Origin: an uncultured Roseobacter sp.
GTDB taxonomy: Bacteria; Pseudomonadota; Alphaproteobacteria; Rhodobacterales; Rhodobacteraceae
Reading direction: 5' to 3'
Length of the DNA: 64,000 nucleotides
Assembly (NCBI RefSeq): GCF_947493125.1
Contig: NZ_CANLQB010000001.1
Coordinates: forward strand, 620,001-684,000
In this document: piece by piece, positions 1 through 64,000 of the stretch
Position numbering within the stretch: position 1 is the stretch's first letter
Layout: each line of letters starts with the position of its first letter
The notes under the pieces: model-generated
What the model saw: the letters and a program-made list of their open reading frames with translations, nothing else
The model's database searches: none
Told to the model about the DNA's origin: nothing
Made by a program: the position numbers and the translations under genes

Positions 1-3000
1 CTGACTCTGATCTTGTAGGGATGATCGGCCATCTGGCCAAACCAGCGAACAAGGTTCTGCACAGAGCCGTTGGACTGCCAACCAGTGTTCGAGACGACAT
101 AACACATATAGAAGCAACGGTCGCCGAAGTTGCGCGAGAACCGCCCTCCTGCATGGTTCGCGAGGTAGGGCGTCATACTGTCTTTCTTCTCGCCAGTGCC
201 CGGGGGAGAGCGCTTGATCGCGTCGGGCTGGCTGTTCCAGCATCCGATGAAGTAGCAGATCCCTGCGTTATCCGCGAACCAGCCGAACTCTCCATAGTTC
301 GTGGTTCGCACGTCAATCCCAAAGGTAATCGTGCCCGCGCCATTGCCCGGCTTGATGCAGGACGACACTCCGGACACAGACAGGTTGTAGAGCGTGGCGT
401 AGGCGCAGTTCTGTGTGTCTATCCCGGTTCCGTAGAAGCTTTCCATGTCGTCGGGTGCCGTGCCATCATATGGCTTGGCGATATCGAATCCCTCAAGGGT
501 GGCTCTGGTAGTATTGCCGAGAATGAGTTCTTCTGTCGCGTTGGCCTGATCCGCTGGGGCGAGGATCGCCGGATTGCCAAAGCCAAGCGTGTCGAGACAG
601 TCCAGGCAGAACAGTTCGAAGTTTGAGAATTCCAAGTCGCTTGGCACATAAGTGTGGCCATTGGTCAAGAACAGCCGGCGACTTGTGCCGGACGATCCCG
701 ATTTGATAGCGGCGATAGCGGCGTTGATGTCGGTAAACTGGTTGTCGGACGCAGGTGCTCCCGAGTACACTCCATCGGGGTCAACCACGTAGGTATTTGC
801 AGCAGAGAACGCCACCGACTTGGGTGTGACCATAACGCTGACCGCCGCAGTTTGACTGCCAGCACGATCATCGTGCTTAAAGACCTCGCATTGGTACTGA
901 ACCATTCCCGTGGTGAGAGGCCTATTGCCCCACATATCCATCTCACCGAGGGCCATGTTCTTATTCCATGGCATCGGGAAGTCATTGCGCGCAAAGTCCC
1001 GATCATTGCCGGGCGTCACAACTGACCATTTGAAGTTGCAATCAAACGCCGGGTTATCTGTATCGAACCCGTGCGCCACGGCGTGAAACCCGATTGCTTC
1101 TCCTTCTACAAAGACAGCCCGATTGTCTTCGACAATGATCTCAACTGTGGGTGTGCCGACACTGGTTGTCAGATTGACCGGCGTTTGCCATGTGCCTTCT
1201 AGCACCTCATTATCTGGTGCGGCCCACCGGTAATGTGCGTCGTTCTTGTTCAGCCGTGCAACACGAACTCCATTCAGTTCAAGCCAACCCTCCCCTTCGA
1301 GAAATCCGGTGCCACCGATATTGCTGACGTAAATGGTTCTGACCCCACCAGCATTGATCTCGAAGCCAGTGACTTCGCACGTGGTGCCGTTGTCATGGAT
1401 GAGAGTATCGCCGACCTGGAATAGAACGTTTTCGGGGTCGTTCGTGTTGTTGCCGTTAACCGATGAAATCCATGTCTGACAGTAGGCGGAGGTGATCTTC
1501 TTATCGACTTGACGGATCTCGAGGGGGTTGCTCGCTGAAGTCAGGCCTCTGATGATAGAAATGATGTCCAGTGCCGCATTTCTGGTGCGCCCTGACAGAT
1601 AACCGCCTTGGCCATTGGCAATGCGCCAATCGAAATAAGCAGGAAGCCAGTCAGGTCCGTTGTCTTCGTGCGCTGTCGGCTTGAATTCGATAATGTCGCC
1701 GGACACGCTGGGCGGTGCTGAAGCGTCGAAGGCGAGCGTGCCAGAGCCACCGGAAATGACCGGTGTTGTGTTGGTCAGGGTTGTGTTGATGTTCAGGGAA
1801 ACGACAGTCGCGGAGATCGTCACACCCTCGATCACAAAGACGCCGGCCACATCGTTGCCCGCATCATCCGTTGCCGCCACACACAACTTATATCCGCCGG
1901 AGGTGAGCGACGAAGACAGTGCTGGAGTGTCGGTGGCACTTGGCCCCGTGACCGTCCAACTGGCGCTTTGCGTGGCCGCTCCGCTGGCGTCCGTGCCTGC
2001 CTTGACTTGCGGGACATCCGGGTTGGGCGCCGCCGCGGGCACAGCCACCATCCAGAAATTCACCGGCCTGCTGTCCCGCTCAGTACAACTCACGGTGAGC
2101 GGCAAAACGCCCCCGTTGTCGGCGTCGACCGTCCCGATGTCTATGACCGGGCGTATCGTGTCCGATGGCGTGACAACAGGGATGGTGTAGATGTCGGAGA
2201 ATATGGATTCCGACCCATATTCGCTGGTGCTGGTCTGGCGGAACTGCAGAGTTTGACCGCCAACACCACTGGTAGGGATCTGATATATCTCGCCTGTCGC
2301 GACATCCGTGCCGTTCAAAAACCACTCAACCGTGGTCGTGATCGTGCCGCCGCCTGAAGGCTCGGCAAGGTTGGCGCTGACCGAGTTGCCTTGCGCAACC
2401 ACCCCATCAACGGTGGGCTCGTCCTCATCATCGAAAGAAGGCGGATCGGTGTTGACTGTTGGCGTTGTAATGTTGGTGCCGCCATGAACCAAATCTGGCC
2501 ATGACCCGGTGTTCGCACCAGTTTGCCAGGCATCCTCGCCACCGTTGATATCCACGATGGGTGTGCCAATCCGTCTCACACTGGTGCGCGGACCTGCCGA
2601 CCGGCGACGGGACGCGAAGTAGTTACGGACCGCCGGGTCCGAGATGTCAGCAACGGGGGCGTTTGATGTGCCGCGCCATAGCGCGAAGCGGTTCACTGGC
2701 CCGCCAAAGTAGTGGTTGCCATCGGCGCGCCGGAACAGATCCCAGGGTGTTGTGCCAAGGTCGAGCGTCGAGCCAGGCGCAACGTTTCTGGTTTCGTTGA
2801 TGACCTCGACCCAATCGGTGCCATCGAATATGTAGGCAAGCGCGTGCATCACATCACTGCCGTCGATCCAGATTGAAGCAATAGGTTGGTACTTACTACC
2901 ATCGGGGACCGGCTGGGAGGTCACATTGATCCGGGTTCCGTCTGACGCCCTAACATCAATCCTGAGACCTGATGACCCATCGGTGTCCGACACCGCATAG

Positions 3001-3194
3001 AACCCATCTGTCGAACCGGTCCAGTTGGCAAAGGCAGCGCGCGATGAGATTGCCGCGCTCTTTGCCACACTCAGGTAAAGCAGAATTTCCGTCTCATCTC
3101 CTGCCATCGCCTGCGGGAAAGTCAGAAATGCTCCCGAGGGGATTGTGACGACTGGCTCGGAACGCAGCGCGGTATTGAGTTCAATTCTGCCCAT
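1..3194 (-). CDS. Large phage adhesin / tail-spike-like protein (3' end beyond window)
   Basis: The minus-strand frame is open from the ATG at 3194 to the window edge (about 1064 codons, no stop), so the C-terminus is missing. The start overlaps the previous gene's stop as TGATG. The first ~200 residues look like a LamG/concanavalin-like jelly roll (FANWTGSTDGFYAV). Ig-like repeats follow in the middle. From about residue 820 there is a right-handed beta-helix pattern (FTDINAAIAAIKSGS, then ATLEGFDIAKPY and YATLYNLSVSGVSSC). Beta-helices of this kind are common in phage tail spikes and capsule depolymerases. Its position beyond the lysis genes and beside another Ig-like protein suggests a virion adhesin or receptor-degrading spike. 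The enzymatic role is inferred; no catalytic residues could be assigned. Confidence 0.8.
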   Translation of the reverse strand, partial: MGRIELNTALRSEPVVTIPSGAFLTFPQAMAGDETEILLYLSVAKSAAISSRAAFANWTGSTDGFYAVSDTDGSSGLRIDVRASDGTRINVTSQPVPDGSKYQPIASIWIDGSDVMHALAYIFDGTDWVEVINETRNVAPGSTLDLGTTPWDLFRRADGNHYFGGPVNRFALWRGTSNAPVADISDPAVRNYFASRRRSAGPRTSVRRIGTPIVDINGGEDAWQTGANTGSWPDLVHGGTNITTPTVNTDPPSFDDEDEPTVDGVVAQGNSVSANLAEPSGGGTITTTVEWFLNGTDVATGEIYQIPTSGVGGQTLQFRQTSTSEYGSESIFSDIYTIPVVTPSDTIRPVIDIGTVDADNGGVLPLTVSCTERDSRPVNFWMVAVPAAAPNPDVPQVKAGTDASGAATQSASWTVTGPSATDTPALSSSLTSGGYKLCVAATDDAGNDVAGVFVIEGVTISATVVSLNINTTLTNTTPVISGGSGTLAFDASAPPSVSGDIIEFKPTAHEDNGPDWLPAYFDWRIANGQGGYLSGRTRNAALDIISIIRGLTSASNPLEIRQVDKKITSAYCQTWISSVNGNNTNDPENVLFQVGDTLIHDNGTTCEVTGFEINAGGVRTIYVSNIGGTGFLEGEGWLELNGVRVARLNKNDAHYRWAAPDNEVLEGTWQTPVNLTTSVGTPTVEIIVEDNRAVFVEGEAIGFHAVAHGFDTDNPAFDCNFKWSVVTPGNDRDFARNDFPMPWNKNMALGEMDMWGNRPLTTGMVQYQCEVFKHDDRAGSQTAAVSVMVTPKSVAFSAANTYVVDPDGVYSGAPASDNQFTDINAAIAAIKSGSSGTSRRLFLTNGHTYVPSDLEFSNFELFCLDCLDTLGFGNPAILAPADQANATEELILGNTTRATLEGFDIAKPYDGTAPDDMESFYGTGIDTQNCAYATLYNLSVSGVSSCIKPGNGAGTITFGIDVRTTNYGEFGWFADNAGICYFIGCWNSQPDAIKRSPPGTGEKKDSMTPYLANHAGGRFSRNFGDRCFYMCYVVSNTGWQSNGSVQNLVRWFGQMADHPYKIRV

Positions 3195-5200
3195 CAGGTC
3201 GTGGCCCCTGTTATCGTGTAGGTTGCGCTGCCATCTTGGGTCGCAGCGTTGTAGTCAGCGGATGTGCCGTTGAAGTCGTAGATCGGAGTGCCGTATTCAG
3301 CTTGGGCGATGGCAGGATCAACGATGGCATCGCCGTCCGTGAAGCGATCCTGAACAGCCACAGTGGACACATCGGCGAGTGATGCCCCTGTTGGACTGAA
3401 CCATGCTGCATTGCGGAACGCCCGACCTTGGAAGTCCTGGGCAAGACCTGCGCTCTCGTTGAACACCCTCGGCGCGCTTGCAACATCGACCGCGAGCGTA
3501 GCAACACCGGTAACACCGGTGTTGCTATCCGATACCACGGTGTAGGTTGCTCCGGTCTCATCTCGGACGGCCAACTGACCATAGAGACCGGTGCCATCGT
3601 TATGGGCGGCTGCGATGACGTGAAACCGGTCAGTAACGCCAGCGAACGGGATAAACAGCGCTATGGCGTTACCCAGGCTGTCCTCCATGTCGAAGCGGAT
3701 ATTTACCGTTCCTGCAGAAGAATTGTAATCAGCATGCAACGCGTTCGAAGACGAGTTGGCGCCCCAACCTGAGAGGCATTGCCGCGAACCGTTTTCGGTT
3801 ACCTCAAAGGATGCCATGAAGACGGCGGAACGGATGTTGGACGGATAGGGGGCAGTTGCAGTGAAAAACGTCTGCCCGTCGAAATTCACCGCGTTTTCGG
3901 TGAAGCCACCCGCCGGCAGGTTGTTGGTGACGACTTGTCCCGAGATGTCGGTAATCGTATTGCCATCTTCATCCACCAAGTCGCCGCCAGAATAACTGGC
4001 AGTGAGTGCGTCCCCGGCCTCAGGCAGATCCCCGGACAGGTTCAGAACAACGGTTGTGGTGCCATTCACGATCACGCTGTCGATGGTCGGGCTATCACCC
4101 AAACTCGTGACTGCCCAATCCGCCGGATCACCTGTGCCATAGATCGGCTTGTCGAACGTCAGCGTCCATGTGCTGGCATCAACGATATCGGTGACTGCGG
4201 TCTGTACAGTCGCGGCGGTGAAGTTGATACCTGAGACCGCAAGCACCTCGATCAGAGAGGATTGCGGATTGGGGCCATCCTCCTCGATGAAATAGTGATG
4301 GCCGTCTGCGTCATTGGATATGCTCGTGAAACCGGACAGCTCAAGTCCGGTACTCGGCAGGGAGATCACCTGCGAATACGCCTCCAAGATGCCGCCGCCC
4401 GTTCCTGCGCGCAGTTGGGCTTTCGTAGGAGTTCCAACGCTGGAGTCTACGAACGCACCGTAGACGGTCAGAGTCCGCGCACCATCGTAGGTCAATTCGT
4501 GACTCAGGGACGGTGGGTTACCTCCGCTGGCTGGATCGAAAATTGCGCTGTCGATCAGGATCGGCGCGCTGAGTGGCAAGTCCGTGACGCTGAACGAAAC
4601 AGTCTGAACAGCGGCGCCGCCGGAGTCCTCCGCAGTGACATCGAAACTTCCAGTTGTAACTTCAGTCGGGACGCCGGACACTTCACCAGATGCAAGCGCC
4701 ACACCAGCCGCCGGAGATCCGCTTGTGATCGTATAGGCGACATCTTCCCCGGTAGAAAAATACGTGCTCAGGTTGATAGGCGTAATCGCTTGGTTCAGGA
4801 ACCATTCCTGAAGCGGGATAACGCCATTGGCGGTTGGTGGGGCGTATCGGACCACGTAGGACGGTGACACAACCGGTTGCCCGTCGATGAGCCCCGTCAT
4901 GCGGACCCGCGAGAGGTTAACCACACCATCGACGCCAATCGTTGGATTGTAGTCAAACGCCGTCGCCCCGGCGATGTCAGAAAACGAGCCGCTCGCGTTG
5001 GACTGCCACTGCGGGTTGGTGATGGTGTCGGTGCTCGTTCCGGTGAGTTGCACCCCCGTCTGCGCGGTCAGGCCATGCGTGGGGTTGTTGGTCAGGCCGT
5101 CGAGCGTAATCCGACCAACAACCTCCAGCACGCCAAATCGACCGCCGTTAAAACGGCTACCGGCAAACCGCCCTGCGCGAAACCGGCCCAGCGCGCCCAT
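3194..5200 (-). CDS. Phage virion protein with Ig-like and jelly-roll domains
   Basis: A 668-residue protein with a basic, Gly/Arg-rich N-terminus (MGALGRFRAGRFAGSRFNGGRF). This is followed by Ig-like/cadherin-like stretches, including a putative-Ig repeat around residues 130-210 (FSTGEDVAYTITSGSPAAG) and a second around 330-430. A concanavalin/LamG-like C-terminal part starts near residue 440 (NAVNFDGQTFFTATAPY). Such proteins decorate heads or tails or act as adhesins. It sits directly upstream of the larger beta-helix protein with a 1-base stop/start overlap, so the two are probably translated together. Precise role unknown. Confidence 0.75.
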   Translation of the reverse strand: MGALGRFRAGRFAGSRFNGGRFGVLEVVGRITLDGLTNNPTHGLTAQTGVQLTGTSTDTITNPQWQSNASGSFSDIAGATAFDYNPTIGVDGVVNLSRVRMTGLIDGQPVVSPSYVVRYAPPTANGVIPLQEWFLNQAITPINLSTYFSTGEDVAYTITSGSPAAGVALASGEVSGVPTEVTTGSFDVTAEDSGGAAVQTVSFSVTDLPLSAPILIDSAIFDPASGGNPPSLSHELTYDGARTLTVYGAFVDSSVGTPTKAQLRAGTGGGILEAYSQVISLPSTGLELSGFTSISNDADGHHYFIEEDGPNPQSSLIEVLAVSGINFTAATVQTAVTDIVDASTWTLTFDKPIYGTGDPADWAVTSLGDSPTIDSVIVNGTTTVVLNLSGDLPEAGDALTASYSGGDLVDEDGNTITDISGQVVTNNLPAGGFTENAVNFDGQTFFTATAPYPSNIRSAVFMASFEVTENGSRQCLSGWGANSSSNALHADYNSSAGTVNIRFDMEDSLGNAIALFIPFAGVTDRFHVIAAAHNDGTGLYGQLAVRDETGATYTVVSDSNTGVTGVATLAVDVASAPRVFNESAGLAQDFQGRAFRNAAWFSPTGASLADVSTVAVQDRFTDGDAIVDPAIAQAEYGTPIYDFNGTSADYNAATQDGSATYTITGATT

Positions 5201-5203
5201 TGA

Positions 5204-5476
5204 TCAGGACTCAAGCATTGCAAACAGCCCATCGGGGCCAATGAACCACAAGCGCTCGCCGAGAAGGAGCGTGAATGGCACGCGCTCAAGCGGCTTGATC
5301 GGAGTCCACAGACGGGGATCAAGCGCTGGTTGCGTATCATTTGTGGTGCGCGCAAATCGAATGAGGGCACTTGCTCGCTCATATGGATTGACGAGCATCA
5401 CATCTATATCGCTTGCAGCGGTGTAGTCGGGACCCGCCTTGGGCGTTTTGGTGAGTGGGAACGGCGTTGAGGCCAT
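5204..5476 (-). CDS. Small phage structural-type protein, unknown function
   Basis: 90 residues, no signal peptide or membrane segment. The sequence reads like a compact beta-rich protein (PFTLLLGERLWFIGPDGLF). It lies 3 bases before the Ig-like virion protein gene and after the spanin pair, in the same leftward operon. Small head or tail accessory proteins of similar size with an 'IRFARTTNDTQP' type core occur in podoviruses, but I do not recognise the family. Confidence 0.6.
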   Translation of the reverse strand: MASTPFPLTKTPKAGPDYTAASDIDVMLVNPYERASALIRFARTTNDTQPALDPRLWTPIKPLERVPFTLLLGERLWFIGPDGLFAMLES

Positions 5477-5494
5477 GAGCGATCTCCTTTTCGC

Positions 5495-5752
5495 TTATGC
5501 GGGCGCTTGGTCGGCGCTGGGTTCGGGCGGACATTCCCGCTCATGCGTCAGGTTGGTCTTAAAGTCCTTGCGCAGGTTCCAAGGTGCGTTCGCGGCTCGC
5601 CAATCGAGTTCGTCTTGCGTGAAGCGGCGCGGCTCCTCCACGTCGCAGAACTTCGCGTCTGGCGCCTCAACGATCACCGGGGGTGGGCGCAAGCAGCCAC
5701 TCGTCAGGAACAAGACGCAGATCATCATCGGGAAGCAAATCAATCGTTTCAT
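5495..5752 (-). CDS. Rz1-like outer-membrane spanin lipoprotein
   Basis: 85 residues beginning with a lipoprotein signal: MKRL, a hydrophobic stretch, and a lipobox (LTSGC) placing the lipidated cysteine near residue 20. The mature part is short and proline-rich at both ends, as in Rz1 o-spanins. Its start lies 86 bases inside the 3' part of the Rz-like gene in another frame, the classic overlapping spanin arrangement. Role by family: with the inner-membrane spanin it bridges the periplasm and fuses the two membranes at the end of lysis. Confidence 0.85.
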   Translation of the reverse strand: MKRLICFPMMICVLFLTSGCLRPPPVIVEAPDAKFCDVEEPRRFTQDELDWRAANAPWNLRKDFKTNLTHERECPPEPSADQAPA

Positions 5753-5924
5753 CGCTTTCTTTGTCCTCTATGAGGTTGGCAGCGCGCGCGGTGCAGCCGG
5801 TCAGTTTGACTTCCAGCGCGGATTTCTCGGCCGTCACAGTTTCAAGGTCAGCAAGGGTAAATTGCAGTTTGGCGCCAAGGCCTAAGACGGCGAGAAGAGC
5901 GACTGCGAGGGCATACTTGATCAT
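5667..5924 (-). CDS. Rz-like inner-membrane spanin
   Basis: 85 residues. One N-terminal transmembrane segment (YALAVALLAVLGLGA) precedes a periplasmic part that starts as a helical coiled coil (LADLETVTAEKSALEVKL), as expected for i-spanins. The C-terminal third overlaps the Rz1-like gene. It is shorter than lambda Rz but has the same topology. It lies 3 bases downstream of the endolysin gene, so the order endolysin-Rz-Rz1 is the usual lysis cassette order. Confidence 0.82.
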   Translation of the reverse strand: MIKYALAVALLAVLGLGAKLQFTLADLETVTAEKSALEVKLTGCTARAANLIEDKESDETIDLLPDDDLRLVPDEWLLAPTPGDR

Positions 5925-5927
5925 CCG

Positions 5928-6662
5928 CTATGCCTCGTTGCTCAGGGTTCGCCCTGCCGCATCGACAAGGGGCAGGGTATCCATTCCGGTCTTCTCGGGA
6001 AGCGGGTAGCCGGTTGGGTAGTAGTAGCGAGCGTCGCGTGCAGTCGGTGAATACGGGTTGACGCCAACCCGGTTACCTTGATTGCCGCCCAGCCCGGCGA
6101 TCATCCATTTGGACGTTCGGCCTGCCACGAAGGTCATATGGCCGGACCCCGGCTTTCCGGGGCGTTCCATGTCCATGATTGCGCCCAGCGCAGGCCCCGG
6201 TAGCCGAACGCCGTTGCCGGTCCAGCGCCAGCCCAGCGCGGCGGCGCGGTACTTGTCCGGGATTTGAAACCCGGCCTTCTGCACCATCCGATTGGCGAAA
6301 CCGGCGCACCACGGGGTTTCATCGTCGCGGAAGGGCAGCTTGAGCGCCTCCCACCATCCGACGATAGCCGTGTTGTGGTCTGGGCCACGTATTTCCCGGA
6401 GCCCCATGTAGCCGTAGGCGAGGCGCAGCCATGGGGGCGCGTCAGCGGGAGCGCCTTGGCCGGTCGCGACGGCACCATCAAAAAGAGCAGCCAGTGTCAG
6501 AGGTCCGAGCAGTGGACGCGGCTTGTAGTTGATGGATTTCTTGAAAGCGACGATGGCCTTATCAGTCAGGGGACCGCGGATGCCGTCGAGAGGCCCCGGA
6601 TCAAACCCTAGCGCCTTCAACCGCTTCTGAACCTGCAGAGTGGTCGGGGTCATTTCGGCCAC
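5928..6662 (-). CDS. Endolysin: peptidoglycan-binding domain plus TIGR02594-type hydrolase
   Basis: 244 residues. Residues ~8-60 form a PG_binding_1 repeat (VQKRLKALGFDPGPLDGIRGPLTDKA in outline). Residues ~80-225 match the TIGR02594/CHAP-like family: LREIRGPDHN, the nucleophile region TPWCAGFANRMV (Cys ~118) and the histidine region GSGHMTFVAG (His ~174). By family it cleaves cell-wall peptidoglycan at lysis. There is no signal peptide, so it would need a holin. The gene starts inside the 3' end of the 164-residue membrane-protein gene and is followed by the spanins. Confidence 0.88.
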   Translation of the reverse strand: MAEMTPTTLQVQKRLKALGFDPGPLDGIRGPLTDKAIVAFKKSINYKPRPLLGPLTLAALFDGAVATGQGAPADAPPWLRLAYGYMGLREIRGPDHNTAIVGWWEALKLPFRDDETPWCAGFANRMVQKAGFQIPDKYRAAALGWRWTGNGVRLPGPALGAIMDMERPGKPGSGHMTFVAGRTSKWMIAGLGGNQGNRVGVNPYSPTARDARYYYPTGYPLPEKTGMDTLPLVDAAGRTLSNEA

Positions 6663-7144
6663 TCCTCTGGGTTCGTGTAATCTGAGCAGAACACCGGCGT
6701 TTCATCATACACGCCGGTATCGCGCGCCTCGATGATATAGCGGACGCAGACCTTGAATACCTGGTCGGGGACACGAGGGCTTGGCGCGCCGCGCTCATTG
6801 TCGAAAAACGTCTCCCACGGCCAAGGCTTCGGATTGTCGATGTTTGCGTTGTAGGACCCTGGTCCGCGCCGCGTGAAAAGCCTTTGGCCGTTCTCGGCGT
6901 GAATGGTGGCAATCCAAACGCCATCGACCGGCTGCGTTGCATCGGCGTCATACATGATGACGGGCGGCACATCAGCAAACACTGGCCGGATTTCGAGGTG
7001 AGCAGATACAAATGGCCGCTCCGCAAAGCGCTTATCCCACAAGACCTGCAACTGATCTTTGGCGATGATCACACCGAACATCATGAAGAGCACTGCCGCC
7101 CATCGGCCCTGCATCTTGTGGCCCATATACAGACGTTGCATCAC
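6650..7144 (-). CDS. Phage protein with one N-terminal membrane segment
   Basis: 164 residues with a single hydrophobic segment near residues 14-28 (WAAVLFMMFGVIIA) and a mostly periplasmic-type remainder with three cysteines. The gene overlaps its neighbours by 4 bases upstream and 13 bases downstream, inside the lysis cassette. The topology would fit a lysis accessory protein or an antiholin, but no family is recognised. Confidence 0.65.
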   Translation of the reverse strand: MMQRLYMGHKMQGRWAAVLFMMFGVIIAKDQLQVLWDKRFAERPFVSAHLEIRPVFADVPPVIMYDADATQPVDGVWIATIHAENGQRLFTRRGPGSYNANIDNPKPWPWETFFDNERGAPSPRVPDQVFKVCVRYIIEARDTGVYDETPVFCSDYTNPEEWPK

Positions 7145-7476
7145 CGGCCTCCTCCAAAGCGCTTTTCGAGAATTTTGCTGATGAACTGCGGGCGCATAAG
7201 CTCGCGGGCGACGTGCTCACCGGCAAAAGCGAGAAACACCGCTGACATCCACGTGCCGGTCTCTGGGTTGATCGAGAAGAACTCCATGAACGGCACGTGA
7301 CCGGCATATGCGAACAAGCCGCCCGCCAAGAGCCCACCAACAGTCTTGCGCTTCCGCGCGCGGCGCTGGGCATCGGTTTCATCTTCGGGCGGGATCACCT
7401 CTGTCATGAGGTGTTTCACAAGCAACGCCACACCGATGATTGCGGCAAGTTTCAGTGTGTCGGGGTTAAAGCCCAT
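7141..7476 (-). CDS. Holin-like membrane protein
   Basis: 111 residues with about three hydrophobic segments (LAAIIGVALLVKHLM; VGGLLAGGLFAYAGHV; MSAVFLAFAGEHVA), a charged loop rich in Asp/Arg/Lys after the first, and a basic tail (KILEKRFGGGR). Size, topology and position directly before the endolysin block make it the best holin candidate. By family it would form the lesion that lets endolysin reach the wall. Assignment is from context, not sequence similarity. Confidence 0.6.
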   Translation of the reverse strand: MGFNPDTLKLAAIIGVALLVKHLMTEVIPPEDETDAQRRARKRKTVGGLLAGGLFAYAGHVPFMEFFSINPETGTWMSAVFLAFAGEHVARELMRPQFISKILEKRFGGGR

Positions 7477-7837
7477 CGCGACGCTCCTTTATGCGGAGCA
7501 GAACCCCGTTTGCCCAGAACACGAGCGCCACTGGAACGATCAGCAGCGTCATAATCCAATGCAGACCGGACAAGGCGCCTGCTGCGACGAAACACCAGTC
7601 CTCCACGCAGTCGTATGGGTCGGCGCCGCGGAAGTGCCATTGTGTCACTTCCCACACGCCAAAGCCGATAAGCAGGATCAGGATGCTGAAATCGAACACG
7701 GCGACGGGGATGAACCCTACGGCGACGAAATGTCCGGGGCCTTGGTTGATCGCGTACTTGATCGGGCGGCCATAGTAGCCGTCCGGGTTCTTCCAAAGGT
7801 GGGCAATCCAGTCCCAAGCTTTCCGCAACCAGGTCAT
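7466..7837 (-). CDS. Phage membrane protein with two to three transmembrane segments
   Basis: 123 residues with hydrophobic segments around residues 37-60 (FVAVGFIPVAVFDFSILILLIGFGVW) and 85-115 (IMTLLIVPVALVFWANGVLL). The ends are charged and a Cys pair lies in the loop between them. It overlaps the holin-like gene by 11 bases. It may be a second holin or antiholin; the order suggests a lysis role but nothing in the sequence proves it. Confidence 0.6.
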   Translation of the reverse strand: MTWLRKAWDWIAHLWKNPDGYYGRPIKYAINQGPGHFVAVGFIPVAVFDFSILILLIGFGVWEVTQWHFRGADPYDCVEDWCFVAAGALSGLHWIMTLLIVPVALVFWANGVLLRIKERRDGL

Positions 7838-8346
7838 GACGTCGCCTCCGCATCTGCTATGAGGTCAATCACAACCTGACTGTCTGTGGCGTTGCCCTCA
7901 TCAATTGCGATGGCCACCCGAAAGATGGCGTCTTGCTTTTCTGGCGAGAGATCGAACGCCACACGGAAATCTTCCATGTCCGGATGATTTCGGAGAACGA
8001 TTGTCACCTTGTCCCACCAGCGACCAAGCTTGTCTCGCGGATTGAGGACCCGGGCCGCAGCGATGGCCTTGATCAGCGTGTCGTACATGTCGAGATCACC
8101 GGGCACCGGAGAAGACAGCAGCGTCAGCGCCTCTTCGAACGCCAGAGCATACGGCCGCATCCGCACTCGCTCTTGCGCGAGGATCTCCTCTGATGTCCTG
8201 TTGGGAACCGGCGCCGTGAACTTCGCGCGCGCAGCGTCGTACTCATAACCAACTTGCACGTCCGCGGCCGCAGCAGGACCATCTGCGCTATCCTGGCTAA
8301 AATCCGTCACCAGACCGCTAGATATGATCGCATACCTCAGAGCCAT
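7834..8346 (-). CDS. Phage protein following the tail fibre, unknown function
   Basis: 170 residues, no membrane segment. The first 20 residues (MALRYAIISSGLVTDFSQ) resemble the N-termini of tail-fibre assembly or cap proteins encoded right after a fibre gene, and the rest is helical. It overlaps the fibre gene by 10 bases and the next membrane-protein gene by 4. A fibre-assembly role is a guess from position. Confidence 0.55.
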   Translation of the reverse strand: MALRYAIISSGLVTDFSQDSADGPAAAADVQVGYEYDAARAKFTAPVPNRTSEEILAQERVRMRPYALAFEEALTLLSSPVPGDLDMYDTLIKAIAAARVLNPRDKLGRWWDKVTIVLRNHPDMEDFRVAFDLSPEKQDAIFRVAIAIDEGNATDSQVVIDLIADAEATS

Positions 8347-9344
8347 GCATAGACCACCACATCAAAGTTGGCGGCATTGGCCCCGAACGATCCTCCCGTA
8401 GCGGATGATATCGCGACACCCGACGCGCCGATTATCACGGATACGTTCGTGTCGTCGCGCGCAACACCGATACCCACACCGCTGCCAACATCATTGAAGC
8501 CCGGTGCATCCACCTCTTGCCCCACTGAGTAACCATTTATCGCGACCTTGCATCGCAGACGGACGCTCACATGGGTCGGGATCGCGCCAAGACCGTGCGG
8601 CACGAAGTATTTCTGCCCTGGCGTCAAGCTATATTCGGAACTTTCGAAATCGGGCAGAAGGCGGGCAGAAATAGCCGCATCTACAAACGCTTTGGTGTCC
8701 CCGCGAGTTGCGCGCTTTGTAGTGTCTACGGACCAATCTGGATTGGTGGATGCCTCAACACCCAAAGTAACTCGCTGGGCAGCGGCGTCAGCATCATCGA
8801 GAAGACTCCGCGCGGCGGCGGTGAAATTAGTTAAGGACAGTCCTGTTTCTGATGTAAAATAGGCAATCTGATTGTTGGCGGGGTTCAATGCTGACAGAGA
8901 CTCTAATTTTTGGTCGAAGGCTTGTACGTCTGTGCTTATTTCCAAGCCTAGTGCTGTTCGCGCAGAGCTGGCAGTATTGGCGCCTGTACCCCCCGTCGAA
9001 ATAGGTCGTACGCTGGTTCGACCCGTAGTATTCGCTGCAACCTCGGCGGCTTGGGCTGCCACGGCGGCTACCGCGTTATTCGCTGAAGTCGTTGCATCAT
9101 TCGCGGCGGTTGTTGCAGCAGTAGCGGCCGCAGTTGCAGCATTTGCCGCTTCGATGGCGGTTTGCAGGTTCAGGTCGGCGACGATGGTCGGAAGATCGAG
9201 CCAATTACTGGTTCCATCGCCTATGCGCAAAACTCCGGTATCAATGGCATACCCCGGCTCACCTTCCTGAAGCACAGGATTGGACGCCGCGAGTTCTGCT
9301 GCGGTGCCACGAAGCAATTGAATGCGAAGTGTGTTTGTCGCCAT
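8337..9344 (-). CDS. Tail fibre protein with Mtd-like N-terminal domain
   Basis: I chose the ATG at 9344 over the upstream one at 9356 because GGAG lies 6 bases before it. The protein has 335 residues. Residues ~5-50 carry the pattern of the major-tropism-determinant N-terminal domain (QLLRGTAAEL, LQEGEPGYAID, LRIGDGTSNW). An Ala/Thr-rich coiled stretch follows (~60-110), then a beta-rich tip near residues 235-335. The N-terminal domain is known to anchor fibres such as BPP-1 Mtd to the virion. The C-terminal tip is not a C-type lectin fold by eye, and no diversity-generating reverse transcriptase is visible in the window. Confidence 0.8.
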   Translation of the reverse strand: MATNTLRIQLLRGTAAELAASNPVLQEGEPGYAIDTGVLRIGDGTSNWLDLPTIVADLNLQTAIEAANAATAAATAATTAANDATTSANNAVAAVAAQAAEVAANTTGRTSVRPISTGGTGANTASSARTALGLEISTDVQAFDQKLESLSALNPANNQIAYFTSETGLSLTNFTAAARSLLDDADAAAQRVTLGVEASTNPDWSVDTTKRATRGDTKAFVDAAISARLLPDFESSEYSLTPGQKYFVPHGLGAIPTHVSVRLRCKVAINGYSVGQEVDAPGFNDVGSGVGIGVARDDTNVSVIIGASGVAISSATGGSFGANAANFDVVVYAWL

Positions 9345-9464
9345 CCGGGTCTCCACGCGGTTCGGGAAATTCGGATGGCACTGCGCACGGCCAGATCAAA
9401 GATCCCAAGCCGCACATCATGCGCGTGGCCGGACGGTACTCTGAATTCTTCGGCGTTTCAACAA

Positions 9465-12400
9465 TCAGTTGATGTAGAGCGTGGCACCGTCTTCTGAGCG
9501 GATGCGGTCATTCAGTCTCGGGTTGATCTGAACGCCAAACTCATTCCGCTGGCTTGCTCTCATCCGACCACGCACCGACCGCCGGATCGTGTCCGCGTCG
9601 ATGGGCCATGTCGGATACTCCCGATTGAATTCTCGTATTGCCGCAATCACGTCTGCGCTGATCGGTTTTCCGTCCCGCAACAGCAGCGCCGCGTCTTTGA
9701 CAATACCACGGCGACGGTCCCCGATCCTCTTTTCGCGGTTCTTCATTCGCGTGTTGGCTTTGTAGCGCTCCGAAATCTCTGCAGGTGTGAAGCCGAGCGC
9801 CTGCGTGATGGCTTGGCGCGCATTCACATCCTCAAGGATCGGATCACCATTGATTGTGGTCACACCATCCTTTGTGTAGCGGATGCCGCGGGACACGTCG
9901 CGAATTGCCTTCGGGACCGATGCCTCGAACCCACGCCAGTACTCCCCTTTGCTGACGTAATCGACGCCGCGCACCATATTGGCCGCGATACCCGCAACAG
10001 GGCCGAGCAACTCACCGACCCAATGGTTGAAGAGGTCTTGTCCTTCAAGCGGACGGTCGGAGCCTCGAAACCACAAATCAGGCATACCGATACGCTCATT
10101 TAGAGAGGTCTTGGTCATGTGTCCGGGCACACCTTTCAGAGCCATACCGGCAGCGTAATTCCAGGCGGACGCGCCTAGGCTGTCGCTCTCGAGCAGCAGG
10201 CTATCCTGCAACCATTGATCGACCTCCTCATCGTCCTCCCAGCCACCTGGTAGAAGGGCGAGCAATCCTGTGATCAGACCATAACCCCAGGTGCCGGTGA
10301 TGCCGGCATGAGCCATCATCGACAAGGTGATGCCGGTCAGTTGCGCGCGGGCTTCCTTTCGTTCGTCCGGGTTTGCGCTTTTCAGAGCCTGGTGGCTGTC
10401 GCGGAAGAGGCGCCATAGCATGTTGATTGTGAACGAGCGGAACACCAGAAGCACCTTGGCTGTGTCATTCTGCATGATCCGCGGGCGCGCGGTGTTCTGA
10501 TAGTCGAAGTGGGTTTTCCAAGTTGCCGATACCGCAGCGTCCACGGCGTCAGATTCCGCAAGCCCACTGGACCGGCCCATACGGTAGGCGGCAAGAAAGG
10601 TCACTTCGCGGTTCATACGCTCCGCATGGTGGAAGAAGAAACTGATACGTCGCATCCACTTTTCGCGAACCCCTGAATACTCGACCCCGGACTCCGCGAC
10701 CGAAGCCAGTTCATGCGCCTGGGTCTTGTCGACGGTTCCGCGCTTGTAAGCCTCCTCAAGAGCGCGTCGTTCTGACGCTTTCAGGTTGGCGCCAAGCAGA
10801 CCGCGCTCGCCGTCTTTGCCTTGTCGGACGCCAGCGGCAAAGTCCTTCATTGCCTTCATGAGGAACCGCGCTGCGCCGCTCGCCCCATACTTGGTGTAGG
10901 CCGCGCCGAGTATGGGAATGCCAACTACGGTTGTCTGCGACAGGTTTACAAGCGCCGCCGCGGGCGTGACGCCGAGATACCAAACGAAGGCGAGGGATGT
11001 GGCCGCCGTTGCAAACCGACCACCAGTCGGTTGCATCGTGAACTCATGGCGCTTGCCCATCTCGTTCACGACCATCCCGGCGCGTACAGGGTCTGAGTGC
11101 TTTTCCACCTCGATCCGGGCGTCGTCGAGCGCATCCTGCATCCGCATGCCGAATTTGAGCCGCGCCAATTGATGAGCGCCGTGGAAGTTGTGATGTGAGA
11201 ATGCCCGGATCGCATCTCCGCTATATCCCGCGCGGCCCTTTCGGTGGATGCGGCTGGTGCGAATGGACTGGTCAGGAAGGGTCTCAAGCCACCGTTGCCA
11301 GACCGCATCCATCACCTCGACAGGTGTTCCGCTGTCGCCGAGCAACTCTTCAATGTCGGCGACAAAACCGGGGTCGACCTGCTCTTTGAGGGCCGCGCTG
11401 TCACTCATCACTCCGAACGTCACCTGCTGGTTCTTGTTCTTGCTCTGCTGGGCGACGAAGGCGCGTTGATCCTTACGGCGCTCGAACTTCGAAAAGCTGA
11501 TGACTTTTCCTTCTGCGTTGCGGACCGTGACGAAATACTGACCGAAGCGGGCCAGCGGGAAGTATGGACCATCAAGTCGGTTGCTTTCGAACATCTTGCG
11601 CATGGCGGCCATGCGGGCTTTGCCCGCCCATCCCGCGCGCTTCTGAGCAGCAGCCAGTTTCGCGTCGGCCTCGGCAATCGCGTCGGCGCGCTCTTGCCCC
11701 TTGAGGCCTTCATCGTTTATCCGGCGGAGCGTGGTCTTGTGTTGTGTTTTCGCGCGCTTCAACCCGATCTCCCCGGCCAGCTTAACCTGATCGAGCAACG
11801 CCTTTTCAAAGTCGTCGCCGAGTTTGTCATAGGTGTTGGACACGTCCCGCCATACCTTTTGGAGGTCTTCGGGAAGGGCGAGCCAGCGCTTACGCAGGTC
11901 GGGGTCTGGCTTCACGGTTCGGTTGGCATTCTTGGGGTCCGGCATCTGCTCATACATCGGATTGACCCCACCTAGCAGCGTGGCATCGTGCATGAGTTTC
12001 ATCATGTCGACATTGGCTTGGCCGTGCTTTGCGTTCGCTTTGAGCCAGCGGTCCACCACCTCTGCAGTGTTGGCCTGCATATCGTTGCGCAGCGCGTCCA
12101 TTCGCTCTTTGCTCTTGAGATAGCTCTGCGCCGATGGCAGGTCTTTACCCAACTCCTCGAAGAGCGGACGCCCAGGCACCAGCGACAGAAGCCCGGGACG
12201 ACCACCCATCGCATCAGACATCAGATCAGAAAGGAACGCGCTGTCGGGCTTGCGCCAGTTCTTCACAGCGGTCGGCAGATTTTCAAGGTTGTTGCGCAGT
12301 TCCAGATCGGTGCCAGTCGCCCCTGAACGCATGTCCGGGCTACGCCCGCCAACCTCACCATCAGCAATTCGTTGCATCACTCCGCCGGCGGAGACGAAGC

Positions 12401-15400
12401 CGTTGCCGCGTAGCGCGTTGGCCAGCGCTTCAAGGAACTGCCGCACTTTCTGGAAAGGCCCAGCTTCCGCGTTTCCGCTTCGCCATGCGCGATATGTCTC
12501 GGCAACCGCCTCCTCGGTAAGGGCGGCATAAGACAGGTCTGGGTAGAGCGGCTTTAGCCGATCTATGAGGGCTTTATCCGCCCGGGCTTTCCGAGCCAGC
12601 GCACGCCACTCCTTCTGAGTGAAGAGCCCATAAGGTCGTTGCCATAGTGTGCTGTCGCGCAGCGCATGGATAATCTCGTGGTTGAGCGTCCCCATTGGGC
12701 CTGCGCCGCTGTCAGCCGCCACGCGAATTGCGCCCTCTGTGCGCCTGTATGCACCCTGCACCGGCTGACCAGTGACGTTGCTCATCACCTGACGCAGCAC
12801 ACGAGCCGAAACCTTACCCGTCAGGCCCACCGCGTCCATTTCAGCCTGCACGTCCGCGCGCAATTGGCGCATGTCCTCCCGCGAAATCTCAGGGAATGGG
12901 TCAACCATATCCCAACCTTCGAGCGCTTGATCCGTGTCCTCCTGCGCCGCCGCCTCCTCGGCTTCCGACAGCATTTCGCTTTCAATGGTGTCGATCTGCT
13001 CGTTAAGTTCGGCCAGCCAGCCATCGTCTGCGAAGTCCTTCACGCCCGCCGCCGTCTGGCGCACATCGGCTAAGGCCTTCTCCGTGCGATCGAGGTCAGC
13101 ACGGATCAGAACGGGCTCGCCCTTGATCTTGGCCAGCGCGCCCTCCAGGCGTCGCACAAGGCCCACGGGATCTTCGGTAAACCCAACATCAAACCCCACC
13201 TCATCATTGGCGCGCAGCGAGACGGAAATCTTCTCTGCAGCCTTGGAATAGTCGGCGCGGATTTTGAACCCAGAAATCTGACCCAAGGTCTTGCGACGTT
13301 CACCCGACCCCGCCAGTTCAGCGGCGGCGTCAAAAAGTGCGTTACCCGCGTCTTTGCGGTCGACAAACTCAGCCCCGGCTATGGTCGCGCGAAAAGCGTC
13401 GCCCCGGGTGTTTTCCACCTTCCCAGCCAACGCCTCCCATTTCGGCAGGTCGGCGCGAAGGCTTTCGATGGTGGACTGCGCAATCCGCTCTTTCCGGCGA
13501 AGGTTTACACGCTTGCGGTCAACCGCATCGCGGCGGCGGGTCAGTTTGTCGCGCTCGCCCTTGAGTTCCGTGATCTTGAGCACGCGAGGGTCAGATGTGG
13601 ACATAGCCTTGGCTTGCTCGTAGGCGCTCGCCTCTCCCAAATCTTCGATTTCGCGCATAGTAGGATCGCCGCGGAAGAAGCCCTCGATGAACCCGGCCTT
13701 GCGGCCCATCATCTGCCACATGGTCGCGTCGTAGGTGCCCTTGGTCGAGTAGTCGTTGATCTCGATCTCGGGGTTCATGTTGCCTTGCCGCAGGCCGCGC
13801 CCGTTGCGCTGTTCGTCAGCTGCGGGATACCAGAGCGGGTCGAGGTTGTGCAGCGCGGCCAAGCGCTTCTGAGCATTCACGCCGGTGAAGATGCGTTCGG
13901 AACCGATCAGGATGCGCTTCTTGCCATCGTTGAGGTCGTTGAACGCGCGCTGTCGCTGCACATGCGTCTTCAGGTCGCTGTAGAGCACGATATCTGCGGG
14001 CTTGACGCCGCGCGCGATCAGTTCCGACCGGATGAACTCATGGATGCGGAAATCGGCGTTGTGCTTGGACCCGTTGAGGCCCAGCGTGGAGAAGATCATC
14101 TGTGTGCTCGGGCCGCGCATGATCGGCTTATCGGTGTAGCCACCTTCTGGCTTCACCCCGTGAAAGCCAGTGTTTGCGCCCTTCTTGTAGGTGCGCACCG
14201 TGTTCGAAATCATCCTCTCCAGTTTGGAGCCGTGGCCGGTGGCGGTCGGATCGACTAGACGCATGTCGATGGCAGACAAGCGGCCATCATTGATCACCGA
14301 GAGGATGATGTCATCGCCCTTTTGGGGCGGTTTTGTGCGGTTTGCGATTATGCGCATACGCGCGGCCAGCACCTGCTGGTATCTCTTCACCTCGTCGGAA
14401 GGCTCGACCACGTTGAGGTTTCGCTCACCACCTTTGAGTTTCGGGCGGGTGACGTACTGCTCGAGATCCGGACTCGACACCACATCCATGACCTGACGCA
14501 CCATCAGGGACAGTTCCGGCACGTTCACAAATTTGGAGAACCGCGCTACCTGCTTGTACGTGCCGTCTGGGTTCTGTTCCAATTCTGCCGAAGTCACCCC
14601 GAAGGTCTGCGCCCAGGCGTCGAAGGCCGCAACGCCGCGCTCCTCGAGCGCCTCGGGCTGCAGGTAGCGCGATAGCGAGAAGAGTTCCGCCATGGTGTTT
14701 GTGATCGGCGTGCCGGATGCAAAGATCAAGCCACGGCCTGGCGTCCGATGGTTGATGGAGCGGGCTTTGATGAACAAGTCCATGGACGCTTGGCTACCCA
14801 TCGGGTCGATACCCTTGATGTTGCCGTTGGTGGTTGCAAACGACAGCTTGCGGAACAGGTGAGCCTCATCGACAAACAGCATATCGGTGCCGATCTCGTC
14901 GAAATCGAACACTGCGTCCTTTGACTTCTCATTGAGCTGGCGGCTCATGCGTTGCTCGGCAGCCTCGAGCATCTGCTCAATTTTCTTGCGGGTCGATACC
15001 CCTTTTTCGCCCGAAATCTTGTTGGCATCGACGCCCATGACCGACGCGATGGACCCCAGCGCGCCGAGAATGGAGCGATCAATTGCCATCTCCTCGCCGC
15101 GATCCGCGCCGCCATCGTTGCTGTCAACAACCTCGCGGATGTCGTTGAGCATGCCCTCGACAGCACGCGCCTTCGAGGCCTCGCTGGGCGCGATTTTGCC
15201 AAAAGCCGAGTGGGTGATGATCACTGCATCGTAGTCGTTGAGAGCGATGTCAGCGATAAACTGCTTGCGGCGCGAGGTGTGGAAGCGCTTTTCATCAGCG
15301 ATGGCGATGTTGGCCAGCGGGTACTGTTCATAGAACTCGATGGAGAACTGCGCCAGCATGTGGTTGGGCACCACAATCATAGGCTTCTTGGCCAGGCCGA

Positions 15401-18400
15401 GGCGGCGGGCCTCCATCGCCGCACCGATCATCGCAGAGGTTTTCCCGGCGCCGACAGTGTGAGCCATGTAGGTGTTGCCGGATTGGAGGATGCGCGCCAC
15501 CACCGAGGATTGGTGCGGCCGCCATTTCCAGTTGGAGTCAATCCCGGGGGTGGTGAGGTAGCCCCCGTCATAGTTCGGCGCCACATCGCCATTGAACGTA
15601 GCGTTGTAGAGGTCGACCATGGCATCCGAGCGCGTATCGTCCGACCAGAACCAATCAGAAAACGCCGCCTGCACCTCGTTCGCCTTGTCGACAGCCGCTT
15701 GTGTAGCGGTCTCATCGGTATACGTCTTTGTAGACCCGTCCGCGTCTTTGATGGTGCGTGTGACTTTGATGGTCTTGTTGTTCATCACTGCAAGCATGAG
15801 TTTGCCGAACGGATAATCTTCAGTCCCGTGCTCGCTGGTGGCGTTTCCACCGCTCATGGTGCCTTCGCCAGTCCAGACGCCCAGCGCCCGTTGGTATTTC
15901 GCGTTGAGGTTTAGGCCGAGGCTCTTGGCGAAGTCTCCATAGACTGATGGATCGAACCAATGCGCCCCGATGGGCACAATGATTTCGGACGCCGGGATCT
16001 GCTCTGGCTGCACATCCTGCAATGCACGCACATTGGGCTTGTATTGAGGGTCTGTCTTTGCCGCTTCTTCGGCGATCTCCAGTTTCTTGCGTACCGGCCC
16101 GGAAAGGTACTTGGCAGCGGTCTCCCACTGCGCCCCATCTGGGTTGCGAAAGATCTTGCCCGTCAATTCACGGGTGACGGCCTCGACATCGGAGCCCGAC
16201 AACTCTGCAATGCGATCAAGGTCAACACGCCCGGTGTCGCCCAGCACATACAGAAGTGCGTCTTCCGGGCTGTCGATCTTTGGCGTATTTGCCCGCGAAA
16301 TCACGCTCTCACGGAACACGCGGCCTTTCTTGGCCTGACCGGTAACATCGTCGTAGTGCTCAATGGCGCGCAGCCGATAGCTTTCCTGGTCGTCGGCAAA
16401 CGGGTCGATGTTTGGACGTTTCACGACAATCTTGTCGGGCACGCTTGCAGGATCGAAATCGCCATCGTCATAGCTGGGATCACCGGCGATATCGCTGCGT
16501 GCAGCAGCAATCGCGCTGAGCGACGCTCCACTTTCGATCATGTCGCTGGGGTCAAATGAACCTTCGTTAAACGCCTCGCCGCGGCGGCGTGCCTCCTCGC
16601 GCAGGGACTGCCGCATGCCTTCCAACTCGACACGCGACGGCTTGCGATAAGATATTTCCGCCTTGTTGATTGGGCCGTAGGTCCCAACAAAAGCGTCGTA
16701 TGCCTTGTTCAGGGCTTTCCGGGCCGCTTTGGCGTCGCCGCCGTCCGCATCAATAGCGTAGACGTCGCGCAGGGCCGTCTTGATGGGTAGGATGGCCTTC
16801 ACGCGCTCCATGGCGGCCTTCGGCATACCTTTGGTGTTTTCGCGGCTGCGCGGCTCTACTTTGCGGCCCGTGTTGCCGTCGAATTGGTATAGGTCGTCGC
16901 CTTTCAGGTAATAGCCACCCGCCTTGGTTTCGTCTGCCTCGCCGTCGACGGCTTCAAGCTTCTGCGCTTGTGTGGCTTCGGTCATGACATTTGAGGGCAG
17001 GGAAGCAATAGCGGCTTGAAGATCGGCGCGGAGATCACTGTCGGGCTTCGGTACAACGCCGATACGCGCGCGCCCAGGCACGAGCGTGTCAAATAGACCT
17101 TGCTCACCAAGCACCATGTTGGGGTTTTGAGCAAAATACAGGTTCAGGTTGGCGTTTCCTTCATTCCCGTCTTTGTCTTGCAAGACAACACTGTCTGCTG
17201 TCCGCCACGAGCGATCCGTTTCGGTTTCCCCGGGATTGCGCTTGCGCAACATCACAATGTCGGTGGTGACCTTTGTGCCGTTCTCCTCGAATGCGGTATT
17301 CGGCAGACGGATGGCGCCAACCAGTTCTGCGCGGTCAGCGAGGTAGTCGCGCGCCGCGCTGTCTCGCTTGTTCATGGTCCCCGCGGAAGTGACAAACATC
17401 AGCAGCCCGCCGGGGCGCACCGCATCCAGTGACTTCGCAAAAAAGTAGTCGTGGATCATGAAATTCTGCGGGTAGTCCGGGTCCGACTGGATCTTGGTGC
17501 CGGAGAAAGGCGGGTTGCCGATCACCAGGTCATAGTAATCCTGCGGCAGGCGCACCTTGGTGAAGTCGCCCTGATCAATCCGGCTCTGCGGATAGAGGGC
17601 TTTGGCAATCCCAGCGGTTACCAGGTCGAGTTCGAGGCCTTGGTACTTGGTGCTGCCTCGGATGTCGCCAGGGATCGTGCCTGCGAAACCGCCCACGCCC
17701 ATGCCTGGCTCGTATACCCGTCCGCCCCGGAACCCGAAATGTTGAGCGGCGGCCCACAAGTTCCGCAGCACGGGTTCGGCTGTGTAGAACGCATACTGGC
17801 TGGTGCGCGATAGGGTGGCTTTTTCCTCGTCCGACAGCAATTCGTTCAGATCGGCGGCAATATCGGCAAATCGGACGCGTCCTTCGCTGTTTGGCAGCGC
17901 GGCTGCCAGAGTGCCGGCACCTCCGTAGAGCGACAGGGTTTGCCGCTCCTCGGCCGTCGCGGGACGGTTTTCGCGCTGCAAGGTCTTCAACACGCGGATC
18001 GCCGCGACAGAATTCCGCGCGCGCGTTTTTTCGCCGCCTTTGACCGCAAGGCCGCCGGGCAGGATTACATGGTTGGTGGGTTGGGTTAGGCTGTCGCTTC
18101 CGCCAGCGCGCCCTGCATCGCTATCTCCCGCACCATCCGGTGACGGTTCGGGTCGTTGCTCGGCACCTTCTGGCGCCGTATCTCCGCTTCCGCTTTCTTG
18201 ATCAGATGATCCGCGTACTTCTCGAGTGCGTCGGGACTCTGGTTCTGCAGTTCCCGGGCCTTCGCTGGGTTCTGCTCGATCATCGCCTGCATCAGTTCGA
18301 TTTTCATCCGAGACATCCTCACTCTGGGCAGGGGAAATAGTACCACTTTCGGGCTCCTTTGTCGATGTGGTGCCCGCTTTGATCGCGTTCAAGGCTTCGC

Positions 18401-21400
18401 GCACAGCCTCGGCGTCGTCCATGCCCTCAATGGACAGATCGCTGTCCTCCATCAAATCCCGCGCGCCGTTGTACCAGCTGCGTGCGAAGCGGGTCAGCTT
18501 GTCGGGCGTGGTGCCCAGGTCTTCGGCAACTGCGCCTAGCGCCTCGGTGAATTTCCGAGCCCCGGCCTCAATGTGAAACACCATGAGTTCGGCACCCATG
18601 GCGAGAATTTCGGGGTCGATGCCCGCGTTGATCTGCCCTTTGAGCTTTTCGGCCAGTTTGGCGCGCAGTTCGGCGGCGCGGTCCTGCGTCACCAGCGTGT
18701 TCGAGGCGCCATAGGTAGGTTTGGGCGCTGGTTTAGCCTTCGCTTTGGTGCGCCTCTTCGTTGGTGCTGTGGGCTTCTTGGTGTCGCCGCTCTCCAACCA
18801 GGCCTTGAAGTCGGCCACCGTGGTTTCCGTGTACGATCCCAGCCGATCATCAGCGCGGCCATCCGAGAATCCGGCGCGGTACGTGTCGAGTGCTTCGGCC
18901 TTGTCGCCGAAGCCAAGCATGACCTTGTGTTCATCGAACGCGCTGGTGTCTGCGTCGATTTGGTTGACCACGAGCACGTAGTCGCTATCGGGATCATCAC
19001 CCATGTAGATGTCGACATGATCGCCATCTGCGCCGATGGTCCCTTTGATCCGCCCGTAGTGGGCTGGCATGGTGACGGACCATTCGGACCCATCCGGCCC
19101 TTTGCCGCTGCGGATAGAGCCCTTGGCATTCTCGATGCTCATGTCGAGACCGTTCCACTGAATGTGGCCCATCTTATAGTTTTCGGCTTCCTTCTGCGCG
19201 TCGGTGGGATTTGGATCTGCCTCGGCAGCAGCGGCAGTCACTTCTTCGGCGCTTGGCGCGGCGGGCGCAGGCTGTGCCTCCGGCGCTTGGTCGGAATTGC
19301 TTTGTGCATCCCGCAGGGCCTTGCGCACCTTCCGCATGATCTGGTTGGCGGGGTAGTCTCCAGAGATATCGGCGACGGCATTGGTCAGGTCGCCATCGCG
19401 ATAGATCGTCAGCCGCCCTGTGTTGTCGCGCGTCCCGGCGCCGATGATGCGAAACCCGTCGATAGTCTCGTCCACATCGGCGATGTATCCGCCGCGCAGC
19501 ATGCCGCCCATCTTGCCCCAGGCGCGCTTATCGCGTTCCGCGCGCGCCATTTCATCCTCGGTGACGGTCTTGGCGCCAAGAAGGTCGGGCTGCTCACGCT
19601 CCTCTGCCGGACGCATGGGCGTCGCGGGCTCGCGAGGGCGGGCGGGTGGCGAAGTGTCCGTTTTGTCCAAATTGGCCATTTTGGGCACGGCGACAACGCC
19701 ACTGCCCTCGGGCCGAAACTCGTAATCATCCGGGTTCAGGCCATCCTTCTTCAGCCGCCCGCGTGCGCTGCGCTCGCTGGCAAAGGGATTGCCCGACCTG
19801 GTGCGGATCGGCTCTTGTGAGGGGTTGCCCCGATCAGAAGTATCCTGATCGGGGCGGGGGGCGGTCGAAACCGCCTGTGATCCTGCCTGTGGATCATCTT
19901 GAGGTTCCGGCTGCGGAGGGGATGTGTCGTCCTGCGCGTCTTCCGGTCGCGTCTCGAAAGTCGTGTCTTCACCACTATCAGGCCGTTCATCATCGCTCAA
20001 GGGATTTTGGGCTGCGGTGCCCGGTTGATCCGTGCTGCCACTCGGATCAACCGGGCTGGCTCCGGGGGTATCCTGCGCCACGGCTTGGGGGGACGTGTCT
20101 GCTCGCTCAGGATCGCCAACGCCTTCGACAATATCGAATGCCATATCCTCGATCAACGCGGACCTATGGTCAGTAAGGTCTTTGATCCGTGCCATGATGC
20201 GGCGGTCGGCACCGTTGGTGCGTTTGATCTCTTCCAGACGCGCGAGCATCTGGTCGGTTTCCTCAAGCGTCTCAGGAAACTGATCTGGATCAGCTTGTCG
20301 TTTGCCTCTTGGCATTGCCTTGGAGCCCAATGCGTTTTCATCGGGTTCCGCGGCGCGCGCGGCTTCCTCGAACTCTGCCGCGGTGAGTTCGAATTCCTCA
20401 CCCATATAGCGCACCATCACACCACCTTCGGTTTCGCGCAGGAAGGTGGCGGGCAGGCGCTGGCCTCGCTCGTCGATCAGATCGACACGATCGCCGGGCT
20501 TGTAATCGGGAAACAGCGGGTCTTGTTCGATGTTCTCGGCGGCCTCTGGTGGCAGGTCAGGGATGACCCTTGCCGCGGCCCCCAACGGCCCCTGTGGTTC
20601 GGTTGGTGCTGCGCCATCCGAGCGTCCCCGCCCAGAGTCACCCGGAGGCACAGCACCGTCCTCCCCGCCACGAGGACCGGCGGGATCTGCAGTTCCGTCA
20701 CTGCCCATGAACATCGTGTGTTCGAGCAACAGCGGATCATCTGGTCGTTCATCTTCTTCGTTGGTTGCGGCTGGCAGCGCGCCACCTGCGGCACCGGCGA
20801 CACCACCCGCCAGCGCGCCGAGTATGAAATCTCCGAATGTGCCTTCGGTCAGATCAAGGTCAGTGCCGATGGACGCATTCACGCCGTAGCGGGACGCGAT
20901 GCCCTCCACGACCTCTTGCACACCTTCCTCGACGCCCGACAGCGCGGCGGTTCCGGCAATGCGCGGGGCGATGGTCCTTTGCTGAAGCGCCGACACACCA
21001 CGCCCGAGTATCTTGGATGTTGCAAAGCCGCCGAGTGCAGCTACGGGAGCCGCCATCAGACCGGCCATTTGCGCGGCTGCGTCCTTGGTGCGCTCGACTG
21101 CTTCATCGTGATCCGCGCCCGACTGGCGCAGTTCGTTGTAATAGGAACTCTCTTGCGAGAGAGTGTCTTTGCGGTCCATTTCGTCGACTGCGGCCCGGGC
21201 CAGCTCAGCGCCACCGCCTGCACCTTGCGCGCCGCCGACAGCAGCCGCACCAGCGCCGCCCGTTGCAATGCCCGCGGCGACCACGGGCACCAGAGAGCCA
21301 AGAACATCGACGGTCAGCAAAGCATATCCGCGCAGCGAGGCGTCTTCGCCCAGCGTCCACGTCGATGGATCAAGCAGTTCACCATCCGGGGTTGAGGCTT

Positions 21401-22046
21401 CAATTGCCGCGCGGCTTTCCTCAGACACGCCGCTTTGTATCCAATCTCCGCCCTCGCGAATTCTGGTACCCACGACCTCACCAAGCACCGCCATGTGAGT
21501 GTCGCGACCAATCATATCGGTCAGCCGTTCGTAGCGCTCCTCTGAGAGGGCACCGGCAGCATTCAGCCCTTCGACGACACCGGTATTGACAAGATCCACC
21601 CCGGCCTCGGCCAGTCGCCCGGTGCCTTCGGCAACAGCGCCAACACCTTTGACAACCGATCCGCCGAAGGTTCTGCCGAGATCACCGACGAAAGATGAGG
21701 ATTTCGCTTCGGTTTCTGGCTCCGCCGGTGGCGCTTGGTACATCTCATCGGCGATGTCGTAGGCCCGGTTGATGATCTGCTGTCCTGCGTCTCCGCCGAC
21801 CATGCGAGACAACGCAGCCCCTAGGTCTTCGCCTTGTGTCGCAGATTCCGACAGTGCCTTGGCATTGCCTTCCGGATCGCCGATCCCGGCCTCCTCCATC
21901 GCGCGCAGGACGTTTGCGGGGACGCGGGTTTCGACGGCGAGCCGGTCAATATCGAGCGGCTGTTTAGGGCGAAGTGCGCCGCGCCCTTGCGGATCGGTAT
22001 CGCGCAGTGCGCTGTCAACAAAATCGGTAGGGGACAAACCGGCCAT
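9465..22046 (-). CDS. Giant polyvalent protein (InPase, DNA methylase, SNF2 helicase, zincin, LPD38)
   Basis: 4193 residues in one frame. Domains by eye: Gly/Ala-rich hydrophobic region ~240-430; acidic linkers ~430-950; inorganic-pyrophosphatase-like (InPase) domain ~960-1085 (SIENAKGS, GADGDHVDIYMG, DEHKVMLGF); helical FHIEAGARKF segment ~1110-1165. An adenine methyltransferase spans ~1330-1530 (EPGMGVGG ~1444; NPPF 1511-1514). An SNF2 helicase spans ~2190-2760 (GAGKT 2199-2203; DEAH 2393-2396; RGLRQG near 2750). Then come a coiled coil ~2825-3025, a zincin with HEIIH 3123-3127 and a further Glu near 3179, and an LPD38-like region ~3690-4193. This architecture defines the phage/plasmid 'polyvalent proteins' (DarB-like), thought to enter the cell with the DNA and protect it. 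Location in the virion operon fits an ejected protein. Function of each domain here is inferred. Confidence 0.88.
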   Translation of the reverse strand: MAGLSPTDFVDSALRDTDPQGRGALRPKQPLDIDRLAVETRVPANVLRAMEEAGIGDPEGNAKALSESATQGEDLGAALSRMVGGDAGQQIINRAYDIADEMYQAPPAEPETEAKSSSFVGDLGRTFGGSVVKGVGAVAEGTGRLAEAGVDLVNTGVVEGLNAAGALSEERYERLTDMIGRDTHMAVLGEVVGTRIREGGDWIQSGVSEESRAAIEASTPDGELLDPSTWTLGEDASLRGYALLTVDVLGSLVPVVAAGIATGGAGAAAVGGAQGAGGGAELARAAVDEMDRKDTLSQESSYYNELRQSGADHDEAVERTKDAAAQMAGLMAAPVAALGGFATSKILGRGVSALQQRTIAPRIAGTAALSGVEEGVQEVVEGIASRYGVNASIGTDLDLTEGTFGDFILGALAGGVAGAAGGALPAATNEEDERPDDPLLLEHTMFMGSDGTADPAGPRGGEDGAVPPGDSGRGRSDGAAPTEPQGPLGAAARVIPDLPPEAAENIEQDPLFPDYKPGDRVDLIDERGQRLPATFLRETEGGVMVRYMGEEFELTAAEFEEAARAAEPDENALGSKAMPRGKRQADPDQFPETLEETDQMLARLEEIKRTNGADRRIMARIKDLTDHRSALIEDMAFDIVEGVGDPERADTSPQAVAQDTPGASPVDPSGSTDQPGTAAQNPLSDDERPDSGEDTTFETRPEDAQDDTSPPQPEPQDDPQAGSQAVSTAPRPDQDTSDRGNPSQEPIRTRSGNPFASERSARGRLKKDGLNPDDYEFRPEGSGVVAVPKMANLDKTDTSPPARPREPATPMRPAEEREQPDLLGAKTVTEDEMARAERDKRAWGKMGGMLRGGYIADVDETIDGFRIIGAGTRDNTGRLTIYRDGDLTNAVADISGDYPANQIMRKVRKALRDAQSNSDQAPEAQPAPAAPSAEEVTAAAAEADPNPTDAQKEAENYKMGHIQWNGLDMSIENAKGSIRSGKGPDGSEWSVTMPAHYGRIKGTIGADGDHVDIYMGDDPDSDYVLVVNQIDADTSAFDEHKVMLGFGDKAEALDTYRAGFSDGRADDRLGSYTETTVADFKAWLESGDTKKPTAPTKRRTKAKAKPAPKPTYGASNTLVTQDRAAELRAKLAEKLKGQINAGIDPEILAMGAELMVFHIEAGARKFTEALGAVAEDLGTTPDKLTRFARSWYNGARDLMEDSDLSIEGMDDAEAVREALNAIKAGTTSTKEPESGTISPAQSEDVSDENRTDAGDDRAEPSEGPGTAEPESRRTREVRGSSDQESGSGDTAPEGAEQRPEPSPDGAGDSDAGRAGGSDSLTQPTNHVILPGGLAVKGGEKTRARNSVAAIRVLKTLQRENRPATAEERQTLSLYGGAGTLAAALPNSEGRVRFADIAADLNELLSDEEKATLSRTSQYAFYTAEPVLRNLWAAAQHFGFRGGRVYEPGMGVGGFAGTIPGDIRGSTKYQGLELDLVTAGIAKALYPQSRIDQGDFTKVRLPQDYYDLVIGNPPFSGTKIQSDPDYPQNFMIHDYFFAKSLDAVRPGGLLMFVTSAGTMNKRDSAARDYLADRAELVGAIRLPNTAFEENGTKVTTDIVMLRKRNPGETETDRSWRTADSVVLQDKDGNEGNANLNLYFAQNPNMVLGEQGLFDTLVPGRARIGVVPKPDSDLRADLQAAIASLPSNVMTEATQAQKLEAVDGEADETKAGGYYLKGDDLYQFDGNTGRKVEPRSRENTKGMPKAAMERVKAILPIKTALRDVYAIDADGGDAKAARKALNKAYDAFVGTYGPINKAEISYRKPSRVELEGMRQSLREEARRRGEAFNEGSFDPSDMIESGASLSAIAAARSDIAGDPSYDDGDFDPASVPDKIVVKRPNIDPFADDQESYRLRAIEHYDDVTGQAKKGRVFRESVISRANTPKIDSPEDALLYVLGDTGRVDLDRIAELSGSDVEAVTRELTGKIFRNPDGAQWETAAKYLSGPVRKKLEIAEEAAKTDPQYKPNVRALQDVQPEQIPASEIIVPIGAHWFDPSVYGDFAKSLGLNLNAKYQRALGVWTGEGTMSGGNATSEHGTEDYPFGKLMLAVMNNKTIKVTRTIKDADGSTKTYTDETATQAAVDKANEVQAAFSDWFWSDDTRSDAMVDLYNATFNGDVAPNYDGGYLTTPGIDSNWKWRPHQSSVVARILQSGNTYMAHTVGAGKTSAMIGAAMEARRLGLAKKPMIVVPNHMLAQFSIEFYEQYPLANIAIADEKRFHTSRRKQFIADIALNDYDAVIITHSAFGKIAPSEASKARAVEGMLNDIREVVDSNDGGADRGEEMAIDRSILGALGSIASVMGVDANKISGEKGVSTRKKIEQMLEAAEQRMSRQLNEKSKDAVFDFDEIGTDMLFVDEAHLFRKLSFATTNGNIKGIDPMGSQASMDLFIKARSINHRTPGRGLIFASGTPITNTMAELFSLSRYLQPEALEERGVAAFDAWAQTFGVTSAELEQNPDGTYKQVARFSKFVNVPELSLMVRQVMDVVSSPDLEQYVTRPKLKGGERNLNVVEPSDEVKRYQQVLAARMRIIANRTKPPQKGDDIILSVINDGRLSAIDMRLVDPTATGHGSKLERMISNTVRTYKKGANTGFHGVKPEGGYTDKPIMRGPSTQMIFSTLGLNGSKHNADFRIHEFIRSELIARGVKPADIVLYSDLKTHVQRQRAFNDLNDGKKRILIGSERIFTGVNAQKRLAALHNLDPLWYPAADEQRNGRGLRQGNMNPEIEINDYSTKGTYDATMWQMMGRKAGFIEGFFRGDPTMREIEDLGEASAYEQAKAMSTSDPRVLKITELKGERDKLTRRRDAVDRKRVNLRRKERIAQSTIESLRADLPKWEALAGKVENTRGDAFRATIAGAEFVDRKDAGNALFDAAAELAGSGERRKTLGQISGFKIRADYSKAAEKISVSLRANDEVGFDVGFTEDPVGLVRRLEGALAKIKGEPVLIRADLDRTEKALADVRQTAAGVKDFADDGWLAELNEQIDTIESEMLSEAEEAAAQEDTDQALEGWDMVDPFPEISREDMRQLRADVQAEMDAVGLTGKVSARVLRQVMSNVTGQPVQGAYRRTEGAIRVAADSGAGPMGTLNHEIIHALRDSTLWQRPYGLFTQKEWRALARKARADKALIDRLKPLYPDLSYAALTEEAVAETYRAWRSGNAEAGPFQKVRQFLEALANALRGNGFVSAGGVMQRIADGEVGGRSPDMRSGATGTDLELRNNLENLPTAVKNWRKPDSAFLSDLMSDAMGGRPGLLSLVPGRPLFEELGKDLPSAQSYLKSKERMDALRNDMQANTAEVVDRWLKANAKHGQANVDMMKLMHDATLLGGVNPMYEQMPDPKNANRTVKPDPDLRKRWLALPEDLQKVWRDVSNTYDKLGDDFEKALLDQVKLAGEIGLKRAKTQHKTTLRRINDEGLKGQERADAIAEADAKLAAAQKRAGWAGKARMAAMRKMFESNRLDGPYFPLARFGQYFVTVRNAEGKVISFSKFERRKDQRAFVAQQSKNKNQQVTFGVMSDSAALKEQVDPGFVADIEELLGDSGTPVEVMDAVWQRWLETLPDQSIRTSRIHRKGRAGYSGDAIRAFSHHNFHGAHQLARLKFGMRMQDALDDARIEVEKHSDPVRAGMVVNEMGKRHEFTMQPTGGRFATAATSLAFVWYLGVTPAAALVNLSQTTVVGIPILGAAYTKYGASGAARFLMKAMKDFAAGVRQGKDGERGLLGANLKASERRALEEAYKRGTVDKTQAHELASVAESGVEYSGVREKWMRRISFFFHHAERMNREVTFLAAYRMGRSSGLAESDAVDAAVSATWKTHFDYQNTARPRIMQNDTAKVLLVFRSFTINMLWRLFRDSHQALKSANPDERKEARAQLTGITLSMMAHAGITGTWGYGLITGLLALLPGGWEDDEEVDQWLQDSLLLESDSLGASAWNYAAGMALKGVPGHMTKTSLNERIGMPDLWFRGSDRPLEGQDLFNHWVGELLGPVAGIAANMVRGVDYVSKGEYWRGFEASVPKAIRDVSRGIRYTKDGVTTINGDPILEDVNARQAITQALGFTPAEISERYKANTRMKNREKRIGDRRRGIVKDAALLLRDGKPISADVIAAIREFNREYPTWPIDADTIRRSVRGRMRASQRNEFGVQINPRLNDRIRSEDGATLYIN

Positions 22047-22119
22047 GTGTGGACCTCCTGGGGCAGGGTGGGCCGCACATCATGCGCTGGACTGGCCAGA
22101 TTGTTACACGCAACCCGAT

Positions 22120-22371
22120 CTAAATGCCAAGGTTTCGATCAGCCGCAGCGACGCATCGGTACCAAAAGCGCCAAGCCCGCCGATTGGTCTTCACAGAGTT
22201 TCCAGCCTTGTCGTTTCGTTTGCATGCAAGGTTGAATAACCGCCGCAGGTGCTTGGGCACCATCGCCCAATGGGCTGGACAAAGGTACACGCCCCGCGGG
22301 CTGTCTATGCGGCAGGTGTACCGCTTGCAGCCAAACGCAGAACAGGTGGTCTTGTAGGGGTAGACAGCCAT
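22120..22371 (-). CDS. Small Cys-rich phage protein
   Basis: 83 basic residues with five Cys and one His grouped as CSAFGCKRYTC and YLCPAHW in the first 35 residues, resembling a small zinc-binding fold, then a basic helical tail. It overlaps the 3' end of the 84-residue gene by 67 bases in another frame and sits just upstream of the giant protein gene. I do not recognise the family. Confidence 0.6.
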   Translation of the reverse strand: MAVYPYKTTCSAFGCKRYTCRIDSPRGVYLCPAHWAMVPKHLRRLFNLACKRNDKAGNSVKTNRRAWRFWYRCVAAADRNLGI

Positions 22372-22559
22372 TCCAGCGCCTCCGTGATTTCGCCAGCCAC
22401 CTCTTCAGAGACGTAGAGGGTGTTGCCGATCAACGCGCCTTCGGTTTCTGTCACTACGGCTCGTTGACCTGTCTGAGGACAAATGACCGGTGTCCCAACC
22501 TTGACCCCGGCCACGCGCAGGCCGGGAATGTCGGGCAGGCTGTAGCGCACGAGCGCCAT
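22305..22559 (-). CDS. Small phage protein, beta-rich
   Basis: 84 residues with a CPQTG motif near residue 28 and alternating hydrophobic strands (GALIGNTLYVSEEVAGEI). Its ATG overlaps the stop of the 626-residue gene as TGATG, so translation is probably coupled. Function unknown; probably a virion component given the operon. Confidence 0.6.
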   Translation of the reverse strand: MALVRYSLPDIPGLRVAGVKVGTPVICPQTGQRAVVTETEGALIGNTLYVSEEVAGEITEALEWLSTPTRPPVLRLAASGTPAA

Positions 22560-24439
22560 CAGTTGGTCGGACGCCGGAGCACCGGAACCTCGCCGAGCGG
22601 CGCCGGGGCATTGCCTGCGGCCTGCGCGCCACGGACCAGTGCAACCGCTTCCTCCAGCGCCTGCTCGGTGGTCTTTTGCCCGGCGATGTCAGCTTTGAGG
22701 ATTTCCTGCGCGGCCTTGCGGATGCTTTCGGCGGTGGAATTGTCGAACTGCTGCTCGAGCAGCTTCTTCTGTATCCACTCGTCCATTTCCACGCGGCGGT
22801 TGGCCGATTCCGCCCGGATCGCCTTGCCCGCGGCCTGCTGCTGCAAATACGCATCGAAAGCGGCCTCCGGTGACAGCATCGAAATCCCGAGGTTCACGAT
22901 GTTGTCCAGGTCGTAGACCCTTTCAATCGTGTTGCCGGTGTCGTCTTCGGTGAAGACCACACGCATGCCGACGCTGCGACCGCTATCGTCGGTCACAAGA
23001 CCGCTCTTCTTGCGGTCGATGCTCATGTTGTCGGGATAGTAGCCCTTCGCATTGTAGGCTGCTGCCAGCCCATCCATGAAGCCATCTACATCACCAATGG
23101 TGGCAGCGAACGCAGCGCGCGCCCAATGCTTCATGCCTTCGCGGGTTTCCGACCGGTCGATGAAAGCCATGAACTCGTCAGCCTCGGCCACCATGCCTTG
23201 GCTCAGCAACTCCTTCACGACCATGGGCGCCCCAACTTTTCGGTATTGGGCCATCCAGGCTTCGCCAGCCGATTTCTGCTGCGCTTCGGTCGGCGGGCGG
23301 TTGGTGCCGCGACCTTTTGGAGCCGCGCGGTTTGCGGCAGCCTCTGTCGCATCCATGGCTGGCGTAGAGATTGCATCTGTCGCTTCAGCTGCGGCATCTG
23401 CAACGGTGTTCGCTACATTCGCCTCGGCGCGCTCCTTTGGCTCACCTTTCAGCGGCGCTTCAACCTCAGCAGGCGTGGGTGGTGGGGTCAGATCTGCGTC
23501 ACGAGAGTTCAGTCCTGTGCCAGTGGTTGTGGGCAACGTTGCAAAAGACTGGCCAGGGGAAGGCGTGGCTCCGCGTCCACCGCGGCGTTCGGGATTTGCT
23601 ACACCAGAGCGCGGTTGCGGCAGTGGCGTGTTCTTTCGTCCATCACGCCGGGAAACCTTTGGACGGGCAGGCGGTTCGGATGCCGGTTCGGGCGCGCGCG
23701 GATCGTTCCACGGCTGGCCTTTCTGCATACCAACCAAGCGATCTTGGCGCGCCTCGAGATCCTCGGACATGCGTTCGCCAGTTGCGCGCATCTCTGGGGT
23801 CTCGGCCCCGCGGCTGCCTTTGGGTCGGTCGTACGTGGTTTGGGGCATTTCGCCCACAACGCGATCATCCTCGGCCATTTGATCAACCTCGTCACGGGTC
23901 GACCGGCGGACGAGCGGTTCAGCCGGCGGGTCGTAGACCATGCGTTCAGCCTCAGAACCGCGCATTCCTCGACCGCGCACCTCAGCGTCGCCTTCGTTAC
24001 GTTCGCGTGAGGGGCGCGCGACAGGGCGTTGGGTGCCACGACCGTCTGGCTCACCCCGGCGCGTGCGGTTCGATGTTGAGACACGCGGCTCAATAGGGGC
24101 AGTGTCAGGGCGGCGCTCGACGGCTTCAACGATCTCTGCAGGGGGTGGCGTGCCTGTTGTGGCCCCACGCCCCAGACTGGCGTCAGTCGCGTCCACAGCG
24201 TCGCTGAGCGTGTCTCGCAGGGCATCTTCTCGACCATATGCACCTCGGGCACGTGCGCGTTGCTCACGGCGCCAATCACGCTCTTCATCTTCATACTGTT
24301 GGCGGCGGCGGCGATCCTCCTCGAACATCTCGTCCGAGCGCTGCTCACGCTTGCGTTGCCGCTTGCGCTCATCGCGACCTTCGCGCCAATCAGCGCCCCG
24401 GAAGCCGCTTTCCACAAAGGCTGCAAGAAACTCGCTCAT
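22559..24439 (-). CDS. Internal-virion-like protein, Arg-rich, disordered middle
   Basis: 626 residues. Residues ~15-75 are an extremely charged helical stretch rich in Arg and Glu. Residues ~90-370 are low-complexity Pro/Arg/Ala. Residues ~380-610 are more ordered and helical (YRKVGAPMVVKELLSQGM; VTDDSGRSVGMRVVF). It lies between the lysozyme-like gene and the giant protein, where podoviruses encode ejected internal proteins. No enzymatic motif seen, and the family is not recognised. Confidence 0.65.
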   Translation of the reverse strand: MSEFLAAFVESGFRGADWREGRDERKRQRKREQRSDEMFEEDRRRRQQYEDEERDWRREQRARARGAYGREDALRDTLSDAVDATDASLGRGATTGTPPPAEIVEAVERRPDTAPIEPRVSTSNRTRRGEPDGRGTQRPVARPSRERNEGDAEVRGRGMRGSEAERMVYDPPAEPLVRRSTRDEVDQMAEDDRVVGEMPQTTYDRPKGSRGAETPEMRATGERMSEDLEARQDRLVGMQKGQPWNDPRAPEPASEPPARPKVSRRDGRKNTPLPQPRSGVANPERRGGRGATPSPGQSFATLPTTTGTGLNSRDADLTPPPTPAEVEAPLKGEPKERAEANVANTVADAAAEATDAISTPAMDATEAAANRAAPKGRGTNRPPTEAQQKSAGEAWMAQYRKVGAPMVVKELLSQGMVAEADEFMAFIDRSETREGMKHWARAAFAATIGDVDGFMDGLAAAYNAKGYYPDNMSIDRKKSGLVTDDSGRSVGMRVVFTEDDTGNTIERVYDLDNIVNLGISMLSPEAAFDAYLQQQAAGKAIRAESANRRVEMDEWIQKKLLEQQFDNSTAESIRKAAQEILKADIAGQKTTEQALEEAVALVRGAQAAGNAPAPLGEVPVLRRPTN

Positions 24440-24780
24440 GGTCGATCACCTTCTGTCATCTGTCGCATGGTTTCATTGACCCGGCGCTCCATTTTTGTAG
24501 CCGAAAACCGCACAACATGTGGGTGCAGTTCATTGGCTTCCTTGGCCCATTCTTCGGTGGGGATGTGCCAAAGATAGAACTTTCGCAGCGCTCCATCTGG
24601 CTTGCACACATAGCGCTTATAATACTTGGTCGTCTGGTCGATATACGTTGGAATCTCAGGGTCGACCGCCTCGCGCATGGCCTCCATGAAGTCGTCTGGG
24701 TGCATTGACCCGCAAAAAGAGCAGGTCCGGTCCTCACGCCAATGAGCATCATGGCCTTGGCACTTCATTTGCATGTCCAT
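24436..24780 (-). CDS. Phage protein with N-terminal zinc-finger-like motif
   Basis: 114 residues. The first 30 contain C-x-G-H-x3-H and CSFCGSMH, a likely Cys/His zinc site. The remainder is mixed with several aromatic residues (YYKRYVCKPDG). The start at 24780 has AAGGGG seven bases upstream. It overlaps the next gene by ATGA. Function unknown. Confidence 0.62.
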   Translation of the reverse strand: MDMQMKCQGHDAHWREDRTCSFCGSMHPDDFMEAMREAVDPEIPTYIDQTTKYYKRYVCKPDGALRKFYLWHIPTEEWAKEANELHPHVVRFSATKMERRVNETMRQMTEGDRP

Positions 24781-24794
24781 TGCGTGTCCCCTTA

Positions 24795-25544
24795 TCAGTA
24801 AGCGCCGCGCCCAGCGCCTTCGAACTCATTGATGGCCATGGCCAGTTCCGCGTCGGGCACTGTCTCGAACGCTTCCCACTCTTGCCGCAGCGCCGCGATC
24901 TTGCCTTTCATCGTGCGTTGGCCGGAAATCCGCTGCCGCGCTAAGTGCTCGGCAATGCGATCCTGCGTTTTGGCGTCGAACACCGTGTCATCGCTCAGAC
25001 CAAGTTGCTCAGCCGCCCGGAAGAGCGTAGTTCCCACGATCTGGTGCGCGCCCATGGGCGTGGCCACGCGAGACCACTTACCGGCCCGGGCAAGATCACC
25101 CTTCACATCCTGCGCATATGCGCCCCTCGGGTTTGCGAAATCCCGCAACTGGCCGATGGTCATCTGAGACACGCGCACACCCTCGAAATCACCGCCCGGG
25201 CGCTGCTGGTGACCAAAGAGGGTGTCATACCCACCGCCAGCGCTTTCATACTTGTGGGTCAGGCCGAACAGGCCACCACGCGAACCGCGACGGGTCTCTG
25301 TCGGCCCGGTCGGCTGCCCACCAGCCGCGCGCCGCGGATCGCCCGCGTCGATGTCGTGTTCGGCACTGTAGGGCACAGGGGCCGGTCGTGCGCCGCGCCC
25401 ACGGCCATCGTCGATAATCGGCGGTGTACTGTTCGGCGTGTATGCTCCGCGACCCTCCTCGAGGCGCGCGTTGCGCGCGTCCCGTTCCTGCCGATCCACG
25501 TAGGCATCGGAGAAGTTCTGGAGGAGGCCCGCGGTAAAGCTCAT
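24795..25544 (-). CDS. Virion-associated lysozyme-like protein
   Basis: 249 residues. The N-terminal ~95 are Arg/Gly/Pro-rich and probably disordered. Residues ~100-225 look like a lysozyme/transglycosylase fold: HKYESAGGGYDTLFG gives a candidate catalytic Glu (~99), followed by MTIGQLRDF and TPMGAHQIVGTTL, a pattern common in phage virion muramidases. By family it would open a local hole in peptidoglycan during DNA ejection. It is separate from the endolysin at 6 kb. Overlaps the S74-containing gene by ATGA. Confidence 0.75.
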   Translation of the reverse strand: MSFTAGLLQNFSDAYVDRQERDARNARLEEGRGAYTPNSTPPIIDDGRGRGARPAPVPYSAEHDIDAGDPRRAAGGQPTGPTETRRGSRGGLFGLTHKYESAGGGYDTLFGHQQRPGGDFEGVRVSQMTIGQLRDFANPRGAYAQDVKGDLARAGKWSRVATPMGAHQIVGTTLFRAAEQLGLSDDTVFDAKTQDRIAEHLARQRISGQRTMKGKIAALRQEWEAFETVPDAELAMAINEFEGAGRGAY

Positions 25545-26488
25545 GCGGCCACCCGCATGCCGCGTCCGGCCTTGAGGTCTTTGACCTCCGCGCTCAGGTC
25601 CTGAATGGCGCCCGTGATAACGCCAATCGCGTCTTGCACCTCAATCTTGGTCCCGTCGCCAGCGCCCGTGGCCGACTGGAAATCCTGGGCATAGGTGCCA
25701 ATGTGCTGACCTTCGTCTGCAACGCCGTCCTTGTAGCGCCAGGTCTCGACCGGCATATCTTCGACGGCCCTGAGCGCAGCACCGCGGCCCACCGGCTTCT
25801 TATCGGTTTTCATGTTCTCATCGGAGAAGAACGCGCCCGCTACACTGCCAAGAGCGCCACCGATGGCGCCCATCCTATCCTGATTTGCACGCCATTGGCC
25901 AAGTTGCTGCTGGTGCTGCTGCGCGAGGATACTGGACTGCTGACCAAGGCCCCGCATCGCGCCACCGAAGCCGCTGGCGCCGGCGCTATTTGACAGTGAC
26001 ATGGACGTTGCCGGATTGACCGCGCCGCCTTGGCCGAGGTTGATTGCCTCCATTCGCATCCCGCGCCCGGTGGCCTCGGTCGTGCGCCTGGCCATATTAC
26101 CTGCTCCTGCTGCGGCGAGAGCAGTGTCGACTGCACCCCGTTCGCGGGCGGTGGCCGCGCGGCCCGACCGGGGGTCGATACCGCGAGCCATAAGATCGCG
26201 ATCCTGCTGCGCCTGTCGGGCCGCTGCGGCTTGCTCAACATCGGCCGTCGCGCGCTGCGCCTCGGTATTGCGCCGAGCCAGTGTGTTGTAATCCTGCGCT
26301 TCTTGGATGAACTGATCCTGCAACGGGACAAAAGTGTCTTGGTACCGTGCGCGGTCTTGCTCAGCCCACGCATTCGTGACCTGAGCCTGTTCCTTCATCC
26401 AGTCCAGCATCTGCTGGCCGGTCTGAGCCGATTTTAAAGCGGCATAGCCCATATTCGGATCTGGTGGTGGTGCGCTTCCTCCGCCCAT
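25541..26488 (-). CDS. Virion protein with C-terminal S74 intramolecular chaperone
   Basis: 315 residues. The N-terminal ~200 are helical, Gln/Ala-rich. The C-terminal ~100 match the peptidase S74 chaperone of endosialidases. The sequence FFSDENMKTDKKPV holds the Ser and the Lys five residues later that form the self-cleavage dyad. YKDGVADEGQHIGTYAQDF and DAIGVITGAIQDL follow. In known fibres this module trimerises the preceding domain and cuts itself off. Here it follows a helical domain rather than a beta-helix, which is unusual. It lies between the lysozyme and GNAT-like genes. Confidence 0.8.
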   Translation of the reverse strand: MGGGSAPPPDPNMGYAALKSAQTGQQMLDWMKEQAQVTNAWAEQDRARYQDTFVPLQDQFIQEAQDYNTLARRNTEAQRATADVEQAAAARQAQQDRDLMARGIDPRSGRAATARERGAVDTALAAAGAGNMARRTTEATGRGMRMEAINLGQGGAVNPATSMSLSNSAGASGFGGAMRGLGQQSSILAQQHQQQLGQWRANQDRMGAIGGALGSVAGAFFSDENMKTDKKPVGRGAALRAVEDMPVETWRYKDGVADEGQHIGTYAQDFQSATGAGDGTKIEVQDAIGVITGAIQDLSAEVKDLKAGRGMRVAA

Positions 26489-26490
26489 GC

Positions 26491-26970
26491 TTATGCTCCT
26501 TTGGCAAAGTTCTCTTCATCGAGAACAAGCTCTACGGGTGTGCTGGGCGGTAATAACCGACATTCGTCGGGTGTCATGGTCATGATCACTACCTCAAAAC
26601 CGTTTTTCGCGCCAGCCCGGCGTCGCCCGTCAAACCGAAACCCGTTCTTCAATGCGAATATCTGAACATCCGTGCGGTGCTCGGGGATAATGGCTGTCAG
26701 CATCGGATAGGCCATCATCTTCGGATCAAACGCGTAGCGGTAGAGGCTGCGCATGACACGGCTGTTGTTCCAACCTGATTGTACCCCCGCGAAGTGGACT
26801 TCCGCGCCTGCTGTCGTGATGTTCTGAAATACGGCGATGGCGCAGAGTTCTTCGGTTTCGGTGAGATACACACCAAGCGCCCAGGCATCTTTCATGAAGC
26901 CTTCGGTGTCGGTGCGGTCGCGGGCTTCTGCCAGAAGCTCGGCTTGGTCTTGGCGGGAAAAGGTATACAT
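26491..26970 (-). CDS. GNAT-fold acetyltransferase-like phage protein
   Basis: 159 residues with the strand-helix pattern of a small GNAT domain: AWALGVYLTETEELCAIAVFQN early, a central VMRSLYRYAF helix and a C-terminal IFALKNGFRFDGRRR strand/turn. Acetyltransferase-like proteins occur among T7-type internal virion proteins (gp13). GGAGACC lies upstream of the start. Whether it is enzymatically active is unknown. Confidence 0.6.
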   Translation of the reverse strand: MYTFSRQDQAELLAEARDRTDTEGFMKDAWALGVYLTETEELCAIAVFQNITTAGAEVHFAGVQSGWNNSRVMRSLYRYAFDPKMMAYPMLTAIIPEHRTDVQIFALKNGFRFDGRRRAGAKNGFEVVIMTMTPDECRLLPPSTPVELVLDEENFAKGA

Positions 26971-26986
26971 TGGGCGGTCTCCTCGT

Positions 26987-27646
26987 TTACGGCAGTAGGT
27001 GGGCGGTGATCAGCACAGTGCCGGAATAGGTCCCGGTTGTGTCTGTGCCGATCGAGGCGGTGATAGTTCTGGTCCCAGCATTGAGTGTTTCGATAGTGGA
27101 CAAGCCTTGCAATTCGCCGGGGGCGTCCGGGCCGATCACGTCAACGCCATCTATGGTGACAGTGTGAATGGGATCATACGTGTCGGGCAGAGTGATGGTC
27201 CGGTTCAAAACGGACACAGTGATCTGGACGCGGCTATCATCGACAGGCACGGCGAAATCAAGCGATGCGGTGTCGACACCACTGGCGATGGCGGGTTGGG
27301 TCAGATCGGCCAGCAGGTCGGCGGTGATGTCGGCGAGATTGAGGGCGGGCGGTGTATCAAGGTTGGTAAGGTACGCAAGGCTGCTCAGAGAGACCTCACC
27401 TGTATTGGGGTCGACAACAAAGGCCACGCGATCTTGGGTCGCAAATATAACGCGCTCCTCCAGAAGCCGAATACGCTCCGTGAAGACTGCGTTCAAGCGA
27501 CCGGAAACCACTTGGATCTGCTCTTCAATAGCCAGGTTCAGTTCGCTCCGGCGTAGCGCCGCATCCTGAGGGCGGCCACGCCGCCCCGCCAAGATCTCCA
27601 CATCTTCCTTGATGCGGCTGATTTCGATATCGCTCAATCTGCGCAT
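26987..27646 (-). CDS. Phage structural protein with N-terminal coiled coil
   Basis: 219 residues. Residues ~1-75 are a charged helical coiled coil (SDIEISRIKEDVEILAG; NAVFTERIRLLEERV). The rest is beta-rich and repetitive in Thr/Ile (VQITVSVLNRTITLP; TRTITASIGTDTTGT). The start overlaps the stop of the 532-residue gene by one base. Likely a tail or virion-internal component; no family recognised. Confidence 0.6.
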   Translation of the reverse strand: MRRLSDIEISRIKEDVEILAGRRGRPQDAALRRSELNLAIEEQIQVVSGRLNAVFTERIRLLEERVIFATQDRVAFVVDPNTGEVSLSSLAYLTNLDTPPALNLADITADLLADLTQPAIASGVDTASLDFAVPVDDSRVQITVSVLNRTITLPDTYDPIHTVTIDGVDVIGPDAPGELQGLSTIETLNAGTRTITASIGTDTTGTYSGTVLITAHLLP

Positions 27647-29244
27647 CAGCCAGCTCTCGCGAGATCTTCTGGTGTGACGGCCATGGCAAGATTGGTGATG
27701 TTGGCTTGGCCCTCCAACTCAATCTGCCATTCGGCGGCTCGCTTTTGCGGCAAGCGGTGGATGCGGTTCAGCCCGGAGGTAGTGTGCAGCAAAGCGCCAT
27801 CGGCGTAGACCCGGATCGTTACGCTGTCGTCGCCGCCCACGGCGGCGCGCCCCTTCGCACGAACAGCTCCGAACGTCCGAAGCGACGGAAAGTCGACTGG
27901 CTTTGAGCGCCATGTGAACGTGAGCCGTGCAGCATTGGGATCATCGACGATTGAGATCGTGCGCTGATCCTCGCCCAAAGACAGCATGTTGCTGGTGGCC
28001 ACGTCGAAGCGCAATTCCAGAGATGGAATGGCAATCTCCGCGTAGAACCCCAGATCTCCGCGCAAGTCGATCAGGCCAATGCGCACATCAGCGGCCCCGT
28101 CTGGCAGGTGTGCAAAGGCATAGCGCTGTTCAATGCGCGAGGCGTTGAAGGTATCTGGGTTCAGACCGCGCCATTGTTCGCGCGTGAAAATGTCCTGTGT
28201 CACCAACTGCGCACCTTGGCCGGACACCATGACCAACCCATCGTTGGATGGGTAGGCTGCGGCATAGCCCATATCAACAATGCCCGCGCGTGACACGCAG
28301 GGATATTCCTGCTCGGTCTTCTCCATCGCCATACTGTCGGGATGAAGGCCCTGCACGATGTAGGGCGTCCCGGTTGTCATGACGGCAACGGTTGAGCCAA
28401 AGGCGGCAAGCCCCACGATGTCGTCATTGGTGAAAAGCGAATACTTTCGGGGCCACGCATGGGGCAGGTAGGGTTCGCAAAACAGAATTTCACGACCGTC
28501 AAAGGCTACCATCATGCCGTTCGGCATGGCGATCAGCCCGTCCATGGTGGTCGGCGGTTGATCAAAGTCCAGGTTGGGCGCGACGCCGGTCAGGGCGGTC
28601 GTCGTGTCTGTATCGGTGTGGCTGATAGTGGCGGCAGGCAACTCGACGAGAAAGTACAGATCGGTGATGCCCGATGCTGAAGTGACCGACCGGTAGATAC
28701 GCATATTGGTTACGCGGCGATTGGCCGGCGGCGCCTCAAAGCCGTCGATCTGCACCTGCTCACCTGGTGTCACAAGGATTGGCCCAGCCAACAGGCTCAT
28801 GGCGGACTCTTCACCAAGATCGGTCACCCAAGAGTAGGCGTAGAGCAAACTCTGTTCGAGCGCTTGGTTTTCGGATCCGGGGTCTGCGGCCGGGATCAAT
28901 GTGAGCGTGGGCGCGGTGCCCGGTTTTGGCACGCCCATACTGTAGTAGGTGCCCTGATAGAACATCTGCGGCCCGGCGGCTTGGCCGGTCAGGTACAGGC
29001 GATCCTCTGCAATGGGTCCGGGCACGGCGCTGACGTTGGGCTCGGGGAACCCAAATGGCGTGTCGTTCCAGATCGTGAAGGACTGCACGTTCTCGGAGAA
29101 GGCATGGCGGGTCGTCAGGCCTCGGAACGCCTTGAGCCCACCGCTATTCATGCGGGCGTTGCTGGCGACTGTGGCCGCCATATCAGGAAGGTTGCGGTCT
29201 TCAATCCGCGGGATCTGGCCTATGAAACTCGTCAGCTCCAGCAT
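27646..29244 (-). CDS. Podoviral tail protein, beta-rich (tail hub/tube-like)
   Basis: 532 residues. The N-terminus (MLELTSFIGQIPRIEDRNLPDMAAT) and beta-rich body are typical of a widespread podovirus tail protein encoded directly after the head-tail adaptors (IGQIPR...RNLPD...A near the N-terminus; IYRSVTS; FLVELPAATISH). No signal peptide. It overlaps the preceding adaptor gene by one base. Role as a tail tube or hub component is inferred from synteny with P22/T7-like tails. Confidence 0.7.
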   Translation of the reverse strand: MLELTSFIGQIPRIEDRNLPDMAATVASNARMNSGGLKAFRGLTTRHAFSENVQSFTIWNDTPFGFPEPNVSAVPGPIAEDRLYLTGQAAGPQMFYQGTYYSMGVPKPGTAPTLTLIPAADPGSENQALEQSLLYAYSWVTDLGEESAMSLLAGPILVTPGEQVQIDGFEAPPANRRVTNMRIYRSVTSASGITDLYFLVELPAATISHTDTDTTTALTGVAPNLDFDQPPTTMDGLIAMPNGMMVAFDGREILFCEPYLPHAWPRKYSLFTNDDIVGLAAFGSTVAVMTTGTPYIVQGLHPDSMAMEKTEQEYPCVSRAGIVDMGYAAAYPSNDGLVMVSGQGAQLVTQDIFTREQWRGLNPDTFNASRIEQRYAFAHLPDGAADVRIGLIDLRGDLGFYAEIAIPSLELRFDVATSNMLSLGEDQRTISIVDDPNAARLTFTWRSKPVDFPSLRTFGAVRAKGRAAVGGDDSVTIRVYADGALLHTTSGLNRIHRLPQKRAAEWQIELEGQANITNLAMAVTPEDLARAG

Positions 29245-29900
29245 TACATGAAGTGCCCGGTCACGCGCGGCTTGGCGCGCTGGTTGCCACGGATATACAG
29301 GTCGGATGCACCCGCTACACCGTTTTTGTAGAGCGACATGGCAACCGCGGCACGTTCGGGGTCAAAAAGGCTCTCGTCACGCACCATGAATGCCCGGGCG
29401 AGTGCGCCCTGCGCTATGACATCGCAGTGTTCCTCGATCACGTGGTCGGGCAGTTGGTTCTGGGTGTCGGCGTCGATGCCATAGGATGGCACGCGGTTCG
29501 GCTTGATCCAGTAGGAGATCGTGACGTTGAACGGCGCGCTGCCGCTGGTGCGGTCTCGGAAAGGGTGTGGAATGACCTCTTGGGTATTCTGCTGCGTGAT
29601 GTAACGCGGAATTGTGCTGCTGTTGTAGCCCTCCCCCACGGTGTCTGTGAATATGATGGGCGTGAGTGTGTTCCAGGGCTGCCCCGTGACGTGCGCCCAC
29701 TCGATGGCGACCAGCGACTGATACGCTGGTGTGAGCCGAAGCGCTTCATTGATAAATGACACCTCTGACACCTCGCGCCAGCACCGCGTTTGGTGGCAGA
29801 AGTCGCTGGCCGCCTGCCGCAGCATGTTGAGCGCGACCGGCTCGGGCGCGTTCGGGCAGTGGATGCGAAACTCGGGCAGGCAATCAGTCAACGGGCGCAT
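29244..29900 (-). CDS. Head-tail adaptor-like / tail protein
   Basis: 218 residues beginning with MRPLTDCLPEFRIHCPNAPEPVALNML-type sequence, a helix with paired cysteines, then CHQTRCWREVSE. These are hallmarks of a small podoviral adaptor family. It lies between the DUF6682-like gene and the large tail protein. Role in joining portal to tail is inferred from order. Confidence 0.66.
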   Translation of the reverse strand: MRPLTDCLPEFRIHCPNAPEPVALNMLRQAASDFCHQTRCWREVSEVSFINEALRLTPAYQSLVAIEWAHVTGQPWNTLTPIIFTDTVGEGYNSSTIPRYITQQNTQEVIPHPFRDRTSGSAPFNVTISYWIKPNRVPSYGIDADTQNQLPDHVIEEHCDVIAQGALARAFMVRDESLFDPERAAVAMSLYKNGVAGASDLYIRGNQRAKPRVTGHFM

Positions 29901-29901
29901 G

Positions 29902-30690
29902 TCATGCCTTTCGGTCGCGGCGGTAGCTGTTTGGGTTGAGCGCTTCGCCCTGCAGTTTGAGGCCGAGAGATTGAGCGAACATCTGATAGTGCTTCATGGC
30001 CTTCATGGCTGACGACTGCACCTCATCGTCAATCTCATAGGCGCGATAGATCACGTAGTTGACGAGCGTCTGCGTCATGATCTCCGGGCAGTTGACTCGG
30101 AAAGCCTGACCGGCGGCGGTCGTCTCGCCGTCCGTCAGTTCGCAGTCGCGCAGGATCGGTACAATATCCGCCTCAATGAGGCCGGTTCCGTCATTCGGCG
30201 GATAAACCATGTAGGTGCGGGGGCTCGCCGGATCATAGATCACGTGCTTGACCTTTGCAGCGCGCGGCACCACGTCGCTGTCACTCCAGTCCGGGTTGAA
30301 GGCGTCGAGCACTTGGCGGGATATGGTGGTGATTGCACCAGCACCAACCCGGGCCGGGCCGCCCTCGGTGGTCAGCGTGGCGAGGTTGCGGATAAACCGC
30401 AGCGCCTGGGCATGATCATTGGAAAGCGTCTGGTGTGCTCCGGGGATCAGCACCAGTTCTGCGGATATCTGAATTTCGTTGGGCTTGTGCAGCGCGATCT
30501 CGCGCAGTCCTGCATCGACGTATTCGCATAGGTCGGCCAGTGGAAACCGCACATGATCGGTGTCCATGAGGGTCTTAGACGCGGGTACCAGAATGTCAGA
30601 AAGCCGAATGGCATATTCGGCGGTTTGAAGGGAGCCAGCATCGTCCGATGTGATTGACGCGCCGGTCAGGCCATAATCAAGATCGGGCAT
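29902..30690 (-). CDS. DUF6682-like phage head-tail connector protein
   Basis: 262 residues. The pattern LCEYVDAGLREIALHKP, LVLIPGAHQTL, ALRFIRNLAT and VYPPNDGTGLIEA resembles DUF6682 phage proteins, which are encoded just downstream of capsid genes in podoviruses. Probably a connector or adaptor component. It starts 36 bases after the end of the acidic 227-residue gene. Function inferred from family position only. Confidence 0.68.
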   Translation of the reverse strand: MPDLDYGLTGASITSDDAGSLQTAEYAIRLSDILVPASKTLMDTDHVRFPLADLCEYVDAGLREIALHKPNEIQISAELVLIPGAHQTLSNDHAQALRFIRNLATLTTEGGPARVGAGAITTISRQVLDAFNPDWSDSDVVPRAAKVKHVIYDPASPRTYMVYPPNDGTGLIEADIVPILRDCELTDGETTAAGQAFRVNCPEIMTQTLVNYVIYRAYEIDDEVQSSAMKAMKHYQMFAQSLGLKLQGEALNPNSYRRDRKA

Positions 30691-30726
30691 GGTGGCTCCC
30701 TCAATTCTTCATGTGCTTGCCTGGGC

Positions 30727-31410
30727 TTAGCCCGCGCGTTCGGCGCGAGCGGCCTTGATACTGGCGATCATCGTCTCAGGCTTTGCCTTTGGGTGTGGTT
30801 TCCGCCCGGTTTCGGTTTCGTGCAACTTCCGCAGGTCGTCTTCCGAAATATTGCCAAACTCGGGATCGGCGGCGTCGTCATCTTCTTCTTCCGGGGTCGG
30901 CGGTTCTGCGGGGTTGTTCTCACCATCGGTGGCCGCCTCGGTTTCGGTCTCTGTCCCTTCCTGCGTGGTAGCAATGGGCGCGCTGGTGGTTGGCGCAGGC
31001 GGTTCGGCGGGCGGTTCGGCGGGCGGTTCTTGCGGAACGGGGGTTGTCGCGCCACGGCCTTGCTCGCCGTCTATGGGTTCGACCACCTCGGTATTCACTG
31101 CCGCGTTGTCGGGCGCCGGTGCAGTCGCTGGTGTCTGCGTGGGTACAAATGGATCAATCGCACCTCGGAGAACGCCCACGGACGCCTGTGCGGCGGCGGG
31201 CGGATCGTGTGCCGGTGGCTCTTCTTCCTGCGGCTCGTAAATGTCATAGGCGCCAGCGCTCAACAGCCTCTTGATGTGCGAAGCCTCTGTGACGGTCGCA
31301 ATATGCGGGCTGGTCGGGAGTGCTGGGTCAACTGGCTTGAAGTGGTACTCTTTGTCCTCAATCGGGACGATGGAACCGCCTTCGCGCTTGATGGTGCATT
31401 CGATTTGCAT
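30727..31410 (-). CDS. Acidic, proline-rich phage protein with C-terminal HeH-like helix
   Basis: 227 residues. The first ~70 form a small ordered region (KEYHFKPVDPALPTSPHIATV). The middle is Pro/Glu/Thr-rich and surely disordered. The last ~35 (FGNISEDDLRKLHETETGRKP; AKPETMIASIKAAR) look like a HeH/LEM-type helix-extended-loop-helix. AGAGGT lies before the start. Possibly a head-assembly accessory protein; unknown. Confidence 0.6.
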   Translation of the reverse strand: MQIECTIKREGGSIVPIEDKEYHFKPVDPALPTSPHIATVTEASHIKRLLSAGAYDIYEPQEEEPPAHDPPAAAQASVGVLRGAIDPFVPTQTPATAPAPDNAAVNTEVVEPIDGEQGRGATTPVPQEPPAEPPAEPPAPTTSAPIATTQEGTETETEAATDGENNPAEPPTPEEEDDDAADPEFGNISEDDLRKLHETETGRKPHPKAKPETMIASIKAARAERAG

Positions 31411-31456
31411 GGGGATACCTCTGTGGCTGGTTTCGGGCGGGCGGGGGCCGGAAACT

Positions 31457-31498
31457 GCCGTACCCCATACGGCGCGCGCGACCAGTGCCGCGCGCGCC
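31457..31498 (-). terminator. Two competing hairpins after the 144-residue head gene
   Basis: A perfect 10-bp GC stem pairs 31471-31480 with 31489-31498 (loop 31481-31488). An alternative 6-bp stem pairs 31457-31462 with 31468-31473. Reading leftward, the second is followed by AGTTTCC rather than a clean U run. They sit 5 bases beyond the head gene's stop. Candidate terminator, attenuator or mRNA-stabilising structure. Confidence 0.45.
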
Positions 31499-31502
31499 GG
31501 TC

Positions 31503-31937
31503 TTACATGGAGATGTAGCGGACGCGCAGCACGATCCGCTTATTCGCGGCGGCGGCCTCGTTCTGACTTAGCTGAACGCCGATGCCGCGGTGCTCCATCG
31601 ACTTTTCGATGTCAGCGAGCGTCAACAGCGGTGTGCTGGTTTCTGCGGTCGACGGCGCCGCGGCAAGGAACTCGGAACCGAGCGTCCGGGCGTCGTCGGG
31701 TTCTTTGAACACACCGGAGACCAGGCCAACCTGAATGGTTGTGACGCCAGCCAGATTGTCAGTGTCGACCGTGACCTCGGTGGGCACCATGTAGGCAGGC
31801 AGGCCGGCCATCTCGATAATGTCGGTGCCGCTGTCGGCGTTGAGGGTGTGAACGAAAATGCGCTCTGTGGACTGACCGGCCTGACCGGGGTTCGAGAGCG
31901 GCAGCTTGAGGGCTGCTTTGCTGATTTGAAGTGCCAT
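31503..31937 (-). CDS. Probable head decoration / minor head protein
   Basis: 144 residues, beta-rich, starting MALQISKAALKLPLSNPGQ. It is encoded immediately downstream of the major capsid gene and flanked by hairpins on both sides, so it can be expressed as a highly dosed short message. An AAAGGAG ribosome site lies upstream. Small proteins in this place are often head decoration proteins. The assignment is by position only. Confidence 0.58.
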   Translation of the reverse strand: MALQISKAALKLPLSNPGQAGQSTERIFVHTLNADSGTDIIEMAGLPAYMVPTEVTVDTDNLAGVTTIQVGLVSGVFKEPDDARTLGSEFLAAAPSTAETSTPLLTLADIEKSMEHRGIGVQLSQNEAAAANKRIVLRVRYISM

Positions 31938-31989
31938 GTGTGCGGCTCCTTTGGGTCTGCGGCTTGTGGCTCAGTGGGTCGGAAAGATG

Positions 31990-32016
31990 GAGCCGCCCGC
32001 ATCCCGCGGGCGGCTC
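31990..32016 (-). terminator. Strong 11-bp hairpin just after the capsid gene
   Basis: GAGCCGCCCGC (31990-32000) pairs perfectly with 32006-32016 around a 5-base loop, 6 bases beyond the capsid stop. The leftward continuation CATCTTTCC is only weakly U-rich, so partial termination or 3'-end protection is more likely than full termination. Confidence 0.55.
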
Positions 32017-32021
32017 ATGGC

Positions 32022-33137
32022 TTATGCAGCGTTGGGATCAGCGGCGGCGCAATCCACGGAGATCACACCGTAGTCGCGGTTGTTGAAGCGGGTCTTCTTC
32101 ATGCCGCAGATCGTGCCTGCCGCGATGCCCACCGAGTTGCCGTAGTCTTTGGGCTCTTCAACCCAGGTATAGCGCCCGGTGTTGGTCTCGCCGTGGGCTT
32201 TCATGCCCGCCTGCGCGCCCATGAAGAGGGACCGGGATGCGTCGATGTTGGCGCCCACGCCGTAGTCATCGAAGCGACGCACACGCGAATGATCGTGCAG
32301 AACCACGTTGTTGATCATGCCCAGACCACCCTTGAAGATCGGGTTTTTCCGGCCTTCGGCACCTGCCGCGGCACGCTGAATGGCGTTCCACTCGCGATCA
32401 CCGGCGCCTGTGCGCAGGTTGTGGGAGTCGAACGGCGACATTGCCATCACGTAGTGGTCGGCGCCTTCCACCTTCACCGGACGGATCATGATGTTGTCGC
32501 GGTCCAGCGCGTTCATCATTTTCGCCTTGGTGACGGTACGCTCGATCAGAGCAACCGACATGGTGTCAGCCGCGGTCAACGTAGCTTTGGAGGTCGCCGA
32601 ACCACCGTAGAGGATGTGATCATCATCGGGTGCTTGGAACGGGTTCTGCGCGAAGCCTTGCAGCAACTCATCATCGTCCATGATGAGGCTGTCCTGGTTG
32701 ATGGCTTCGTTCGGGCCGGTGCCGGACAGATAGGCGAAAGCAATCTCGTCCATCCACTCAGCCAGATAGGTGCCTGTGTTCTGCCGAACCTGACTGCGGT
32801 AGTTGTGCAGCGTGCGCTTGCGCGTCATGCGGCCACCAACGTCGCCACCTTTGCGGACCTGATCAATGCGCACCACGTCTTGGTAGAACTTGAGCGCTTC
32901 TTCGTTGCCGTCGAGGCGTGCGTCGCCGTAGGTCGGCTTCTGGCGGAACCGCATGTTGATGTCGAAGCGGACTTCATCACCGGCATCGCTTTCCAGATCC
33001 GACTTCACTTCAATGATGTTGTTGGCACCCTTGCCGGTGAAGCGCTCCATGTACGCCTGTTCGGCGACATCGGCTGCAAGGCTAATGGCCCAGCGCTTGA
33101 CGGCTTGAGGGGAATTGATGCCTGTCTGCGTCTGCAT
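32022..33137 (-). CDS. Major capsid protein, N4-gp56 family
   Basis: I place the start at the ATG at 33137 (MQTQTGINSPQAVKRW), which has CGGAG eight bases upstream, rather than the ATG at 33176. The protein then has 371 residues. Sequence features match the N4-gp56/P22-like HK97-fold capsid family: YMERFTGKGANNII, RFDINMRFRQKP, GDVGGRMTRKRTLHNYR, VYVMAMSPFDSHNLRT-type segment, and SRSLFMGAQAG. It forms the icosahedral shell. The 95-base gap upstream holds a palindromic operator, and a strong hairpin follows the stop. The gene may therefore have its own transcript. Confidence 0.9.
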   Translation of the reverse strand: MQTQTGINSPQAVKRWAISLAADVAEQAYMERFTGKGANNIIEVKSDLESDAGDEVRFDINMRFRQKPTYGDARLDGNEEALKFYQDVVRIDQVRKGGDVGGRMTRKRTLHNYRSQVRQNTGTYLAEWMDEIAFAYLSGTGPNEAINQDSLIMDDDELLQGFAQNPFQAPDDDHILYGGSATSKATLTAADTMSVALIERTVTKAKMMNALDRDNIMIRPVKVEGADHYVMAMSPFDSHNLRTGAGDREWNAIQRAAAGAEGRKNPIFKGGLGMINNVVLHDHSRVRRFDDYGVGANIDASRSLFMGAQAGMKAHGETNTGRYTWVEEPKDYGNSVGIAAGTICGMKKTRFNNRDYGVISVDCAAADPNAA

Positions 33138-33222
33138 GATGTGATCTCCGTTGCAGAATTGCGTTGGAGGAAGCACATCTTGCGCGTTCCGGCGTTTGAT
33201 GACGCGGATACTGTATCAGGGT

Positions 33223-33236
33223 TTGAAAATTTTCAA
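33223..33236. promoter_or_regulatory. Operator copy ahead of the capsid gene
   Basis: Perfect 14-bp palindrome TTGAAAATTTTCAA. It overlaps the stop codon of the CsrA-like gene and lies 86 bases upstream of the capsid start. TTGAAA on the minus strand could serve as a -35 with TACAGT 15 bases on. Same sequence as the copy between the divergent regulators. Confidence 0.72.
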
Positions 33237-33463
33237 GACCTATTGCGATCTCGCGGCGGGGTGTCCATCGCGTCGATGGTGTCGTCCGTGATGCTTTCGA
33301 GGTTTGCTGACACATCCTTGTGGTTCAACAACTCGATAAGCAGATCTGGCGGGGCGTCGATGTTCACGCGGGACTCATTGGCCCGATAACGCTGAACAGT
33401 CAGCGTAAACGGGCCAATGCGCACGGTGTCCGCGTCTTTCACCCTGAGGGTCAGACCAGCCAT
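33233..33463 (-). CDS. CsrA-like small protein between scaffold and capsid genes
   Basis: 76 residues. The first ~48 follow the CsrA/RsmA strand pattern: LTLRVKDADTVRIGPFTLTVQRY then RVNIDAPPDLLIEL, against LTRRVGETLMIG...RIGVNAPKEVSV in E. coli. Two RNA-contact positions differ: Arg6 is Leu and the position of Arg44 is Leu. RNA binding is therefore uncertain. A 28-residue acidic tail follows. CsrA proteins bind GGA motifs in mRNA leaders, and the next gene's leader has CCGGAAC and CGGAGAT. It begins 5 bases after the scaffold stop without a clear ribosome site, suggesting coupled translation. Confidence 0.62.
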   Translation of the reverse strand: MAGLTLRVKDADTVRIGPFTLTVQRYRANESRVNIDAPPDLLIELLNHKDVSANLESITDDTIDAMDTPPRDRNRS

Positions 33464-33467
33464 GAAG

Positions 33468-34490
33468 TCAAAACTCGTTCAGGAACGCGTCTTGCTCTTC
33501 GGGTGTCATCTTTGCGAAGGCCGCCTCGGCAACTTCACTGCTGCCTGAACCGATCTTGGCGTCGATGTTGTAGAACCGGCTTTCGGTTGCACCGCCATTT
33601 ACGTCAGTCGCAGGCATATTCGACAGGTTTTCGGGTGTCTCCGGTCGCGGATCAGTGCGCGGTTGAGGCGTGGCGCCTTTGCTTTCGGTTTTGATGGGCG
33701 GCGCCGGGTCGGCTGGTTTGGGATCAGCAGGATCGCTGCTCGCCTTTGGCAATGGCTTTCCGCGTGCCTGTCGGTCGATCTCCAGCAGAGTATACGCATG
33801 TGCGATTTTCTGATGGTCGTCCAAGTGGGAGTAGTTCGGGTTCACATCGACCGCGCGCAAGGTCCGGTCGAATTCTGCGAATACCTCTTGGTCGGCCTTC
33901 AATATCGGGTGGGTGGCCACCATGCGGTCGATTTCGGCGAACCAGCCTTCATTCTCGATGTCGGCGTTCTGCTGTGCAATCTGCTCAGCGTCCCAGACCT
34001 TCCGGGTGGCTTCCAGAAGGCTGTCTTGGAGTTGCTTGTCGCGCCTCTTGAACTCCTCGTCGTCGATATCGCCGTCCATGACCTGTTGAAGCAGGGTTTC
34101 GCGCTCTTTTTCGGCGTCAGCGATCTTGGTCTTGTGCTCGGTCACGTCCGGCACATCTTGAAGCTTGGGCGCTTCAACCTTTGCCTCCTCTGCTGGCGGA
34201 TCAGCACCTTTCGCCGCTTCGGCTTCTTCGGCAAGTTTGGCTTCTTCGGCTGCCTTGGCGTCTTCGGCCTCCTTGGCCTTGGCGGCTTCCTCATCTTCCA
34301 TGTCCTTGAGGAGTTTGCGCTCGTTGTCGGTCAGATGATCAAGCTCGGCGTCGGTCATTGCCGCCGGCATATCATCCGGGCTCTTCGGGGCGTCCGCTTC
34401 GGCCTTCGGCTGCTCAGTCGCTTGATCCTTGGTTTCAGGTGCAGTGGCTTGATCAGTCTCAAGCGTTTTTTCATCAGTATTTCCCGACAT
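33468..34490 (-). CDS. Capsid scaffold-like protein
   Basis: 340 residues, strongly acidic and Ala/Glu/Lys-rich, with a long coiled-coil region (~50-190). The ordered C-terminal part contains GWFAEIDRMVATHPILKAD and DHQKIAHAYTLLEIDRQ. Composition, size and place between portal and capsid genes fit a scaffold protein that guides shell assembly and is later lost. The last residues (MTPEEQDAFLNEF) resemble capsid-binding tails. No protease motif seen. Confidence 0.75.
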   Translation of the reverse strand: MSGNTDEKTLETDQATAPETKDQATEQPKAEADAPKSPDDMPAAMTDAELDHLTDNERKLLKDMEDEEAAKAKEAEDAKAAEEAKLAEEAEAAKGADPPAEEAKVEAPKLQDVPDVTEHKTKIADAEKERETLLQQVMDGDIDDEEFKRRDKQLQDSLLEATRKVWDAEQIAQQNADIENEGWFAEIDRMVATHPILKADQEVFAEFDRTLRAVDVNPNYSHLDDHQKIAHAYTLLEIDRQARGKPLPKASSDPADPKPADPAPPIKTESKGATPQPRTDPRPETPENLSNMPATDVNGGATESRFYNIDAKIGSGSSEVAEAAFAKMTPEEQDAFLNEF

Positions 34491-34502
34491 GGTGTGTCTC
34501 CT

Positions 34503-36722
34503 TTAAGCGGGGATGGGCTGGGGTGGTTGCTCCGGGGGCATTGGCCCCTGTGGCTGTGCTGCAGACTCCGCAGAGCGCTGGGCGGCGTAGAGGATCTGAT
34601 CGGCCGCGTCCGCAACAGCCGGTGCTCCAATCATCTGAATGGCAACCTCGAGGGACTTTTTTATGTCCTCGAGAGAGCCGGAAGCAAGGGATTGCAGGGT
34701 CTTGCGCGTTTCGGCCTGTGTCTTCTTTGCGCGTGCGGCGGTTTCCATGGCCTTGGCTTCGGTCGAGGCAAGCTCGGCCTCTGCTGCGCGCGCCTGCATC
34801 GCTGCTTGAGCGTCTCGCTGTGCCTGCAGGGCCATGGTTTCCTCGTCCGGGTTCTCCGGGTCGGCGTCCGGGTCGTTCTGGCCGGTGACCTGCCGGATGC
34901 GCTTCACAAGCTCTTCTTGCTTCGGCACGTCCAAGGCTTCGACAACCAAATCGAGCGTCGCAATCACGATCTCCGGGGCGGTGGCGGCCAATTTGGTCAT
35001 GAGGTCGAGCAGCGTCTCGGCTTGGGCTTGGCGCGCTGTGGCCGACCAATCAGTTTCATCCAGCACAAAATCAGCTTTGGTCATGGTGATGTCGCTGATA
35101 TCATCTCCAGGTACTACGTTGATCTCCTCCCAGTCAGGATTGCCCCGCATGTTGGTGATGCGGAACATCTTATGCTCGGAGAAGAACTGCTCGATCAAAC
35201 TCAACAGTTTGTCGCCGTGGTGTTTCCGCCCGGATCGCTCAGCCTCAAAGTAATGAGAGGTGGACAGTTGGCCTTCTGTCTGTCGGGCAATGATAGCCTT
35301 ACCAGAGGATGCGTTTGTCTCGCGGCCCATGTTCTCGTCGGTCACGCCGGATATGTTCTGGATAAAATCCATGTCCATTCCCATGAGACCGATATGAGCC
35401 TGTGAGAGGTTGTAGTCGGTCTCGACTGTGGGGGGCTTCCCCCCAGGGGCGTATCCGATCATCGCATCAGGACGGGCAGCCTCGTCGCGCAACTCTTCAA
35501 CGTCAACATCTGTGGTCTTCTCGTAGAACACGCGTGCGCTCGACAGAATATGCAGCGACTTCGATAGGCGTTTGTTGAGATCGCGCTGCGCATCGCGAAT
35601 GTGCCGGATCATGCCATAGGGCATGCCTGTTTCGGCGTCTCGGTTGGCCCACATGGGCGTGAGCGGAAATCGGTTATGCCGGTATGGCGTTGGGCCGTGG
35701 TAAAGCAGCCCTTTGTCGGTGAAGACAGCGACATGCATTATCTGGCGGGGTCGCCGCATAAGCTTGGCTCGCCCACTGTCCAAGTCGGCGTAGTGGCCGC
35801 GGCTCCAAGGGTCGTAGATCTCCCCGGAGAAATCGCCGCCTTTGATTACGTCAGTGGTCATGGTGCGCTTGTACCAGCCTTCAACGAGGCGAAGGCGGCG
35901 TCGGGTCATCGTGCCTGGCCGCAGCACATAGTCGGCCTGATCCCAATACTCGTATTCACGCGCGTCCATGGCGTCGTCGCCCATAGCGTCGATGATCGAG
36001 ATGTTGTTGCCGGTCGTGGACATGACATAGGAAGTCTGGCAACTCTCTTCGAGCAAACGCTGCCGTTTCGGAAACTTTGCTACGCAGCTGTCAAGATCGG
36101 TCCAGCGGCTTCGGAATAGATATCGGCCGTCAGACAGATCGTCTGCTTGGCCGCTGCTGTCCCAGAGCACGTTGCGCCAGCTTTCCCACCCTTCGAACAC
36201 AGGCTCGCGGTCGTAGTCGACCATGTGTCCGGTTTCGAGCCAGCCTATACCCGCGCGCACCAGATCCTTGAACGCTTTGGCGTAGTGTGCGTGCGCGTTT
36301 GAGGTGTCCGAGACATACTTGAGCAGTTCAGTTTTCAACTGCGATGCGGCCAACCCGTCTTTGCGGCGCGGCAGGACGCGGAAATCCTTCGGTGCCCGGC
36401 GCTGCATGCCGAGCATGTAATTGATCGCGGACGCAATCACGTTGAACGTAAGTGGCGCTTGCCCGCGTGATGCGAGGACAAGAAGTTCATCGTCGCTCCA
36501 TTGCTTGTTGTCGTAGAAAGCCTCGTCCATCTGCATCTCAGCGCGTGACGCGGCTTGCCGCTGAAGCTCGGACGTAAACATGCCGACCAGTTCGGAATGC
36601 ACCATCGTGAACAGCGAGTTGTCCAGTTTTCTCGGATCGGTGACGACGCCCTGCAGCGGCTTGGGAAACGCGTCAGGGTTGAATATCACCTCGTTGTCGC
36701 GGCGATCATCGCTATAGTTCAT
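34503..36722 (-). CDS. Portal protein, P22-like
   Basis: 739 residues, close to the P22 portal length. Characteristic pieces are DEAFYDNKQWSDDELLVLASRGQAPLTFNVI, INYMLGMQRRAPKDFRVLPR, a GYAPGGKPP loop and FIQNISGVTDENMGRETNASSGKAI. The C-terminal ~150 residues are an Ala/Gln-rich helical barrel. The portal dodecamer sits at one vertex, forms the packaging channel and binds terminase and tail adaptors. It overlaps the upstream 182-residue gene by 11 bases. Confidence 0.9.
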   Translation of the reverse strand: MNYSDDRRDNEVIFNPDAFPKPLQGVVTDPRKLDNSLFTMVHSELVGMFTSELQRQAASRAEMQMDEAFYDNKQWSDDELLVLASRGQAPLTFNVIASAINYMLGMQRRAPKDFRVLPRRKDGLAASQLKTELLKYVSDTSNAHAHYAKAFKDLVRAGIGWLETGHMVDYDREPVFEGWESWRNVLWDSSGQADDLSDGRYLFRSRWTDLDSCVAKFPKRQRLLEESCQTSYVMSTTGNNISIIDAMGDDAMDAREYEYWDQADYVLRPGTMTRRRLRLVEGWYKRTMTTDVIKGGDFSGEIYDPWSRGHYADLDSGRAKLMRRPRQIMHVAVFTDKGLLYHGPTPYRHNRFPLTPMWANRDAETGMPYGMIRHIRDAQRDLNKRLSKSLHILSSARVFYEKTTDVDVEELRDEAARPDAMIGYAPGGKPPTVETDYNLSQAHIGLMGMDMDFIQNISGVTDENMGRETNASSGKAIIARQTEGQLSTSHYFEAERSGRKHHGDKLLSLIEQFFSEHKMFRITNMRGNPDWEEINVVPGDDISDITMTKADFVLDETDWSATARQAQAETLLDLMTKLAATAPEIVIATLDLVVEALDVPKQEELVKRIRQVTGQNDPDADPENPDEETMALQAQRDAQAAMQARAAEAELASTEAKAMETAARAKKTQAETRKTLQSLASGSLEDIKKSLEVAIQMIGAPAVADAADQILYAAQRSAESAAQPQGPMPPEQPPQPIPA

Positions 36723-37260
36723 CGGTCAGTTCCCCTTCCATGGTCTTGCCCGTGTTGACGTTTGTGATCTGGTAACTTCCAGTCTCGGTGAGGGGGCGGA
36801 GAGGAGGCGGGGGCATTTTCACAAGGTCGTAGGTCCGCTTGCGCACGGCTGTCAGAATGCGGAACAAGGCCTTGGGGTTCTTCGGGTTCATGCCGAGGTA
36901 GGGCGCGAAGTCCAGACACAGGCGGGCCACTTCACGCGCACCATCGGCGGCGACACTGCGCTCGGCCTCGGTATTGAATTTGGCGTCGCCGTAGTCTTCC
37001 CATTTCCAGATGTTGGAGAGCCGCACAATGCAGGGCACGCACTTCGGCACGCTGCGACGCGGATGCAGCAGGACAAGGCAGGGCTCAGGGTCTTTGTCGA
37101 ACACCCATGTGCCAACAACCCGGATGCCTTCGACCATGTGATCGAACGTACGATAGTTCAGATCGAGGACTGGCCGCGTGTAGGTGCGCACGTCCACAAC
37201 TTCATTGTCGCTGCCAGGCGAGGACAGCCCGATCAGTAGGGGGCCTTTGGCGCTGCTCAT
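36712..37260 (-). CDS. Phage protein between terminase and portal, unknown
   Basis: 182 residues, no membrane segment. It contains a Cys pair (SVPKCVPCIVRLSNIWKW) and a proline run (KMPPPPLRPLTE). It overlaps the 61-residue gene by ATGA and the portal gene by 11 bases, so it is in the packaging operon. No family recognised. Confidence 0.62.
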   Translation of the reverse strand: MSSAKGPLLIGLSSPGSDNEVVDVRTYTRPVLDLNYRTFDHMVEGIRVVGTWVFDKDPEPCLVLLHPRRSVPKCVPCIVRLSNIWKWEDYGDAKFNTEAERSVAADGAREVARLCLDFAPYLGMNPKNPKALFRILTAVRKRTYDLVKMPPPPLRPLTETGSYQITNVNTGKTMEGELTDEL

Positions 37261-37442
37261 TCGCCGTACCCCAAACTTTCAAGCACTTTGGAAACGTCAT
37301 TCAGCCAAAACTCAGATTCACGAAGATTGAGCCTAACTCGAATGACGGCAGGGCTTTCTTGCAGAACTTGGTCCAGATGAACATATGCTTCCTGAATATG
37401 CTCAATGGCCGTTTTGATCTTTTTCAGCTCTTCGCTGCTCAT
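37257..37442 (-). CDS. Very small helical protein in packaging operon
   Basis: 61 residues, predicted all-helical coiled coil (SEELKKIKTAIEHIQEAYVHLDQVL). It overlaps the terminase gene and the 182-residue gene by 4 bases each, and the sustained overlaps argue that it is real. Function unknown. Confidence 0.6.
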   Translation of the reverse strand: MSSEELKKIKTAIEHIQEAYVHLDQVLQESPAVIRVRLNLRESEFWLNDVSKVLESLGYGE

Positions 37443-39085
37443 GCGGTCAATCCTGTCGCTCTGCGCTTGGGTTTCTTGTTCGTCGGGCCGGACACTAGGT
37501 CGGTAAGTGCTCCACCAGGCATGCCTTGCGCTTTCTGGCGCAGCGCATCTGCAGCGTGGCTGTGCTCGTCGTGGCGAGGCTGGTTACCCCAGCAGTCGAG
37601 GCGCTGGTTGTATTCGCGGCTGTAGGCTTCGATGTGCGTAAGGCCTTCCTTGGTTCCAGCCTCATCAAAGCAATACGTGGCGAAGTCCCGGCGGGTGAGG
37701 TCGATACCGTTCTGGATCGTGTCAATCTGGGGGACGATGCGGAATGACCATTGCGGTTTCATCTCGCGCAGCATCGTGATCGGTTTGACGATGCTCTCTT
37801 TGCCCTTGATGCTGTTGTTGCCATCGTGGGGCAGGAAGTGATCGCCCCAGAGCACCTCTTGCTGCTCCATCCACAAAATCATGGGGAGATAGCCTTCGCC
37901 GGCTGCCTCACGGAACCTCACGAAATGATCCATGTTCCGCACCTTCTGGTGCAGCCACACGCTCGTTGTGTCGGTGGCGCCGATGTCCCAGAAAGAGTTC
38001 ACCGGCAAGTGACGTATGATCGGATAGGTGCCTATACGGCCTTCCTTGCGGGCAGTCGCGATCACGTGAGCGAAATATCGGCCCTCTGTGGATGCTTGCC
38101 ATGCCTCATCGGGTGTGGATGGGTATTCTCGCAGCATGTCATGCGGGACGGCGCGGAAATCGGCCTCCCGCTTTGCGACGTACCAAGCGCGCTGATCTAG
38201 GTCGATTGACACGTCCATCTCGCCTTCGATCCGGTCGAAGTACGCATGATCGGTCGAGGAGATCACAACAGCCTTGGGCTTCATGCGGTAGCCTGGGTCT
38301 TGCCACCACGGGAAGAAATGGAACTTGTAGTCTGCCCACGAGAGCATTGAGCCAGCGTCGTGCTTGGCTTTGGCGTCGTTGCTCATGTCGTGGAAGGTGC
38401 CGCCCATGCCCTCGGCGGTGGATTCGATGAACACGAGCGCGGACTTGGACGCCGCTTGCAAACTTCCTGTGACAATCTCGCGAGCGTGCGCCGGGCGCTC
38501 GGCTGAAATCTTGCCCATCTCGGACACGTGGATGAATTGGAACGTACCGCTTCGACCTGAGGAGCTGACCTCAATGGTTGAGCCGTTTGCAAACTCGATT
38601 GTCGTGACCGAGTTGATGGTCAGCGGGCACAGCAGGCGCACCCATTCTGGCAGACGGAAATACGCGAACTTGATCTTGTCGCGCATCAGCTTCTTGGCGA
38701 CGTCGAGTGTCTGGGCCACGATGAGGACCGACTGATTGGCGTTCCACACCGCATGATCCAGCGCCATGATCTCGATGAGCGTTGAGAACCCGATTTGCCG
38801 CGCCTTCAGGATGATGTTGCGGTAGTGCAGTGCGTTGAGGAAGTCGCGCTGGGCTTTGTTCGGAATGAAAGCCCCAATCATGTCGGGACTGCCATTGTGA
38901 CCTATGGATGGTGCCTCGTCTTGGTTGGCCGGGTCCAGCGGATCCATCCAGTCATCGTCAAGGTCGGGTTCCTTCAGGCGGATCTTGTAGAGGTGGCCGC
39001 CGAATATGCGCCATTCCCAATCCGAGACCAACTCGCGGGCGTGGTCGTCGTCTCTCGGAACGTCATATGCGGCGGCCCCCATCAT
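37439..39085 (-). CDS. terL: Terminase large subunit
   Basis: 548 residues. The ATPase part has the adenine/Walker A region FLNALHYRNIILKARQIGFST (Walker-type KARQIGFST ~97-105), a HVSEMGKI segment and motif C-like FIESTAEGMGGTF near residue 215. The C-terminal nuclease half includes FWDIGATDTTSVWLHQ (RNase H-like Asp) and DGNNSIKG. It drives DNA into the prohead and cuts the concatemer. Neighbours are the small subunit upstream and the portal downstream, the standard order. Confidence 0.92.
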   Translation of the reverse strand: MMGAAAYDVPRDDDHARELVSDWEWRIFGGHLYKIRLKEPDLDDDWMDPLDPANQDEAPSIGHNGSPDMIGAFIPNKAQRDFLNALHYRNIILKARQIGFSTLIEIMALDHAVWNANQSVLIVAQTLDVAKKLMRDKIKFAYFRLPEWVRLLCPLTINSVTTIEFANGSTIEVSSSGRSGTFQFIHVSEMGKISAERPAHAREIVTGSLQAASKSALVFIESTAEGMGGTFHDMSNDAKAKHDAGSMLSWADYKFHFFPWWQDPGYRMKPKAVVISSTDHAYFDRIEGEMDVSIDLDQRAWYVAKREADFRAVPHDMLREYPSTPDEAWQASTEGRYFAHVIATARKEGRIGTYPIIRHLPVNSFWDIGATDTTSVWLHQKVRNMDHFVRFREAAGEGYLPMILWMEQQEVLWGDHFLPHDGNNSIKGKESIVKPITMLREMKPQWSFRIVPQIDTIQNGIDLTRRDFATYCFDEAGTKEGLTHIEAYSREYNQRLDCWGNQPRHDEHSHAADALRQKAQGMPGGALTDLVSGPTNKKPKRRATGLTA

Positions 39086-39086
39086 G

Positions 39087-39467
39087 TCAGTTGATCAGCG
39101 CCTTGGTCGGTTCCGGCACTTCATCGCCGTTCTCGTCTTCCACAAGCTCTGACTGTCGCCGCAGGGAGTCGTATGCCTGAATTGCAACAGCGGCTAAGGC
39201 TTTCGAACTAGCCAGGGCGTGAGGCACTACGCCACGAATATAGCCATAGTGCTGCTCATTGCAGTTTGGATTGTTGCACTTGTACGAATACCTGACGACT
39301 GCAAAGACGCCGTTATCCGCAACGCCAACCTCTACGATCATCTCTCCATTCGGAAATCCAGCGACATCAAAGTATCTACGCACCTCTGTGAGGTTGAGAG
39401 ACACACAATTCGGCTTTGGTGGCAAAAAGCTATATGCCAACGCATCCTTCATGTCATTGAAACTCAT
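39087..39467 (-). CDS. Phage protein with CxxxxC motif, unknown
   Basis: 126 residues, mixed alpha/beta, with YSYKCNNPNCNEQHYGYI as a possible metal site in the middle. It sits between the two terminase genes, overlapping the 95-residue gene by 4 bases. Function unknown. Confidence 0.58.
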   Translation of the reverse strand: MSFNDMKDALAYSFLPPKPNCVSLNLTEVRRYFDVAGFPNGEMIVEVGVADNGVFAVVRYSYKCNNPNCNEQHYGYIRGVVPHALASSKALAAVAIQAYDSLRRQSELVEDENGDEVPEPTKALIN

Positions 39468-39751
39468 GGCCGATGCCCCTTGAACAACGGTCGGTTGCCT
39501 TTGATCAACGCGGGGTGGCGAGTTGTGCCTTTGCGTCGCCTCATCTTCTGAGGCGTGCCTCTGTATGCGTGAGGCGCCTTGTAGCGGTCGACTGCATCAG
39601 GCGCGGCGCCGAGCGTTGACGTGGTAACGATGGCTTGCGCGTGACGATAGGGCTCGGCCTCCCGCATGGATGCGACCTCTTTTTTGAAGAGTGCGGCGGC
39701 CATGCGGGAGGCGATTTGTGAAAAGATCGTACCGAAGGTGTTATTGGTCAT
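39464..39751 (-). CDS. Small basic protein after the small terminase gene
   Basis: I set the start at the ATG at 39751, which overlaps the small-terminase stop as ATGA; the frame stays open further upstream but without a supported start. This gives 95 residues, basic, with an Ala-rich helix (QIASRMAAALFKKEV) and a very basic tail (KMRRRKGTTRHPALIKGNR). It could bind DNA; no family recognised. Confidence 0.55.
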   Translation of the reverse strand: MTNNTFGTIFSQIASRMAAALFKKEVASMREAEPYRHAQAIVTTSTLGAAPDAVDRYKAPHAYRGTPQKMRRRKGTTRHPALIKGNRPLFKGHRP

Positions 39752-40506
39752 TTGGGCGGGGTTTCCTTCTGTGGTTGGATTGGCGCCCGGGAACCGTTCT
39801 GCGAGAAGGTCTCGTACCATTCCTGCAGCTTGTCTCCGGGCGATAGGGTGCGCTCGTTGTCTTTGGCGAACATGCCGAGCGTGCGGGCGATGTTGTTGAG
39901 AGCCGCGGCGCGGTCCTCCATCTTGATCTCGATGCCGTGCTGGGTCTCTTTGACGCCCGCGTAGAGCGTCTTCGCCGCGGGACTGAGGCGCGTGGTGTCG
40001 TGGGCAACTGTGCGCTGCCGACCGAAACCATCGCATTGCGGGCATTCGATGTTTGGTTCGCGGCGGAACCGGTAGCCGTAACCGCCAGCGTTTGACGGCT
40101 CTCGCATGCTATCGCGCGCTTTCTCGGGCAGGTCGGACCATGCTTGGTGGTGGTCCTCGAATTCGTCTTGATCACGCCACTGGTACTTGAACCCCTTACC
40201 GTGACAGTGACGGCACGATCCCACGATGTGGGAGATGAGTTCGTTGGGATCGGCGAGCGCCAAAGTGGTCCAGCGCTCAAGCACGTCCGCCGTGTCCAGT
40301 TCCAGGGCTTTGGCGTTTTCGCTTTGAAGGAAGGCGACGCGTTCTTGCACTGCAACATCTTTCAACAGCCTTGCGCCTTGAGATCCGGCTGTTTTCTGCG
40401 AGTAACCGGCTTTGCGTGCAGCCTCGGACGCATTGAAGCAGCCAACATAATGTTGGCAAAACAATTCTTTACGGTGATTTTTTAGAGGGACTTCGCCGCT
40501 CGACAT
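39748..40506 (-). CDS. terS: Terminase small subunit with DnaJ-like zinc-finger insert
   Basis: 252 residues. Residues ~8-80 are a Terminase_2 helix-turn-helix (KELFCQHYVGCFNASEAARKAGY, then GARLLKDVAVQERV). An insert at ~95-170 carries two CxxCxGxG elements (CRHCHGKGF and CPQCDGFGR), as seen in a subgroup of small terminases. The C-terminal helix region oligomerises. It recognises the packaging site and hands DNA to TerL. AAAGGGG lies 7 bases before the ATG. It is the first gene of the leftward late operon, and a palindromic operator lies 34 bases upstream. Confidence 0.88.
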   Translation of the reverse strand: MSSGEVPLKNHRKELFCQHYVGCFNASEAARKAGYSQKTAGSQGARLLKDVAVQERVAFLQSENAKALELDTADVLERWTTLALADPNELISHIVGSCRHCHGKGFKYQWRDQDEFEDHHQAWSDLPEKARDSMREPSNAGGYGYRFRREPNIECPQCDGFGRQRTVAHDTTRLSPAAKTLYAGVKETQHGIEIKMEDRAAALNNIARTLGMFAKDNERTLSPGDKLQEWYETFSQNGSRAPIQPQKETPPK

Positions 40507-40539
40507 GCACTACCCCTTTGATGGCCGGGACAATGCCTG

Positions 40540-40553
40540 TTGAAAAATTTCAA
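40540..40553. promoter_or_regulatory. Operator copy ahead of the late (terminase) operon
   Basis: TTGAAAAATTTCAA, one base off a perfect palindrome and one base off the consensus. Overlapping minus-strand TTGACT could be a -35. The 40507-40693 gap holds this site, an AT-rich stretch and the hairpin at 40651; no gene is seen in it. Confidence 0.68.
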
Positions 40554-40650
40554 GTCAATGCTGTTTAGAGTTGCAAATATTATGTTTATAAGACATACAA
40601 ATATCACGTGGGACACCTGTTTCACTGTCTTACTCCCTGATGGAAAACTT

Positions 40651-40678
40651 GCCCGGCTCTTGAGCCGGGCCTTTTTTT
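40651..40678 (+). terminator. Intrinsic terminator between early and late leftward blocks
   Basis: GCCCGGCTC and GAGCCGGGC form a 9-bp stem (40651-40670) followed on the plus strand by C and seven Ts. On the minus strand the stem is preceded by the A run and followed by AAGTTTTCC. It could therefore also stop leftward transcripts leaving the early block. No plus-strand gene lies directly upstream. Confidence 0.75.
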
Positions 40679-40693
40679 GCGCTGGCGCCCCTT

Positions 40694-41089
40694 TTACTCG
40701 AGCGCAGCTGAGAGAAGCGTGTACCAGATTGGCCAGTTGAACGCCGCGTGGTTGCGGGTCAGCAAGGCCCGACCTCTGGATGGCTTAATGCCGATATGGC
40801 TCCACGCGTCAGCTCGCGACACGCCGCCCAGGCGAAAGGATAAAGTATCGACCATGAAACTGATGCTGTCCGGCGTGGGTGGCATAGCATCAGGCTCGCC
40901 GTACCTGATGATGAAGCCGTGCGCTAAGGTGCGAGCCGCAGAGATATCAAGATCAAGAGTCATTTCCCCGATGCGGCGGCGCTCAGATGCGCTTTCGGCG
41001 CCGTTCAGACCATCAGGGTAAATGTTGCGGAAGATCGTAGCGCGCTTGATCGCGTAGAGGCCGGCTGTGGTAGGCTCAATCGCTCTCAT
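40694..41089 (-). CDS. Phage early protein, possible HTH, unknown
   Basis: I prefer the ATG at 41089 (MRAIEPTTAGLYAIKRA) over a TTG at 41119, giving 131 residues. The C-terminal part (FRLGGVSRADAWSHIGIKPSRGRALLTRN) looks like a helix-turn-helix. It overlaps the Tat-signal gene by 14 bases. It is the last gene of the leftward early block and is followed by a hairpin. Function unknown. Confidence 0.58.
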   Translation of the reverse strand: MRAIEPTTAGLYAIKRATIFRNIYPDGLNGAESASERRRIGEMTLDLDISAARTLAHGFIIRYGEPDAMPPTPDSISFMVDTLSFRLGGVSRADAWSHIGIKPSRGRALLTRNHAAFNWPIWYTLLSAALE

Positions 41090-41318
41090 GGATCGACCGG
41101 TCCTTGCCGAGAGACTCAATGTCTACCAAAAAATGCGATGCGATACGGTTTTTCTCGCGCTGCAATACTCTCATGGCATCCCGATGGGTCCCTGCGTCAA
41201 AGTACGGTGATGGGAACACGAGTGCGGGCACAACCGGTCTCGGCGCGATGAATGGGGACGGTAGCGCGGCGGCTACCGGCACCGCGACAGCGGTCGAAAG
41301 AAACTGGCGCCGGTTCAC
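41076..41318 (-). CDS. Small exported protein with Tat-type signal peptide
   Basis: 80 residues. The N-terminus has MNRRQFLS, a hydrophobic core (TAVAVPVAAALPS) and Pro-rich sequence after it, a standard twin-arginine signal. The mature part is only ~45 residues with no known motif. It lies in a phage early block between unknown genes, overlapping both neighbours. Tat-exported small proteins are uncommon in phages; exclusion or envelope modification is a guess. Confidence 0.6.
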   Translation of the reverse strand: MNRRQFLSTAVAVPVAAALPSPFIAPRPVVPALVFPSPYFDAGTHRDAMRVLQREKNRIASHFLVDIESLGKDRSIHESD

Positions 41319-42034
41319 AGCAGTTCCTCCTCAATGGCGCGCTTCAAGTCTATGTCATGTGCCATCCCAAACTCCGAGACAGCATCAATGTACTGTCGAT
41401 AAGCGTTATCCATGATCTTGTAGAAATCCAAGCCCGACAAATCGCAAAGATGGCGAATACCCTCGAGCATTTCCGACAGTCCAGCCTCTAAACCGCTTTC
41501 ACCATAGTCGGGTACGATTGTCAGCAGCGCGCTCGCCGCCGTGGGCGCTGGGGAAGATATGCTTGCAGAGTCCTTCGTGGCAAATGCTGTTTCATACCAA
41601 CGCTCGCGATCCGCTGGTTCCATATGATAAGCCCGCTCGGCCAACTGCTGCGCCTCTGCGGCGGCCGCACGCTCCTCCTCGGCAATCTGATCCGCTGTAG
41701 ACGCCATATCACCGTAACGGATGAATAGAGGTTTCGCGATGATCTTCGCGCCGATCCGCGTGAGATACTCCATGCCGGTTTCGTCGTCTCCAAATCCACC
41801 AAGCAGCGAGCGGACTGTGTTGTCGGAAATGTACTGCGCAACCCATCGCGAAAAGTCGCCAAACAGTTCTCGCTTCACGATAAATGCGACGTTCATCTCC
41901 CCATACTTGACGATGAACATGGAGAACGTATTGACAGGGGGGTGGCCTTCGAACCAAATCCCCGCGCGAAACGGATCAAAGGTACTCAAGATCGGTTCTC
42001 CGTGCTCATCCCAAGCTTCAATAAGTGTCGGCAT
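41315..42034 (-). CDS. Phage early protein, unknown
   Basis: 239 residues. The N-terminal ~110 residues are mixed alpha/beta (TFSMFIVKYGEMNVAFIVKRELFGDF). An Ala/Glu-rich helix follows (~115-145), then a helical C-terminus (LSEMLEGIRHLCDLSGLDFYKIMDNAY). No signal peptide. Overlaps the Tat-signal gene by ATGA. Not recognised. Confidence 0.6.
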   Translation of the reverse strand: MPTLIEAWDEHGEPILSTFDPFRAGIWFEGHPPVNTFSMFIVKYGEMNVAFIVKRELFGDFSRWVAQYISDNTVRSLLGGFGDDETGMEYLTRIGAKIIAKPLFIRYGDMASTADQIAEEERAAAAEAQQLAERAYHMEPADRERWYETAFATKDSASISSPAPTAASALLTIVPDYGESGLEAGLSEMLEGIRHLCDLSGLDFYKIMDNAYRQYIDAVSEFGMAHDIDLKRAIEEELL

Positions 42035-42035
42035 G

Positions 42036-42356
42036 TCAGGTCTCCTTCAGGTGTTCGTCTATGCGGTTCAGGTACACCGCCATTGCGTAGGTTAGGTCCG
42101 GCAGGGAAGCTTCCTCGGCCATCTGCTTGACGGTCATGTATGGTGCCGGTTTCCCATTACCTGCCCGCGGGGGGCTGGGCGCGTCCTCGGTAATTGCCGC
42201 TCCCATGCTCATGATATGGTCAACCACAGGCTTGAGCAGGTCGGTAACCTGCTCTGGCCCCGCCTTGTTGGCTCGGGCTGACTTTTCGATCAAACGGAGG
42301 TTCTCCAGTATTTTCTGAACGCGCTTATCGTTGGTGTTGTTCTGAAATCCGGTCAC
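42036..42356 (-). CDS. Small phage protein, GTG start, unknown
   Basis: 106 residues from a GTG start with AAGGAGGT eight bases upstream. It has an N-terminal charged helix (KRVQKILENLRLIEKSAR) and a second helical part near the end (TVKQMAEEASLPDLTYAMAVYL). No family recognised; part of the leftward early block. Confidence 0.58.
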   Translation of the reverse strand: MTGFQNNTNDKRVQKILENLRLIEKSARANKAGPEQVTDLLKPVVDHIMSMGAAITEDAPSPPRAGNGKPAPYMTVKQMAEEASLPDLTYAMAVYLNRIDEHLKET

Positions 42357-42358
42357 GA

Positions 42359-42691
42359 TCAGACCTCCTTCATCTTCTCTGCAAGCGCTTGGGCTTCTTC
42401 GATGAGCGAAGCCAGATCGTAGGTGTATTCCGTCACAACCTGCTCGCCTTTCCCGTGGGTGAGTGTGATTTCGCCGGCATATGCGCGCGACCCAACACCA
42501 AAGGTGCGCCGAACGACAAGTCGGGTTTCTGGAGTGTGGCCGATGCTGGCCTCGATCATAGCCCGGTTGCGGGACTCTGGCTGCACCAGGCTGTGATCGT
42601 CACAGACCGAAATCCGACAGGTCTTGTCAGCAAGGATCGCGCGCGTCATGGCGCCGATGACACGTTGTTCCTGAATGGGAAGGTGTTTCAT
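42359..42691 (-). CDS. Small phage protein, unknown
   Basis: 110 residues from the ATG at 42691, which overlaps the upstream stop as ATGA. A beta-rich middle (RLVVRRTFGVGSRAYAGEITL) is followed by a C-terminal helix (LASLIEEAQALAEKMKEV). Function unknown. Confidence 0.58.
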   Translation of the reverse strand: MKHLPIQEQRVIGAMTRAILADKTCRISVCDDHSLVQPESRNRAMIEASIGHTPETRLVVRRTFGVGSRAYAGEITLTHGKGEQVVTEYTYDLASLIEEAQALAEKMKEV

Positions 42692-43020
42692 GACACCATC
42701 TCCGCGCCCAGAAGCGCAGGGCGCAGCCAATTTTCCTGCATGATCGCCGCATACTCGCGCTGCTCATCTTTGAAAAAATGCAAGAACGACAAGACGACCA
42801 TGCAGCCCTCGCAATCCTCCTCGAACCACGGACACTCAAGCGTGTTTCGCGGAGCCTGGCGCGCCATTCGCCATTCCATCGGGACTGCTTGGAGGCGCCA
42901 TAGGGAAAGGTGCAGCCCGCCGTGGCTTAAAGTCGAAACAGCCGTGATGCCGTCCGCGATATAAGTGCAGGTTTCGATGATGCCCCAGGGGGACACATCG
43001 TTGATTTTGGGTGTGATCAC
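42688..43020 (-). CDS. Small phage protein, first gene downstream of an operator
   Basis: 110 residues with Trp-rich sequence and CPWFEEDCEGCMVV as a possible metal site. It is the first gene after the operator at 43109 and would lead a five-gene leftward transcript ending near 40694. Function unknown. Confidence 0.58.
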   Translation of the reverse strand: MITPKINDVSPWGIIETCTYIADGITAVSTLSHGGLHLSLWRLQAVPMEWRMARQAPRNTLECPWFEEDCEGCMVVLSFLHFFKDEQREYAAIMQENWLRPALLGAEMVS

Positions 43021-43108
43021 TTGGAAACTCCTGTGTTTGCGGCCTACGGCTGATCCGTCGCCTGCTATACATTAGGAGTTATATTATAGCTCTGTCAATG
43101 CGTGGGTA

Positions 43109-43122
43109 TTGAAAATTTTCAA
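43109..43122. promoter_or_regulatory. Operator copy ahead of the leftward early sub-block
   Basis: Perfect TTGAAAATTTTCAA, extended to a 16-bp palindrome by flanking A/T. On the minus strand TATAAT (43088-43083) lies about 30 bases from its centre, so the operator would cover the -35 area of a promoter for the 43020 gene. The 43021-43138 gap holds no gene. Confidence 0.7.
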
Positions 43123-43138
43123 TTATTGGTTTTTGAAG

Positions 43139-43309
43139 TCAGTCTTGGCGCTGGTTGAAGGACCAGAGCAGTCGGCCTGCGGTGATCAGCACCAGAACGA
43201 GCGTGACAAATCCGCCCAGCGCACCGGCGCCTGACATCGCAACGTTGACCGCAACGATGATCGTGAAGATCACGAGCAGCAGATCGACAACGGGAGAGTC
43301 CCAATCCAT
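43139..43309 (-). CDS. Small two-helix membrane protein
   Basis: 56 residues from the ATG at 43309, chosen because AAAGGA lies 8 bases before it. Two hydrophobic helices (VVDLLLVIFTIIVAVNVAM and GFVTLVLVLITAGRLLW) are separated by a Gly-rich turn. Possible superinfection-exclusion or holin-type membrane peptide; unproven. Confidence 0.55.
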   Translation of the reverse strand: MDWDSPVVDLLLVIFTIIVAVNVAMSGAGALGGFVTLVLVLITAGRLLWSFNQRQD

Positions 43310-43370
43310 ATCAATGTTCCTTTCATCCAATGTTATGAATGAAGGGACTCGATGCGAGTTTTACAAGGCT

Positions 43371-44435
43371 TCAGTGTTCGACAAAGGCGATGGGGCGATC
43401 AGTAGACCAGCATATTCCGCAGTTGCCACAGTGCCGACCGTCCGGCGATCCTTTCATTCCATCCAATTGTTCGGGACATACTATTGCGTCGCCGATTGTC
43501 TTGGCCTCAGTCGGGAAGGGTAGGGTGAAACTGCCCCATGTGCCTGTCCGGCCCGACACTCGAACCATGAAGCGGTCCGGGTACTCGCAACGCAAGTTCG
43601 CGACAGCTTGACCAATACGGCTATCTTCTGGCCACGCTGTGAATCCGAAGACATGGAGGCCAGGATGTTCCTTATGCAGCCCAGCCCAAAGATTCACGTA
43701 CCCAACGCTGTAGAAATCTCCGAGGATGTGGAGCCGGACAAGGACAAGTTCATATGAGGCACATAGGGCTTTAATCTCAGACTCGATCTGGCGTTCGAGT
43801 TCGGGGCCAGGTGCCCAGCGCCGAGCATAGTGCATCGAATTTCCATAACAGCCCCGCCACATTTTGCAGCTGCTCGGGCAGGTGGTACGTTCTGGCAGGG
43901 TCAGTGTCACGATGTGAGCACCTTTGAGCCGCCCAACCAGAACGTCACCGCCAATCTTCGAGTTGTTGCATCCGTCTTTCAGAACGGTCTCGTTGCCATC
44001 GACCTGAAACACGCGATCTTTGAAAACTGGACCATCCTCCGACGCGTCAACCATTCGGGACGGCTCACCAAACGGGACAGGCGTGGTCTTGAACCGTCGA
44101 CGGTCGAACACTCTCTTGGCGTGTTCTTGCGCGCGGGCGCGCTTCACCTGACTGATAGAGGGCTTTCCACTCCCGTCGCGCGGGGTCTCCCGAACCATTC
44201 CAATCTGTTTAAGGTCCATGGCCACTGTTGAAATTGTAATGAACCATCCGCGATCTCGCATGCTGTCGACAATCTGCGTGTAGGTTTGCCCATCTGAGCG
44301 CAACTGGCCGACGAGTTTTCGGCGGCGCGCAATCTTGTCAAACCGGCTTTCGTTTTTGACAACAGAAACCTGTCCGCCATCGGCCATATAGGCATCGACT
44401 GCCGCGCGTTCCTCTTCGGTCAGTTGGTCAGTCAT
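43371..44435 (-). CDS. Phage gp88-family protein with cysteine clusters
   Basis: 354 residues from the ATG at 44435 (GGAGG eight bases upstream). The N-terminal ~85 residues include a helix-turn-helix-like segment (RSDGQTYTQIVDSMRDRGW). The C-terminal ~230 match the gp88 family: TCPSSCKMWRGCYGNSMHY, LVRLHILGDFYSVGYVNLW and FGFTAWPED, ending with HCGNCGICW. The clustered cysteines and beta/alpha pattern suggest an iron-sulphur or zinc site; the biochemical role of gp88 is not established to my knowledge. Possibly a regulator fused to a metal-binding enzyme. Confidence 0.72.
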   Translation of the reverse strand: MTDQLTEEERAAVDAYMADGGQVSVVKNESRFDKIARRRKLVGQLRSDGQTYTQIVDSMRDRGWFITISTVAMDLKQIGMVRETPRDGSGKPSISQVKRARAQEHAKRVFDRRRFKTTPVPFGEPSRMVDASEDGPVFKDRVFQVDGNETVLKDGCNNSKIGGDVLVGRLKGAHIVTLTLPERTTCPSSCKMWRGCYGNSMHYARRWAPGPELERQIESEIKALCASYELVLVRLHILGDFYSVGYVNLWAGLHKEHPGLHVFGFTAWPEDSRIGQAVANLRCEYPDRFMVRVSGRTGTWGSFTLPFPTEAKTIGDAIVCPEQLDGMKGSPDGRHCGNCGICWSTDRPIAFVEH

Positions 44436-44644
44436 GATTGGGCCCTCCGGCAACGTTTCCGGCTGGCCGCAAACAACTGTCGGCGCTCCTCTTTGGTGAT
44501 AGTCCTGATCTTTGCTTGCAACTCGTCGATCTGAGCCTCGCGTTCGCGCAATAGATCGAGAATATCTCCATGGACCTTTGCCTCTAGCCGCCGACCGTAG
44601 TCGTGCATGTTGACTTCGACGCTAATTTTCTCTCGAAAATTCAT
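44432..44644 (-). CDS. Small helical protein
   Basis: 70 residues from the ATG at 44644, which overlaps the methyltransferase stop as ATGA. Helical and charged, with a coiled coil (DILDLLREREAQIDELQAKIR) and a basic tail. Function unknown. Confidence 0.55.
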   Translation of the reverse strand: MNFREKISVEVNMHDYGRRLEAKVHGDILDLLREREAQIDELQAKIRTITKEERRQLFAASRKRCRRAQS

Positions 44645-45822
44645 GCTTGCTCCTCCTCTGCCCACAGGTCGCCCTGCGGATTATTCTCATCACCAATCCT
44701 CGGAAGCGGTTCCGCTGGCCGATCCAATTTGACCAGCCCGTTGGCCAAGCGCGCCCGGGCGAGTGCGGCATATTCAGGGTTCAACTCGATCATGATGCAG
44801 GACAGGCGGTTTTTATGCGCAACCAGCCCGGTTGTGCCCGCGCCGCCGAACGGATCAAGGATCACATCACCTGGTCGGCAGGAAGCGTCTATACATCGCT
44901 GTACGAGTTCCGGCGGGAAGGTGGCGAAGTGCGCTTCTGTGAAAGGTGTGGTCGACATTTCCCAGACCTGCACCGCCGCTGGCTCGTAGTTTCTCAGGTT
45001 ACGGCCTTCACACTTCGGCACATCGTCCAACTGCGTGTGGGTGTTTTCAGGCGTATGCCTGGGCGTGACAGCGCGGCCCTGGCGCGGGCCGCGCGCCTTC
45101 TTGAAACTTCCATGTGTGCCAGACCCCGTTTCCCAACTTTCGGGTATTTTTCTGTTCCCTCGGTCTTGTCTGTACCCCATGGTGGCGTTGTCTTGAGCAC
45201 CGTTGACGTAGCACCCACCGCGAAACGTTGGGGCATCTTCATCGCTCGACCGCGCCTGTCGCACGGCCTCGTAGTTGTAGAAGTACCGCGCGGACTTCGT
45301 GAACATGTAGATCTTCTCGAACGCCACGGCAGGCCGGTCCTTGGCGCTGTCCGGCATTGCGTTCGGTTTGCCCCAGATGATCTCCGAGCGTATCCACCAG
45401 CCGTCTGCCTGCATCGCGATTGCAAAGCGCGCGGGCACCATGCAGAGGTCTTTGGGTTTGAAGTCCTCGCCTATGGTTGAGAACGGCTTATCGCGAAACA
45501 CGCGATCGTCATGCCCGCCCCTTTTGACTTCAGCCGCCGCGCGCCCGTTTGGCGTGGTCGCATAGCAATCGCCGTAGTTGACCCAGCAAATGCCATCGTC
45601 TTTCAGGACGCGATGGATTTCACGAAACACCTTGATCATCGCATCTACATGGCGCCCAACGCTGGCCTCAAGGCCAAGCTGCCCCTCAACGCCATAATCT
45701 CGAAGACCCCAATACGGTGGGGATGTGATCACGACCGATACCGATTTATCCGGCATTTTTCTCAGTGTCTTGAGCGCGTCGCCCACCAGAATTGTGACGG
45801 TATGGTCGGAGTGATCCGTCAT
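44641..45822 (-). CDS. DNA methyltransferase, TSPPY beta class (N4-C or N6-A)
   Basis: 393 residues. Motif IV is VVITSPPYWGLRDYG at ~30-45, at the N-terminus, and motif I is VILDPFGGAGTTGLVAHKN at ~335, near the C-terminus: the beta-class order. Middle elements are FREIHRVLKDDGICWVNYGD and GGCYVNG. SPPY is typical of N4-cytosine and some N6-adenine enzymes. It could protect phage DNA from host restriction or modify it for regulation (a CcrM-like effect in alphaproteobacteria). It lies between the replication-initiator block and the gp88 gene with 4-base overlaps on both sides. Confidence 0.86.
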   Translation of the reverse strand: MTDHSDHTVTILVGDALKTLRKMPDKSVSVVITSPPYWGLRDYGVEGQLGLEASVGRHVDAMIKVFREIHRVLKDDGICWVNYGDCYATTPNGRAAAEVKRGGHDDRVFRDKPFSTIGEDFKPKDLCMVPARFAIAMQADGWWIRSEIIWGKPNAMPDSAKDRPAVAFEKIYMFTKSARYFYNYEAVRQARSSDEDAPTFRGGCYVNGAQDNATMGYRQDRGNRKIPESWETGSGTHGSFKKARGPRQGRAVTPRHTPENTHTQLDDVPKCEGRNLRNYEPAAVQVWEMSTTPFTEAHFATFPPELVQRCIDASCRPGDVILDPFGGAGTTGLVAHKNRLSCIMIELNPEYAALARARLANGLVKLDRPAEPLPRIGDENNPQGDLWAEEEQA

Positions 45823-46019
45823 GCATCCATCTCCTTTTTCAGCTTTTTGAGGGCTTCCAATGTGTCGGCATAGTGCTGCCTGTAGCGCCCGCCGCGGCGG
45901 AGCTTGAGGCGGCTGTACAATTCGATGGTCTCGTCAAGACGGGAGAGCGGGTAGTTGGCAGACCAGACGGCGCCTTGCAGCGCGAAAGACTTACCATCGG
46001 GCAGACGCACGGCTTTCAT
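45819..46019 (-). CDS. Small phage protein, unknown
   Basis: 66 residues, basic, with a C-terminal helix (DTLEALKKLKKEMDA). It overlaps both the replication-like gene and the methyltransferase gene by 4 bases. Function unknown. Confidence 0.55.
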   Translation of the reverse strand: MKAVRLPDGKSFALQGAVWSANYPLSRLDETIELYSRLKLRRGGRYRQHYADTLEALKKLKKEMDA

Positions 46020-46747
46020 CTGCGTCCTCCCTTCGCGCTTCTGTTCAGGGCGGCTATGATTTGTTGTGGGTCGCCTGTCTTATTCTCTGTTTCAATCTCA
46101 CTCTCTGTCTTTGTCTCTTTCTCAATCTCTATCTTATCTCTTTGTATCGGTATGGCTTTCGATACCCCTATCGGTAGATCTATAGGGAGGGATATGTTGA
46201 GGGCTTCTTGAGACTCCGGCGGCAAGTCACTGAATGCCGCTTCCCAAGATGTGACGCCGATTTGTGCGCGATGTTCGACAAGCGCGGCGGCCAGCATGTT
46301 GAGCGCATCTGCGCGGTTCTCGATCTTGTTCCATGAAGCGACGCGGGCGATCATGGCTGCCGAAATACCAAAGAGAGTGTGGGTTCTGATCGGCGACATG
46401 ACAGGCAACTCGCCCACCGATTTGAGGTATCCGGCAAGCGTCTTGCGGCTGCCGATCTCGTTGAACTCGAACCAGTTGCAGATCGCGACAATATCCTCAT
46501 CGGGATCGTGCTTGATCAGGCCGACATCTGCGATCTCTCGTATGACACGATACGCTTCGTCGAGGTCGGCAATTCTGAGGTCCGCGGCCAGATAGGCAGC
46601 GGGCAAGTAGAAAGCTCCTATGGGCGGATTATGCCTGCATGTGAGCAGATACAGGTAGGCATATCGGCAGCGATCATCCGGCAGCGCGCGAAACCTGCGG
46701 CTCTGCCAGATGCCCTGACCGACCATCCTGAAGCGTCGCTTAGCCAT
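46016..46747 (-). CDS. Phage replication-initiator-like protein
   Basis: 243 residues. The first ~100 resemble the winged-helix N-terminus of phage O/DnaD-type replication proteins: GIWQSRRFRALPDDRCRYAYLYLL, PIGAFYLPAAYLA, then EAYRVIREIADVGLIKHD. The C-terminal part has a Glu/Lys/Thr run and is likely disordered. Such proteins bind the phage origin and recruit helicase. It heads the leftward early block, next to the divergent switch. Origin iterons within or near it were not evident by eye. Weak operator-like sequence lies at 46773-46786 upstream. Confidence 0.68.
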   Translation of the reverse strand: MAKRRFRMVGQGIWQSRRFRALPDDRCRYAYLYLLTCRHNPPIGAFYLPAAYLAADLRIADLDEAYRVIREIADVGLIKHDPDEDIVAICNWFEFNEIGSRKTLAGYLKSVGELPVMSPIRTHTLFGISAAMIARVASWNKIENRADALNMLAAALVEHRAQIGVTSWEAAFSDLPPESQEALNISLPIDLPIGVSKAIPIQRDKIEIEKETKTESEIETENKTGDPQQIIAALNRSAKGGRR

Positions 46748-46798
46748 GCGGAAAAAGTGTTAACAACGTCCATTGAATTTTTTTTACAGAATTCATAT

Positions 46799-47080
46799 CT
46801 AACGCCCTGTATCCAAAGTTGTTTTGGAAGTTTCAGGAGGTTTTTTCCGAATATGATCGTTCGCGGCCATCCAATCGCGAAGTGCATCGACCTCCCTTTC
46901 CAGACGTTGGATCTTCCGTTGGTGAAACGCGGCCCAGGCGCCATATCCCAGCGCCCAGCCGCAAATCGTGGAGATCGAATAACCTGTTTTTTTCGAGAAT
47001 GCCTTGAGGTCATCCATGATCGTAAGGATGGTCTTCGGCTGGCTCTCGGGTTGCTCGGGGTTGGTTTTTATACTGCTCAT
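46799..47080 (-). CDS. Small Cro-like regulator candidate opposite the repressor
   Basis: 93 residues. A candidate helix-turn-helix lies at ~22-45 (LKAFSKKTGYSISTICGWALGY), followed by a charged helix (RKIQRLEREVDALRDWM). It is transcribed divergently from the HTH repressor, and its promoter region contains two operator copies. On the minus strand TATACT (47095-47090) would be a -10, placing the transcript start almost at the ATG, so the message could be leaderless. An internal ATG at 47020 is an alternative start. The Cro role is inferred from position. Confidence 0.6.
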   Translation of the reverse strand: MSSIKTNPEQPESQPKTILTIMDDLKAFSKKTGYSISTICGWALGYGAWAAFHQRKIQRLEREVDALRDWMAANDHIRKKPPETSKTTLDTGR

Positions 47081-47091
47081 GAGGCGAGCAG

Positions 47092-47105
47092 TATAAAATT
47101 TTCAA
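47092..47105. promoter_or_regulatory. Switch operator 2 (overlaps leftward -10)
   Basis: TATAAAATTTTCAA: right half matches the consensus exactly, left half has two changes that create an AT-rich -10-like sequence on both strands. Its centre is 25 bp from operator 1. Bound repressor here would block the leftward promoter. Confidence 0.65.
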
Positions 47106-47116
47106 CAACTAGGCAA

Positions 47117-47130
47117 TTGAAAATTTTCAA
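47117..47130. promoter_or_regulatory. Switch operator 1 (perfect palindrome)
   Basis: TTGAAAATTTTCAA between the divergent regulator genes. On the plus strand TTGGTA (47132) and TAGGAT (47154), 16 bases apart, are a plausible repressor promoter directly beside it. Hence autoregulation is likely. Confidence 0.75.
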
Positions 47131-47168
47131 CTTGGTAATGGTCGGTTTCTAGTTAGGATTGCAACACT

Positions 47169-47498
47169 ATGAAGACATTCGTTGAATCATTTATTGAGCA
47201 CGTTCGGGCAAGCGAAACTCCGATAGCGGAGTTGTCCCGGCGTACCGGCGTATCAAAATCGAAGATGGATGCGCTGATGAACAGGCGCGCAAAATCGACT
47301 ACTGTCGATGATGCGATGAAAATCAGCAAGTTTTTCGGAAAGAGCGTGGAGGAGTTCTGTTCAACACCACCTGATCCGAAAATTCTGCAGATTATCAGTC
47401 TTGTGCAGAAGCTTTCACCTCAGGAGCGAGACTTGGTAGAGGGTCAGCTAAGAGGGCTTCGCGCTCTTCGCGATGCTCCAAGGAACAGACCTCACTGA
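47169..47498 (+). CDS. Small HTH repressor (immunity repressor candidate)
   Basis: 109 residues. The first ~65 form an XRE-type helix-turn-helix (FIEHVRASETPIAELSRRTGVSKSKMDALMNRR) followed by AMKISKFFGKSVEEFC. The rest is a short helical tail (LQIISLVQKLSPQERDLVEGQL) that may dimerise. There is no peptidase domain, so induction would not use LexA-like self-cleavage. AGGA lies 10 bases before the ATG. It sits beside the two switch operators and is the best candidate to bind all copies of the palindrome. Its 3' end is overlapped in antisense by a 54-codon gene. Confidence 0.78.
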   Translation: MKTFVESFIEHVRASETPIAELSRRTGVSKSKMDALMNRRAKSTTVDDAMKISKFFGKSVEEFCSTPPDPKILQIISLVQKLSPQERDLVEGQLRGLRALRDAPRNRPH

Positions 47499-47559
47499 GC
47501 CATTCCAACACTTCGTCCGCTTCTTCGTCGGACATGCCTTCGAACAATTCTATTTTCAT
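47395..47559 (-). CDS. Antisense small ORF over the repressor 3' end
   Basis: I choose the ATG at 47559 with GGGGA 4-5 bases upstream; 54 residues (MKIELFEGMSDEEADEVLEWL), acidic and helical. About 104 bases overlap the repressor gene in the opposite direction. Two operator-like sites (47601, 47631) lie upstream, where its promoter would be. Could be a small anti-repressor whose transcript also opposes the repressor mRNA; this is inference. Confidence 0.5.
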   Translation of the reverse strand: MKIELFEGMSDEEADEVLEWLSEVCSLEHREEREALLADPLPSLAPEVKASAQD

Positions 47560-47600
47560 ATTCCCCACACTACGTTGTGCGTACCGAGCACCCAAATCAG

Positions 47601-47614
47601 TGTAATATTTTCAA
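47601..47614. promoter_or_regulatory. Operator-like half-site
   Basis: TGTAATATTTTCAA; the right half is consensus and the left half differs at three positions. On the minus strand TATTAC with upstream TAGTCA (17-base spacing) is a weak promoter candidate for the antisense small ORF. Confidence 0.5.
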
Positions 47615-47630
47615 CATCACCGATTGACTA

Positions 47631-47644
47631 TATAAAATTTTCAA
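47631..47644. promoter_or_regulatory. Operator-like site identical to switch operator 2
   Basis: TATAAAATTTTCAA, the same 14 bases as at 47092-47105, 30 bp from the 47601 site. The 47560-47776 gap otherwise holds no supported gene; it is a second regulatory island. Confidence 0.6.
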
Positions 47645-47776
47645 TTTACGCAAGGGTCGGTAAGTGCGATTTGACACTCACTGACCGCGGCCTTCCCCAA
47701 GTCCATCATGCGGTCGAGTTACATACTCTACAGTTATCACTTGTGGTCTGTGGAGTGGCTTTCAAGAGGTACCAGC

Positions 47777-47923
47777 ATGCGCGGCCTGCAATCAAGGATT
47801 GACGAGATCGACAAGATAAACTCCCGTAGGTTTATCTCCTTAAGGCAGATCACACTGTACGTGCTGATATCCCTGTGCGTGTCTTCACTGACACCGGTTC
47901 TTTTTTTGTGGCTGGCGGGTTGA
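47777..47923 (+). CDS. Small single-pass membrane protein
   Basis: 48 residues from the ATG at 47777, chosen because AAGAGG lies 7 bases before it. A charged N-terminal half (RGLQSRIDEIDKINSRRF) precedes one membrane helix (YVLISLCVSSLTPVLFLWLAG). Its TGA stop lies inside the next operator copy. First gene of the rightward operon; perhaps an exclusion or anti-repressor-type peptide, unproven. Confidence 0.55.
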   Translation: MRGLQSRIDEIDKINSRRFISLRQITLYVLISLCVSSLTPVLFLWLAG

Positions 47924-47933
47924 AAATATTCAA
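47920..47933. promoter_or_regulatory. Operator copy at the junction of two early genes
   Basis: TTGAAAATATTCAA with flanking G and C (16-bp near-palindrome). It includes the stop codon of the 48-residue gene and ends 2 bases before the ATG at 47936, replacing any normal ribosome site. Confidence 0.68.
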
Positions 47934-47935
47934 CT

Positions 47936-48310
47936 ATGCGTGAGCCAACTTCCCTTTCGACACTTCTTGAATGGTACAACGCGTGCATCGAGGGCGGTGT
48001 TCCGCCGAGGGTGTATGACGACGAGCCGCAATGCGGCTGGTTCAAGATGCGGTTCCGTAAAAACAGCCCATGGCAACCGTGTCGCATCTGGATGGATCAG
48101 GTTTGCGAAATCGACGAGCCTGGGCGTTTAGCTCAGCCAGAAGAATTGCGCGCAGAGGTGGCTGGGCGTCGTTGGGACCCGATCAAGCTTTGGACCTGGT
48201 ATCATCCTCGTCCAATTCCGCGCGCGGACTACAACGCGCTGACAGCAACTCTGCGTCAGCAGAACACGTTTTTGAAGCCCGGTGACTACCGGGCGCCGGC
48301 GCGCCTGTGA
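47936..48310 (+). CDS. Phage early protein, unknown
   Basis: 124 residues rich in Trp, Arg and Pro (YNACIEGGVPPRVYDDEPQCGW; RRWDPIKLWTWYHPRPIP). No membrane segment. No ribosome site is visible because an operator palindrome occupies the -3 to -16 region, so it may be read from a leaderless or coupled message. Function unknown. Confidence 0.6.
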   Translation: MREPTSLSTLLEWYNACIEGGVPPRVYDDEPQCGWFKMRFRKNSPWQPCRIWMDQVCEIDEPGRLAQPEELRAEVAGRRWDPIKLWTWYHPRPIPRADYNALTATLRQQNTFLKPGDYRAPARL

Positions 48311-48501
48311 TCAAGCGCGCCACATACCGAGATGAGGTCGAGCAGATTGAGCAGACCTGCAGCACCAAGCGTCGCAGAACGACAGTGACTGCCAAGAACG
48401 CGACCCGAGGAGAGTCGCCACGCCCGCATGCGCCGAGGAGCCGAAAGCTGACGCGCATGCGGGCACCATTCACACCAATGCTGGAGCAGCGATATGCCTG
48501 A
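48307..48501 (+). CDS. Small basic protein, GTG start
   Basis: 64 residues starting at a GTG that overlaps the previous stop as GTGA. Strongly basic (TKRRRTTVTAKNATRG; RKLTRMRAPFTP), probably nucleic-acid binding or disordered. Overlaps the next ATG by 8 bases. Moderately supported by the chain of overlaps. Confidence 0.45.
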   Translation: MIKRATYRDEVEQIEQTCSTKRRRTTVTAKNATRGESPRPHAPRSRKLTRMRAPFTPMLEQRYA

Positions 48502-48814
48502 ACCGAAGTTTCACAATATGACCGCCGCGGAAACAGCCGCGATGATGAATGGCCGAACGAAGATGGTTCATGACATTCTGATGGCCGCCGAGGCATCGGC
48601 ACGGGAACACGACCTTCCGGCGCACATCGCAGTGACCGCCTTGGGCGATGCCTCTGCGAGTTTCGGAGCAGCTGTGGCAATGGAGGCTTCAAAGGAAGAT
48701 AAAAACCCGCCGATAGCGGCGGAGGGTATGCTTGAATACCTCATCGCAGGATTCCGCCGCTCGTTCAGAAGCCGGGTGAAACACATGCTCAAGGCTGGGG
48801 GTTTCACCCACTAA
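48494..48814 (+). CDS. Phage early protein, unknown
   Basis: 106 residues, helical, Ala-rich (LPAHIAVTALGDASASFGAAVAM) with a basic C-terminal part (RRSFRSRVKHMLKAGGF). The stop overlaps the helicase start as TAATG. Function unknown. Confidence 0.58.
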   Translation: MPEPKFHNMTAAETAAMMNGRTKMVHDILMAAEASAREHDLPAHIAVTALGDASASFGAAVAMEASKEDKNPPIAAEGMLEYLIAGFRRSFRSRVKHMLKAGGFTH

Positions 48815-49941
48815 TGGCGGTTGCCCTTTCTAAAATGCAGGCCGAAGCGCGCGACTTTGCCCAGCGCTGGTTTAAGGCCGGTCAGGACCAAGTGTTTCGT
48901 ATTTGGGGTTATGCTGGCACGGGCAAATCGACCAGCGCTCAGGCGATCGTATCTGCGACCGAGGCCGCGCCGTGCTATGGGGCTTACACCGGAAAGGCAG
49001 CCGCGGTTATGCGAAAGCACGGCTGCGAGGGAGCGGCCACGCTGCACAGCTTGATCTATGAGCCCCGGCAGCGACCGGATGGCGGGTTTGATTTCGAGGT
49101 CAATAAGGACGGGCCGCTCTCCGAGTGTGATCTGATTGTGGTCGATGAGGTCTCGATGGTGGACCGAGACATTGGAGAGGATCTGCTGTCCTTTAAAAAG
49201 CCGTTGCTCGTCCTGGGTGACCCCGAACAGTTGCCACCACCGAACGACAAAGGCGGGTACTTCACGCAGGCCGATCCTGACGTGTTCCTCACTGAGATAC
49301 ACCGTCAAGCAGAGGGCGATCCAATTGTCCGCCTGGCGACAGAGGCACGCTTAGGCCGCAGCCTGCCGATGGGGTGGATGGGCAAAAGCCGCGTCGTGCG
49401 TCGGAGCGACATGACAGGCGTCGAGATGATGAACAACATGGTTGATCACGACCAGGTTATTTCAGGGAAGCGCGATACCCGGGCTGCCATGAATTCGAAC
49501 ATGCGTCGCAAATTAGGTTTTCAGGGACTGTATCCACTTACGGGGGAGCGGCTTGTATGCCGCCGAAACAACCGCGACCTCGGTATCTACAACGGCGGAT
49601 CGTTCACAGTCATGAGCGACGCGAAGGAAGTCCTCGACGAGGAAAAGGGGGAAACCTTTCTGCACTTCCTTGTGCGCAGCGAGGACGAGCCGGACCTCCT
49701 CTTGGAGGTTAAGGTGCATCCCTGCCACTTCCCCGGCGGTGGTGACAAGCCGCACTGGAAGACGCTCAGAGGCAGCGAAGAGTTTGAATACGGGTACGCG
49801 CTTACATGCCACCTGTCTCAGGGTAGTCAATGGCCCAGCGTGTTGATCAAGGATGAGAGCCATGTCTTTGGCCAAGACGCCAAACGGTGGCTTTACACGG
49901 CGATCACGCGCGCGTCCGAGCAAGTGACGGTGGTAATATGA
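48814..49941 (+). CDS. Dda/RecD-like SF1 DNA helicase
   Basis: 375 residues. Walker A is GYAGTGKST near residue 35. Walker B is LIVVDEVSMVDRDIG near 110, followed by LVLGDPEQLPP (motif III) near 132. The C-terminal UvrD_C_2-type region has TCHLSQGSQWPSVLI near 335 and YTAITRASEQVTV at the end. This is the SF1B helicase layout of T4 Dda and RecD2 without extra domains, expected to unwind 5'-3' during phage replication or recombination. It is the first clear replication gene of the rightward operon. Confidence 0.88.
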   Translation: MAVALSKMQAEARDFAQRWFKAGQDQVFRIWGYAGTGKSTSAQAIVSATEAAPCYGAYTGKAAAVMRKHGCEGAATLHSLIYEPRQRPDGGFDFEVNKDGPLSECDLIVVDEVSMVDRDIGEDLLSFKKPLLVLGDPEQLPPPNDKGGYFTQADPDVFLTEIHRQAEGDPIVRLATEARLGRSLPMGWMGKSRVVRRSDMTGVEMMNNMVDHDQVISGKRDTRAAMNSNMRRKLGFQGLYPLTGERLVCRRNNRDLGIYNGGSFTVMSDAKEVLDEEKGETFLHFLVRSEDEPDLLLEVKVHPCHFPGGGDKPHWKTLRGSEEFEYGYALTCHLSQGSQWPSVLIKDESHVFGQDAKRWLYTAITRASEQVTVVI

Positions 49942-50291
49942 TAGACCGACAGGCGCTCATCCAGATCAGCGAAAGACGGTTGATCATCATCGACAAGGTG
50001 CTCGAGCGCGTCTTTGTTGACCCGGTGACAGGCTGCTGGATTTGGCAGGGGCCGACCTCGGGCGACGGCCGAGGGGGAGGTTACCCACGCATGCACCTCG
50101 ACGGTCAGACGGTGGCGGTGCACCGCTTCATGTTCGTGTGCGTGCATGGGTTTGTTCCGGGCAAAAAGCAGATCGACCATACCTGCCGCAACCGGATGTG
50201 CGTGAACCCATATCCCGAGCACACCGAAATGGTGACACACAAGCAGAACCAAAAGCGCAGAGACAAAGCAATTCAGGAGGGCTCGCCATGA
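49938..50291 (+). CDS. HNH endonuclease
   Basis: 117 residues from the ATG at 49938 (ATGA overlap with the helicase stop). The HNH core is VAVHRFMFVCVHG, KKQIDHTCRNRMCVNPYPEHTEMVTHKQN; it holds the His-Asn-His metal site with two cysteines. An N-terminal GCWIWQG segment is typical of small phage HNH proteins. It could be a homing-type nuclease inserted between the helicase and GapR-like genes, or take part in DNA processing. Confidence 0.8.
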   Translation: MIDRQALIQISERRLIIIDKVLERVFVDPVTGCWIWQGPTSGDGRGGGYPRMHLDGQTVAVHRFMFVCVHGFVPGKKQIDHTCRNRMCVNPYPEHTEMVTHKQNQKRRDKAIQEGSP

Positions 50292-50539
50292 GCGACGAAG
50301 AAACTTACCGCGTTACCGCCAATGAGTTGCGCCAGTTCGTCGAACGGATTGAGCGCCTGGACGCGGAAAAGAAGGACCTGGCCGAGCAGCAGAAAGAGGT
50401 TTTGGCTGAGGCTAAGGCCCGCGGCTATGACACCAAAATTGTGCGGAAGCTCATTGCTCTGCGCAAACGCAACGCTGACGACATAGCCGAGGAGGAGGCG
50501 CTTCTCGATATGTACAAGCAGGCGTTGGGGATGAACTGA
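50288..50539 (+). CDS. GapR/DUF2312-like DNA-binding protein
   Basis: 83 residues matching the DUF2312 family across its length: ELRQFVERIERLDAEKKDLAEQQKEVLAEAKARGYD and KIVRKLIALRKRN. In Caulobacter, GapR is a nucleoid-associated protein that clamps overtwisted, AT-rich DNA ahead of replication forks. A phage copy could aid phage replication or mimic the host protein. The family is mainly alphaproteobacterial, which supports the host assignment. Overlaps its neighbours by ATGA and one base. Confidence 0.82.
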   Translation: MSDEETYRVTANELRQFVERIERLDAEKKDLAEQQKEVLAEAKARGYDTKIVRKLIALRKRNADDIAEEEALLDMYKQALGMN

Positions 50540-50931
50540 TGGAGGAGTTCGTTCACATCGGCAAACTCGCAGAGCGGCTTGGTATCACGACACGCGCGCT
50601 GCGGTTCTACGAGTATAACGGCTTGCTGAAATCCCAGCGGTTGAGCGAGAAGGGACAATCGCGCAGGCTATACTCGCCTGAGATGTGTGAACGTGCCCGG
50701 CGGATCGTATTGGCGCGCAAGGCGGGCGTGTCCGTGGCGGCGATCTGCGACAACTACCCGCTCGAGCAACTTGACCTTGTGATCCCGCACCGTGTTTTCC
50801 TCGCCATGAAGGTTGAAAATATTCAACTTATTAAGGGATTGGGTGAGAAAAATACGATGATCGACCAGATTTGCTTCGGCAATCTGGAAAGGGAGGGCGT
50901 CTTCTGCGGACCGCCCGATGAAATCACATGA
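50539..50931 (+). CDS. MerR-like transcriptional regulator
   Basis: 130 residues. The first ~70 form a MerR winged helix (HIGKLAERLGITTRALRFYEYNGLL; RRLYSPEMCERARRIVLAR). The C-terminus is short and not a known sensor. An operator copy lies inside the coding sequence at 50813. Could control late or host genes; target unknown. Confidence 0.75.
   Translation: MEEFVHIGKLAERLGITTRALRFYEYNGLLKSQRLSEKGQSRRLYSPEMCERARRIVLARKAGVSVAAICDNYPLEQLDLVIPHRVFLAMKVENIQLIKGLGEKNTMIDQICFGNLEREGVFCGPPDEIT
50813..50826. promoter_or_regulatory. Operator copy inside the MerR-like gene
   Basis: TTGAAAATATTCAA with G/C flanks, identical over 16 bases to the copy at 47919-47934. It encodes Val-Glu-Asn-Ile-Gln-Leu of the regulator. 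A repressor bound here would act as a roadblock rather than at a promoter. Confidence 0.65.
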
Positions 50932-51110
50932 CTGTGGACAAGGCCCGCCTCGAACGCGCCCGCAAGATGGCCGCTAACCTCACGCTGCTGAATGGAGCGT
51001 TCGCCCCGATATTTGATCGGTTGGACGAAGAGTATCAGGCGCTCAACAGCAGCCCGCTTGAACGAGCCCGGCGCGTGCTGGCGGAAGAGCAGCGGAGGGG
51101 CCTGCAATGA
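50928..51110 (+). CDS. Small helical protein
   Basis: 60 residues, charged and helical (ARLERARKMAANLTLLNGAF; ERARRVLAEEQRRGL). Overlaps both neighbours by 4 bases. Function unknown. Confidence 0.55.
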   Translation: MTVDKARLERARKMAANLTLLNGAFAPIFDRLDEEYQALNSSPLERARRVLAEEQRRGLQ

Positions 51111-51292
51111 GCAAGATGAAATTCGAGGTGACGGGTAAGCCGCACGGCACCGATGCTGTCAAACACATCATTTTCGCCGCAAACCGCGTGGCGGCTTGGG
51201 ACAAGTACCTGCGCGCCTACTCCAAACACGAGCCCGTCAAGGTGCAAATTGAACCGGCGCTTAGCCAACCTATCGAGGGAGAAAAGCAGTGA
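51107..51292 (+). CDS. Small protein before the sliding clamp
   Basis: 61 residues (KFEVTGKPHGTDAVKHIIFA; WDKYLRAYSKHEPVKVQIEP), compact alpha/beta. The stop overlaps the GTG start of the clamp gene as GTGA, so the two are translationally coupled. Function unknown; a clamp-associated role is only a guess from coupling. Confidence 0.55.
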   Translation: MSKMKFEVTGKPHGTDAVKHIIFAANRVAAWDKYLRAYSKHEPVKVQIEPALSQPIEGEKQ

Positions 51293-52410
51293 CATCATTC
51301 AGCATAGAAGCAACCCGGCTGCGCCGCATGGTGAAGGCACTTGATCTGGTGGTCGAGCGGCGCAACACCATTCCGATCCTGGGCACTGTGCTCATTCGCG
51401 CCAAAGACAATGCCATCATTGCGACGGTCACGGATCTCGAGCAGGACATGATCATCACCGATGAGGCGGTGACCGAAGGGAAGAGCGAGTTCTGCATCAA
51501 CCTGGATACGCTGAAACGCTTCGCATCCTTCGCAACCGGAGCAGTAGCCTTCACAATGGTTGAGACGCCGAAATCGTTTTCGGAGCACGCCGTCGAGATC
51601 ACGGATTCCGATACATCACTGAGGGTCAACACGCTGTGGCCGGTGGTGGATTTCCCGGTGAACACGTGGACGAAACCGCAAGCGGTCTCCGCCCAGCGCT
51701 GGAAGATGTCACATGATCAGGCCAAGCGGCTCTTTGGCAATCTGCTGCATTGCATCAGCACGGAAGAGACCAGGTACTATCTGAACGGTGTGTTTCTGAC
51801 GGCAAAGCCGGAGGCTAACACATTGCGCGCGGTCGCGACGGACGGCCACCGGCTGGGCGTGGTTGATACCGACATTCCGGTTGATAGTGATTTCGGTGCA
51901 ATTGTGCCGCGCAAGTCGGTCAACCTGATTATGGCGATGTTCACCAAGGGTGGAAACGAACCCATCAGTGTGACTGTTAGCGATCTGCATTATCAGATCA
52001 AGGTGTCGGACGTGCTGCTTGCGGGCAAGCTGATCGACGGCAGGTTCCCGGACTACACGCGCGTCATTCCGAGTGGCGAGCCAAAAATGAGCGCTCACGT
52101 CAGTGCTGAGAGCGTGAAGCGGCTCAACGCTATGCTGACAGGCGGAAGATTTGCCAGAAGCGCTGTCGCGTTCGATTATGACACTCAGCGCTTGAACGGA
52201 CAGTCTGCGGACTCCGAGTATGAGTTTTCGGTGCCGTTTCAGGGCACATCCGAAGTCAAGGGCCATCAGGGCTTCAACTTCCGCTTCCTATACGAGCAGT
52301 CGCGCGTCACGCCAGCGTTCACCATGAAAGCAGCGGGTGTCAATGATCCCGCCATCGTACAGGGTGAGGACCCTGATGCGATGTGGGTCATGATGCCGAT
52401 GCGGGTTTGA
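51289..52410 (+). CDS. DNA polymerase III beta sliding-clamp homologue
   Basis: 373 residues from a GTG start, close to bacterial DnaN length. Three clamp repeats are discernible. Family signatures: RRNTIPILGTVLIRA near 25, CISTEETRYYLNGVFL then LRAVATDGHRLGVVD near 160-190, KSVNLIMAMF, LLAGKLIDGRFPDYTRVIP, and the C-terminal MWVMMPMRV, matching the MPMRL end of DnaN. It would tether a polymerase to phage DNA. No phage DNA polymerase is present in the window, so it may recruit or redirect host Pol III. Sequence is far from host-like in the middle repeat. Confidence 0.86.
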   Translation: MTSFSIEATRLRRMVKALDLVVERRNTIPILGTVLIRAKDNAIIATVTDLEQDMIITDEAVTEGKSEFCINLDTLKRFASFATGAVAFTMVETPKSFSEHAVEITDSDTSLRVNTLWPVVDFPVNTWTKPQAVSAQRWKMSHDQAKRLFGNLLHCISTEETRYYLNGVFLTAKPEANTLRAVATDGHRLGVVDTDIPVDSDFGAIVPRKSVNLIMAMFTKGGNEPISVTVSDLHYQIKVSDVLLAGKLIDGRFPDYTRVIPSGEPKMSAHVSAESVKRLNAMLTGGRFARSAVAFDYDTQRLNGQSADSEYEFSVPFQGTSEVKGHQGFNFRFLYEQSRVTPAFTMKAAGVNDPAIVQGEDPDAMWVMMPMRV

Positions 52411-52414
52411 GGCA

Positions 52415-52624
52415 GTGGTCGTATTTGCCTCGGATCAGTACGACAATCCGCCCGAGCCGTACTGCATGGCCTGTGATCGCAAGCCCGGTGACTTCTGCCC
52501 GAATTGTGACTGTGCGACATGCAGAGGGACCGGCTCTGTCAATCCCCTCACCTCGCCACCCGGAATGCTCTGCCTCGGTGTGGAGGACTGCCCACACTGC
52601 GACGGCTCGGGCGACAACATTTAA
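52415..52624 (+). CDS. Cys-rich DnaJ-type zinc-finger protein
   Basis: 69 residues from a GTG start. Cysteines are spaced as CMACDRKPGDFCPNC, CATCRGTG, CPHCDGSG; the CxxCxGxG elements are typical of the DnaJ zinc-binding region. There is no other domain. Lies 4 bases after the clamp gene. Confidence 0.6.
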   Translation: MVVFASDQYDNPPEPYCMACDRKPGDFCPNCDCATCRGTGSVNPLTSPPGMLCLGVEDCPHCDGSGDNI

Positions 52625-52633
52625 GGACCGAAC

Positions 52634-53032
52634 ATGACCAACAAACCCATCCTTTGCTTAGATTTCGATGGCGTCATTCACAGCTACACCAGCGGATGGC
52701 AGGGCGCTGATGTCGTGGCTGATCCACCCGTGCCCGGCGCAATTGAGTTCATCTGTGATGCAATCTCTCTGTTTGATGTGCATATCTTCTCATCGCGCTC
52801 CAACCAGCCGGGCGGCATAGAAGGCATGCAGGAGTGGTTGGCAGAGGCTTTGGCGAAATACTTCGATGATGCGCCGGCGGATTTCGAGAACTTCGCCCGC
52901 GAGGCCATCACATGGCCGACAAGCAAGCCGCCCGCCATGGTCACGATTGATGATCGCGCAATCACCTTCACCGGCGAGTTTCCCGATCCGCAAAGCCTCT
53001 TGGACTTCAAACCTTGGAACAAGAGGGGCTGA
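52634..53032 (+). CDS. HAD-like phosphatase / polynucleotide-kinase-type protein
   Basis: 132 residues. HAD motif I is LCLDFDGVIHSY (Asp-x-Asp-Gly) near residue 10. Motif II is VHIFSSRSNQPGG near 50, and motif IV is probably AMVTIDDRAITFTG near 105. Small stand-alone HAD proteins like this are common in phages; substrate unknown (nucleotides or 3'-phosphate ends are possible). AAGGA lies 6 bases before the ATG. Confidence 0.78.
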   Translation: MTNKPILCLDFDGVIHSYTSGWQGADVVADPPVPGAIEFICDAISLFDVHIFSSRSNQPGGIEGMQEWLAEALAKYFDDAPADFENFAREAITWPTSKPPAMVTIDDRAITFTGEFPDPQSLLDFKPWNKRG

Positions 53033-53036
53033 ACTG

Positions 53037-53429
53037 ATGCCAGGACGGAAAATCACTCAGAAGCAAATCGACCAGATCGCGAAGTTTCGCGAACGCGGAT
53101 GGAGTGTGGCGCGAATTGCCGAGCACATGGGAATTTCCCGCGGCGCGGTGGACTGGAATTGCCTTAAGTTTGGCATTGAAAGCCCAAAGACTGAAGCCTT
53201 GGTGGCGGGCGAATACAACGGGCCAATGGTTTGCAAGAGAGGCAACCATGTCGTCCGCCGCTTCACCAAAGAAGAAGATGTCATTCTCATGGACATGGTG
53301 GAGAAAGGCGCCCGCCTGGTCGACATTGGCCAACGACTTGGGAGGCCAGGAAACTCCATTGGCGGGCACCTCATGACCCTCGCCCGGCGGGATGAGCGCC
53401 AACTTGCTCGCGACACGGGGGGCCAGTGA
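53037..53429 (+). CDS. Putative DNA-binding protein with two HTH/SANT-like domains
   Basis: 130 residues from the ATG at 53037. Residues ~5-50 form a helix-turn-helix (QKQIDQIAKFRERGWSVARIA, MGISRGAVDWNCLKFG). Residues ~75-125 form a Myb/SANT-like second unit (RRFTKEEDVILMDMVEKGARLV, LGRPGNSIGGHL). Likely a phage transcription factor; target unknown. Confidence 0.66.
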   Translation: MPGRKITQKQIDQIAKFRERGWSVARIAEHMGISRGAVDWNCLKFGIESPKTEALVAGEYNGPMVCKRGNHVVRRFTKEEDVILMDMVEKGARLVDIGQRLGRPGNSIGGHLMTLARRDERQLARDTGGQ

Positions 53430-53584
53430 TGGATCTCGTTACTTGGTACACGCTGTCCTTCGCCTGCATCGGTATCGGAGCAGATTGGGTTCTGGAGGGG
53501 ATGATCCAAGATCAACGCTGCAATCAGGCCGCTGCTTACTGCTCTGCCATGAGCGGTTGCATCGACGCAGACATGACGCAGTGA
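53429..53584 (+). CDS. Small hydrophobic protein
   Basis: 51 residues starting at an ATG that overlaps the previous stop (TGATG). N-terminal hydrophobic segment (LVTWYTLSFACIGIGADWVL) and four cysteines. It was found by reading the short gap between larger genes. Function unknown. Confidence 0.5.
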   Translation: MDLVTWYTLSFACIGIGADWVLEGMIQDQRCNQAAAYCSAMSGCIDADMTQ

Positions 53585-53590
53585 GGGTCT

Positions 53591-54785
53591 ATGCATGACA
53601 TGGTGCCACCTCCCCGACACGGCCTCTCCCTCTGCGCAGGCGGCGGCGGACTTGACATGGGTCTTGAGCTTGCCGAGCCGGGCTTTGCCTCCGCCTGCTA
53701 TGTCGAGATCGAAGAATACCCCCGCCAGTGCCTCATTGCCGCGCAGCGCGCCGGATACATGCGGCCCGCGCCGATCTGGGATGACCTTAGGACCTTCGAC
53801 GCCAGACCATGGCGCGGACAGATCGACACTTTGCTCGCGGGCTACCCATGCCAGCCGTTTTCCCAAGCGGGACAGCGAAAAGGCGAGGATGATCCGCGCC
53901 ACCTCTGGCCCGACATCGAGCGAATCGCGGGAGAGTTGGGAGACGGATTGCGTTGGTGCTTCTTTGAAAATGTCGCGGGCCACCTCTCCCTCGGCCTTGG
54001 AACCGTGGTCAACGACCTTCGAGAATTGGGTTTCAACGTTGCGGTTGGCCTATTCTCGGCGGAAGAAACAGGCGCGTCGCATGAAAGGCAGCGGGTTTTC
54101 ATCGTGGCCTACCGCCCGAGCGTCGGAGAGCGAGAACCGGACAACCAAGAGTGTACCCAGTCACGGCAAGAGCCATGGAGAGGTTCTTGCGGGTGTTGCG
54201 GGGGACTTCATGATGAACTGGCCAACCCAGATGGCGGGAACGCCAGCCCAGAACGGCAACAGCGCGGCGGGCAACAACGATTTCACCCGCAAGGCCGAGG
54301 ATCTGGCTCGGCAGATGTGGGGGACGCCGAAGGGGTCGGATGGTGCCAAGGGCGGACCGAACATGGCCTACAGTGCGGGCGGCACACCGCTACCAGCGCA
54401 GGCGGCGAACTGGACGACACCACAAGCACACGACGTGACCATGCGGGACAGCGGTCAGGTGCCGAGCAGTGCTGCGGGGAATGCTTGTCTGGCGCGGGAT
54501 GCAGCGAACTGGCCGACGCCGGCCAGTCGGGATCACAAGGGCCAAAACTCTGCCGAGCATGCCGCGAAGGGCAAGGGGCATCTGGCCCAGCTGCCGAACT
54601 TTGTCGCCCATTGCTTCACCCGCCCGGCCCCAGCGACCTCGATGCCTGGTCCGGCGCCCTCGACCTCGCAGGACATTTGGCGCCGGCTCTATCGCTACGT
54701 GAGGTCCACGCATGGGCGCGCCGTAGGAGTATCGCGAACGCGCCCAAGTGGCACCACGCGGTCATTACATCGCCATCCCGACTGA
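53591..54785 (+). CDS. C5-cytosine DNA methyltransferase, frame-shifted and C-terminally incomplete
   Basis: The N-terminal ~175 residues carry clear Dcm motifs: I LSLCAGGGGLDMG, IV AGYPCQPFSQAG, VI FFENVAGH, VIII ASHERQRVFIVAY. After ~54115 two frames both read like Dcm variable-region sequence. The starting frame gives LANPDGG, VGDAEG, ELADAG and PPGPSDLDAW. The +1 frame gives ENRTTKSVPSHG, GTPAQNGNSAAGNNDF, NWPTPASRDHKG and stops at 54785. The starting frame has no stop and runs into the 54854 gene (to 55468). Neither shows the motif X Gly-Asn-x-Val. So the gene is probably damaged, or needs frameshifting, and activity is doubtful. Confidence 0.62.
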
Positions 54786-54843
54786 AGGCTGGGCTTATGA
54801 CGGCGAAACGATCTCCTTCGAGATCATGCTGCCGATGTTTTGA
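54712..54843 (+). pseudogene. Short ORF interrupted by UAG at codon 5
   Basis: ATG at 54712 has GAGG seven bases upstream. It reads four codons, then TAG (54724), then 38 further open codons ending at TGA 54841-54843. The part after TAG is protein-like (RGHYIAIPTEGWAYDGETIS). The next gene's ribosome site follows at once. Either a small gene killed by an amber mutation or a case of read-through or restart (a GTG follows eight codons later). Confidence 0.4.
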
Positions 54844-54853
54844 GGAGATGACT

Positions 54854-55468
54854 ATGAAACCGACCGATATTGACCAGATCGCGACAGCTCTTGAAGGGAC
54901 TGCGCTGACGTTGACCGGATGGTCAGAGCGAGAGGTTCAACTGAAACCTCAAACTGCACATGGCGCACTGATGGCAATCTCGAAACAGATGGCAGAAGTT
55001 GCTCAAAAACTGCGGGCGATGGTTCCCGTCACACCAGCAGCTCTTGCCGACGCCGAAATGGCTGAAACGCGCGCGCGCCACGCCGAAGCGATCGAGGCGT
55101 ATTCGCAGCACTACAATCCGCGTGGTTTTTTCGGAAACCCTTATCTGGTGATCGACAACCGGTCGTTCGGGTTCAGTTGGAGCGTCGAGGAAGACACCGC
55201 GGAGGCGGACGCGCAGCACCGCGAGTGGTTTGGCATCATGGTCTGCGCTGCGCTTAAGACGTTGGTTGAGGAGCACCAGCCCAGCGCACGCCTCAGTGAA
55301 AACACGCTCTACTACCTGCGCGCCATCGCGAGGCGGATGGATGAGTTTCACAGCGCGCTCGACGGAATTGAGGGGCTGACTTTGGGTGGCGAAGCGTTCG
55401 CAGATGAGCGGGATTGGCTCAGCGATTTTATCGAGGCGCAAGAGCGCCAAGGTGACAGTGATGCTTAG
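54854..55468 (+). CDS. Phage protein, unknown (204 residues)
   Basis: I start at the ATG at 54854, with GAGGAG 7 bases upstream, although the frame is continuous with the methyltransferase. N-terminal helical half (AISKQMAEVAQKLRAMVPV; MAETRARHAEAIEAYSQHY), then NPYLVIDNRSFGFSWSVEED and a helical C-terminus. No known domain recognised. Overlaps the next membrane-protein gene by 8 bases. Confidence 0.62.
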   Translation: MKPTDIDQIATALEGTALTLTGWSEREVQLKPQTAHGALMAISKQMAEVAQKLRAMVPVTPAALADAEMAETRARHAEAIEAYSQHYNPRGFFGNPYLVIDNRSFGFSWSVEEDTAEADAQHREWFGIMVCAALKTLVEEHQPSARLSENTLYYLRAIARRMDEFHSALDGIEGLTLGGEAFADERDWLSDFIEAQERQGDSDA

Positions 55469-55712
55469 CTGGTGGATCGCGTTCGGGGCTGGCGCACTCG
55501 CGGCCACGTGCCTGCTGTTCTTTGTGCTTCTGTGTGTCGTAGAGAAGACGGCTCGAGATCCGCGCAACGCACGTGCCCTTGAAACACTCAAGGTGGCGCG
55601 GCGGTTTCTCGAAACCATTCAGCACAGCCGCAGCCCTGAAAATGCCCGAGCCCTAGCCAAGACCGGGCTCGAACAAACTCGCATCTACAGCCTTGGTGAC
55701 GATGATGCCTAG
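55461..55712 (+). CDS. Small membrane-anchored protein
   Basis: 83 residues from the ATG at 55461 (AAGGTG seven bases upstream). One N-terminal membrane helix (WWIAFGAGALAATCLLFFVLLCVV) and a cytoplasmic helical tail (NARALETLKVARRFLETIQ). Function unknown. Confidence 0.58.
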   Translation: MLSWWIAFGAGALAATCLLFFVLLCVVEKTARDPRNARALETLKVARRFLETIQHSRSPENARALAKTGLEQTRIYSLGDDDA

Positions 55713-55938
55713 AGGGAAGATAAACTCGGAAGTCATCCCGCCAGGAATGTGTTTTGTGGGATGGAACAAGCTGGCTTTCACGACCGGTGCCGCAGTGGCG
55801 CGACTTAAGGAACTCCAAGAGGAGGCGCGGCTGAAAGGTGACTATGAGACAGCCGACAAACTGCGTCTCGTATGGATGCCCTTTCAGGACAGCATGTCTT
55901 ATCTCGGCCTCAAATACACTGAGGAGGAAGACAAGTGA
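55705..55938 (+). CDS. Small protein with UVR-like helix pair
   Basis: 77 residues; I use the second of two adjacent ATGs because GGTG is then 6 bases upstream. Residues ~32-56 (AVARLKELQEEARLKGDYETA) resemble the UVR (UvrB/UvrC interaction) motif. The rest is short. It may bind a UvrB/C- or Clp-type partner; speculative. Confidence 0.55.
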   Translation: MPRGKINSEVIPPGMCFVGWNKLAFTTGAAVARLKELQEEARLKGDYETADKLRLVWMPFQDSMSYLGLKYTEEEDK

Positions 55939-56462
55939 AACGCATTGCCTTTGCTACCGCTCTGGCCATGGCCGCGCCTAACATAGAAGCCGCAACGATG
56001 TCCGTGTTTCACCTGAACGACCCGGAAGCGCTTCACGTACATTGGGATGAAGCGACGGGCCGCGTGTCTTTCCGCAAGCCTGGCATCTACCTCGGTGACA
56101 AGATCGGCTGCGTGGAGCGACTCCAGTTCAACTACATCAGGCAAGATGGGTTCACACAGGTATTTGACGGCAAGTGCCGCGAAATCGCACCGATTGTCGA
56201 ACCCATCTTTGCAAAGCATAACGGCATACTTATCCGGGGGGCTGGTCTCGTCCCCTTAACTCAAAGACATCCTGCGTGGCGTTCTGCCGTTTTGGTTTCA
56301 TTAGCGCCAAGGGTGTCAGGGAGGAGTGGCTCACCAGACGAGCCGACCGTCACAGTACTGCCGCCGGCGGACCAACCCTTGGCGCCGGTTTGGTTGCCCG
56401 CGACATGGTTTTTTGTTGTCTCGGCGGTCGCATTTTTTCAACTCGTTCGGAGATTTCGATGA
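55935..56462 (+). CDS. Secreted/membrane protein with N-terminal signal and C-terminal anchor
   Basis: 175 residues. A short signal peptide (KRIAFATALAMAAPNIEAA) precedes an extracytoplasmic region with two cysteines (KIGCVERLQF; DGKCREIAP). One C-terminal membrane helix ends in basic residues (WLPATWFFVVSAVAFFQLVRRFR). The helix-plus-Arg end resembles exosortase-type sorting tails, though the defining Pro-Glu-Pro or VPLPA motif is absent. Could alter the cell surface in lysogens. Overlaps the next gene by ATGA. Confidence 0.6.
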   Translation: MKRIAFATALAMAAPNIEAATMSVFHLNDPEALHVHWDEATGRVSFRKPGIYLGDKIGCVERLQFNYIRQDGFTQVFDGKCREIAPIVEPIFAKHNGILIRGAGLVPLTQRHPAWRSAVLVSLAPRVSGRSGSPDEPTVTVLPPADQPLAPVWLPATWFFVVSAVAFFQLVRRFR

Positions 56463-56941
56463 AATATTCCTACAGGTTCCGTGGAACCGCGCCCAACGCT
56501 TGGGCCAAGCGCATGCAGGATCACATCGACTGGTTTTTGGATGAGGTACTGCCGTGGCACAGCCGTGCGAGAGTCATTCGTCTTATCGGAGAGAGAGACG
56601 GTTTTGAAACCCTTTGGCGCGGTGAACTTCGGCGGCATCAAGAGTTGCAACGCCTGATGGGGAAAAACCTCCCCATGCCACCTTTGAGATCGGAGGTCAC
56701 GCTTCAGGAGGTGGACTATGCGTTCGGGAAGGAAGTGACGCTTCGGATTGAGGTCGACCCCAAATACATCAAGCATCGCATGACTGCTGCGGATCTCCGC
56801 CGCTATGGCGATGACGCATTTCCGCTGATGCTGGAAGCCTTTGCCGTGCATTTTCATGAGACGGTTGTCCATGACATATGGGCCGAGATCGAAGAGCAAC
56901 TGGTCAGGGTTGCCCGCCTTGAGGCGAGGGCAGCGCGATGA
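56459..56941 (+). CDS. Phage early protein, unknown (160 residues)
   Basis: ATG at 56459 overlaps the previous stop (ATGA). Basic alpha/beta protein (YRFRGTAPNAWAKRMQDHIDW; VTLRIEVDPKYIKHRM) with a helical end. No known motif. Confidence 0.6.
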   Translation: MKYSYRFRGTAPNAWAKRMQDHIDWFLDEVLPWHSRARVIRLIGERDGFETLWRGELRRHQELQRLMGKNLPMPPLRSEVTLQEVDYAFGKEVTLRIEVDPKYIKHRMTAADLRRYGDDAFPLMLEAFAVHFHETVVHDIWAEIEEQLVRVARLEARAAR

Positions 56942-57114
56942 GCGATCTGCGCGTCCTTTCCGGCGATGGGAAGACAACCACCGAAACCACGAACGAGCTT
57001 TGCCAGGCGATCGAGGATACCGTTTACAGCTTTGCGGGTCGCGGGGTGACGGTTGCTGCGGCCATAGGGGTGTTGGAGATCGCGAAGCAGGAAATCTTGG
57101 AGGAACAATCATGA
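56938..57114 (+). CDS. Small phage protein, unknown
   Basis: 58 residues (SDLRVLSGDGKTTTETTNEL; GVTVAAAIGVLEIAKQEIL). Both ends overlap neighbours by 4 bases (ATGA), the main support that it is real. Helical C-terminus. Function unknown. Confidence 0.55.
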   Translation: MSDLRVLSGDGKTTTETTNELCQAIEDTVYSFAGRGVTVAAAIGVLEIAKQEILEEQS

Positions 57115-57689
57115 CGCAAGCATATCCTCTGCAATGGCCAACTGGCAGGCCGCGGACTAAGACCCGGGTCAAGTCGAAGTTTCGGGTCAAACCTGCGACC
57201 GCTTATTCGGAGATGATGAGCGAGCTAAGCCGGTTCGATGTTCAGAACGTGGTGGTCAGTTCAAACATCCCCCTGCGCCGCGATGGCACGCCATACCGCG
57301 ACGGGTTGACCGATCCGCTCGAAGATCCCGGCGTGTGTGTGTTCTTTATCCGCAAGAAACGTCAGGTCTCGATCCCCTGCGACACCTTCAAATATCCGTG
57401 GGAGAACATTCGGGCCATAGGGACAGCCGTCGAATGTTTCCGCACCATGGAGCGGATGGGTGCCACACAGGTGCTGGATCAAGCATTCGAAGGGTTCACC
57501 GCGCTTCCGCCTCCAGATGCTGAGTTTGAGAGCGATGAAGCGTGGTGGACGGTTCTGGGCGTATCCACTGCGGCAGACATGGTTGAGGTGAAGAAAGCCT
57601 TTAAGCAGCGCTATGAGGACGCTTCTAGGCGCGGAGACACGGAACTGCAGCGCAAGCTGCTGTGGGCAAAAGAGCAGGCGGGGGTTTGA
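57111..57689 (+). CDS. J-domain-like phage protein lacking the HPD motif
   Basis: 192 residues from the ATG at 57111. The first ~130 follow a family seen in phages and mobile elements (AYPLQWPTGRPRTKTRVKSKF; QNVVVSSNIPLRRDG; AIGTAVECFRTMERMG). Residues ~143-190 resemble a J domain (WWTVLGVSTAADMVEVKKAF, then KRKLLWAKEQ-type helix). The His-Pro-Asp signature that activates Hsp70 is missing (RYEDASRRGD in its place). It probably cannot stimulate DnaK in the usual way. Confidence 0.7.
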   Translation: MTQAYPLQWPTGRPRTKTRVKSKFRVKPATAYSEMMSELSRFDVQNVVVSSNIPLRRDGTPYRDGLTDPLEDPGVCVFFIRKKRQVSIPCDTFKYPWENIRAIGTAVECFRTMERMGATQVLDQAFEGFTALPPPDAEFESDEAWWTVLGVSTAADMVEVKKAFKQRYEDASRRGDTELQRKLLWAKEQAGV

Positions 57690-57691
57690 GG

Positions 57692-58060
57692 ATGAACGAC
57701 GGTTTGTTCGTACCCGGCGCATGGCAGTGTCAGAAATGCGATTTTCGCTTGATGAAAAACATCCTCTCTGCGACCACGGGTGACGTGCACGCAGACACCT
57801 CTACACCCGAGAACTGCGCCAACTGTGATGTGCCGCTCTGGCGCGTGACTTGGGAAGCAGATTGTCGTGAGGCGTGGCAGCACCTTGAAGAGGAGATGGA
57901 GAAAACTCGTCGGCTCACGAAGGTGCTCAAAGAGATTGCCTACTGGCGGCGCGACGCGCATGCACATGACGACGATTGCGGGCACTTTCGGCGGTCGTTT
58001 GGGGGCGGCGACGTGGCGCAGATTGAGCGGATTGCACGGGCGGCTATAGACCCGCTATGA
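57692..58060 (+). CDS. Small protein with CxxC zinc-ribbon-like motifs
   Basis: 122 residues from the ATG at 57692. WQCQKCDF and NCANCDVPLWR form a likely four-Cys zinc site in the first 55 residues. A charged coiled coil follows (WQHLEEEMEKTRRLTKVL), then a His/Asp-rich loop (HAHDDDCGHF). Function unknown. Confidence 0.6.
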   Translation: MNDGLFVPGAWQCQKCDFRLMKNILSATTGDVHADTSTPENCANCDVPLWRVTWEADCREAWQHLEEEMEKTRRLTKVLKEIAYWRRDAHAHDDDCGHFRRSFGGGDVAQIERIARAAIDPL

Positions 58061-58377
58061 ACATGCGCCAGTACAAAAAGGCAGCCAAACGGGCCATGGA
58101 AATTCTCATTCTTGAGTTTGGTTGCAAGCGCAGCGACTTCTGGTCTCCGCCTAAAAGCGAGAGAGGCGAGCATGAATTGCAGACTTCGCTAGTGGTGGAA
58201 GGCAAGTGCCCTATCTGGGGCATACCTCATTGCCCAGGGATTCCGTCCTACTTGCCAGAAAAAGTGGATTATTGGGGTGAAGCGAACGAACCACAGTGTT
58301 GTGTTGATGTTTTGCGAGAGATGATGTTTTGGAGTGTTTGCGGTGCTTCTTACGCACGGCGGCAGAGTCGCCGATAG
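58057..58377 (+). CDS. Last gene of the rightward operon, unknown
   Basis: 106 residues with six cysteines (GKCPIWGIPHCPGIP; QCCVDVLREMMFW) and a basic N-terminus. It ends 23 bases before the converging integrase gene. A small dyad (GTTAG ATA CTAAC, 58382-58394) lies between them as a possible weak bidirectional terminator. Confidence 0.58.
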   Translation: MNMRQYKKAAKRAMEILILEFGCKRSDFWSPPKSERGEHELQTSLVVEGKCPIWGIPHCPGIPSYLPEKVDYWGEANEPQCCVDVLREMMFWSVCGASYARRQSRR

Positions 58378-58400
58378 AGCGGTTAGATACTAACTACGGC

Positions 58401-59687
58401 TCAAAGCGCCACCGGCTTCAACACTTCCCGCACCTTCTCCAGTGCCACCTCGCCATAGCGGTCCTCGGTCAGACGGTGGCCGAACACGTCGCGCCGGATT
58501 CTATCGTCAACGTCTGCCTCGATCATGCGCGACTGAAAACTGTGACGCAGGCTGTAGCAAACGTGATCCTCGGTTTCGAGTAGTTTGTTCTCGCGCAGGA
58601 ACTTGGTCAGGGTGGACGAAACGTTGGCCTTTTCGAAGTACCGCGGAAATCCGTCTGGGCACTCTTTGAACGCCTCAAGGCTGACGCCCAAGAGTGGTAT
58701 CAGACGACGCGCATGGCGGGTCTTCAGGGTGCGTCCGATGGGCTCAATGCTGATGTGAGGCACGTCATGATCCAGCACAATCTGATCAGGGCCAAGCACG
58801 CAGGCTTCGGACGGCCGATATCCGGTGTTGATCATCCCAAGCAGTATGACGCGCGCCTGCGTGTTTAGCCCTTTCAAGGCACCCGGCGCAAGGATCTTGT
58901 CCCGTATCCAACTGGTTGAGAAAGCAGGCCGTGTGCGCGCCTCGCCCTCTGATATGGACAACTCCTCGAACGGAAGGTTGAGTTTCAACCGCTTCTTTCT
59001 GTTGATGAGCCGGATCACCGCGCAGAAGTGGATCAAATCCTTGTTGGCGGTGTTTGACGTCACGATCCCGGCTACCACCCTATCCATCAGCCACTCTCTG
59101 AAATCCAGCATCATGTCGCGCGTGATCTCAGACAGATCGGGATTGCCGCATACCTTGATGAAGTTTTTGAAGGCCTTCTTGCGCGGGTTGCGCCAGCGGC
59201 GTACCTGGTCCTCGCTTTTCCCAAGGATGAGATCACGGGCGAGGGGCCAGTATTCTTCGAGGGCCTTGGACACTTTTAAAGTCGGCTTTTCGACGATGCC
59301 CAGCAACGCTTCGGCATCGCGCAGGTTCGGCTTACCCGACCCATCGTGTGCCCGCTCGACCCGCTCTATGATCTGCTCGAGGGGCAACTGGCGCGCCTGC
59401 TCAATCGGCAGGTAGTCGAAGCCATAGGACTTTGCAAGATCCCGGGCCGCGTTGTAGCGCGCCTCTGCCTGACTGGTGTCTCCGGCGAGCCGCGCTTCCC
59501 AGCTTTTCATCACATTGTCCCAGACGCCCGGTGCTTTCTTGCGCGCTTCGGTCAGGCTGTCGGTGTGCAGGCTTATCCAGAGAAGTTTCCGATGCTCGAC
59601 ACTTTCGTATCTTTTGGGCCGCCGCCGGACGATGAAATAGCTGCCCGTTTCAAGGCCGTCAGGCCCCTTTTTTCGTTGTAGTTTCAC
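58401..59687 (-). CDS. int: Tyrosine-recombinase integrase
   Basis: 428 residues. The core-binding part is at ~130-230. The catalytic domain has Arg near 291 (NTGYRPSEAC), a Lys region near 325 (GRTLKTRHARRLIP), YSLRHSF with Arg 381 and His 382, FGH at 404 and the nucleophile Tyr 411 (EDRYGEVA). It catalyses site-specific integration and excision of the prophage. It is convergent to the early operon and its 5' side faces the right flank, so attP-derived sequence is expected just beyond 59687. Confidence 0.9.
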   Translation of the reverse strand: MKLQRKKGPDGLETGSYFIVRRRPKRYESVEHRKLLWISLHTDSLTEARKKAPGVWDNVMKSWEARLAGDTSQAEARYNAARDLAKSYGFDYLPIEQARQLPLEQIIERVERAHDGSGKPNLRDAEALLGIVEKPTLKVSKALEEYWPLARDLILGKSEDQVRRWRNPRKKAFKNFIKVCGNPDLSEITRDMMLDFREWLMDRVVAGIVTSNTANKDLIHFCAVIRLINRKKRLKLNLPFEELSISEGEARTRPAFSTSWIRDKILAPGALKGLNTQARVILLGMINTGYRPSEACVLGPDQIVLDHDVPHISIEPIGRTLKTRHARRLIPLLGVSLEAFKECPDGFPRYFEKANVSSTLTKFLRENKLLETEDHVCYSLRHSFQSRMIEADVDDRIRRDVFGHRLTEDRYGEVALEKVREVLKPVAL

Positions 59688-59717
59688 ACGATTCTGCCTG
59701 CTGTTTTGTCTAGCGCT

Positions 59718-59740
59718 ATGTTTAGAATAATGTTTAGAAT
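59718..59740 (+). repeat. Direct repeat upstream of the integrase
   Basis: ATGTTTAGAAT occurs twice, at 59718-59728 and 59730-59740, one base apart. It lies in the 115-base gap between the integrase and serine-recombinase genes. Candidate integrase arm-type or excisionase sites at the prophage end, or a promoter element. Confidence 0.45.
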
Positions 59741-59802
59741 TAGCAACCTTTTGGCGTAAGAGCTAAGCTAGTATTTTTGCAATATTCTTTAATATCAAAG
59801 CG

Positions 59803-61353
59803 CTAAGCCCAGCGCTGGGCGTGAAGTAAAACGGACTGTCGCTCCGCCATCACCCCTTCAGAGGCGCAAAAATCCCCTAACACACTGAAAGGTAATGTGG
59901 TTTTTGGGGTTCGAAGTCCCTCTTTTCGGCAGTAGCGCAGACGCTCGTCAAAGGTGAGTTTGAGCACTGTTCTGCGCAGGGTAAGATCACCATTCTTCCA
60001 TATTTTCCAAGGGCTTGAGAGGAATCGGCACGCGAGTTCGAACATCTCCTCGAAGCTGCGCTGTGGCTTGCCACCATTCTGCAGTTTTTCATCCAAAAGC
60101 AGCTTTTCCTTTTCCAAAGCATCGATCTTGGCTTCATAGGCCGAAACGACGCGCGGGTTGGAGCTCTCAACAATCCGGTCGAGCAAGGCATCGGTCTGCG
60201 TCTCAATCTCGCAGAGCTTGCGTTTCAGCGCCTTGAACGTCGCTTTGACCTGCTGGCCCCGTAAATCCCAAGCGTGACTGAGCATGTCGCGCAGCAAGGC
60301 TGTACCACTCTCAGAGGGCTGTATGCTGTGCAGAGCGGCCTCAAAGGCCCCTTCGACATCATCGCGCTTGATCGACTTGCGATAGCTCTCACAGCCTTTG
60401 GTGAAGCAGGAATAGTACGGATGGCGCTTTCCTGTTTTGCTCTTGGACCAGCAGGCGGTCATCGGATTGCCGCAGCAATCGCACAGCACAAATCCCCGCA
60501 GAGGAAAGTCCGCATTCAAATCAGGCCGCGCGGCAGCTTTCGGTTTGGCATTCAAACGGGATTGGATCGCCTCAAAGGTCTGCAAGCTGATCAACCCTTC
60601 ATGATGTCCTTTGCGCAAGGAGACATCCCAGTTTGGGAACTCGATATAGCCTGCGTAGTGCGGACGATTGAGTATGCGGTTCACGGTTTCATTCGTAACA
60701 TGCCCATAGCGGGTTTTGGGGAAGTCTGGCTGGCTTTCGAGGAAGCGCTTGACCTCAGCCTGCGTCTCAAAGCGACCAGAGGCGAAGCCCTCTAAGGCTT
60801 CTTGCACGATTGATGCCAGCGGTTCGTCTCGCACCAGCAATTTGCCATGCGCTTTGACCTTCTCATACTTGAAGCCAACGGGGGCATGAGAGACCCAGTA
60901 GCCATTCATCACGCGCGCGCGCATGCGGTTCTTGGTTTGCTCTCCGTTTTTCTGGCGCTGGTGCTGCGAGACGGAGGCCAAGAGGTTCTCGACAAGGATG
61001 GAGTCGGAATCCTCCCCGAAGGTTAAGGAAGGGCTTTCCAACTTGCCGCCCATATCTTCCAGCGTCCGGCGCAGGGCCCAATGACTTTCGATATCGCGCG
61101 CAAGCCTGGAGATATCGTCAATCACAACGACAACAGGGTCTTTCTGAGCCTTGATGTAGCTGAGCATGGCATTGAAAGACGGCCTGTCCGCCACGCCGCC
61201 AGAAACGGCGCGCTCATAGAAGCTCTCAATAACAGCATAGCCTTTGCGGGTGGCGTACTCGCGGCAGCGCGTTTCTTGAGATTCCAGCCCATGGCCCTCT
61301 TCCACTTGCGCGACCGAACTGACGCGGCAGTAGGTTATGGCGTTCTGGCTCAT
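59803..61353 (-). CDS. Large serine recombinase
   Basis: 516 residues. Resolvase N-terminal domain (AITYCRVSSVAQVEEGHG, catalytic Ser near 12; VVVVIDDISRLARD). A Recombinase domain at ~165-280 (GFKYEKVKAHGKLLVRDEP) is followed by a zinc ribbon at ~300-340 (VLCDCCGNPMTACWSK; CFTKGCESYR) and a coiled coil near 400-440 (AYEAKIDALEKEKLLLDEKL). This is the layout of phage/ICE integrases and transposon recombinases. It is adjacent to conjugation genes and probably belongs to that element rather than the prophage. Confidence 0.86.
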   Translation of the reverse strand: MSQNAITYCRVSSVAQVEEGHGLESQETRCREYATRKGYAVIESFYERAVSGGVADRPSFNAMLSYIKAQKDPVVVVIDDISRLARDIESHWALRRTLEDMGGKLESPSLTFGEDSDSILVENLLASVSQHQRQKNGEQTKNRMRARVMNGYWVSHAPVGFKYEKVKAHGKLLVRDEPLASIVQEALEGFASGRFETQAEVKRFLESQPDFPKTRYGHVTNETVNRILNRPHYAGYIEFPNWDVSLRKGHHEGLISLQTFEAIQSRLNAKPKAAARPDLNADFPLRGFVLCDCCGNPMTACWSKSKTGKRHPYYSCFTKGCESYRKSIKRDDVEGAFEAALHSIQPSESGTALLRDMLSHAWDLRGQQVKATFKALKRKLCEIETQTDALLDRIVESSNPRVVSAYEAKIDALEKEKLLLDEKLQNGGKPQRSFEEMFELACRFLSSPWKIWKNGDLTLRRTVLKLTFDERLRYCRKEGLRTPKTTLPFSVLGDFCASEGVMAERQSVLLHAQRWA

Positions 61354-61760
61354 GACTGGACCTCCTCTTTATGGCTGCTTTGAAACGCGTCTGAGAGTAC
61401 CATGTTTTGCAGCAAAGACTCAGTTATTTCAGCGCTTTGCGAGGTTTTTCCACAAGCGGTTTGCTCGGGAGAGAGGCCGTATCCGATATCGGCAAATGTA
61501 CAGGCAATATCCCAGTAAAGCTGGAGGTATTCTGCCTGTTTATCCGGGCTCATCCCACTGTCTTTGAGATGATGCGCAAAGATCATCAGATCGACGCCGA
61601 GCGCGGGAATGTTGGCTTCTGATGTCTCTTGGGTTGGGGGTGAATGTTGTGTTTCGGTGGTTGGTGGTCCTTTGGTTGTTGTCACTGGTTTTCTTTCGGT
61701 TGGGGTTAGCGTTGGTTCATATGTTCGATATCCTTTCATGTGAGAACATAAGTAGAACAA
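61350..61760 (-). CDS. Small protein upstream of the serine recombinase
   Basis: 136 residues from the ATG at 61760; an ATG at 61739 is an alternative and neither has a clear ribosome site. The N-terminal half is Pro/Thr-rich and disordered. The C-terminal half is helical (VDLMIFAHHLKDSG; YLQLYWDIACTFADIGYGL). Overlaps the recombinase gene by ATGA. Function unknown. Confidence 0.5.
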   Translation of the reverse strand: MFYLCSHMKGYRTYEPTLTPTERKPVTTTKGPPTTETQHSPPTQETSEANIPALGVDLMIFAHHLKDSGMSPDKQAEYLQLYWDIACTFADIGYGLSPEQTACGKTSQSAEITESLLQNMVLSDAFQSSHKEEVQS

Positions 61761-61811
61761 AATACATGTTCCGCCCGTTCAAAGCAAGAATATTTTCCTA
61801 TTTTTAATGTG

Positions 61812-62234
61812 TTAGCGGTGGCGCTGACTGGAGGGATCGTGTCCTGAACCCGACGCGCCGCGCAGCTTTTCAAAGGCTTTACGGCCTTGATCGTGTCCGC
61901 TTTGGCCTTGGGTCTGCGTTTGAGACTGCTTGTGCTCTTGGCGCAATTCATTTGTACGATGGTATGCACTGCGTGACAGCTCGCCCAGACGTAGCATGTC
62001 CGTACCGGAATAGCTCTGACTGTCATGCCATTGGCCCTGATCATCCCGCCATGTCCGCACAAATGTGGTGGAATAGCTCACGCCGTTTTCCCCTTCATTG
62101 CGCCAGATCGAGGCTTTGAGGTTGTCATCACGCAACGTGTCAACTGGGCGGTTGGGTGCGGGTTCTTCTTTTGGCTGCGCATAATGCGCCATCGGCGATG
62201 GTCCTTGCCCGCCGTTTTGTCCATTATCTTGCAT
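61812..62234 (-). CDS. Conjugation-associated small protein
   Basis: 140 residues from the ATG at 62234, chosen for AAAGGA six bases upstream. The core DTLRDDNLKASIWRNEGENG and YSTTFVRTWRDDQGQW resembles a DUF736-like beta domain common in alphaproteobacterial mobile elements. The C-terminus is Gln/Gly/Ser-rich. It follows the VirD4/TraG gene; function unknown. Confidence 0.65.
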   Translation of the reverse strand: MQDNGQNGGQGPSPMAHYAQPKEEPAPNRPVDTLRDDNLKASIWRNEGENGVSYSTTFVRTWRDDQGQWHDSQSYSGTDMLRLGELSRSAYHRTNELRQEHKQSQTQTQGQSGHDQGRKAFEKLRGASGSGHDPSSQRHR

Positions 62235-62262
62235 GAGGTTCCTTTCTGTTTTGGGGGATGGG

Positions 62263-62736
62263 TTAACGGGTATGATTGCGCGCAACGTGACGGGTTTGCT
62301 CCGGCTGGCTGCGCGCTTTCTCAAAGTCTTCTTGCGCCATGGGCTGCTGTTTTGGCGGCGGATCTTTGTATTCTTTCTCGGTCATCGTGCGCATGCCTTG
62401 CGTGGCGTGCCGATCTTCCTTCGCCTGCAGGTGATGGAACTTCGCGCGATCCACAGACTGCGCATGCGGCAGGTCCGCATGCATATCCAACTGGGCCGTC
62501 GGCATATGGCTCATGCGCTGCTGGCGAAAACTGTCATAGTCTTTCACCAGATCGACAGGCTGCCGCGCTTCATGCGTTTGCTCAAAACTCTTTCCCGCAT
62601 CGGGCGCGCGGTCCGGGCTTTGCATGTCGCGCCCAGTCGCCGGAACCTGTCCGGGCAGGTCCGCCTTGTTGTTATGCGTGAATGATCCCGGATCGTGGTT
62701 GAGATCGCCGGATTTGCCGTCGGTCGTCTCAGACAT
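62263..62736 (-). CDS. Hydrophilic protein downstream of the coupling protein
   Basis: 157 residues, His/Asp/Gln-rich and mostly disordered, with repeated Pro and Lys (KEYKDPPPKQQPMAQEDFEKA). Starts 3 bases after the coupling-protein stop. Function unknown; probably a transfer-region accessory protein. Confidence 0.58.
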   Translation of the reverse strand: MSETTDGKSGDLNHDPGSFTHNNKADLPGQVPATGRDMQSPDRAPDAGKSFEQTHEARQPVDLVKDYDSFRQQRMSHMPTAQLDMHADLPHAQSVDRAKFHHLQAKEDRHATQGMRTMTEKEYKDPPPKQQPMAQEDFEKARSQPEQTRHVARNHTR

Positions 62737-62739
62737 GGA

Positions 62740-64000
62740 TTATCTCCCAATATAGCTCCATAGGCCGTCTTGATATTGCGGAAGGTGAGCAAAGCGCTCA
62801 GGCACTGGTGCAGTAATCACAGGCCGCCAGCGTGTGCCGAAGAGCGTCTTGATTTGAACTCTATCGGTGGGCGGAAAAAACGGATTGGGATGGTAGCGAT
62901 GCGCAAACATCCGCTCTTCAAAATACCGCCTTTTCTCCGCGAGGATCGGATAACGCACCCCATCAGCAAAGACGTAAGCGGCGTTCTCAGGCCCATGCAG
63001 GATTTCATCCGGCGTACGCAGCAAGCGGCGTTCTTTGCTCTGATACTCGGAGGCAAAGGCCAGTTGCGCCTTGCGTGCATTGAGCTCAAACGGGTCCGCG
63101 CCATTCATCAGCCCATGCAGTAGGTCTTTTCTGCGCGCGGCAGCCTCGCCTTGATGCAGCGCATGATTATAGTGCAGCGTTTGCATGCCGAGCCTGTCAG
63201 ACACACGCTTGGCATCATCAAAGTCGCGGATAGAGAAATAGACTTGTAAAGCCGCACCGGACGTCAGGATCGCACGCCCATCTGAACCCAGATTGTCCAT
63301 CTGGTGCGAAGACTGGAAAACGGCGAAGAGTGTAATCCCGAGGCCCGATCCCATCGTAAAGAGCTCAATCATGAGGGGAAACGCGCCGATGTTGCCGCAT
63401 TCGTCCAGGCTCCAGAATTGACGCGGCGCATCTGGGCGCTTTGCTTTTTCAAGCATCGCGCCGACAAAAAAGCAGCGCAAAATTGGTGCCCAGTGGGACA
63501 CCGATTGCAGCGGTGGCATCAGATAGACTTGATAGAACTGATCGCTCCGGCAAAGCTGATCCAGCGTAAAATCGAAGGGTGCGCTCAGGCTTGCCCGCAA
63601 TCTGGGGTCAGAGAGCGGCCCAACTGCGCGGAGCATTTCGCCTAAAATTCCCATCGCGCCGGAACCGTCATTGTCTTTCTTCAAGACAGCGGCCAATTCT
63701 TCTTCAACGCGGAAGGCGATGTCATAGCCGGAACTGTGAAGCGCATAGGCCGTATCCAACCAACGCTCGCCCGCTGCTGCCAGATCATTCACAGCATCAT
63801 ACAAATCTGGCAGGGTGAGCACGCCGTTTTTGACGGCGAGCCCGACCATGATCCCGGTAAGTTGCTGTTGTGCGCGGTCCTCAAAATACGGGTTCTTTGA
63901 GCCCGGCGTTCTCGGGCATAGGTTTCTTGCGAACACAGCGGCGTCTGCAACGAGGTTTGGGTTGTCTTTGTTCAGTCCGCCCACCGGATTCACACGGTGT
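62740..64000 (-). CDS. VirD4/TraG-type conjugative coupling protein (5' end beyond window)
   Basis: At least 420 residues; the frame is open to the right edge, so the ATG at 63993 is internal and the N-terminal membrane part and Walker A are outside. Visible features: VNPVGGLNKDN near the edge, PYFEDRAQQQLTGIMVGL, the Walker B strand FWSLDECGNIGAFPLM, and the hexamer-arginine/glutamine region GITLFAVFQSSHQMD. These AAA+ ATPases link the relaxosome to a type IV secretion channel. The C-terminal ~120 residues are family-typical (FADGVRYPILAEKRRYFE). Confidence 0.82.
   Translation of the reverse strand, partial: HRVNPVGGLNKDNPNLVADAAVFARNLCPRTPGSKNPYFEDRAQQQLTGIMVGLAVKNGVLTLPDLYDAVNDLAAAGERWLDTAYALHSSGYDIAFRVEEELAAVLKKDNDGSGAMGILGEMLRAVGPLSDPRLRASLSAPFDFTLDQLCRSDQFYQVYLMPPLQSVSHWAPILRCFFVGAMLEKAKRPDAPRQFWSLDECGNIGAFPLMIELFTMGSGLGITLFAVFQSSHQMDNLGSDGRAILTSGAALQVYFSIRDFDDAKRVSDRLGMQTLHYNHALHQGEAAARRKDLLHGLMNGADPFELNARKAQLAFASEYQSKERRLLRTPDEILHGPENAAYVFADGVRYPILAEKRRYFEERMFAHRYHPNPFFPPTDRVQIKTLFGTRWRPVITAPVPERFAHLPQYQDGLWSYIGR

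Follow-up and report, generated by a model that had tools for sequence, protein, structure and literature searches.

Dispersed copies of a 14-bp palindrome as candidate operators of early and late genes in a Roseobacter prophage

The genome of phage phiC31 carries conserved inverted repeats that are dispersed over the genome and bound by the c repressor. Phage P1 uses one repressor, C1, for which 22 widely dispersed operators have been reported; these are asymmetric 17-bp sites, and the P1 late genes are activated by Lpa, itself under C1 control (passages of PMC8546580). In the cluster A phage L5, more than 20 sites lie in promoters and short intergenic spaces; they are 13 bp long, asymmetric and oriented, and are recognized by a monomer that carries two DNA-binding domains, and across cluster A the motif sequences diverge along with the repressors (passages of PMC9283540 and PMC6550527). 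In SPbeta, ChAP-seq places the master repressor MrpR, which has been likened to tyrosine recombinases, in front of 10 named prophage genes, at their promoter regions, with SPBRE elements; most of the controlled genes are of unknown function (passages of PMC10516654).

Here we analyzed a 64,000-nucleotide stretch of DNA from an uncultured Roseobacter sp. (the window), in which a preliminary description had noted a palindrome scattered among phage genes, with P1 C1 sites and L5 stoperators as its closest analogues. That comparison holds for dispersal but not for form: both known sets are asymmetric, and P1 late genes are activated by Lpa. The window sites are 14-bp palindromes, against the 17-bp asymmetric sites of P1, and, unlike the oriented asymmetric sites of L5, they accompany a small single-HTH protein. 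MrpR is tyrosine-recombinase-like, whereas the candidate regulator here, P0001, is an HTH_26 protein of 109 aa; phiC31 differs in host and repressor type. In lambda-type systems a Cro/CI-type HTH protein binds palindromic operators next to divergent promoters; the window has palindromes and an HTH_26 protein that may bind them. Lambda-type operators are confined to the immunity region, whereas four of the window sites (33223, 40540, 43109 and 50813) are 3 to 14 kb away from the HTH gene. By analogy the window sites appear nearer to lambda-type operators multiplied across a genome than to P1 C1 or L5. The features concerned are as follows:

32022..33137, minus strand: major head protein (capsid), phrog_334 (this match uses the longer start 33176)
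33223..33236: perfectly palindromic operator-like site, placed between the CsrA-like ORF and the capsid gene
37439..39085, minus strand: terminase large subunit, phrog_2
39748..40506, minus strand: terminase small subunit, phrog_51
40540..40553: one-mismatch operator-like site, separated by 33 bp from the terminase small subunit's start codon (40506, minus)
43109..43122: perfect site, preceding a leftward block that begins with the ORF at 43020
46799..47080, minus strand: 93-aa ORF divergent from the HTH gene
47092..47105: two-mismatch site of the divergent region, preceding the leftward ORF 46799-47080
47117..47130: perfect site at a distance of 25 bp from 47092; 38 bp separate its end from the HTH gene
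47169..47498, plus strand: Cro/CI-type HTH protein P0001, 109 aa, HTH_26, no peptidase domain
47601..47614: weak site, three mismatches, 30 bp from 47631
47631..47644: site with two mismatches, downstream of the HTH gene and upstream of a rightward block
47920..47933: one-mismatch site that includes the TGA stop of an ORF (end at 47923) and stops 2 bp short of the ATG at 47936
50539..50931, plus strand: MerR-type HTH protein, a rival reader
50813..50826: site with one mismatch, within the MerR-like ORF 50539-50931

The motif is the 14-bp palindrome TTGAAAATTTTCAA, and a scan of the window confirmed it, or a variant, at all nine positions first described. Perfect copies occur at 33223, 43109 and 47117; 40540, 47920 and 50813 carry one mismatch, 47092 and 47631 two, and 47601 three, the last being weak taken alone and credible mainly because of its distance of only 30 bp from 47631. 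At up to three mismatches the stretch holds 10 matches against 1.56 expected from dinucleotide shuffles, the largest shuffled count being 5 (0/100 reached 10), and motif-blind scans of the window ranked the same motif first. Eight of the nine sites are intergenic by our own ORF calls, under which intergenic DNA makes up 7.6% of the stretch. A general test for intergenic palindromes gave a clear result at 14 bp (5 regions versus 3 in five shuffles) and only a slight one at 16 bp (8 versus 5-7, again five shuffles). Shuffles did equally well at the terminase in 0/60 cases and at the capsid in 1/60; the giant gene has no site upstream (51/60 equally good). A tenth match, at 42770, was absent from the preliminary list; it has three mismatches and lies within an ORF, and chance would suffice to account for it.

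Beyond the window, the motif is not equally frequent in host DNA; equal frequency would have spoken against a prophage-specific signal. At up to two mismatches, the 4.83-Mb genome contains 11 matches, of which 8 fall within the 17.6-kb prophage stretch and 3 elsewhere; all six with at most one mismatch are inside that stretch, and a reversed-pattern control matched once in the whole genome. Of 394 family genomes, 10 contain the exact 14-mer: this one has three copies in a span of 14 kb, G224 has two on different contigs, and the other eight have one each. Among the 80 matches listed from an exact-motif scan of viral contigs there was one palindromic site per contig, which is uninformative, and a paired-site pattern matched one A+T-rich contig (29% G+C). 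In related phage loci (1.63 Mb, partly redundant) the exact form was not seen and one two-mismatch match was found.

The encoded proteins place the prophage among the Bcep22/PBC5-like podoviruses. Its portal, terminase and major head proteins are those of the group, and a 4193-aa ORF (9465-22046) fits the group's very long (about 4000-aa) protein, the first 300 aa matching loci in two relatives, G262 and G234; among the relatives found, G234 is nearest in its portal protein (53% identity). The CsrA-like ORF before the capsid gene encodes 76 aa and matches Pfam CsrA at 12.9 bits, below the cut-off of 27 (E 0.11); annotated CsrA-like genes occupy the same place in Itty13, DC1, Parlo, PEp14 and Skulduggery.

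Turning to the protein that might read these sites, P0001 is likely the best candidate by sequence: it scores over the Pfam cut-off for HTH_26, and four sites flank its gene. Its AlphaFold model, built from a single sequence (mean pLDDT 64.8), shows the helix layout at most. A P0001 query found no relative in viral and GTDB contigs; among phages the only matches were to 13 Streptococcus satellite phages and covered 40-44% of the protein. In the 394 family genomes it matched 33, this one included; of 36 homologous places listed, 20 were inspected (this locus and 19 others). At least three copies of one palindrome surround the gene in the window, G088 and G311, with a different sequence in each. 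Relative to the HTH gene, the palindromes lie at -77/-52 and +432/+462 in the window, at -87/-61 and +473/+502 in G088, and at -131 and +514/+543 in G311. All three genome-wide matches to the G311 palindrome, and 4/11 to that of G088 (at most two mismatches), sit at the homologue locus; in both genomes the sites are local, not dispersed, with one G088 match 32 kb away. A comparable palindrome set was missing at 17 of the 19 other loci, four of which have G+C-rich repeats (taken as coding repeats) and one of which, G051, has two copies. The G088 homologue, as a query in phages, gave no match.

We consider it probable, from sequence and gene layout, that the prophage's own Cro/CI-type regulator (47169-47498) uses the nine sites as operators and holds the late genes off directly. 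A dimer of this protein would bind the 14-bp palindrome, controlling its own divergent promoter region via 47092/47117, the region downstream of its gene via 47601/47631, and the leftward block via 43109. At 40540 and 33223 it would also occupy the promoters of the terminase and capsid operons, respectively, shutting off late genes directly and not solely through an early activator, a well-placed inference from the site positions. The sites at or inside reading frames, 47920 and 50813, could serve as roadblocks or weak auxiliary sites. One small regulator may in this manner hold early and late virus genes off simultaneously. The placement described at the outset stands for the capsid gene, the terminase small subunit, the leftward block and the HTH regulator; for the other regulator it does not, as 50813 lies inside the MerR-like ORF.

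Promoter boxes at the sites, read by eye, bear on how such control could operate. The 40540 site shares one base with a putative TTGACT (40558-40553) and otherwise falls in the 17 nt that separate this box from a weak CATTGT (40535-40530); the altered half of 47092 reads TTTTATACT on the minus strand and is -10-like; and a rightward promoter-like match (47611-47638) spans the 47601/47631 pair. A consensus promoter scan returned 4 promoter-like sites versus 7.5 in shuffles, none at the capsid site, and Rfam gave no match. It is rather unlikely that P0001 or a partner instead activates at late genes while repressing in the immunity region, the late copies being late-promoter elements and not silencers. 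The 43109 site lies 10 bp from TTGACA (43098-43093, minus), and since it is upstream of this -35 box its position suits an activator equally; 47117, upstream of the HTH gene, is likewise activator-like, and in PBC5 and Atu_ph08 several late genes share another motif, CACTCATGCGC, resembling a late-promoter element. Two positions suit blocking, 40540 being between the putative -35 and -10 and 47092 overlapping the -10-like TATACT, and the same motif flanks the regulator gene. This and the alternatives below do not in all parts exclude repression by P0001.

The leftward arm is punctuated by sites, and they might act as stoperator-like roadblocks to elongation along it, although we regard this as unlikely. 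The 33223 site includes the TGA stop of the CsrA-like ORF, 85 bp from the capsid ATG (33137, minus); 47920 also holds its upstream gene's stop codon, with ORF 47936-48310 beginning just past it, and 50813 lies inside an ORF. A second promoter-like match from the consensus scan (40607-40579, minus) would put the transcription start on the upstream side of the terminase site, making 40540 a roadblock and not a promoter operator, and L5 stoperators occupy short intergenic spaces (passages of PMC9283540). Those L5 sites are, however, asymmetric and oriented with transcription, whereas the window sites are palindromic, and a terminator-like hairpin at 40651-40670 suggests separate units, though its T-run is on the plus strand.

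The position of 40540, between a putative -35 and -10, is one at which MerR proteins bind dyads, and one site lies inside the MerR-like gene (50539-50931). That this protein, or the leftward 93-aa protein, is the reader nevertheless seems doubtful: the MerR-like gene has no directly preceding site, four sites flanking the HTH gene instead, and the 93-aa ORF matches nothing in Pfam or NCBIfam. Partition or packaging (parS-like) sites, which would also be short, dispersed and palindromic, are a very improbable explanation, given the placement at gene starts and the absence of a ParB-like match among the scanned window proteins (a subset of ORFs).

Returning to operators of P0001, recurrence in related prophages was borne out for the pattern and not for the sequence: the latter is absent from related loci, and the former reappears in Lessievirus phages, built on another palindrome, with Burkholderia phage DC1 the clearest case. 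The DC1 immunity-region palindrome, GGTTCGATNATCGAACC, occurs at 12 distinct places, 11 of them intergenic; the intergenic count exceeds that of 80 shuffled seeds (maximum 3), whereas the total stays under the largest shuffle (22). Among these are places ahead of the terminase, capsid, giant-protein and holin genes. The gene behind the 30184 site is homologous to the window capsid (48% identity), and that behind the 17877 site to the window terminase small subunit (36%). The palindrome is also found in BcepIL02 and JC1. These Bcep22-like temperate podoviruses share related structural genes in similar order with the window but have a CI-like repressor of about 196 aa, which has no significant match there, and a different palindrome. 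Tentatively, lysogeny in Bcep22-like temperate podoviruses may be maintained by a genome-wide set of palindromes through which early as well as late (terminase, capsid, lysis) promoters are repressed directly, without reliance on a Q-/Lpa-type activator; this prophage would have kept the positions while swapping repressor type and operator sequence, all sites changing specificity together. The DC1 comparison would also bear on how scattered operators acquire a new specificity as a set upon repressor replacement, likewise an issue in cluster A mycobacteriophages (passages of PMC6550527). Published accounts of JC1 and CSP3 are silent in their main text on operators, palindromes, promoters and inverted repeats, and an Ochrobactrum phage paper does not mention operators, palindromes, inverted repeats or repressor.

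Gene-blind palindrome searches in relatives were swamped by G+C-rich coding repeats, so intergenic and focused tests were used. Itty13, Parlo and PEp14 show a weaker pattern than DC1. A lenient test, taking the best seed and hand-picked targets, reached 5/6 targets in the window (4/6 with the seed at 47116), 5/5 in DC1, 3/5 in BcepIL02, 3/7 in Itty13, 2/5 in Parlo, 1/6 in PEp14 and 0/4 in JC1. The focused shuffle test is fairer and weaker in result: equally good shuffles numbered 38/60 at the BcepIL02 terminase, 30 at the JC1 terminase, 28 at the Parlo terminase and 27 at the Itty13 capsid, and PBC5 (immunity region chosen by guess as the gp41-gp42 gap), G234 and G088 were null at the late genes tested. 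In G234, the best paired sites surround its own, different repressor, with no match at the capsid gene; a repeated CTTGGTGTAATAGT there was rejected as an operator on account of its regular, coding-repeat spacing. An Itty13 consensus, derived from sites already seen, gave 8 matches (shuffles at most 2). With three fixed consensus sequences, Itty13 and PEp14 stayed within the shuffle maximum, and Parlo with one of them (7) exceeded the largest of 15 shuffles (6). When searches were seeded from the capsid-upstream palindromes of 22 phages, most stayed near null; that of the window was clearest, with 12 places versus a null of 0.8, and JC1 (8 versus 2.0) and PEp14 (7 versus 1.0) each had one that also matches its own repressor intergenic region at four mismatches.

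All nine motif copies listed in the preliminary description are present in the window, three of them perfect palindromes as claimed: TTGAAAATTTTCAA is exact at 33223, 43109 and 47117. Sites 40540, 47920 and 50813 carry one mismatch, 47092 and 47631 carry two, and 47601 carries three. When up to three mismatches were allowed, the window contained ten matches against 1.56 expected (100 shuffles, largest 5), the tenth lying at 42770, and motif-blind scans ranked the same motif first in the window. A test of window intergenic regions (16 bp, up to four mismatches) gave a slight excess, with 8 regions versus 5 to 7 in shuffles. Across the full genome, 4,834,951 bases in 32 contigs, the predicted enrichment in the prophage relative to host DNA was borne out: 8 of 11 matches with at most two mismatches fall in the prophage and three elsewhere, all six matches with at most one mismatch are inside it, and a reversed-pattern control occurs once. 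Of the 394 family genomes searched, 10 contain exact TTGAAAATTTTCAA, with three copies in this genome, two in G224 (on separate contigs) and a single one in each of the remaining eight.

Eight of the nine site centres are intergenic, in a region (32022-51292) where intergenic DNA makes up 7.6% by our own ORF calls; as intergenic A+T is 53% versus 42%, such a motif is somewhat favoured there. The sites are placed as follows.

33223: in the gap separating the major head gene from a CsrA-like ORF (a name based on its location and on a Pfam match below threshold); the stop codon of this ORF falls within the site
40540: ahead of the terminase small subunit gene, in the 17-nt spacer that separates TTGACT from a weak CATTGT, sharing 1 base with TTGACT
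43109: ahead of the leftward block, 10 bp upstream of TTGACA
47092 and 47117: between the HTH gene (47169-47498, +) and a divergent 93-aa ORF (46799-47080, −); one half-site of 47092 is TATACT, −10-like, reading leftward
47601 and 47631: downstream of the HTH gene
47920: separated by 2 bp from the ATG that follows it
50813: within the MerR-like ORF (50539-50931, +)

Copies had been described ahead of the capsid gene, the terminase operon, the leftward block and both regulators; this holds for the first three and the HTH gene is flanked by sites, but 50813 lies inside the MerR-like ORF. The promoter elements at 40540, 43109 and 47092 were read by eye. A consensus scan of the region returned four promoter-like sites versus 7.5 in shuffles, with none at the capsid site; one match spans 47601/47631, and another (40607-40579, minus strand) lies upstream of the terminase site, which would then fall downstream of the transcription start. 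Adjoining the terminase unit is a strong terminator-like hairpin (40651-40670, T-run on the plus strand), following a plus-strand stretch with room for a short rightward RNA; the hairpin region had no Rfam match. Also by eye, an inverted repeat, TATACTGCTC/GAGCAGTATA (47069-47095), surrounds the ATG with which the leftward 93-aa ORF begins, and the −10-like element is so near this codon that the message may lack a leader.

The candidate reader of these sites is the 109-aa product of 47169-47498, a Cro/CI-type HTH protein that scores 28.3 bits for HTH_26 (cut-off 22) and lacks a peptidase domain. Matches to it occur in 33 of the 394 genomes, this one counted, and the homologues are distant: the best one outside this genome has E 7e-17 and 37% identity. 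Surroundings were inspected at 20 of the 36 listed places, the window locus among them, and two other loci share the window's layout with other palindromes. In G088, where the locus belongs to a tailed-phage prophage that also carries a tape-measure gene, GTGCCAATTGGCAC-like sites form one pair upstream of the HTH gene (spacing 26 bp) and another downstream (29 bp); in G311, TAGGCATATTTACCTA occurs once upstream and twice downstream (29 bp apart). The corresponding window spacings are 25 and 30 bp. All three genome-wide matches to the G311 sequence are at the G311 locus; of 11 matches to the G088 sequence, 4 are at the G088 locus and one more is 32 kb away (reversed-pattern control, 4); in both genomes the sites are local, without dispersal. 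It is mainly because of these two of the 19 other loci that we assign the sites to the HTH protein. Most likely, a single small HTH repressor would bind the nine scattered operators, controlling its own gene and the early blocks and also occupying the terminase and capsid promoters; we infer the binding, the direction of its effect and the late promoters, the motif and its placement being observed.

Turning to related phages, the pattern recurs with another palindrome, most clearly in Burkholderia phage DC1, but the window's own sequence does not: 1.63 Mb of partly redundant related loci held one match, with two mismatches. The best 16-bp DC1 motif, whose seed sits in the repressor/regulator intergenic region, reached 11 intergenic regions versus 6 to 8 in five shuffles. 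With up to 4 of 16 mismatches allowed, the DC1 genome has 14 matches, which resolve into 12 separate places; 11 are intergenic, in a genome with 6.9% intergenic DNA. Seed shuffles (40 free, 40 symmetry-keeping) averaged 4.7 and 4.5 places, with maxima of 22 and 18; for intergenic places the averages were only 0.33 and 0.25 and the maxima 3 and 3. Among the DC1 places, copies lie 107 bp upstream of the terminase small subunit, 68 bp upstream of the capsid gene (gp48), 60 bp upstream of the giant protein gene, about 40 bp upstream of the holin gene and 124 bp upstream of the integrase gene. The DC1 record lists gp48 as hypothetical and gp53 as major capsid protein; we take gp48 as the capsid from its 48% identity to the window head protein over 248 residues. 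With up to four mismatches, the palindrome GGTTCGATNATCGAACC has 14 occurrences in DC1 (null 1.2, largest 5), seven in JC1 (45 kb covered; null 1.2, largest 6) and eight in BcepIL02 (26.7 kb covered; null 0.6, largest 5). DC1 has another repressor, CI-like and longer, of which tblastn shows no significant copy in the window.

A stricter test paired an immunity region with the region upstream of one late gene at a time.

Shuffles, out of 60, matching as well as the real pair
Window: terminase 0, capsid 1, giant 51
DC1: terminase 8, capsid 4, giant 0
JC1: terminase 30, capsid 5
BcepIL02: terminase 38
Parlo: terminase 28, capsid 9
PEp14: capsid 5, giant 26
Itty13: terminase 4, capsid 27
PBC5: terminase small subunit 52, capsid 45, giant 54
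G234: capsid 23
G088: large terminase 56, small-terminase-like gene 56, capsid 59

On these results, the case for a dispersed network rests on the window and DC1, supported by the two close relatives of DC1; the remaining phages may serve as leads. The relative G234, whose repressor is of the Itty13 type (tblastn E 2e-6), has two pairs of similar sites (locus L154, 10994-11044 and 12663-12713; 33 bp within a pair, ~1.6 kb between), with no match at its capsid gene. In the rhizobial phages PBC5 and Atu_ph08, a different motif, CACTCATGCGC, stands at several late gene starts (L166 14431, 31605, 40367 and 40450; L293 958, 3946 and 14015; L165 7724). It is perhaps a late-promoter element, and its presence suggests that phages of the group may not all work alike.

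Among known systems, reports describe 22 asymmetric dispersed operators in P1, with late genes activated via Lpa (PMC8546580), dispersed asymmetric stoperators in cluster A mycobacteriophages (PMC9283540, PMC6550527), and MrpR at promoter regions of 10 named genes in SPbeta (PMC10516654). P1 and L5 had been proposed as the closest analogues; each resembles the prophage in dispersal but differs from it in site symmetry and repressor type. Literature searches, with the Bcep22/BcepIL02 and DC1 papers outside their scope, returned no description of this dispersed-palindrome system.

By its portal, terminase, head and helicase genes, the prophage groups with Sinorhizobium phage PBC5, Agrobacterium phage Atu_ph08, Pseudomonas phage Itty13 and Bcep22-like phages. 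Its attachment site could be the 14-bp direct repeat with copies at 1780 and 58298, a doubtful assignment because both a tyrosine integrase (58401-59687) and the adjoining serine recombinase (59803-61353) would fall outside. Also encoded by the element are a protein whose DNA-binding domain is GapR-like (50042-50539; Pfam, E 8.7e-31), from the gene immediately preceding the MerR-like one, and a DNA polymerase III beta-clamp-like protein (51289-52410; Pfam PF02767).
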